From: a virus
Virus record (IMG/VR): IMGVR_UViG_3300025880_000150
Coordinates: 1-20,017 of that record
Length of the DNA: 20,017 nucleotides
Strand: one strand, 5' to 3'
A model generated the notes under the pieces. It was given only the letters and a program-made list of their open reading frames with translations, was not told where the DNA came from and did not search any database. The number at the start of each line of letters is the position of its first letter. Position 1 is the first letter of the stretch. Shown here piece after piece: positions 1 to 20,017 of the stretch. The position numbers and the translations under genes are program-made.

Positions 1-306
1 TCTTACTTCAAAGTTTAACATTCTTTTCTTAGCAAATACTCTCATTTCTTTCAAAAAATCATACCATTTTGTTTTTATAGATGAATCGTTTGAATTAAAT
101 AGGTTCTCACTGTACATTACTACAATACTTTTTTCATCTAAACTAACGCTTACTTTACCACCTTGATTTCCGTATTCAAAGTCATAAAAGCGCGAATCGC
201 TAGGTAAATTAGTAACAGCACCTTCAGCATTGCCTATAGTGATGTTTTTAAACCTACCGCGTAGTTTAGAAAACAGTTCTTCGCCAATTTTGTTTAAGTC
301 TTTCAT
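1..306 (-). CDS. Conserved T4-like marine phage protein, N-terminal part
   Basis: The first 102 codons of a gene that leaves the window at base 1. The protein begins MKDLNKIGEELFSKLRGRF and continues with a stretch containing FYDFEYGNQGGKVSVSL and later WYDFLKEMRVFAKKR. From memory it resembles a large conserved protein found in T4-like cyanophages, sometimes annotated as structural; I do not know a defined function. It lies directly downstream of the large terminase on the same strand. Its own late-promoter octamer overlaps the terminase stop codon, only 5 bases from this ATG, and no Shine-Dalgarno precedes the start. I see no signal peptide or membrane segment in the visible part. That it is a gene is well supported; the name is not. 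Confidence 0.75.
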   Translation of the reverse strand, partial: MKDLNKIGEELFSKLRGRFKNITIGNAEGAVTNLPSDSRFYDFEYGNQGGKVSVSLDEKSIVVMYSENLFNSNDSSIKTKWYDFLKEMRVFAKKRMLNFEVR

Positions 307-311
307 GTTAA

Positions 312-319
312 TATTTATC
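312..319 (-). promoter_or_regulatory. Late promoter octamer GATAAATA
   Basis: On the minus strand the sequence reads GATAAATA-TTAAC-ATG. It matches the T4 late-promoter form TATAAATA at seven of eight positions. In T4 the octamer occupies about -13 to -6, so the predicted +1 is the A of the downstream ATG at 306. The octamer overlaps the terminase stop codon (318-320). Confidence 0.7.
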
Positions 320-1898
320 AATAATTGTTACTAACGAAGATTGGCATTGGTTCAACATAATCCCCGTGTTGATCTGATTGATTAAAGGTATCATAGATTC
401 TAGGATCCCAATCTTTGAGTACATCCATCATTCTAAGTGCTAGTAGCGTTGCACTGATTAAATCGTCAGTTTGCCCTAGTTTTGCATTATAACTTGACCC
501 TGTAGCCACGTAACTTTTAAGTTCACTTATCATAGGCTTGCTATGTAGAATCATTTTATCATTTTCAATCATAGTCTTTAATCGACTACATGCTGTTACT
601 TTAGAGCCGTGTGTAGTATTAAATCCTTTTCTAAACTTGCGTACATGTCCTTTTCTAATTGGTTCACTTACAAATAGTCCGGGTATGTTTTCTTCACCGA
701 AGTCATTTATAACAATAAGTGCGGCTTCGCCTAATCCATTATTCTCTACACTCCAATAGATTGTACTTGCATCACCTGTTTCTTGTTCAATGTGTTTACA
801 TATATCTGTCATTATTCTTATCTGTGCAGGAATAGCAGTTTGATTGTGTTGCCATTCTGCTACTTGTTCGTAACTTGGTAATTCAAATACCTGTATAGCG
901 GCATTATCACCACCAGTGCCCATACTAGGATCGAGTGCTACCGCATATGTATATTCCCTACTAGGTTTTTTATACCAACGTGTTTGCCCCATATTAACAA
1001 TAGGAGCATCGCCTTCCATAGCCGCAAGTTTAATTGAATTAATTAATGTTTCATCATATACTAAGAATTCGCAATCGTATTCTCGTTTAAATCTTTCTTC
1101 ACCAATACGTCCTAGTTCTTCGTCTTTCCATGCCTCATCTCTATCTGGATGTTCTTGCCAGTAACTACGGAAACTATGAAAGCCATTACGTCCTACTTCA
1201 TTTTCATTACCGTGTTCGTCAAACTTATCTTCTGCTTGTTTCCAAATAGTAGCAAAGGTATCTTCATCTGAGTTTGGTGTGCTTGTAAGAATAGCACGAC
1301 CACCTGTTGCTAGTGTAGGTGATATTGATGTCCAAAAGTCTGTGGCAACGTTTGGCATAACAAATGCAAACTCATCACAGTATAGTAATGATATACTCAT
1401 ACCACGTCCTGTGTTACCTGTTGTTGTAGCACTTACAATACGTGAGCCATTTTCAAATTCAATTGAACCTTTGTTATAGTTTGTAACTCCTGCTCTAATA
1501 TGATCAGCACACATTTCATATCCGTATCTAATACGTTGCATAATTTCTTGTGCGCCTGTGTATTTGTGTGCGGCAATTAGAATAGTTTGATCTGGATTAA
1601 ACATAGCATACCATAACAGATAAATTGCGGCGCAAGTAGTCTTGCCTGTTTGCCTTGGTAGCATGTTAATATTAAATCTATAATCGTGATAACTTTGAAG
1701 CAATCTAGTTTGATATTCGTAAGGGTCAAACAAAAGTTTGCCTCTTACAGGATGCTGTATATAAGCAAAATTCCGTGCAAAGTAATCATAACCAAATTTA
1801 GCGTCACTGCATTTAAGCAGTTCTTCAACTTGGTCGTTTGTAAATGTTTCTCGTTTATTGGCTTTCTTAATTAAGACGCCGTCAAGTGATTTGCTCAT
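318..1898 (-). CDS. gp17: Terminase large subunit (gp17), packaging ATPase/nuclease
   Basis: The motor that pumps DNA into the prohead and cuts the concatemer. All landmarks of the T4 gp17 family are visible in the 526 residues: Walker A RQTGKT at about 82-87, Walker B LLYCDEFAF with D175 and E176, coupling motif TSTPN at about 205-209, then an RNase H-type nuclease domain with acidic residues D323 (ALDPS), E385 (VENNG) and D478/D479 (TDDLISA). T4 gp17 is 610 residues, so this is a somewhat shorter member. The start at 1898 sits 5 bases after a late octamer and lacks a Shine-Dalgarno; a strong terminator separates it from the preceding gene. The small subunit gp16 lies three genes upstream on the same strand, with two conserved genes between them. 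Confidence 0.97.
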   Translation of the reverse strand: MSKSLDGVLIKKANKRETFTNDQVEELLKCSDAKFGYDYFARNFAYIQHPVRGKLLFDPYEYQTRLLQSYHDYRFNINMLPRQTGKTTCAAIYLLWYAMFNPDQTILIAAHKYTGAQEIMQRIRYGYEMCADHIRAGVTNYNKGSIEFENGSRIVSATTTGNTGRGMSISLLYCDEFAFVMPNVATDFWTSISPTLATGGRAILTSTPNSDEDTFATIWKQAEDKFDEHGNENEVGRNGFHSFRSYWQEHPDRDEAWKDEELGRIGEERFKREYDCEFLVYDETLINSIKLAAMEGDAPIVNMGQTRWYKKPSREYTYAVALDPSMGTGGDNAAIQVFELPSYEQVAEWQHNQTAIPAQIRIMTDICKHIEQETGDASTIYWSVENNGLGEAALIVINDFGEENIPGLFVSEPIRKGHVRKFRKGFNTTHGSKVTACSRLKTMIENDKMILHSKPMISELKSYVATGSSYNAKLGQTDDLISATLLALRMMDVLKDWDPRIYDTFNQSDQHGDYVEPMPIFVSNNY

Positions 1899-1903
1899 AG
1901 TAA

Positions 1904-1911
1904 TATTTACC
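1904..1911 (-). promoter_or_regulatory. Late promoter octamer GGTAAATA for gp17
   Basis: The minus strand reads GGTAAATA-TTACT-ATG, with 5 bases between the octamer and the terminase start, so the predicted +1 falls on the ATG. The terminator at 1913-1939 lies immediately upstream, which would make this the main source of gp17 mRNA. Confidence 0.6.
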
Positions 1912-1912
1912 G

Positions 1913-1939
1913 AAAAAAATAGGACCCGAAGGTCCTATT
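1913..1939 (-). terminator. Rho-independent terminator, UUCG tetraloop
   Basis: The minus strand forms a perfect 9-bp stem AATAGGACC / GGTCCTATT closed by a TTCG loop (stem-loop 1918-1939). The last two bases of the 3' arm open a run of seven T residues (1913-1919). It lies 18 bases after the stop of the 243-residue gene and just before the gp17 promoter, so it insulates the two units. Confidence 0.9.
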
Positions 1940-1957
1940 GAATAGTGTTGGGGGGTG

Positions 1958-2689
1958 TTAACCGCAGTGTGCCGCGAATAGTTTTTCGAATTTGCCTTTA
2001 TCGCAACCGTATCCGTCTTGTACTTTTTGGAACATTTCTGTTTTAGTACAACCGCTTGCCATAAGTTTTTTCATTTCGCCTACACATCCTGATTCGTCAA
2101 AGTCATCTTCTTCTGCTTCAACTACTTCGTCTGTTTCTGCCATTTTAGACATAAGTGCATCACGTAGTGCTGATTGTAATTCTTCTACAGCCATTGCATT
2201 GTCACCGTCTTGTGCTTTTGCATATGCTTTCTTCTCACGGTTAATACCGCCTGATAAATCTTTAGTCATATACTGATGATCTTTATAATCTTCTTCTGGT
2301 GAGTTGTCGTAGCCTGCTTCTTCTACGTCATCTTCCATGTCCATACCCATGATAGTATCTTTGCCATCTTTGCCTTTGTCCATGTCTGGCATGTCTGGTG
2401 GTCCGTCCATTCCGTCTATATCCATCGGCGGTGCTAGTTTAACTAGGTCACGCATTTTACCCATGTCTGGTGGTCCCATTGGTGGCATCATATCAGGCTT
2501 CATTGCTCCTGCATCTGGTGCTCCACCGTCACGCATAATTTGTACTAGGCGTGCAACATCATCTGCTGTTTCGCCTGACATATTAATACTCATTGAAGCC
2601 GCTTCATTAATCTGCTTAACTTCTTTTGGACCGTCCATAGAATCTAAAGTGTTCTCCAGGTCCGTTAATTTTTGTAATAAATCTTTCAT
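1958..2689 (-). CDS. Conserved T4-like phage protein, Met/Pro/Asp-rich middle
   Basis: A 243-residue acidic protein with three visible parts. The N-terminus (1-60) includes the segment SMSINMSGETADDVARLV, which I recall from T4-like cyanophages. The middle (about 65-125) is low-complexity and rich in Met, Pro, Asp and Gly, with PPDMGKM, PPDMPDMDKG and similar repeats. The C-terminus (about 195-243) is a compact Cys-containing segment with four Cys in GCVGEM, SGCTKTEM, YGCDKG and the final HCG. No enzyme motif is visible. The start is supported by an AGGAGG Shine-Dalgarno that overlaps the stop of the upstream gene, so the two are probably translationally coupled. It could be a virion or scaffold component given its place between gp16 and gp17, but that is inference. 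Confidence 0.8.
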   Translation of the reverse strand: MKDLLQKLTDLENTLDSMDGPKEVKQINEAASMSINMSGETADDVARLVQIMRDGGAPDAGAMKPDMMPPMGPPDMGKMRDLVKLAPPMDIDGMDGPPDMPDMDKGKDGKDTIMGMDMEDDVEEAGYDNSPEEDYKDHQYMTKDLSGGINREKKAYAKAQDGDNAMAVEELQSALRDALMSKMAETDEVVEAEEDDFDESGCVGEMKKLMASGCTKTEMFQKVQDGYGCDKGKFEKLFAAHCG

Positions 2690-2690
2690 A

Positions 2691-3254
2691 TTAGCCTCCT
2701 ACAACTGCTTTAGTGTTCTCTGATGAATCAATGTCAGCACTTTCACCTTTTGGTGCCGCTTCCATTGGATCTGTATTACGTTCTTTACGTGCTACTTCTA
2801 ACTCTTTGAGTAAGTCCATTACTCTGTTACCAGCAACATGATCTTGTGCTTTTGGATCTGCTTGTTCCATTTCTAAAGTATCAAGTTTTGATTCATAAGG
2901 TTCGCCGCTTTTTGGTGCTTGATATTCTTCTCTTGGATCATTAGCATTTCTTACAATAACATGACTTTGTTCACATTCGCAACATTTACAAATATAATCT
3001 TGTAACACTTGTGATGTAGTTGGATATGCTACTTCTGCATCGTAGTAAGTAACTTCCATGTTTTGTAATTGTGGAAAATCGAGTGGGCGTTCTTGTATTG
3101 GTGTCTTTTTACCATTTGACATTGAAACAAGATCAAACTTTTTCAATGCAGTTTCAAGTGAATCTTGAATACCTTCTTTGGGTGCGCCTGCTACCCCGAT
3201 TTTAAATTCGTAAGTCTTTTTTGACTCAGTTAATATTTGCGTAAATGTTTTCAT
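2691..3254 (-). CDS. Conserved T4-like phage protein of unknown role
   Basis: A 187-residue soluble protein beginning MKTFTQILTESKKTYEFKI. It has a CKCCEC cluster near residue 90 inside a predicted alpha/beta region, followed by a charged, probably disordered C-terminus rich in Glu, Lys and Pro. From memory similar proteins occur in marine T4-like phages next to terminase genes, without a known function. The cysteine cluster could bind a metal, but no second ligand pair is evident. It starts behind an AGAGGA Shine-Dalgarno and its own late octamer at 3274-3281, and ends one base before the next gene, supplying that gene's ribosome binding site from its last codons. Confidence 0.8.
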   Translation of the reverse strand: MKTFTQILTESKKTYEFKIGVAGAPKEGIQDSLETALKKFDLVSMSNGKKTPIQERPLDFPQLQNMEVTYYDAEVAYPTTSQVLQDYICKCCECEQSHVIVRNANDPREEYQAPKSGEPYESKLDTLEMEQADPKAQDHVAGNRVMDLLKELEVARKERNTDPMEAAPKGESADIDSSENTKAVVGG

Positions 3255-3272
3255 GACGGTTATCCTCTAATA

Positions 3273-3776
3273 CTATTTATCTTTATCCATATCTTTTAAT
3301 CTTGCTAATAGACTGTTCCTATCAGTAACAATAGCACCGTGACCATTCACAATACCGGCTTCTTCTATGGGTGAATCTTTATCTTGTTTCTCTTTTTTCA
3401 GTTGTAGGTCAATCATTTTAAGTTTTTTGTCCATTTTTGCTACTTTAGCATCTAATGATGTTTTAAGCATTGACCCTGCTACTTCAAATACTCTACCACT
3501 ATATCTGCTTTCTACATTCATACCAAGATCCATCAAATCTTCATAACTTTGTAGTGCTTTGTCTGCAATCTCGTTAAGTTCAGCATCTGCTTTTTCACCT
3601 AGCCCTTTGACACTAGGTAATGCACTAGCAATCTTATCAAACTCTGCTATATCACGCATAGTTTCTTTTTGCTCAGCAACTTCATATTTCTTTTGTTGCT
3701 TTTCTTGCTTAGATGCCTCGTCAATAATTTCCTTTGAATCAGGTAAATCAAGCAAGTCTTGTAGTTTCTTTGTCAT
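3273..3776 (-). CDS. gp16: Terminase small subunit (gp16)
   Basis: The DNA-recognition and regulatory partner of the gp17 motor. The 167 residues are mostly helical and charged, the length of T4 gp16 (164). The segment EDLMDLGMNVESRYSGRVFE, followed by VAGSMLKTSLDAKVAKMDKK and LKMIDLQLKKEK (about 80-130), corresponds to the central coiled-coil oligomerisation region, and closely resembles small terminases of marine T4-like phages as I remember them. Flanking regions are variable and likely flexible. Upstream, a weak late-type octamer GCTAAATA overlaps the methyltransferase stop codon. There is no strong Shine-Dalgarno, only a GGA about 10 bases before the ATG. The stop codon overlaps the next gene's late promoter. 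Confidence 0.85.
   Translation of the reverse strand: MTKKLQDLLDLPDSKEIIDEASKQEKQQKKYEVAEQKETMRDIAEFDKIASALPSVKGLGEKADAELNEIADKALQSYEDLMDLGMNVESRYSGRVFEVAGSMLKTSLDAKVAKMDKKLKMIDLQLKKEKQDKDSPIEEAGIVNGHGAIVTDRNSLLARLKDMDKDK
3274..3281 (-). promoter_or_regulatory. Late promoter octamer GATAAATA
   Basis: GATAAATA on the minus strand overlaps the gp16 stop codon. The predicted +1 is at about 3268, giving a leader of about 14 bases that contains an AGAGGA Shine-Dalgarno before the ATG at 3254. This is the ordinary leadered arrangement. Confidence 0.7.
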
Positions 3777-3801
3777 TTTAATATTCCATTAACTGCTACT
3801 A

Positions 3802-4431
3802 TTATTTAGCAGATTTAGGATCCTGCGCCCATTTTTCTTTGGTTATATGTATATACCATGCTCTAAATGGTTTGCCTAGACCTTCTCCACCTGGATTATA
3901 CAAATAAGGTCTTAACCAATCAGGATAACCTCGTCCACGACCTGCATTATTTGTCTTAATAAAAACTTTATCAACATATTGAAACACATCATCAAAAAAG
4001 AATTGCCAATCAAATAGTTCTCCTGGTTGTAAACACTCTCTGTCGAATACTGTTCTACTAGCAATAAACAAATCATATTTGCCTGGAAAGTCCATAGGCT
4101 TATTATTATAAATGTACAAGTGGTGTCTTTTTAAATTGATTATATCACAACATTGTTTGTATATAGGACCAGTATGTTCTTCTTCAATATCAGTTCCTTC
4201 AACATGTATACCTTTTTGCATAAGCAAGTATGGCAACATTCCTACACCAGTACCAACGTCAACTGCTGTTTTAACATTATCAAGCATACCAAATTCTTCT
4301 GCTTTCTTAACCGTATATTCTTTTTCAGGCAAATGAATATCCCAATGTCTTACATACTTTGCTCCTCTATCCTTTTTAGCAAATCGGTTAACTACATCAA
4401 ACATTTTTGATTTATATTCTTGTATATCCAT
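3802..4431 (-). CDS. Class I SAM-dependent methyltransferase
   Basis: A 209-residue protein with a Rossmann methyltransferase core. Motif I is VDVGTGVGMLPYLL at about 58-71 (SAM-binding glycine loop), followed by an acidic residue at the end of strand 2 in EGTDIEEE (about 78-85). KYDLFIASR at about 118-126 is in the position of motif IV. There is no DPPY/NPPY motif, so it does not look like an N6-adenine or N4-cytosine DNA methylase, and no PC motif of a C5 methylase. The substrate cannot be named; RNA, protein, small molecules or a sugar are all open. It sits between gp4 and gp16, and its ATG shares one base with the gp4 stop (TAATG), so it is expressed with the head genes. Confidence 0.8.
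   Translation of the reverse strand: MDIQEYKSKMFDVVNRFAKKDRGAKYVRHWDIHLPEKEYTVKKAEEFGMLDNVKTAVDVGTGVGMLPYLLMQKGIHVEGTDIEEEHTGPIYKQCCDIINLKRHHLYIYNNKPMDFPGKYDLFIASRTVFDRECLQPGELFDWQFFFDDVFQYVDKVFIKTNNAGRGRGYPDWLRPYLYNPGGEGLGKPFRAWYIHITKEKWAQDPKSAK
3803..3810 (-). promoter_or_regulatory. Possible weak late promoter GCTAAATA
   Basis: GCTAAATA on the minus strand overlaps the methyltransferase stop codon and lies about 26 bases before the gp16 ATG. It differs from T4 TATAAATA at the first two positions, so it is the weakest of the set. The predicted leader would be about 21 bases. Confidence 0.35.
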
Positions 4432-4868
4432 TATCCTCGCCTTCCGCTATGGAAAATATCTTTTTCAGTAACTATTCTAAAATACATTCCTTTTTGTTTA
4501 CACCATGCTCTAGCGGCTTCCCATTTTGCTTGGTTAACAATCCATGCCGCTTGATTGTGTTTACTTCGACCTAATTTTTCTTTGAGGGTTTGATTTTCAG
4601 GTTTAACTTCTATTATTTCAACTTTTCGAGAGCCGCCTTTATTTGCATACGCAATAAAAAAGTCAGGCACATATATTGTGTGTTTACCAGTTAATGGATT
4701 TCTATAAGGAATCTTTACTGCTTCACTAGCCCATGCTTGTATGTAAGCATGTTCGTCGCACATTTTCATAAAAGCAAATTCCCAACTACTTCTGTATGTA
4801 GGAGTTCGATTACCTATATACTTGTCTGGATTTTTTAAGTTATATTTTCCCTGAGCAAAGCGTCCCAT
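4431..4868 (-). CDS. gp4: Head completion protein gp4 (PD-(D/E)xK nuclease-like)
   Basis: A 145-residue protein matching the T4 gp4/gp50 head-completion family (about 150 residues in T4), which finishes DNA-filled heads before tail joining. A nuclease-like core is visible: E30 in SSWEFAFM, then VPDFF with D69, then EIIEVKP with E87 and K89, the pattern of PD-(D/E)xK enzymes. The C-terminal half is rich in Trp and Lys, as expected for a DNA-binding surface. It starts four bases after the upstream stop without a clear Shine-Dalgarno and overlaps the methyltransferase start by one base. The family call is confident; whether it cleaves DNA here is not shown. Confidence 0.88.
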   Translation of the reverse strand: MGRFAQGKYNLKNPDKYIGNRTPTYRSSWEFAFMKMCDEHAYIQAWASEAVKIPYRNPLTGKHTIYVPDFFIAYANKGGSRKVEIIEVKPENQTLKEKLGRSKHNQAAWIVNQAKWEAARAWCKQKGMYFRIVTEKDIFHSGRRG

Positions 4869-4872
4869 GGGC

Positions 4873-5238
4873 TTACACCACTATGTTACGTGATTCTTGT
4901 CTAGCGACAGTATTTTCTGTTTTGAATCCTATTACACTTACTTTAGATCTATTGTAGTTTACAATTTCTCCTACTAACCCGCTAATTTGTACATCATCTA
5001 AACCTTTTAATGTGTCAAGTAAAGTATAAACATTTACTTCATCTATTTTTGCTTGTTGTAGTAATACTGTTGCAACTCCTGTTGCAGAATTTTCGTCAAA
5101 TCCTCTTTTTAGAAAGAATCCAATAACTGAATCAACTTGAGTTGCACTATATGATATAGGAGCATCAAAGTATTTGTCAAAAAACTCTTTTACTTCTGTT
5201 GAACTATCTACTGGTTCTAATTTATAACTACTGCTCAT
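4873..5238 (-). CDS. Small conserved T4-like phage protein
   Basis: A 121-residue protein beginning MSSSYKLEPVDSSTEVKEFF, with the central segment GFFLKRGFDENSATGVATVL and a C-terminal IVNYNRSKVSVIGFK. I recall near-identical layouts in marine T4-like phages, always close to gp4 and tail tube genes, and annotated only as hypothetical or structural. It is soluble and mainly helical, without enzyme motifs or cysteine clusters. Its ATG overlaps the upstream stop in an ATGA arrangement, implying translational coupling to the tube-like protein, so a role in tail or neck assembly is a reasonable inference, not a demonstrated one. Confidence 0.8.
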   Translation of the reverse strand: MSSSYKLEPVDSSTEVKEFFDKYFDAPISYSATQVDSVIGFFLKRGFDENSATGVATVLLQQAKIDEVNVYTLLDTLKGLDDVQISGLVGEIVNYNRSKVSVIGFKTENTVARQESRNIVV

Positions 5239-6491
5239 CTAGGTCCATTTCTTCCTGATTGTAATGTTGATCCTGAACTAGAACCAACTGATGTAGAAGT
5301 ACCTACGTTTGCTCCAGCACCGCCAAAAGCATCTAAACTGTTACTTGTACTAACACCTGCCGCTGTATTATTATTAGCGGCCGCTTGCATAATTCTATCA
5401 GAATAAATTGCACTGCTAGTATTTACTGATCCACCGTTTGTACTTGTTACTGACGCACTGCCACCGTTGCCAGATCCTTTAGGAATATTAATGTTGCTTA
5501 ATCCTCCAACATTTTCTCTTCCTATATTTGTGATTGCTCCTTTAAGAATATTAAATCCTTCTTCTCGCAATCCTTCTTTTGATAATGACTTTGCATTTTT
5601 AAATGTATTAAATGCTGTTAATGCTGTACCTAAGTTAAACTGGCCTCCTGCAATATCGCCAAGAACATCGCTAATCCCGCCAATTACACCACCGCCACCA
5701 AATAAACTACTAGTGCCGCCACCGCCTATTGTTAATGGACTTGGTGTTTTATCATAGTGTGTAGTTGCAAAACCTTTTGGACTATTTTCGCCTGTTGGAC
5801 CTCTACTATAAAATACTGCTTCGTATGCTATACTAATTTGATTTTGTGACGGGGTACTGTTGTCGCCACTATCCATTTGATCATGTGTCAACCCAGTTAT
5901 CATAGGATTTACTAGTGTGTATCCTAGATACTCATGTCTCGCCATTTGGTAAATTGTAATTTTATTAAAGAATGGTGTTTTATGATCGTTGTCTAAACCG
6001 TATCTATAATTTTGTGTTATTGGATCAGTATATGTGTTACGAGGATTGTAAGGTGGATTAACGCCATCATCTCTATAATTACCGTCTCTGAAATAATATC
6101 TATAATATGCTTCCATTAATGTTGTAGTCAATCCCATATTATCATCATGGAATGTAATGTTTACTGGATCGTATTCGATACTAGTTTGTAAATTCTTTTT
6201 ACGATTATACATGTTTTTAGTTGCAGTTTGAATACTGAACTTAGGTAAATCTGCAGATTTTACCAGCATGTTAATTTCATTTCTATGTCTTTGCTCTAAT
6301 TGAGGTATAACTTTTTGTGCTTCTGGACTTAATTCAAATACACAATGATATAAGAACTTTGTCTTGGGTGCAAGACGCATACTGTCGTCTGTGAATAAAC
6401 GAGCCGCATGTTGGTAATCTTTTAAATTACCGCCAGGGTTTGTTGCACCCTGTAAAACATTATTTAAAAATCCATTAAGTATGTTAGCCAT
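5235..6491 (-). CDS. Tail-tube-like structural protein with Gly/Ser/Asn-rich C-terminus
   Basis: A 418-residue protein. The N-terminal 250 residues form an ordered domain with segments such as MLVKSADLPKFSIQT, NMYNRKKNLQTSIEYDPVNI and TFHDDNMGLTTTLMEAYYRY. Their order (a 'directions to the axis' strand, a basic loop, then a tyrosine-rich helix) recalls the gp19 tube fold and its baseplate relatives gp48/gp54. From about residue 253 to the end the sequence is low-complexity, Gly/Ser/Asn/Thr-rich and probably disordered. It is placed immediately after gp19 with its own promoter. A tube-initiator or baseplate role is possible; it may equally be another virion protein. The start lies 5 bases from a late octamer. 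Confidence 0.7.
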   Translation of the reverse strand: MANILNGFLNNVLQGATNPGGNLKDYQHAARLFTDDSMRLAPKTKFLYHCVFELSPEAQKVIPQLEQRHRNEINMLVKSADLPKFSIQTATKNMYNRKKNLQTSIEYDPVNITFHDDNMGLTTTLMEAYYRYYFRDGNYRDDGVNPPYNPRNTYTDPITQNYRYGLDNDHKTPFFNKITIYQMARHEYLGYTLVNPMITGLTHDQMDSGDNSTPSQNQISIAYEAVFYSRGPTGENSPKGFATTHYDKTPSPLTIGGGGTSSLFGGGGVIGGISDVLGDIAGGQFNLGTALTAFNTFKNAKSLSKEGLREEGFNILKGAITNIGRENVGGLSNINIPKGSGNGGSASVTSTNGGSVNTSSAIYSDRIMQAAANNNTAAGVSTSNSLDAFGGAGANVGTSTSVGSSSGSTLQSGRNGPR

Positions 6492-6496
6492 ATAAA

Positions 6497-6504
6497 TATT
6501 TATC
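6497..6504 (-). promoter_or_regulatory. Late promoter octamer GATAAATA
   Basis: The minus strand reads GATAAATA-TTTAT-ATG, putting the predicted +1 on the ATG at 6491. An AAGGA that could act as a Shine-Dalgarno overlaps the start of the octamer, so it would be present only on longer read-through transcripts. Confidence 0.7.
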
Positions 6505-6528
6505 CTTAAAAGAAAAGTGCGTATAAAA

Positions 6529-6553
6529 TAAAAAAGGGTGACCTAAGCCACCC
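6529..6553 (-). terminator. Rho-independent terminator after gp19
   Basis: The minus strand reads GGGTG, an 8-base loop, CACCC, then a run of T residues (6529-6535). The stem can be extended by A-T and G-T pairs into the flanking AAAAGA/TTTTTT. It lies 34 bases past the gp19 stop and before the next gene's late promoter. Confidence 0.8.
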
Positions 6554-6586
6554 TCTTTTGAATACTATGGCAATATTACGGATTTA

Positions 6587-7216
6587 TTATAGTCCGCCGC
6601 CGCCTGTTACTAGACTGTTAATAGTTCTACCAACTGCTGTACCAATACCTTCACCTTGTGGTGATTGGATAGCATTGTCGTAACGTATTGCAAGTGCAAT
6701 AGTTACCGGTTCATTTGAACTATATGCTAGTGTGTTATAGTTTGCGTTTTGGATAAAGCAACCGTATAACTCGAATGTTTCTAGTACGTTTGGTGTGTTA
6801 GCACCGTTACCACCATCTAAGATTTCAATACGTGTTGTGTATTTGTAATCAATACCTGATGCCGCACTTGACTGTTCGAAAAAGTCAAATTGTTTCTGAA
6901 GTTGTTCGCCAACTAGTTTTTGTACACTGTTGTTTACATCTTCTCTTAAGTTTAATGTAATTGGTTCCCAAGTAGGACGACCTGCTAGGTATGCTCTACT
7001 GTTGTAAACTGGAATTTCTAATTCCTCAAAGTTTACTGTTGGGCGTGTTACATCAATAACTTGTTTTGTAAGTTCTGTTGTCGGTGTTGATACACCAAAG
7101 TTCTCAAGTGTCACTCTAAAACGATACTGTAGTTTCGGCATCAACAAACCTTGTGTTGATGAACTACTATCGCTCGCTAGTGGTACTGTAATTTTTGAGA
7201 GTGTTGAAATTGCCAT
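6587..7216 (-). CDS. gp19: Tail tube protein gp19
   Basis: The monomer that stacks into the inner tube of the contractile tail. The 209 residues compare with 163 in T4 and carry segments typical of marine T4-like tubes: MPKLQYRFRVTLENFGV at about 26-42, TKQVIDVTRPTVNFEELEIP, and WEPITLNLREDVNNSV. The C-terminus ends in a short Gly-rich tail (VTGGGGL). A proper AGGAG Shine-Dalgarno lies 9 bases upstream of the ATG, inside a 17-base leader predicted from the GATAAATA octamer at 7239-7246. It is flanked by a hairpin upstream and a terminator downstream, so it can be transcribed as its own high-level unit, as expected for an abundant structural protein. Confidence 0.95.
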   Translation of the reverse strand: MAISTLSKITVPLASDSSSSTQGLLMPKLQYRFRVTLENFGVSTPTTELTKQVIDVTRPTVNFEELEIPVYNSRAYLAGRPTWEPITLNLREDVNNSVQKLVGEQLQKQFDFFEQSSAASGIDYKYTTRIEILDGGNGANTPNVLETFELYGCFIQNANYNTLAYSSNEPVTIALAIRYDNAIQSPQGEGIGTAVGRTINSLVTGGGGL

Positions 7217-7238
7217 AATGTTTTACTCCTGTTACAAG

Positions 7239-7246
7239 TATTTATC
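7239..7246 (-). promoter_or_regulatory. Late promoter octamer GATAAATA for gp19
   Basis: GATAAATA on the minus strand; the predicted +1 is at about 7233, followed by a 17-base leader with AGGAG and the ATG at 7216. It lies just downstream of the gp18-gp19 hairpin. Confidence 0.75.
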
Positions 7247-7249
7247 AAT

Positions 7250-7277
7250 AACGAGCCCCATATTTCAGGGGCTCATT
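7250..7277 (-). terminator. Strong hairpin between gp18 and gp19, terminator-like
   Basis: GAGCCCC (7253-7259) pairs with GGGGCTC (7268-7274) around an 8-base loop, and flanking bases extend the stem to about 10 bp with one G-T pair. On the minus strand only a weak T-containing sequence follows (CGTTATTG), so it may be a partial terminator or an mRNA-end stabiliser for gp18 rather than a full stop. Confidence 0.5.
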
Positions 7278-7284
7278 TTATGAA

Positions 7285-10200
7285 TTATAAACCTGCAATC
7301 TCCCCTGTATTCTTAAGTCTTAATGGAATGTAAATGAATTCCACAGCCTTAACTGGTTCAATTGCTATATCTAAGTATAGTTCGTTTCTATCAATTCTAC
7401 TTGGAGTATTGTTAGATTCGTCACAAACTACAATGTAGTCGTATAGTGCTCTGCTACCTACTAGTTCTAACATTAAACTTTCAGCCGCTTGTTTGATCTC
7501 ATCACGTGTGATCTTATCATTTGGCTCAAAGATGTAAGGTTTAGCAAGTTTATTAAGTTGACTACGCATGTAAATTACTAGTCTTGCAACGTTTACTCTA
7601 TCCAATGCACTTGCATTCTTTGCTCTTGTTTTCTGTCCGAAACAAACAAGTCCTGCGCCTGTAATGAATGTGATAGGGTTAACACTAATTCCAAATAGCG
7701 TATCACGCTGTCCTTCGTTTAGTGCGATCGAAACAAATTCGCCTTCCTTATCAATGTATCCTGTTGCTGTTGCGTTAGTAACTCCGCCACGTCTTGTTCC
7801 TGCTGGAGCAAACCATGGAAACGAAACTTGATCACTTAATGCAATAGTTCTTAGCATCATGTGACTTGGTGGAACAACAATGTTGTTACCAGCGTTATCA
7901 CTTGTAAAGCCCCATGGATAATAAACACCTAAGTATTCATCTCTACTAACTAAACCATCGCTATTGTCTTCAACTGCAAGAGCAACGTTTGTGCCCCATT
8001 CGTTAAGTGAAGTAGCACTTGAATCTAGTGTTGCTGGACTGTCACCTACAACAAATGCTGTTAAGCCTCTGTCATAGTTTAGTGAAATCATTTCGCCAAT
8101 TAGTTCTGGATAACCCGGTGCCGCCATTAAGTTAAAGATTCTTGATTCATCATCTCTAATATCTTGGTTGCTATTGATCATTGCTTGCATTGCTTGTACA
8201 ACAACTGCTCTTTGTGCTGATTGACCAAACTTACCTGAACCGTCTGCATTATTTGCTGATTCAGTTACCCATCTGTGTGGATAGTATCCTGCCATCGGAG
8301 CATCTGCTTGACGACCGTTGTCTGCTGTTACGTCAATGTAGTTACGTACAAATTTCTTAACATTAAAGCCACTTCTACGTGTATTAAACAAAATCATGCC
8401 TTTTGGATATAGTGCAGGATCTGGAGCATCAAAGTCTAAGAAGTTACTAGTTAGTAATTCTGTAATAGTTGCTTCTTTGCTGTTAGCACCTGCTAATCCC
8501 CAACGTGCATCTCCAAACAGTACACCGTCTTGAGTTGTTTGATCACTTGAATCTAATAACACCCAAAGTTGTTTAGCATGTGACCAGCGATAAATCTCTG
8601 GATACTTGTCAATGTTTGTAGTGTTAATCCAAATGTCACCATCTTTCAATGCTGTACCATCTGATTGTCCTGTTAGCGCCAAAGGTTCTGTAGCACTTAC
8701 AATTGGTCCTGCAGGGTCAGTTTTATCGCCTGCCGCCGCCGCAAAGTAAGGGCTAGTTGAATCTTGATAACCTACCCAAGTAGTACCATTATGAATCATA
8801 ATGTCTGCTTCATCAACAATTGAATTGTACCATAATGTACCATCAGTTGCTAATGCTGTAGGAGCAGTTGCTCCGTTGGTTGCAGTTAATACTTTCCAGT
8901 TTGTTGCAACAAAATCATTTGATGTATCGCCTGCTGGTGCTGTATATAAGTTTGTAGTATCAGTTGTACTAAAGCCAATTTCTGCTAAGTGTCCGCTTGT
9001 GTCAGCAATTCTAAAGTCGCCACCTTTTGAGTGTGAAATTACAACTCTATTTGAACTGTCAACGCTTGCACTTACATTTGTCATTGCCGCATTGTTAATT
9101 GCGCCTGCAATAACATCTGCATCTGATGCCGCACCAGTTGCTGTACCAGTAATTGAAACTGCACTGCTTAATGATGCACTACCAACAATCGACTCTTGGA
9201 TTGTAAATGTAATTGCGCCTGCACTTGCTTGTGTAGTAATTGCACTTGATGTAATTGATGTTGCACCAGTTGAATTACGTTTGTACACTTTAAAGTTAGC
9301 AACTAAATCACTTGCTTCTGCATCATTTGATTTGATGTAAAGTGAACTTGTTGCTAAGTTAGCGCCGCCACCTGTTTTATCAAGTGTTGCTAAAGCCGCT
9401 TGGTTTGTACTAAAGATCGGAACGTCTTTTGTGTCCCATAATGCTGTAGTACTATTCCAAACTTTGATTGCCCATTTAGCACCTTTGTTTGCTGTTGTAG
9501 TCTTAGCCCAAATACTTCCTGTTGGACGTGGAGTTGTATCGCCTGAACCAAACTCGGGAACACTTGTATGAGGGGCAATATTCAACGCCGGTGCCGCATA
9601 TGTTCCTGCTACAAGACCCATGTCGCCTAATGCTCCTGTGCCTTCTGCAAGTACAATGTTAACTCCTGTTGAGTGTAATCTTAATATATCGTTTGCCGCT
9701 TCAACTGATGCAGTAACACCTGAAATATTCAAAGCGTTAATTACTGCCGCTAATGCTGTTGCGGTTGTGTTGTCTGCTGTAACTGTTGTACTGTTTAAAG
9801 TAAAACTTAAACCTGACGTTGTTGTTGCGCCAGCAGTACCTGATGCTGTAGCCCAACTTGCTTTCCATGCGCCAGTTCCTACTTCAACCCATGCACCACT
9901 TTCATTTTTGTAGTATAGTTTGTGTAGTGTACTTGCCGCTGTAATAGCATAATCGCCTACTGCGCCTACTGATGTTTTCGGTGCACCTGATGCTACTTCG
10001 CCAACTAATTTTGTTACTTCAGTAATAACTGTTGGTGCTTTGTAACTAAATGACTGTCCGCCAGTTGTAGTTACAGCCGCTGAATTCCATTCAAAGATAC
10101 CATAGATAGTACTTGCTGTATCTACCCAATATGTACCGTTTGCTGGATTGCTTGTTGGAGCGTCTGCACTTGCTGTTAGTCCTGCAAGATCAATTCCTGC

Positions 10201-10533
10201 TCTAACAACGTATGCTCTATTACTTACGCCTAGTAATGAGTAAGCCGCTTGTAATCCATATTCATTAAGTTCACCTGCGTGTATCGGATTATTATTAGTA
10301 TCCGTATAAAACTTTGGTTCGCCGAATGTTTCTACTAAATCTCTTTGTGAGGTAACCAAAAAAGGTTTACCTGCATTTGCCGCTGTCGTCCCTGGTGCTG
10401 TACCAGTTCCGCCGCCATTTTGTTTATCTTGTGCGGTAGCAACAAATATCATTGGTACGGTGCCTGGTTCGCTGGGCGTGTAAAAACTTTCGTCTATTAC
10501 TTTAACCTCAACACCTGGTGATGATAATGCCAT
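7285..10533 (-). CDS. gp18: Tail sheath protein gp18 with large insertion
   Basis: The contractile sheath subunit. The N-terminus (MALSSPGVEVKVIDES, then PMIFVATAQDKQNG and AYVVRAG) and the C-terminal third (for example FPWFAPAGTRRGGV, GFTSDNAGNNIV, NVARLVIYMRSQ, AVEFIYIPLRLKN) are classic sheath segments. At 1082 residues it is far longer than T4 gp18 (659). The excess lies between about residues 118 and 665, rich in Ala, Thr, Ser and Gly, holding five short Trp/Gly modules and two flagellin-IN-like repeats. In T4 the equivalent extra domains point outward from the tail surface, so exposure is likely here. A perfect TATAAATA lies upstream, followed by a 24-base leader with AAGGAG. Confidence 0.95.
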   Translation of the reverse strand: MALSSPGVEVKVIDESFYTPSEPGTVPMIFVATAQDKQNGGGTGTAPGTTAANAGKPFLVTSQRDLVETFGEPKFYTDTNNNPIHAGELNEYGLQAAYSLLGVSNRAYVVRAGIDLAGLTASADAPTSNPANGTYWVDTASTIYGIFEWNSAAVTTTGGQSFSYKAPTVITEVTKLVGEVASGAPKTSVGAVGDYAITAASTLHKLYYKNESGAWVEVGTGAWKASWATASGTAGATTTSGLSFTLNSTTVTADNTTATALAAVINALNISGVTASVEAANDILRLHSTGVNIVLAEGTGALGDMGLVAGTYAAPALNIAPHTSVPEFGSGDTTPRPTGSIWAKTTTANKGAKWAIKVWNSTTALWDTKDVPIFSTNQAALATLDKTGGGANLATSSLYIKSNDAEASDLVANFKVYKRNSTGATSITSSAITTQASAGAITFTIQESIVGSASLSSAVSITGTATGAASDADVIAGAINNAAMTNVSASVDSSNRVVISHSKGGDFRIADTSGHLAEIGFSTTDTTNLYTAPAGDTSNDFVATNWKVLTATNGATAPTALATDGTLWYNSIVDEADIMIHNGTTWVGYQDSTSPYFAAAAGDKTDPAGPIVSATEPLALTGQSDGTALKDGDIWINTTNIDKYPEIYRWSHAKQLWVLLDSSDQTTQDGVLFGDARWGLAGANSKEATITELLTSNFLDFDAPDPALYPKGMILFNTRRSGFNVKKFVRNYIDVTADNGRQADAPMAGYYPHRWVTESANNADGSGKFGQSAQRAVVVQAMQAMINSNQDIRDDESRIFNLMAAPGYPELIGEMISLNYDRGLTAFVVGDSPATLDSSATSLNEWGTNVALAVEDNSDGLVSRDEYLGVYYPWGFTSDNAGNNIVVPPSHMMLRTIALSDQVSFPWFAPAGTRRGGVTNATATGYIDKEGEFVSIALNEGQRDTLFGISVNPITFITGAGLVCFGQKTRAKNASALDRVNVARLVIYMRSQLNKLAKPYIFEPNDKITRDEIKQAAESLMLELVGSRALYDYIVVCDESNNTPSRIDRNELYLDIAIEPVKAVEFIYIPLRLKNTGEIAGL
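8935..9216 (-). repeat. Flagellin-IN-like repeat, copy 2 (within gp18)
   Basis: Residues about 440-533 of gp18: TFTIQESIVGSASLSSAV, then DADVIAGAINNAAMTNVSAS, then NRVVISHSKGGDFRI, ending near AEIGFS and LYTAPAG. The order strand, helix with AIN, V-SAS, hydrophobic strand, G-x-x-x-x-I parallels copy 1 at 9601-9813. Confidence 0.55.
9601..9813 (-). repeat. Flagellin-IN-like repeat, copy 1 (within gp18)
   Basis: Residues about 241-311 of gp18: GLSFTLNSTTVTADNTT, ALAAVINALNISGVTASVEA, NDILRLHSTGVNIVL, ending GDMGLVAGTY. It aligns by eye with copy 2, including the IN motif, the V-x-AS strand and the GL/GF near the end. Confidence 0.55.
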
Positions 10534-10562
10534 AATGTTTCTCCTTAATAAAGTGTTCGTAG

Positions 10563-10570
10563 TATTTATA
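10563..10570 (-). promoter_or_regulatory. Late promoter TATAAATA for gp18 (perfect T4 consensus)
   Basis: The only exact TATAAATA assigned as a promoter in the window. The predicted +1 is at about 10557, giving a 24-base leader with AAGGAG before the gp18 ATG. Confidence 0.85.
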
Positions 10571-10625
10571 TGAATTAGAATTTATATGCTTATAATAGCA
10601 CCAGAAAAAGGCACCAAAAAGGTGA

Positions 10626-10633
10626 GGTAAATA
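10626..10633 (+). promoter_or_regulatory. Possible late promoter GGTAAATA for the HNH-like gene
   Basis: GGTAAATA-CGTT-ATG on the plus strand, only 4 bases from the start codon. A GGTGAGG that could be a Shine-Dalgarno overlaps it from 10621. Either the octamer or the Shine-Dalgarno could be the working element; a TATAAT at 10591-10596 without a convincing -35 could supply a longer transcript. Confidence 0.4.
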
Positions 10634-10637
10634 CGTT

Positions 10638-10973
10638 ATGAGACCTTTATGTGATTGTAAACTGCGCCCTGCCGCTATAAACTATAAGAAAAACGGTAGA
10701 ATCTATTACCGTAAGAAATGCGAAGCATGTTTACGCAACGGGCCTAAGCATGGTGTACCTAAATGGAAGCAACGTGGTTATGTTAAAAAAGACTACTGTG
10801 AAAAGTGTAACTATAAAAGTAAACATCCAGAGCAATTCAATGTATATCATATAGATGGTAATTTAGATAATTGTTCTGTTTTAAACTTAAAAACAGTATG
10901 TGCTAACTGTCAACGTATTATACAGAAACAAGGAGTTCGTTGGAAGCAAGGAGACCTTTTACCTGACTTTTAA
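10638..10973 (+). CDS. Small HNH-type zinc protein
   Basis: A 111-residue basic protein. Two zinc-binding pairs are visible in the N-terminal half (CDCK and CEAC) and another two in the C-terminal half (CEKC and CANC). Between the latter lies YHIDGNLDN...LNLKTVCANCQ, the pattern of an HNH nuclease core: a central His-Ile-Asp, an Asn, and the C-x-x-C knuckle. The usual final His after CANC is Gln, so catalysis is uncertain. Similar small proteins sit by sheath genes in marine T4-like phages, as I remember. Possible roles are a packaging-linked nicking nuclease, a homing-type nuclease or a non-catalytic DNA-binding protein. It is on the opposite strand to its neighbours and overlaps the kinase gene tail-to-tail by 56 bases. 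Confidence 0.8.
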   Translation: MRPLCDCKLRPAAINYKKNGRIYYRKKCEACLRNGPKHGVPKWKQRGYVKKDYCEKCNYKSKHPEQFNVYHIDGNLDNCSVLNLKTVCANCQRIIQKQGVRWKQGDLLPDF

Positions 10974-11529
10974 GTTCATCTATACCTAAGTCGTTGTATA
11001 TAACATTATTAAAGTCAACTTTTGCCCAGCGCCATTCACTTTCATGTACTTCTTTAGGTTCAACACCAATATCTTGATACATACGCATCCATACAGGATC
11101 TTGACCGCGTCTTACACGCCAAACTTCGCCGTGTATACTTTTAATCATATTTGCTTCATTTGGAAAACGTACATCAGGAATAACAAAGTTTTTGTTAGGA
11201 TATTTAACTAGTTCTTGCTTTACTAAACTTACCCAAATACCATCATCAAACCCATGACGCATACAGTCAGTACCAAACTCTTGTAATACTAGTCTAGGTG
11301 TAATAGTGCGTCCAGTTTCTTTAGTCCAAAAGTCGTCTTGTGTTTCACGCCATTCTCTGCTTTCTACTGTGTCTCCTTCAAGCATAGCACGATCCCAGTT
11401 GAATACTGTTGCTACACCATCTTTTAATTTATCAGCAAAACTTAGTTTTGTAAATCCGTAATTTTCAACTAAGATATCTCCTACTGTTCCTTTGCCACAG
11501 CCAATTAAGCCGCATATTCCTATGATCAT
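10918..11529 (-). CDS. gp1: Deoxynucleoside monophosphate kinase (T4 gp1-like)
   Basis: Phosphorylates dNMPs to dNDPs, supplying precursors for phage DNA synthesis. The 203-residue protein opens with MIIGICGLIGCGKGT, a P-loop at residues 7-15, and carries PDVRFPNEA at 118-126, the characteristic signature of T4 gp1 and its relatives, plus HESEWRW at about 162-168. T4 gp1 is 241 residues, so this is a compact member. The ATG overlaps the stop of the upstream oxygenase (ATGA), making it the third gene of the sigma70-promoted mini-operon and hence likely expressed early, in keeping with a replication role. The last 56 bases overlap the HNH-like gene on the other strand. Confidence 0.9.
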   Translation of the reverse strand: MIIGICGLIGCGKGTVGDILVENYGFTKLSFADKLKDGVATVFNWDRAMLEGDTVESREWRETQDDFWTKETGRTITPRLVLQEFGTDCMRHGFDDGIWVSLVKQELVKYPNKNFVIPDVRFPNEANMIKSIHGEVWRVRRGQDPVWMRMYQDIGVEPKEVHESEWRWAKVDFNNVIYNDLGIDELKSQVKGLLASNELLVSV

Positions 11530-12143
11530 AATTTTAGTTCCGATGTGCCTCCGCCTACAGTCCCCCTAGCAAAGAAATTAAATGCCAAACTGTATCGTGG
11601 AGTTGTTGTTAGATTTGGGGTAACCATGTGTTCCAAATGACTAGGAAACAATACTAAGTCTCCTGATTTGGGTGATATGTAAAATTCATTTGTATTATAT
11701 TGAGTAGGTTCTTTAAATGATACTCTAACAGTATCATGAAATAAATTGTAATATAGATGTGATTTTTGGAAAACAATATCTCCTGCATCGGGTTCATTTT
11801 GAATATAATATACTCCACTAATCATAGCATTACTGTGCCAATGTAATGTGTTCTGTTCATTTTGTGAATGCCTATTAATCCAACTGTTTTGCATTTCAAA
11901 CTCTACATCGTCATTAACTTTAAGTTCGTCTTTTACAAATACGTTACATGCATTTTGAATTTGATCTTTTAACGATGCTAATTTTGGATTGTTCAATACA
12001 TATTTGTCTGATGTATGATCGTGCCCAGCCGCTTCATCAGGATAATCTAAGTTTTCAATCCATGCCATTGTTACAGGATCTACTGAGCCTATGTTTGCAT
12101 AAAACAAAGGAATTGAAAATAAAGGTGTTGTTTGATATTTCAT
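11526..12143 (-). CDS. 2OG-Fe(II) oxygenase family protein, copy B
   Basis: A 205-residue member of the phage 2-oxoglutarate/Fe(II) oxygenase group (the family I know as 2OG-FeII_Oxy_5). Visible landmarks are an LHWHSNAMISGVYY segment at about 99-112 bearing the first iron ligand, SHLEHMV at about 168-174 carrying the distal His, and RYSLAFNFF at about 183-191 with the Arg that would hold 2-oxoglutarate. It is clearly a tandem duplicate of copy A: MKYQTTPLFSIPLF matches MHYEVTPLFSTPLL and both end with a similar G-rich tail. The start overlaps the stop of copy A by ATGA. The substrate is unknown; protein, nucleotide or sugar hydroxylation are possible. Confidence 0.82.
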   Translation of the reverse strand: MKYQTTPLFSIPLFYANIGSVDPVTMAWIENLDYPDEAAGHDHTSDKYVLNNPKLASLKDQIQNACNVFVKDELKVNDDVEFEMQNSWINRHSQNEQNTLHWHSNAMISGVYYIQNEPDAGDIVFQKSHLYYNLFHDTVRVSFKEPTQYNTNEFYISPKSGDLVLFPSHLEHMVTPNLTTTPRYSLAFNFFARGTVGGGTSELKL

Positions 12144-12784
12144 AAGTTTACCCTAACTGAGTTCTTTCCTAGTTTGCCTTTAGGAAAATAATTAAAAGCC
12201 AAACTATATCTATCTTGTTTATCATTACTGAGTGTAACCTCATGCTCTAAGTGGCTAGGAAAAATTAAACAATCTCCTGTCATAGGTTTAACTGTCCATG
12301 CGCCTACAGTATATTGGCTCCAATTTTCTTTAGTATTAGGACGTACATGTTCTGGAAATGAATTTAAATGTTGTCTATTTTTTCTAAATGTAATAGGATT
12401 AGATTGTTCACCTACTTCAGGATAATATACTCCACTAATTACTGAATTTGCATGATTATGTAATCCTATGTCGCTACCGACATTCATTTTATTAATCCAA
12501 CTTGTGGTTAAAACAAACTCAGTATCATCGTCTACATCTAATACAGTGTATGTAAAATGGTCTACTGCTTTTTTAATAAGAGTTAGTAAGTTGCTTAATT
12601 TCGGCTGGCTTAACACGTCAAATCCTCGCTCTGACGCTGGTAAATGATCTTCACTGCCATATTGTGCAACAGAACTATCAGGACATTCTAATCGCTTCAT
12701 CCATGCAAGTGTAATAGGATCTAATGGTCCAATGTGTGTCTTTAATAACGGTGTAGAGAATAGGGGTGTAACTTCATAATGCAT
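12140..12784 (-). CDS. 2OG-Fe(II) oxygenase family protein, copy A
   Basis: A 214-residue paralog of the downstream gene and the first gene of the mini-operon. Landmarks are GLHNHANSVISGVYY at about 125-139, SHLEHEV near 180 and RYSLAFNYF near 193, corresponding to the iron-binding His region, the distal His and the 2-oxoglutarate-binding Arg of the family. The fold is a double-stranded beta-helix in relatives. No Shine-Dalgarno precedes the ATG; a sigma70-type -10 element ends just 6 bases upstream, so the mRNA would begin at or next to the start codon. Expression is expected to be early rather than late. The substrate is not evident; being grouped with dNMP kinase hints at nucleotide metabolism, but copies in marine phages are found in many contexts. 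Confidence 0.82.
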   Translation of the reverse strand: MHYEVTPLFSTPLLKTHIGPLDPITLAWMKRLECPDSSVAQYGSEDHLPASERGFDVLSQPKLSNLLTLIKKAVDHFTYTVLDVDDDTEFVLTTSWINKMNVGSDIGLHNHANSVISGVYYPEVGEQSNPITFRKNRQHLNSFPEHVRPNTKENWSQYTVGAWTVKPMTGDCLIFPSHLEHEVTLSNDKQDRYSLAFNYFPKGKLGKNSVRVNL

Positions 12785-12790
12785 AGTATA

Positions 12791-12819
12791 ATAATACTAT
12801 CAATATTTCAGTTTGTCAA
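12791..12819 (-). promoter_or_regulatory. Sigma70-type promoter, TTGACA-17-TATTAT
   Basis: On the minus strand a perfect -35 TTGACA (12814-12819) is followed after exactly 17 bases by TATTAT (12791-12796), then TATACT and the ATG at 12784. It lies between the gp13 stop and the oxygenase A start. It would let host RNA polymerase transcribe the mini-operon before the late switch, with +1 at or next to the ATG. Confidence 0.75.
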
Positions 12820-12826
12820 GTGTTTT

Positions 12827-13585
12827 TTAACCTATTGTGAATCCGTAGCCCATTCCGCCGGCTACTTGCTGTGACACATCCATTTCTAGTTTTTCTAGTT
12901 CTGCTTGTGCTTCTGCTTTTAATGCATCACCGTTAAGTGAACTACCGCCTTGTGGGCCTGCTATTTGTGCAAACTTGCTACGTGCTTCTCCAAGCATGTA
13001 TTTACAAGTTGCAACAGTATAATCTTTAATCCATTGGCTTGCTAGATAATCTGCCAATAGTTGCTCATCTGGACGATAGTTATAACATAGTAGTAACAAT
13101 GTTTCTTGTGTGCGTGGACGCTGTAACATTGTAAATTCTTTTGTTGTTGTATTCCATTTGAATTCAATATAAGAACCAAACATACGTCCTACTAATTCTT
13201 GGTACTGACTAAACATATCGTATGTTGCTAATCCGCCCATGTTTGAACTTGATAACAAATAAGTATTTGTGTATGCCATGTTGAATGGTTCAAACAATGT
13301 ACCGCCATCGCCTCCACCACTACGTGAACCAATTGAACGTCTAAATACTCTTCTTACCTCAATAACATTTTCTGGTAAAACATATGTATTTTGATCTTCG
13401 ACTGTTGGCATAAACATGTACGATTCTTCAACTGAATTATCACTACGTTGTCTAAATTTTGACAACGCCTTGCCTAATGCAGTTTCATAATGAACTGGAT
13501 CAAGTTCAACGTCTACCATACCTCCGCCTAATAAAGCGTAAACGTAGTCGTAAACTTCTTGTTTTTTAGTTGCTAATGTAGCCAT
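12827..13585 (-). CDS. gp13: Neck protein gp13
   Basis: Part of the neck that closes the filled head and connects it to the tail. The sequence (252 residues from the chosen start) shows segments well known in marine T4-like gp13: MVDVELDPVHYETALGKALS, then FRQRSDNSVEESY, then RSGGGDGGTLFEPFN and AYTNTYLLSSSNMGGLATYD, with CYNYRPDEQLL and IAGPQGGSSLNG later on. An upstream GTG at 13600 would add five residues, but it begins before the predicted transcript start of the promoter at 13604-13611. The ATG at 13585 also has a GGAG 8-9 bases before it and matches the usual MAT... beginning, so I chose it. It diverges from gp14. Confidence 0.92.
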   Translation of the reverse strand: MATLATKKQEVYDYVYALLGGGMVDVELDPVHYETALGKALSKFRQRSDNSVEESYMFMPTVEDQNTYVLPENVIEVRRVFRRSIGSRSGGGDGGTLFEPFNMAYTNTYLLSSSNMGGLATYDMFSQYQELVGRMFGSYIEFKWNTTTKEFTMLQRPRTQETLLLLCYNYRPDEQLLADYLASQWIKDYTVATCKYMLGEARSKFAQIAGPQGGSSLNGDALKAEAQAELEKLEMDVSQQVAGGMGYGFTIG

Positions 13586-13603
13586 ATGTATAGTCTCCAC
13601 TAG

Positions 13604-13611
13604 TATTTATC
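13604..13611 (-). promoter_or_regulatory. Late promoter GATAAATA for gp13
   Basis: GATAAATA on the minus strand. The predicted +1 is at about 13598 and the leader is 13 bases long, with the GGAG ribosome site at its very 5' end. It lies 16 bases from the oppositely directed octamer of gp14. Confidence 0.75.
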
Positions 13612-13627
13612 GTTAGATGTCTCGTTC

Positions 13628-13635
13628 GATAAATA
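13628..13635 (+). promoter_or_regulatory. Late promoter GATAAATA for gp14
   Basis: The plus strand reads GATAAATA-TGTGT-ATG with the ATG at 13641, so the predicted +1 is the A of that ATG. An ATG at 13617 lies upstream of this octamer and would not be on its transcript. Confidence 0.75.
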
Positions 13636-13640
13636 TGTGT

Positions 13641-14795
13641 ATGCCAAGACTATCCTTATATAAACCAGAAAAGGGCAATGATTATCATTTTATGGACAAA
13701 CAAATCCATGAAATGTTTACTGTGGGCGGAACTGATATATTCATTCACAAGTATTTAGGCCCAAATAATCCTGATGAAGCAAACGCAACGGCGGATCAAC
13801 CCCGTTATAATGCTGTGAAAGAAACAAATATTCAAGATATGTTATTCTTAGAAAATAGGGATAGAAAGTATGATCCAGACATTTATACAATGCGTGGCAT
13901 TTATAATGTGCAGGATATTGACTTTGATATGAGTCAATTTGGATTATTTTTACAAAATGATACACTGTTTATGACTATTCCAATTAACGGAAGTGTTAAA
14001 ACATTAGGCAGAAAAATTATGAGTGGTGATGTTATTGAACTACCACACTTAAAAGATGAATATGCGGCTAATGACTATTCATATGCACTTAAAAGATTTT
14101 ATGTAGTTGAAGATGTAAACAGAGCCGCAGAAGGTTTTTCACCTACATGGTATCCGCACTTATATAGAATTAAATTAAAACAAATTGTTGACTCACAAGA
14201 ATTTAAAGAAATACTAGACTTACCTGCACAAGAAGGTTCAAGTGATACATTAAGAGATGTACTATCAACATATGAAAAAGAAATGCAAATTAATAATGCT
14301 GTAATTCAACAAGCAGAAGCAGATGCACCTAAGTCAGGATATGATACAGCACATTATTATACACTAGCAACTAATGATGATGGTACAGTTGCACTTAAAA
14401 CCGCAGACGAAACTGATATTGATGCTAGTAATATTGGTGTTGATGCAAGTGAAATAAGTGACCGTCCTGATAGATCAGGATACAAAGGATATTTACTTGG
14501 TGTTGAAGGTAATAATGGTGCTCCGTATGGTATGGGAATTAGTTTTCCAACTTCATCTGTAGACGGAGATTATTTTTTGAGAACAGACTATTCACCTAAA
14601 AGATTATTTAAGTATGACGGTAATCGTTGGATTAAAATGCAAGACGGCGTAAGGGTAGACTTAACTAATACTGATACACGTAATACACAAAAAACAACAT
14701 TTATTAATAACCCTGCAACGTCACAGATTGGTGGCGAAACAGTTAAAGAGAAACAGAGTCTTTCAAAAGCACTAAGACCTAAGGCAGATAATTAA
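13641..14795 (+). CDS. gp14: Neck protein gp14
   Basis: The neck partner of gp13. The 384 residues begin MPRLSLYKPEKGNDYHFMD, the usual start of marine T4-like gp14, and contain FLENRDRKYDPDIYTMRGIY, FGLFLQNDTLFMTIPING, PGDVIELPHL-like DVIELPHLKDEY and FYVVEDVNRAAEGFSPTWYP. The length exceeds T4 gp14 (256) through a C-terminal extension, which includes a DGDYFLRTDYSPKRLFKYDG-NRWIKM module near 308-335 like those in the sheath insertion. An upstream in-frame ATG (13617) gives 392 residues but is rejected on promoter position and homology. The gene overlaps the gp15 start by one base (TAATG). Confidence 0.92.
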   Translation: MPRLSLYKPEKGNDYHFMDKQIHEMFTVGGTDIFIHKYLGPNNPDEANATADQPRYNAVKETNIQDMLFLENRDRKYDPDIYTMRGIYNVQDIDFDMSQFGLFLQNDTLFMTIPINGSVKTLGRKIMSGDVIELPHLKDEYAANDYSYALKRFYVVEDVNRAAEGFSPTWYPHLYRIKLKQIVDSQEFKEILDLPAQEGSSDTLRDVLSTYEKEMQINNAVIQQAEADAPKSGYDTAHYYTLATNDDGTVALKTADETDIDASNIGVDASEISDRPDRSGYKGYLLGVEGNNGAPYGMGISFPTSSVDGDYFLRTDYSPKRLFKYDGNRWIKMQDGVRVDLTNTDTRNTQKTTFINNPATSQIGGETVKEKQSLSKALRPKADN

Positions 14796-16231
14796 TGGAA
14801 CATTTTTATGACGGTCAAGTAAGGCGTTATGTTACTCAAATGGTAAGACTTATGAGTAACTTTTCTGTCAAAGACGGAAAAGGTAACCTTACACAAATAC
14901 CTGTAACTTATGGTGATCTTACACGTCAGGTTGCAAATATTATACGTGACAATACTGAAAACAAAATACCTAGTGCGCCGCGTATTGCTGTGCATGTAAC
15001 TGGTATGGAAATAGATAGAGAACGTACAAGTGACGCTAGTTATGTTAGTAAAGTTAATATTAGAGAACGTGCATATGATAATGCAGGTCAAGAATATTTA
15101 AATTACGAAGGAAAGAACTATACTGTCGAACGTTTAATGCCTACACCTTATAAACTTACTTTCAATTGTGACATTTGGTCTACAAACACCGATATGAAAC
15201 TACAAATACTTGAACAAATATTAGTATTGTTTAATCCTAGTTTAGAAGTACAAACTACTGACAACTATATTGATTGGACTAGTTTAAGTGTTGTCATGCT
15301 AGACAGTGTTACATGGAGTTCAAGAAGTGTTCCCGTAGGAGTTGATAGCGAAATTGATGTTTCAACATTAACATTTACAACACCTATCTATATTAGTCCA
15401 CCAGTAAAAGTAAAAAGACTTGGTGTTATTACAAATATTATAACAAGTATATTTGATGAAAATACAGGAACATTAGATTTAGGATTAAGTATGCCTACTT
15501 TGAATGCATATGATGATGCTGTTGTGCCTGGCGTTGCAGATAAAAACGGTCAACGTTCAGTAGAAACAACTGCGGCTAAACATGTAGTCGGTACTAACTA
15601 TCAAGATTATGGTATATATGTAACTGGCACATTGGCTCAAATAGAAAGCCGTGGCATAGTAGGAGCAACAAGTTGGAGGCAGATATTAGACAGTCATCCT
15701 GGACAGTATCAAGACGATATTAGTAGAATATATTTTACAAAATTAAACGAAACTACACACGAAGTAACTGGTACAATTAGTATCAACTCAATGGACGAAT
15801 CGCAACTTATAATAAACTGGGACACAGACACGTTCCCAAGTAATAGTATTATACAAGGCCCTATTAGAAACAACAACCAATGGACATCAATTGATTATAT
15901 TATTGATCCACAAAAAACTGTACCAACAGCGGTAATGAAAGGGTTAGGCGGTAGAATACTATTGCTAAATGACATTGGCGATGCTAGTAACGTAGAAGGC
16001 GCAGATGCTTGGAGAGGTTTCTCAGGAGATTTAGTTGCTAAACGTAACGATATTGTTGAATGGGACGGTCAAAGTTGGGTAATTGTATTTGAAGCGGCTA
16101 AGAAAAAAGAAGTTACATATGTAACTAATCTAAATACAGGTATTCAGTATCGCTGGGACGGCGAAGAATGGCTGTTAAGTGTTGAGGGACTATATCCAGG
16201 AGGCACCTGGCGCATCGCCCTTAACGGCTAA
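14795..16231 (+). CDS. gp15: Tail sheath stabiliser/completion protein gp15
   Basis: Caps the finished tail and joins it to the neck. The N-terminal half matches the gp15 family: MEHFYDGQVRRYVTQMVRLM at the start (T4 gp15 likewise has FY...RRY), IPVTYGDLTRQVANIIRDN, NYTVERLMPTPYKLTFN, ILEQILVLFNPSLEVQTTDN and TTPIYISPPVKVKRLGVITN. T4 gp15 has 272 residues; here 478, the extra being C-terminal. The extension carries two Trp/Gly modules, KRNDIVEWDGQSWVIVF (about 416-432) and VTNLNTGIQYRWDGEEWLLS (about 443-462) followed by PGGTWRI. It is co-transcribed with gp14, sharing one base with its stop codon, and no terminator follows before the Nudix gene. Confidence 0.9.
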   Translation: MEHFYDGQVRRYVTQMVRLMSNFSVKDGKGNLTQIPVTYGDLTRQVANIIRDNTENKIPSAPRIAVHVTGMEIDRERTSDASYVSKVNIRERAYDNAGQEYLNYEGKNYTVERLMPTPYKLTFNCDIWSTNTDMKLQILEQILVLFNPSLEVQTTDNYIDWTSLSVVMLDSVTWSSRSVPVGVDSEIDVSTLTFTTPIYISPPVKVKRLGVITNIITSIFDENTGTLDLGLSMPTLNAYDDAVVPGVADKNGQRSVETTAAKHVVGTNYQDYGIYVTGTLAQIESRGIVGATSWRQILDSHPGQYQDDISRIYFTKLNETTHEVTGTISINSMDESQLIINWDTDTFPSNSIIQGPIRNNNQWTSIDYIIDPQKTVPTAVMKGLGGRILLLNDIGDASNVEGADAWRGFSGDLVAKRNDIVEWDGQSWVIVFEAAKKKEVTYVTNLNTGIQYRWDGEEWLLSVEGLYPGGTWRIALNG

Positions 16232-16239
16232 TTATTTGT

Positions 16240-16680
16240 ATGAACCAGATAATTTGCAGTGGAACTCTATTCTACAGTTTAAAAACACAACGTTTTCTCT
16301 TATTACATCGTGCTCATGGCAAGACTAAAAACTTATGGGGTTTAGTAGGCGGCACGGGCGAAGGTAAAGAAACACCTTGGGAAGTACTTAAACGTGAAAT
16401 TACTGAAGAAGTAGGGTTTGAACCTAAAATCGAAAAAACAATTCCGTTAGAAACTTTTATATCAACCGATCATCAATTCCAATTCCACACTTACTTGTGT
16501 GCAGTTAAAGAAGAATTTATTCCTGCTTTAAATGGAGAACATGATGGATATGCATGGGTTAAAAGTGGTAGTTGGCCTAAACCATTGCACCACGGTTTAC
16601 GCAATACACTACAAAGTAAAATCAATCAAAGTAAATTAGAAACTGTTACAAAAGTTTTAAATTTACTTGACAAAGAATAG
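16240..16680 (+). CDS. Nudix hydrolase
   Basis: Nudix enzymes cleave nucleoside diphosphates linked to another group X. The complete Nudix box is present at about 38-60, GTGEGKE, seven residues, then REITEEVGF, fitting G-x5-E-x7-REUxEExGU exactly. The rest of the 146 residues form a typical small Nudix domain (start IICSGTLFYSLKTQRFLLLHR). The substrate cannot be deduced: oxidised nucleotides, NDP-sugars or capped RNA are possible, and being upstream of the heptose genes makes NDP-sugar turnover tempting but unproven. It lies 8 bases after gp15 without its own obvious promoter. The -35 element for the next operon is inside its last codons. Confidence 0.88.
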   Translation: MNQIICSGTLFYSLKTQRFLLLHRAHGKTKNLWGLVGGTGEGKETPWEVLKREITEEVGFEPKIEKTIPLETFISTDHQFQFHTYLCAVKEEFIPALNGEHDGYAWVKSGSWPKPLHHGLRNTLQSKINQSKLETVTKVLNLLDKE

Positions 16681-16695
16681 ATAGTAAGTTATAAT
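16667..16695 (+). promoter_or_regulatory. Perfect sigma70 promoter, TTGACA-17-TATAAT
   Basis: TTGACA at 16667-16672 and TATAAT at 16690-16695 with exactly 17 bases between, followed by AAATT and the ATG at 16701. Both hexamers and the spacer are ideal. No Shine-Dalgarno lies between the -10 and the ATG, so the transcript would begin at or within a base or two of the start codon. It should drive the heptose cassette with host RNA polymerase. Confidence 0.85.
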
Positions 16696-16700
16696 AAATT

Positions 16701-17843
16701 ATGAAAGTCTTAGTAATCGGAGATGTAATAATTGACAAGTATGTGTATGGCACTAGTTCGCGAATTAGTCCTGAAGCACCAGTGCCTGTAATTACATATA
16801 TCGAAGAAAAAGAAACATTAGGCGGCGCAGGTCTTGTATATGAAAATTTAAAGAACTTAGATGTAGATGTTACATTGTTTGAAATAGATCAACCACGTAG
16901 TGTAAAGACACGTATCATGTGTGACGGACATTATATTACACGTATAGATGATGACAAGCCGGCAAAAGGAATGGAAGTACTAAAACAAGTACAAGAAACT
17001 GACTTTTCAAAATATGACTTTGTTGTACTAAGTGACTACAACAAAGGTGTTTTAGATGAAGCAAAAGATATTATTGCACACATTAACAAGTATAATTGTA
17101 AAGTAATTGTTGATCCAAAAGAAAATGCTTGGTTCTACGAAGGTGCTTGGTTGGTAAAACCTAACTACAACGAATTTCATGACTTAGGATTTGATGAATG
17201 GCAAGGTAATATTATTACAACTAATGCTGGCGAAGAAGTTATTGCACACATTGATGGTAAAAACTATGAGATCGAAGTAGAAACAGTTGAAGTATCAGAT
17301 GTTACTGGTGCAGGTGATTGCTTTATGGCCGCATTTGTTTATGGTCTTACAAAAGGTTACACACATAAAAAATGTTTAGAAATAGCAACAAAGGGTTCTA
17401 CTAAAAGTGTAAAGCATAGTGGCACATACCAATTATTAAAAGAAGATTTAGAAAATACTATTGTGTTTACTAACGGGTGTTTTGATATATTACACACAGG
17501 ACATTTTGAATTATTAAAGGCGGCTAAAGAAAAAGGTGATAAACTTATTGTAGGGCTCAATGACGACAATAGCGTAAAACGATTGAAGGGCAATAGCAGG
17601 CCAATTAATCCTGTAGAAATACGTAAAAAACAATTAGAAATTTTATCTTGGGTAGACGAAGTTATTGTGTTTAGTGAAGACACACCATACAATTTAATTA
17701 AATCACTAAAGCCGACCTTAATTGTAAAGGGTGGCGATTATAAAGTTAACGAAGTAGTAGGACACGACTTAACTAGTGTATACATTGTTCCTACAGTTGA
17801 AGACTTTTCAACTACAAGTATATTAGAGAAAATAAATGAATGA
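16701..17843 (+). CDS. hldE: HldE-type heptose 7-phosphate kinase / 1-phosphate adenylyltransferase
   Basis: A bifunctional enzyme of ADP-heptose synthesis: kinase acting on D-glycero-D-manno-heptose 7-phosphate, then adenylyltransferase on the 1-phosphate. Residues 1 to about 250 are a PfkB-type kinase with GDVIIDKY, RISPEAPVP (22-30), GGAG (41-44), SDYNKGVL and the DVTGAGD catalytic motif (200-206). From about 253 a nucleotidyltransferase follows with FTNGCFDILHTGH (256-268), RLKGNSRPINP, VKGGDY (342-347) and a final STTSI motif. E. coli HldE has 477 residues, so at 380 the kinase half is compact, with deletions near residues 60 and 165 relative to E. coli. All catalytic motifs appear retained. 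It is the first gene after the sigma70 promoter and overlaps hldD by 8 bases. Confidence 0.9.
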   Translation: MKVLVIGDVIIDKYVYGTSSRISPEAPVPVITYIEEKETLGGAGLVYENLKNLDVDVTLFEIDQPRSVKTRIMCDGHYITRIDDDKPAKGMEVLKQVQETDFSKYDFVVLSDYNKGVLDEAKDIIAHINKYNCKVIVDPKENAWFYEGAWLVKPNYNEFHDLGFDEWQGNIITTNAGEEVIAHIDGKNYEIEVETVEVSDVTGAGDCFMAAFVYGLTKGYTHKKCLEIATKGSTKSVKHSGTYQLLKEDLENTIVFTNGCFDILHTGHFELLKAAKEKGDKLIVGLNDDNSVKRLKGNSRPINPVEIRKKQLEILSWVDEVIVFSEDTPYNLIKSLKPTLIVKGGDYKVNEVVGHDLTSVYIVPTVEDFSTTSILEKINE

Positions 17844-18678
17844 TAAACTAAAAATATTAATTACAGGTCCTGATGGATTTATAGCAAAGAATTTAAAAAA
17901 ATACCTAATGAGCAAAGGGCATGGTATTGCTGAATATGATTTTATAGAAAATGTAGTACCTGATTGCAGTCAATTTGATAAAGTTATACACTTAGGTGCA
18001 ATATCAAGTACAACAGAACGCGATGTTGAAAAAGTTTTGAAACAAAATTTAGACTTTAGTCATAGATTATTACAAGTATGTGATATGCAAGGAGTTGATT
18101 TAATTTATGCATCAAGTGCTAGTGTATATGGTGATGGTCAACAGTTCAATGAAGATGCTACTAAGCAACCACAAAGTCCATATTCGTGGTCAAAATATTT
18201 GTTTGATCGTGGTGTAGAAATGATTAAATGGGAAGATTATAAATGTAATATTAAAGGGTTACGCTTCTTTAATGTATACGGAGAACATGAAGAACACAAA
18301 GACGATCAAATGAGTGTGTTTCATAAATTTACAAAACAAGCAAAAGAAACAGGCAAAGTGCATCCTTTTGAAGGAAGTGACGAATACTTGCGTGACTTTA
18401 TTTACGTTGGTGATGTATGTAAAATTATTGAGAAGATGATGTATGTTGATGAGATGGGTATCTACAATGTAGGAATGGGTAAAACAACTAGTTTTGGATC
18501 TATTGCTAATACTATTGCAGACAAATACAATGCAACTGTAGAACCTATTCCAATGCCTAGTGCATTAAAAGGACAATATCAAAAATATACTTGTAGTGAT
18601 AATACAAAACTTTTAAAAGCAATAGGTGACTTTAAATTTACAACACCTGAAGAATGGATTAACGATGCTAAAATTTGA
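17836..18678 (+). CDS. hldD: HldD-type ADP-heptose 6-epimerase
   Basis: A short-chain-dehydrogenase-type epimerase expected to turn ADP-D-glycero-heptose into ADP-L-glycero-D-manno-heptose. It has the NADP-binding loop GPDGFIA (11-17), AISSTTERD (55-63), YASSASVYG (91-99), catalytic Y116 and K120 in PYSWSK, FFNVYGEHE, LRDFIYVGDV and LKGQYQKYT. Compared with E. coli HldD (310 residues), AISSTTE corresponds to ACSSTTE and LKGQYQ to LKGRYQ, which separates it from generic UDP-sugar epimerases. With 280 residues it is slightly short. It overlaps hldE by 8 bases and the following oxygenase by 14 bases, so the operon is very tightly packed. Confidence 0.9.
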   Translation: MNDKLKILITGPDGFIAKNLKKYLMSKGHGIAEYDFIENVVPDCSQFDKVIHLGAISSTTERDVEKVLKQNLDFSHRLLQVCDMQGVDLIYASSASVYGDGQQFNEDATKQPQSPYSWSKYLFDRGVEMIKWEDYKCNIKGLRFFNVYGEHEEHKDDQMSVFHKFTKQAKETGKVHPFEGSDEYLRDFIYVGDVCKIIEKMMYVDEMGIYNVGMGKTTSFGSIANTIADKYNATVEPIPMPSALKGQYQKYTCSDNTKLLKAIGDFKFTTPEEWINDAKI

Positions 18679-19309
18679 TGACTTAGAGTTACATCAATTA
18701 TTTTCAGTTCCTGTAGGTGTAGTTCGTATGCCCAAATTAGATGATAAAATACGCAAAAGTCTTATTGAAAGTAAAGAAGTTGTACTAAGACCAAATCCCA
18801 ATAAGCCAAATGATAAACTAGAAGTTTTAAATGATTATGAAGAATTGAAACAATCAATTACAAAACAAGTAAGTGACTTTATACACGGATGTTTAGGCTA
18901 TAGTAATAGTGTTGAATTTAAAATAACTAATAGTTGGATTAGCAAACAACCACCTGGTGAACATGTTAATATGCACAATCATGCAAATAGTTTAGTAAGT
19001 GCAGTTTATTATTTACAAACACCTACAAATTGTGGTAGATTAATTTTACATAAGCGCAAGCATTTTGATAATATGTTTAGTGAAACAGTTGATATTCCTG
19101 TTAGTAATTTTACTCCTGTAAGTAGCACAGGATGGCCATTTGAAGTAGAAGAAGATATGTTAATTATTTTTCCTAGTAACGTAGAACACAGTGTAGAACC
19201 TAATTCAAGTAATCAAGATAGGTATAGTCTTGCAACAAACTTTTTTGCGTTTGGCACATTTGGTTATGATAAAGTAAAACAATTGGAGATAAAACAATGG
19301 AAAGACTAG
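18665..19309 (+). CDS. 2OG-Fe(II) oxygenase family protein, copy C
   Basis: A 214-residue third paralog of the two minus-strand oxygenases. It shows HMNMHNHANS-like NMHNHANSLVSAVYYLQTP at about 99-117, SNVEHSVEP with the distal His near 178, and RYSLATNFFAFGTFG near 189-203. I chose the ATG at 18665, giving MLKFDDLELHQLFSVPVG, because the earlier ATG at 18626 is deep inside hldD and adds 13 residues unlike the paralogs. It lies within the ADP-heptose operon between hldD and the cupin gene, overlapping each by about 14 bases, which suggests that this copy acts in the same pathway or on its product. Confidence 0.8.
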   Translation: MLKFDDLELHQLFSVPVGVVRMPKLDDKIRKSLIESKEVVLRPNPNKPNDKLEVLNDYEELKQSITKQVSDFIHGCLGYSNSVEFKITNSWISKQPPGEHVNMHNHANSLVSAVYYLQTPTNCGRLILHKRKHFDNMFSETVDIPVSNFTPVSSTGWPFEVEEDMLIIFPSNVEHSVEPNSSNQDRYSLATNFFAFGTFGYDKVKQLEIKQWKD

Positions 19310-19722
19310 AAGGCAAAGTAGATAAAGGTTGGGGATTCGAATTAATTTGGGCAACTAATGAACACTACTGTGGTAAAATGATGGTGTTTACTAAAAAAGG
19401 TAATAAATTTAGTATGCATTTTCATAAAGAAAAAGACGAATCATGGTTTGTAAATGAAGGAAGTTTTATTGTAAGATGGATTGATACTAAAACTGCAACA
19501 CTGTTTAGTCAAACACTTACACAAGGAATGACGTGGCGCAATAAACCTTTATTGCCACATCAATTAGAAGCACTTGAAGATAATAGTAGCATTACTGAAG
19601 TAAGTACTGCTGATAGTGTGGAAGACAATTATAGGCTTATACCTGGTGATAGCCAAGAAGGTTTACTGGACGAAATAAAAGGAAAAGTAGCAGATGAGCG
19701 ATCCGAAGATAGTATGGAGTAA
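19297..19722 (+). CDS. Cupin-fold protein in the heptose operon
   Basis: A 141-residue single-domain cupin. The metal-binding pattern is MHFHKEKDESWFV at about 40-52, with H41, H43 and E48, and a strand GSFIVRW. The second motif is less conserved (PLLPHQLEAL with the His at about 88). SITEVSTADSVEDNYRLIPGD is typical of cupins acting on sugar phosphates or of mannose-6-phosphate isomerase-like proteins. Its exact reaction is unknown: an isomerase, epimerase or binding protein for the heptose pathway are possibilities. The start overlaps the oxygenase end by 13 bases and its end overlaps gmhB by 29 bases, so all five genes are translationally interlocked. Confidence 0.8.
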   Translation: MERLEGKVDKGWGFELIWATNEHYCGKMMVFTKKGNKFSMHFHKEKDESWFVNEGSFIVRWIDTKTATLFSQTLTQGMTWRNKPLLPHQLEALEDNSSITEVSTADSVEDNYRLIPGDSQEGLLDEIKGKVADERSEDSME

Positions 19723-20017
19723 TGATGTTAATATTGACTTTTATAAACCCGACTATATTGCACCAAAGTGTGTAGTTGGTTTAGATCGTGATGGTGTCAT
19801 TAATAAAGACATTCGTGATTATGTTTATAAGGTAGATGATTGGGAGTTCGAAGAAGGCAGTTTAGATGCTGTTGTAAAATTACGTAAACTCGGACATAAA
19901 ATTGTTATCATTACAAATCAAGGTGGAATCGAAAAGGGCATTTACAGTCAGGAAGATGTAGAAAAAGTACATACTCATATGTTTCAAAAACTAGGAGAAG
20001 CAGGGTGTCCTAGTATT
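19694..20017 (+). CDS. gmhB: GmhB-type heptose bisphosphate phosphatase, N-terminal part
   Basis: The first 108 codons of a HAD-family phosphatase that leaves the window. LDRDGVINKD at 30-39 supplies the nucleophile D31 and the acid D33 and is characteristic of GmhB, which removes the 7-phosphate from heptose 1,7-bisphosphate. Next come the HAD lid stretch up to WEFEEGSLDAV, then ITNQGGIEKG with the conserved Thr-Asn-Gln. A roughly 25-residue leader before the catalytic loop is longer than in typical GmhB. It overlaps the cupin gene by 29 bases. Related HAD histidinol-phosphatase enzymes share this pattern, so the name rests partly on the neighbouring hldE and hldD. Confidence 0.82.
   Translation, partial: MSDPKIVWSNDVNIDFYKPDYIAPKCVVGLDRDGVINKDIRDYVYKVDDWEFEEGSLDAVVKLRKLGHKIVIITNQGGIEKGIYSQEDVEKVHTHMFQKLGEAGCPSI

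Follow-up and report, generated by a model that had tools for sequence, protein, structure and literature searches.

Short-spaced T4-type late promoters predict leaderless mRNAs across a phage lineage

Leaderless mRNAs and T4-type late promoters

Late transcription in phage T4 is a model system, and a T4-type late promoter is an 8-bp TATA box, TATAAATA, located about one helical turn ahead of the RNA start and lacking a conserved -35 element. The lambda cI gene is a single regulatory gene. In published work, the T4 late octamer starts at -13 (PMC2988020), Caulobacter crescentus has 375 leaderless mRNAs (PMC4117421), cI is named as a leaderless phage mRNA (PMC9031893), and phage transcripts are termed “often leaderless” in a study of AR9, whose own leaders span 26-491 nt (PMC5312081). 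The paper on phage Melnitz (PMC9004378) uses “leaderless” nowhere but among its cited titles, and no statement of leaderless T4-type late genes was found in a literature coverage that mostly excludes subscription journals. A lineage-wide leaderless class with the T4 octamer would be undescribed, as far as this literature extends.

The window (the whole stretch of DNA analyzed here) is a 20-kb metagenome fragment, IMGVR_UViG_3300025880_000150, positions 1 to 20,017, whose upstream sequences were read directly. Its promoters share with T4 late promoters (gp55-dependent, TATAAATA from -13) the octamer core and the association with structural and packaging genes, and relatives encode a gp55-like sigma factor. 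This late sigma factor (phrog_12791) is present in five of seven records (G001, G005, G008, G013 on two contigs, and PA5oct); it was unmatched in G002 (96 kb) and G004 (275 kb), both linear records that may be incomplete. T4 differs in spacing, with 0/36 ATAAATA sites at 4-5 nt from ATG and, for the looser [CGT]TAAATA, 4/43 at 5 nt. As in bacterial leaderless mRNAs, the predicted RNA begins with the start codon and a Shine-Dalgarno (SD) site is lacking, but here the pattern concerns a fixed set of late phage genes served by a sigma factor of the phage itself, next to an SD-led class using the same promoter. Similarly, lambda cI is a phage mRNA beginning at its AUG, whereas here packaging, tail, endonuclease, and some replication genes are involved throughout the lineage. 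We propose, at a probability of roughly 0.86, that the short-spaced promoters of this group of giant marine bacterial viruses give rise to leaderless or nearly leaderless mRNAs (leaders of 0 to about 3 nt).

Promoter placement in the window and its relatives

The earlier note placed the late octamer exactly 5 nt before four ATGs, at 306, 1898, 6491, and 13641, and direct reading agrees. On the minus strand, GATAAATA at 312-319 precedes the ATG at 306-304 (spacer TTAAC), GGTAAATA at 1904-1911 precedes the TerL (gp17) ATG at 1898-1896 (TTACT), and GATAAATA at 6497-6504 precedes the ATG at 6491 (TTTAT), whose product is a second tail-tube-like protein. On the plus strand, GATAAATA at 13628-13635 precedes the ATG at 13641 (TGTGT); this gene, previously called gp14, carries the PHROG label virion structural protein and is divergent from gp13. 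The gene at 306, described as ending there, instead starts at this position and continues past the left edge. A fifth site had been overlooked: GGTAAATA, which has two changes relative to TATAAATA, lies at 10626-10633 on the plus strand, 4 nt (CGTT) before the ATG of an HNH endonuclease-like gene at 10638.

Three of these are weaker examples. The 306 octamer overlaps the TerL stop codon (318), so translational coupling is possible; at gp14, an in-frame ATG starts on the octamer's last base, 6 nt upstream of the 13641 ATG; and an SD-like GGTGAGG adjoins the HNH octamer.

The second class, for which clear SD sites had been reported, has them: GATAAATA at 3274-3281 precedes the ATG at 3254 (SD-like AGAGGA), GATAAATA at 7239-7246 precedes gp19 at 7216 (CAGGAG), TATAAATA at 10563-10570 precedes gp18 at 10533 (AAGGAG), and GATAAATA at 13604-13611 precedes gp13 at 13585 (TGGAGA), all on the minus strand. 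The distances, given earlier as 19-30 nt, are 29 (gp18), 22 (gp19), 18 (gp13), and 19 nt (3254). The octamers of gp13 and gp14 face opposite ways on opposite strands, 16 nt apart. The T4-type octamer is therefore found as TATAAATA or GATAAATA at gp18, gp19, gp13, 3254, 306, 6491, and 13641, and as the variant GGTAAATA at TerL and HNH.

A scan for a distance peak, as the earlier note had advised, was run on the relatives and returned a peak at 4-5 nt, not a featureless spread. Octamer-to-ATG distances are bimodal: they peak sharply at 4-5 nt, are scarce at 6-15, and form a hump at 16-31 nt accompanied by SD sites. Among 509 near-ATG ATAAATA sites, 25 lie at 4 nt and 128 at 5 nt, with one at 6 and 13 in total at 9-15; a single 335-kb relative has 12 of its 54 such sites in the peak. 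The modal distance is 4-5 nt in 36 of 202 gene families (7 + 29). The spacing class is conserved gene by gene, with 44/46 TerL sites, 48/51 of the 6491 family, and 51/54 of the HNH family at 4-5 nt, and 38/45 of the gp14 family at 5 nt; only in this sense of conserved placement does the earlier suggestion of a “deliberate” use hold. Two otherwise short families include distances of 7 and 8 (11/82 and 4/45 sites), so leaders of 2-3 nt may also be used.

Short placement is also seen with a second promoter type, the sigma70 type. Those reported 6 and 5 nt before ATG are confirmed: a 2OG-Fe(II) oxygenase gene (ATG 12784) has TTGACA at 12814-12819 and, 17 nt on, TATTAT at 12791-12796 (minus strand), 6 nt before ATG, and a PfkB/cytidylyltransferase gene (ATG 16701) has TTGACA at 16667-16672 and, again after 17 nt, TATAAT at 16690-16695 (plus strand), 5 nt before ATG. 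The same arrangement (-35 TTGACA, 17 ± 1 nt, TATAAT-like -10) recurs in relatives: the -10 lies 6 nt from ATG in 10 and 7 nt in one of 11 sequences of the 12784 family, and 5 nt in 12 and 6 nt in 8 of 20 sequences of the 16701 family. Across the relatives, 47 of 223 distances fall at 5-6 nt (31 at 6, 16 at 5), a peak drawn largely from two families (20 and 11 of 64 sequences); a looser scan also caught sites within genes. Within the 335-kb relative alone the peak is small, with 4, 8, and 3 at 5-7 nt versus up to 8 elsewhere. Together, a sigma70 peak at 5-6 nt and an octamer peak at 4-5 nt are what would be expected if both promoter types started RNA at the A of ATG, and they support the leaderless reading of the earlier note.

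Start codons and their contexts also separate the classes. The short-spaced genes have the AUG start expected of leaderless mRNAs: for ORFs of at least 60 aa, 4-5 nt after ATAAATA there are 163 ATG and 0 GTG/TTG, versus 310 and 26 at 16-30 nt, and 4-5 nt after [CG]TAAATA there are 98 ATG and 5 others. A pyrimidine (T or C) directly precedes ATG in a weighted 37.9 of 41 short families versus 38.5 of 88 leader families. As claimed earlier, short-spaced genes generally lack an SD site; SD 4-mers occur in 6% of the 41 short families versus 66% of the 88 leader families (15% versus 70% by site), an absence that is partly forced because the octamer occupies that space. Anti-SD energies differ between the classes (p = 8e-13). 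Many HNH members carry an SD-like GGTGA beside the octamer.

We envision that host RNA polymerase with the phage gp55-like sigma factor would read the octamer at -13 to -6, with +1 on the A of ATG, and that host sigma70-type promoters would place +1 likewise for a smaller set of other genes. The ribosome would then use the 5’-terminal AUG without an SD site, while the second late class, including sheath and tube, would have the same octamer 16-31 nt upstream and an SD leader. The +1 position is taken from the T4 octamer start at -13 and the 5-nt spacing, and we infer leader-free translation from it; at 4-nt spacing, +1 would fall on the T of ATG if the T4 rule were applied strictly, and a 1-nt shift must be assumed.

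Upstream RNA, alternative starts, and chance

An octamer beside the ATG could instead be an A/U-rich translation signal (e.g., S1-binding, non-SD) on an mRNA that comes from upstream. In the window, TerL, 6491, and gp14 offer little space for a different leader. An intrinsic-terminator-like 9-bp hairpin with a T run (1913-1939, minus strand; fold z -3.5) ends 1 nt before the TerL octamer and leaves little room for read-through; a terminator-like hairpin with a T run (6530-6555, minus strand; fold z -2.8) precedes the 6491 octamer; and the gene next to gp14 is divergent from it. The TerL hairpin covaries: across 27 sequences, 243/243 cells are paired and 35 changed on both sides (covariation 0.404 versus 0.100 in shuffles). 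Counting the window, 34 of 51 distinct TerL upstreams have it directly before the octamer, and a terminator-like hairpin accompanies 44/48 short sites of the 6491 family. Overall, such hairpins lie within 60 nt upstream of the octamer at 88/279 short sites, 6/367 leader sites, and 11/3000 random windows, although they occur in only 9 of 41 short families and 79 of the 88 sites are TerL or 6491.

Intrinsic terminators are leaky, and the upstream RNA that a translation signal would need is conceivable elsewhere. TerL is the immediate upstream neighbor of the 306 gene, and some TerL genes themselves come straight after another gene with no terminator. Hairpins near the start are missing from 17 of the 51 TerL upstreams; six of these have a cargo gene and one a remnant in between, and most others resemble the end of a preceding gene, from which transcription could read through. 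In upstreams with a cargo gene between TerL and the promoter, an SD-like site or other entry route is present. In the window, 306, 12784, and 16701 have co-directional genes upstream, which for the latter two lie just upstream, so that read-through is possible and both are weaker examples. Nevertheless, SD-led late genes carry the identical octamer at 16-31 nt, the short spacing to ATG holds to within about 1 nt where a loose signal needs no such precision, and sigma70-type promoters with -35 boxes show matching spacing. Along with the covarying TerL terminators, these observations make a translation signal improbable.

Still less probable is that the promoters are real and translation starts at another codon, leaving the short spacing incidental. 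In its favor, gp14 in the window has an in-frame ATG that begins inside the octamer and a frame open back to 13617; all 38 gp14 short sites have an in-frame ATG/GTG/TTG upstream. One PA5oct gene is likewise annotated from a start upstream of a short-spaced octamer. Against this, an in-frame stop with no intervening ATG/GTG/TTG precedes the ATG at 43/48 short sites of the 6491 family, 46/51 of HNH, 30/44 of TerL, 15/16 of a nucleotidyltransferase, and 22/39 of the 306 family (families are single-linkage BLAST groups, in which fused frames can merge, as in the 306 family). Protein starts are also similar from the first codons on (e.g., MPRLSLYK, MSKSLDGV).

The placement of octamers, not their number, is unusual. 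With at most one mismatch the window holds 57 versus 66.1 expected, and the count was not used. Among ORFs of at least 60 aa in the window, five have TAAATA 4-5 nt ahead of their ATG, and the other 14 arrangements of these letters give 0-4, the 4 being the overlapping AAATAT; with the relatives added, TAAATA gives 261, AAATAT 146, and the other 13 arrangements 7-41. Nine permuted 7-mers have 1-14 sites at 4-5 nt versus 138 for the motif, and ATAAATA-5-ATG occurs 42 times versus 7 for a reversed control in 12 IMG/VR records, with no ORF check. Chance TAAATA near ATG in AT-rich genomes, inherited by relatives, would suit the unremarkable octamer number but is hardly credible given these controls (barring the overlapping motif), the families with a short modal distance, and the 0/36 and 0/26 ATAAATA sites at 4-5 nt in T4 and Syn9. 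The largest count of the permuted 7-mers at any distance is 37, from one gene's repeats.

At short spacing, ATAAATA varies freely only at its first base; among 18 one-base changes at the other positions, ATAATTA has 19 sites, ATAAGTA 14, and the remaining 16 at most 9. In the window's clade, short-spaced octamers are thus loose at their second base, GTAAATA leading with 69 at 4-5 nt and 17 at 16-31; in this respect they differ from T4.

Other phages, hosts, and implications

Short placement is rare or absent in T4 and the three cyanobacterial phages examined. Pelagibacter (SAR11) phages resemble the window's relatives, with ATAAATA at exactly 5 nt in 9/26 sites of HTVC008M and 7/39 of Mosig; both are Kyanoviridae, another family with smaller genomes than the window's clade. 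The HTVC008M genes with 5-nt spacing include those for tube cap, DNA end protector, a tape-measure-like protein, baseplate wedge, and wedge initiator, and its head closure and tail tube genes have a [CGT]TAAATA variant at 5 nt. A wider pattern search, which scored matches at exactly 5 nt with no ORF check and several counts too small to tell, gave Mosig 8/13, Melnitz 4/8, P-SSM4 2/5, S-PM2 2/4, KVP40 0/7, Atu_ph07 5/24, Vibrio phage 2.275.O 0/6, RaK2 1/11, RB49 2/4, and CBB 2/5. In a separate count PA5oct has 5/49 at 5 nt, two of them convincing by ORF length; its gene at 144985, which has this geometry, is marked in the record as detected by mass spectrometry.

The TerL relatives fall in conflicting bins: Neomarinimicrobiota (2 contigs), Euryarchaeota, and Methylophilaceae (4 loci). 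A simple rule of alphaproteobacterial hosts was considered and rejected; SAR11 phages obey it, but TAAATA-4/5-ATG is entirely missing from Sinorhizobium phage phiM12 and Caulobacter phage Cr30, and Sinorhizobium phage Phosso shows it 4 times versus 2 for the control.

If the leaderless reading is true, a phage sigma factor sets the mode of translation through base-exact placement, and orthologues that switch between leaderless and SD-led forms among relatives offer a testable case for the purpose of leaderless translation. For annotation, gene callers that expect an SD site may misplace short-spaced starts.

We conjecture that leaderless starts are suited to proteins needed in few copies and that their use tracks the host. 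A fuller form of this idea is tentative: in T4-type phages of certain marine bacteria, promoter placement might act as a translation code, leaderless for mostly low-copy machines and SD-led for abundant parts, with use following the host's ribosome and not phage ancestry. Within Kyanoviridae, SAR11 phages use short placement and Synechococcus/Prochlorococcus phages hardly do. The low-copy set in such a code comprises terminase, neck, tube cap, wedge, and endonuclease; exceptions are gp13, which is leadered, and the HTVC008M tail tube, which belongs to the short class.

Promoter placement in the window and its relatives

The window, an IMG/VR virus record of 20,017 bases, carries a packaging and tail module of T4 type that encodes TerL, sheath, two tail-tube-like proteins, and the proteins for neck and head closure. 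The nearest named phages to its TerL are PA5oct-like jumbo phages at ~53% identity. The earlier note reported T4-type late octamers (core ATAAATA) ending 5 nt before the ATGs at 306, 1898 (TerL), 6491 (second tail-tube-like gene) and 13641 (gp14-like), and sigma70-type promoters similarly close to those at 12784 (2OG-Fe(II) oxygenase) and 16701 (PfkB/cytidylyltransferase). The upstream sequences bear out these distances, with the sigma70-type pair at 6 and 5 nt and each with a 17-nt spacer. The HNH gene (ATG 10638) adds a further site, its octamer lying 4 nt upstream. The leader class described in the same note is likewise present, with gp18 (10533), gp19 (7216), gp13 (13585) and the 3254 gene at 29, 22, 18 and 19 nt, each with a Shine-Dalgarno (SD)-like site. 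The divergent gp13 and gp14 genes have opposed octamers 16 nt apart. Two oxygenase genes are adjacent at 11526-12784, a third ORF of similar look occupies 18626-19309, and at 16701-17843 the phage encodes a PfkB kinase fused to a cytidylyltransferase, an arrangement resembling a bifunctional heptose kinase/adenylyltransferase.

A sigma70-type -10 hexamer ends at -7, so a 6-nt spacing would put +1 on the A of the ATG. A 5-nt octamer spacing would do the same, since the T4 octamer begins at -13 (PMC2988020). As a prediction from promoter placement, the leaderless-mRNA meaning that the earlier note gave to its sequence observations is very probably correct.

The peak in octamer-to-ATG distance for which that note proposed a scan is found among relatives from IMG/VR, where TerL and the gp14-like protein each supplied the best 80 of 598 loci. 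Of the 457 distinct ATAAATA sites in these two sets of loci, 394 lay no more than 60 nt before the ATG of an ORF at least 80 aa long. The distance was 4 nt for 23 of them, 5 nt for 115, 6 nt for 0, 7 nt for 10, 8 nt for 5 and 9-15 nt for 10 in total; nine permuted 7-mer controls gave 1-14 sites at 4-5 nt. With longer contigs added and an ORF cut-off of at least 60 aa, 509 of 638 sites were near an ATG; the counts at 4, 5, 6, 7 and 8 nt were 25, 128, 1, 11 and 6, followed by 13 sites at 9-15 nt and 265 at 16-31 nt. In this enlarged set the first base was free at 4-5 nt, with C at 24 sites, G at 69 and T at 31; one-base changes at the other six positions gave 19 sites for ATAATTA, 14 for ATAAGTA and at most 9 for each of the remaining 16 variants.

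The spacing class is kept gene by gene. Grouping 905 NTAAATA sites by downstream protein gave 202 families, with a modal distance of 4 nt in 7, 5 nt in 29, 6 nt in 2, 7 nt in 1 and 8 nt in 5. Sites at 4-5 nt made up 51/54 in the HNH family, 48/51 for 6491, 44/46 for TerL, 38/45 for gp14 and 16/21 for a nucleotidyltransferase; leader families had 0/51 (gp19), 0/48 (gp18) and 0/49 (gp13, with 5 sites at 2-3 nt), and the families whose protein starts match those of the 3254 and 3776 genes had 0/58 and 0/57. The 306 family was mixed: 39 of its 82 sites had the 4-5 nt spacing, 11 stood at 7 nt, and many of the others preceded different protein starts.

Signatures of the predicted RNA start

Weighted counts of the base preceding the ATG in the 41 short-site families were 33.5 T, 4.4 C, 3.0 A and 0 G, a pyrimidine before a purine start being the usual pattern; in the 88 leader families they were 44 A and 38.5 T or C. 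Start codons after ATAAATA comprised 163 ATG and 0 GTG/TTG at 4-5 nt, and 310 ATG and 26 GTG/TTG at 16-30 nt. The earlier note saw no SD sites in the short class; in the relatives, SD 4-mers occur in 6% of short versus 66% of leader families (15% versus 70% by site), though in the short class the octamer itself occupies that space. Relatives that depart from the class of their gene carry such sites: AAGGAG and GAGGA for 6491 at 17 and 30 nt (L019, L143), and AGGAGA directly abutting the ATG for gp14 at 17 nt (L138).

The sigma70-type motif (TTGACN and TANNNT, 16-18 nt apart) occurred 649 times in the relatives, and 223 of these sites lay no more than 60 nt before an ATG. Spacings of 5, 6 and 7 nt accounted for 16, 31 and 5 of them and each distance from 8 to 21 nt for at most 4, with a hump from 22 nt. 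A strict TATAAT -10 gave 7, 14 and 1 of 65 at 5, 6 and 7 nt. Much of this spike comes from two families (20 kinase-like and 11 oxygenase of the 64 sequences in a looser scan, which also took sites inside genes); the others include a primase-like and a DNA-polymerase-like protein. In a 335-kb relative alone, the looser scan gave only 4, 8 and 3 at 5-7 nt, with other distances reaching 8. The octamer and sigma70-type spikes agree with a single predicted +1.

A gp55-like late sigma factor (phrog_12791) is present in five of seven records (G001, G005, G008, G013 and PA5oct); G002 and G004, both linear and perhaps incomplete, had no phrog_12791 match.

Terminator-like hairpins and cargo genes upstream of TerL

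A terminator-like hairpin occurred in the 60 nt ahead of the octamer at 88/279 short sites (9/41 families) and 6/367 leader sites (5/88 families), and in 11/3000 random windows; TerL contributed 35 of the 88 and 6491 another 44. TerL upstreams were read for 77/80 loci, 51 of them distinct, and hairpins were scored by eye. A hairpin and T run adjoins the octamer in 34/51, with a single base separating T run and octamer in the window. Among the other 17, six have a cargo gene and one a remnant between, and most of the rest resemble the end of an upstream gene. Aligning the window with 26 hairpin-bearing loci (8 near-duplicates or further members left out) gave pairing in 243/243 cells, 35 changed on both sides, and covariation of 0.404, compared with 0.100 +/- 0.021 for shuffles and no more than 0.061 on sliding; further pair types numbered 9 in this 27-sequence alignment, not above shuffles.

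The TerL terminator-promoter (window 1904-1939) is a fused module, behind which various cargo genes precede TerL in some relatives (L017, L019, L026, L034, L037 and L047; a remnant in L033). In all seven loci the inserted frame begins 4-5 nt after the octamer. TerL behind the cargo has an SD-like site in five (AAGGA in L017, L026 and L034; GGGAGG in L037; GGGAAG in L019) and its own ATAAGTA at 5 nt in L047; in L033 its start overlaps, as ATGA, a 13-codon frame resembling the beginning of the L037 cargo gene.

Distribution among other phages

Among ORF-checked ATAAATA sites (at least 40 aa), those at 4-5 nt numbered 0/36 in T4, 0/26 in Syn9, 1/33 in S-PM2, 2/33 in P-SSM4, 9/26 in HTVC008M, 7/39 in Mosig, 3/29 in Melnitz (not convincing alone), 5/49 in PA5oct and 12/54 in the 335-kb relative. 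The looser [CGT]TAAATA gave 4/43 in T4, 0/32 in Syn9, 4/39 in HTVC008M, 1/98 in PA5oct and 13/82 in the 335-kb relative. Pooled, SAR11 and OM43 phages had 19/94 versus 3/128 for T4 and three cyanophages (Fisher p = 1.3e-5, sites within a genome not being fully independent). Host rather than ancestry may underlie use of the short spacing, because Kyanoviridae takes in both the SAR11/OM43 phages and the cyanophages (Syn9, S-PM2, P-SSM4, HTVC008M, Mosig and Melnitz, all six); phages phiM12 and Cr30 do not follow a simple host rule. Short-class genes of HTVC008M include those for tape-measure-like, baseplate wedge, DNA end protector, head closure, tube cap and tail tube proteins, and the phrog_261 baseplate wedge is short-class both there and in the window's relatives.

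Of the sigma70-type promoters with an ATG no more than 40 nt away, 9/18 in HTVC008M, 7/17 in Mosig and 7/19 in Melnitz lie 6-13 nt before it, giving predicted leaders of 0-7 nt, some on long genes. In PA5oct (144985 and 180267; L216, L344), the start of one structural protein, marked ESI-MS/MS, lies 5 nt past an octamer, and the annotated start of another gene is upstream of its octamer. Finally, PBPT01000016.1 and PBPT01000082.1 (L263 and L264; 335 and 153 kb) carry TerL of the window's phage clade within a Neomarinimicrobiota bin, and are probably phage contigs binned by mistake.
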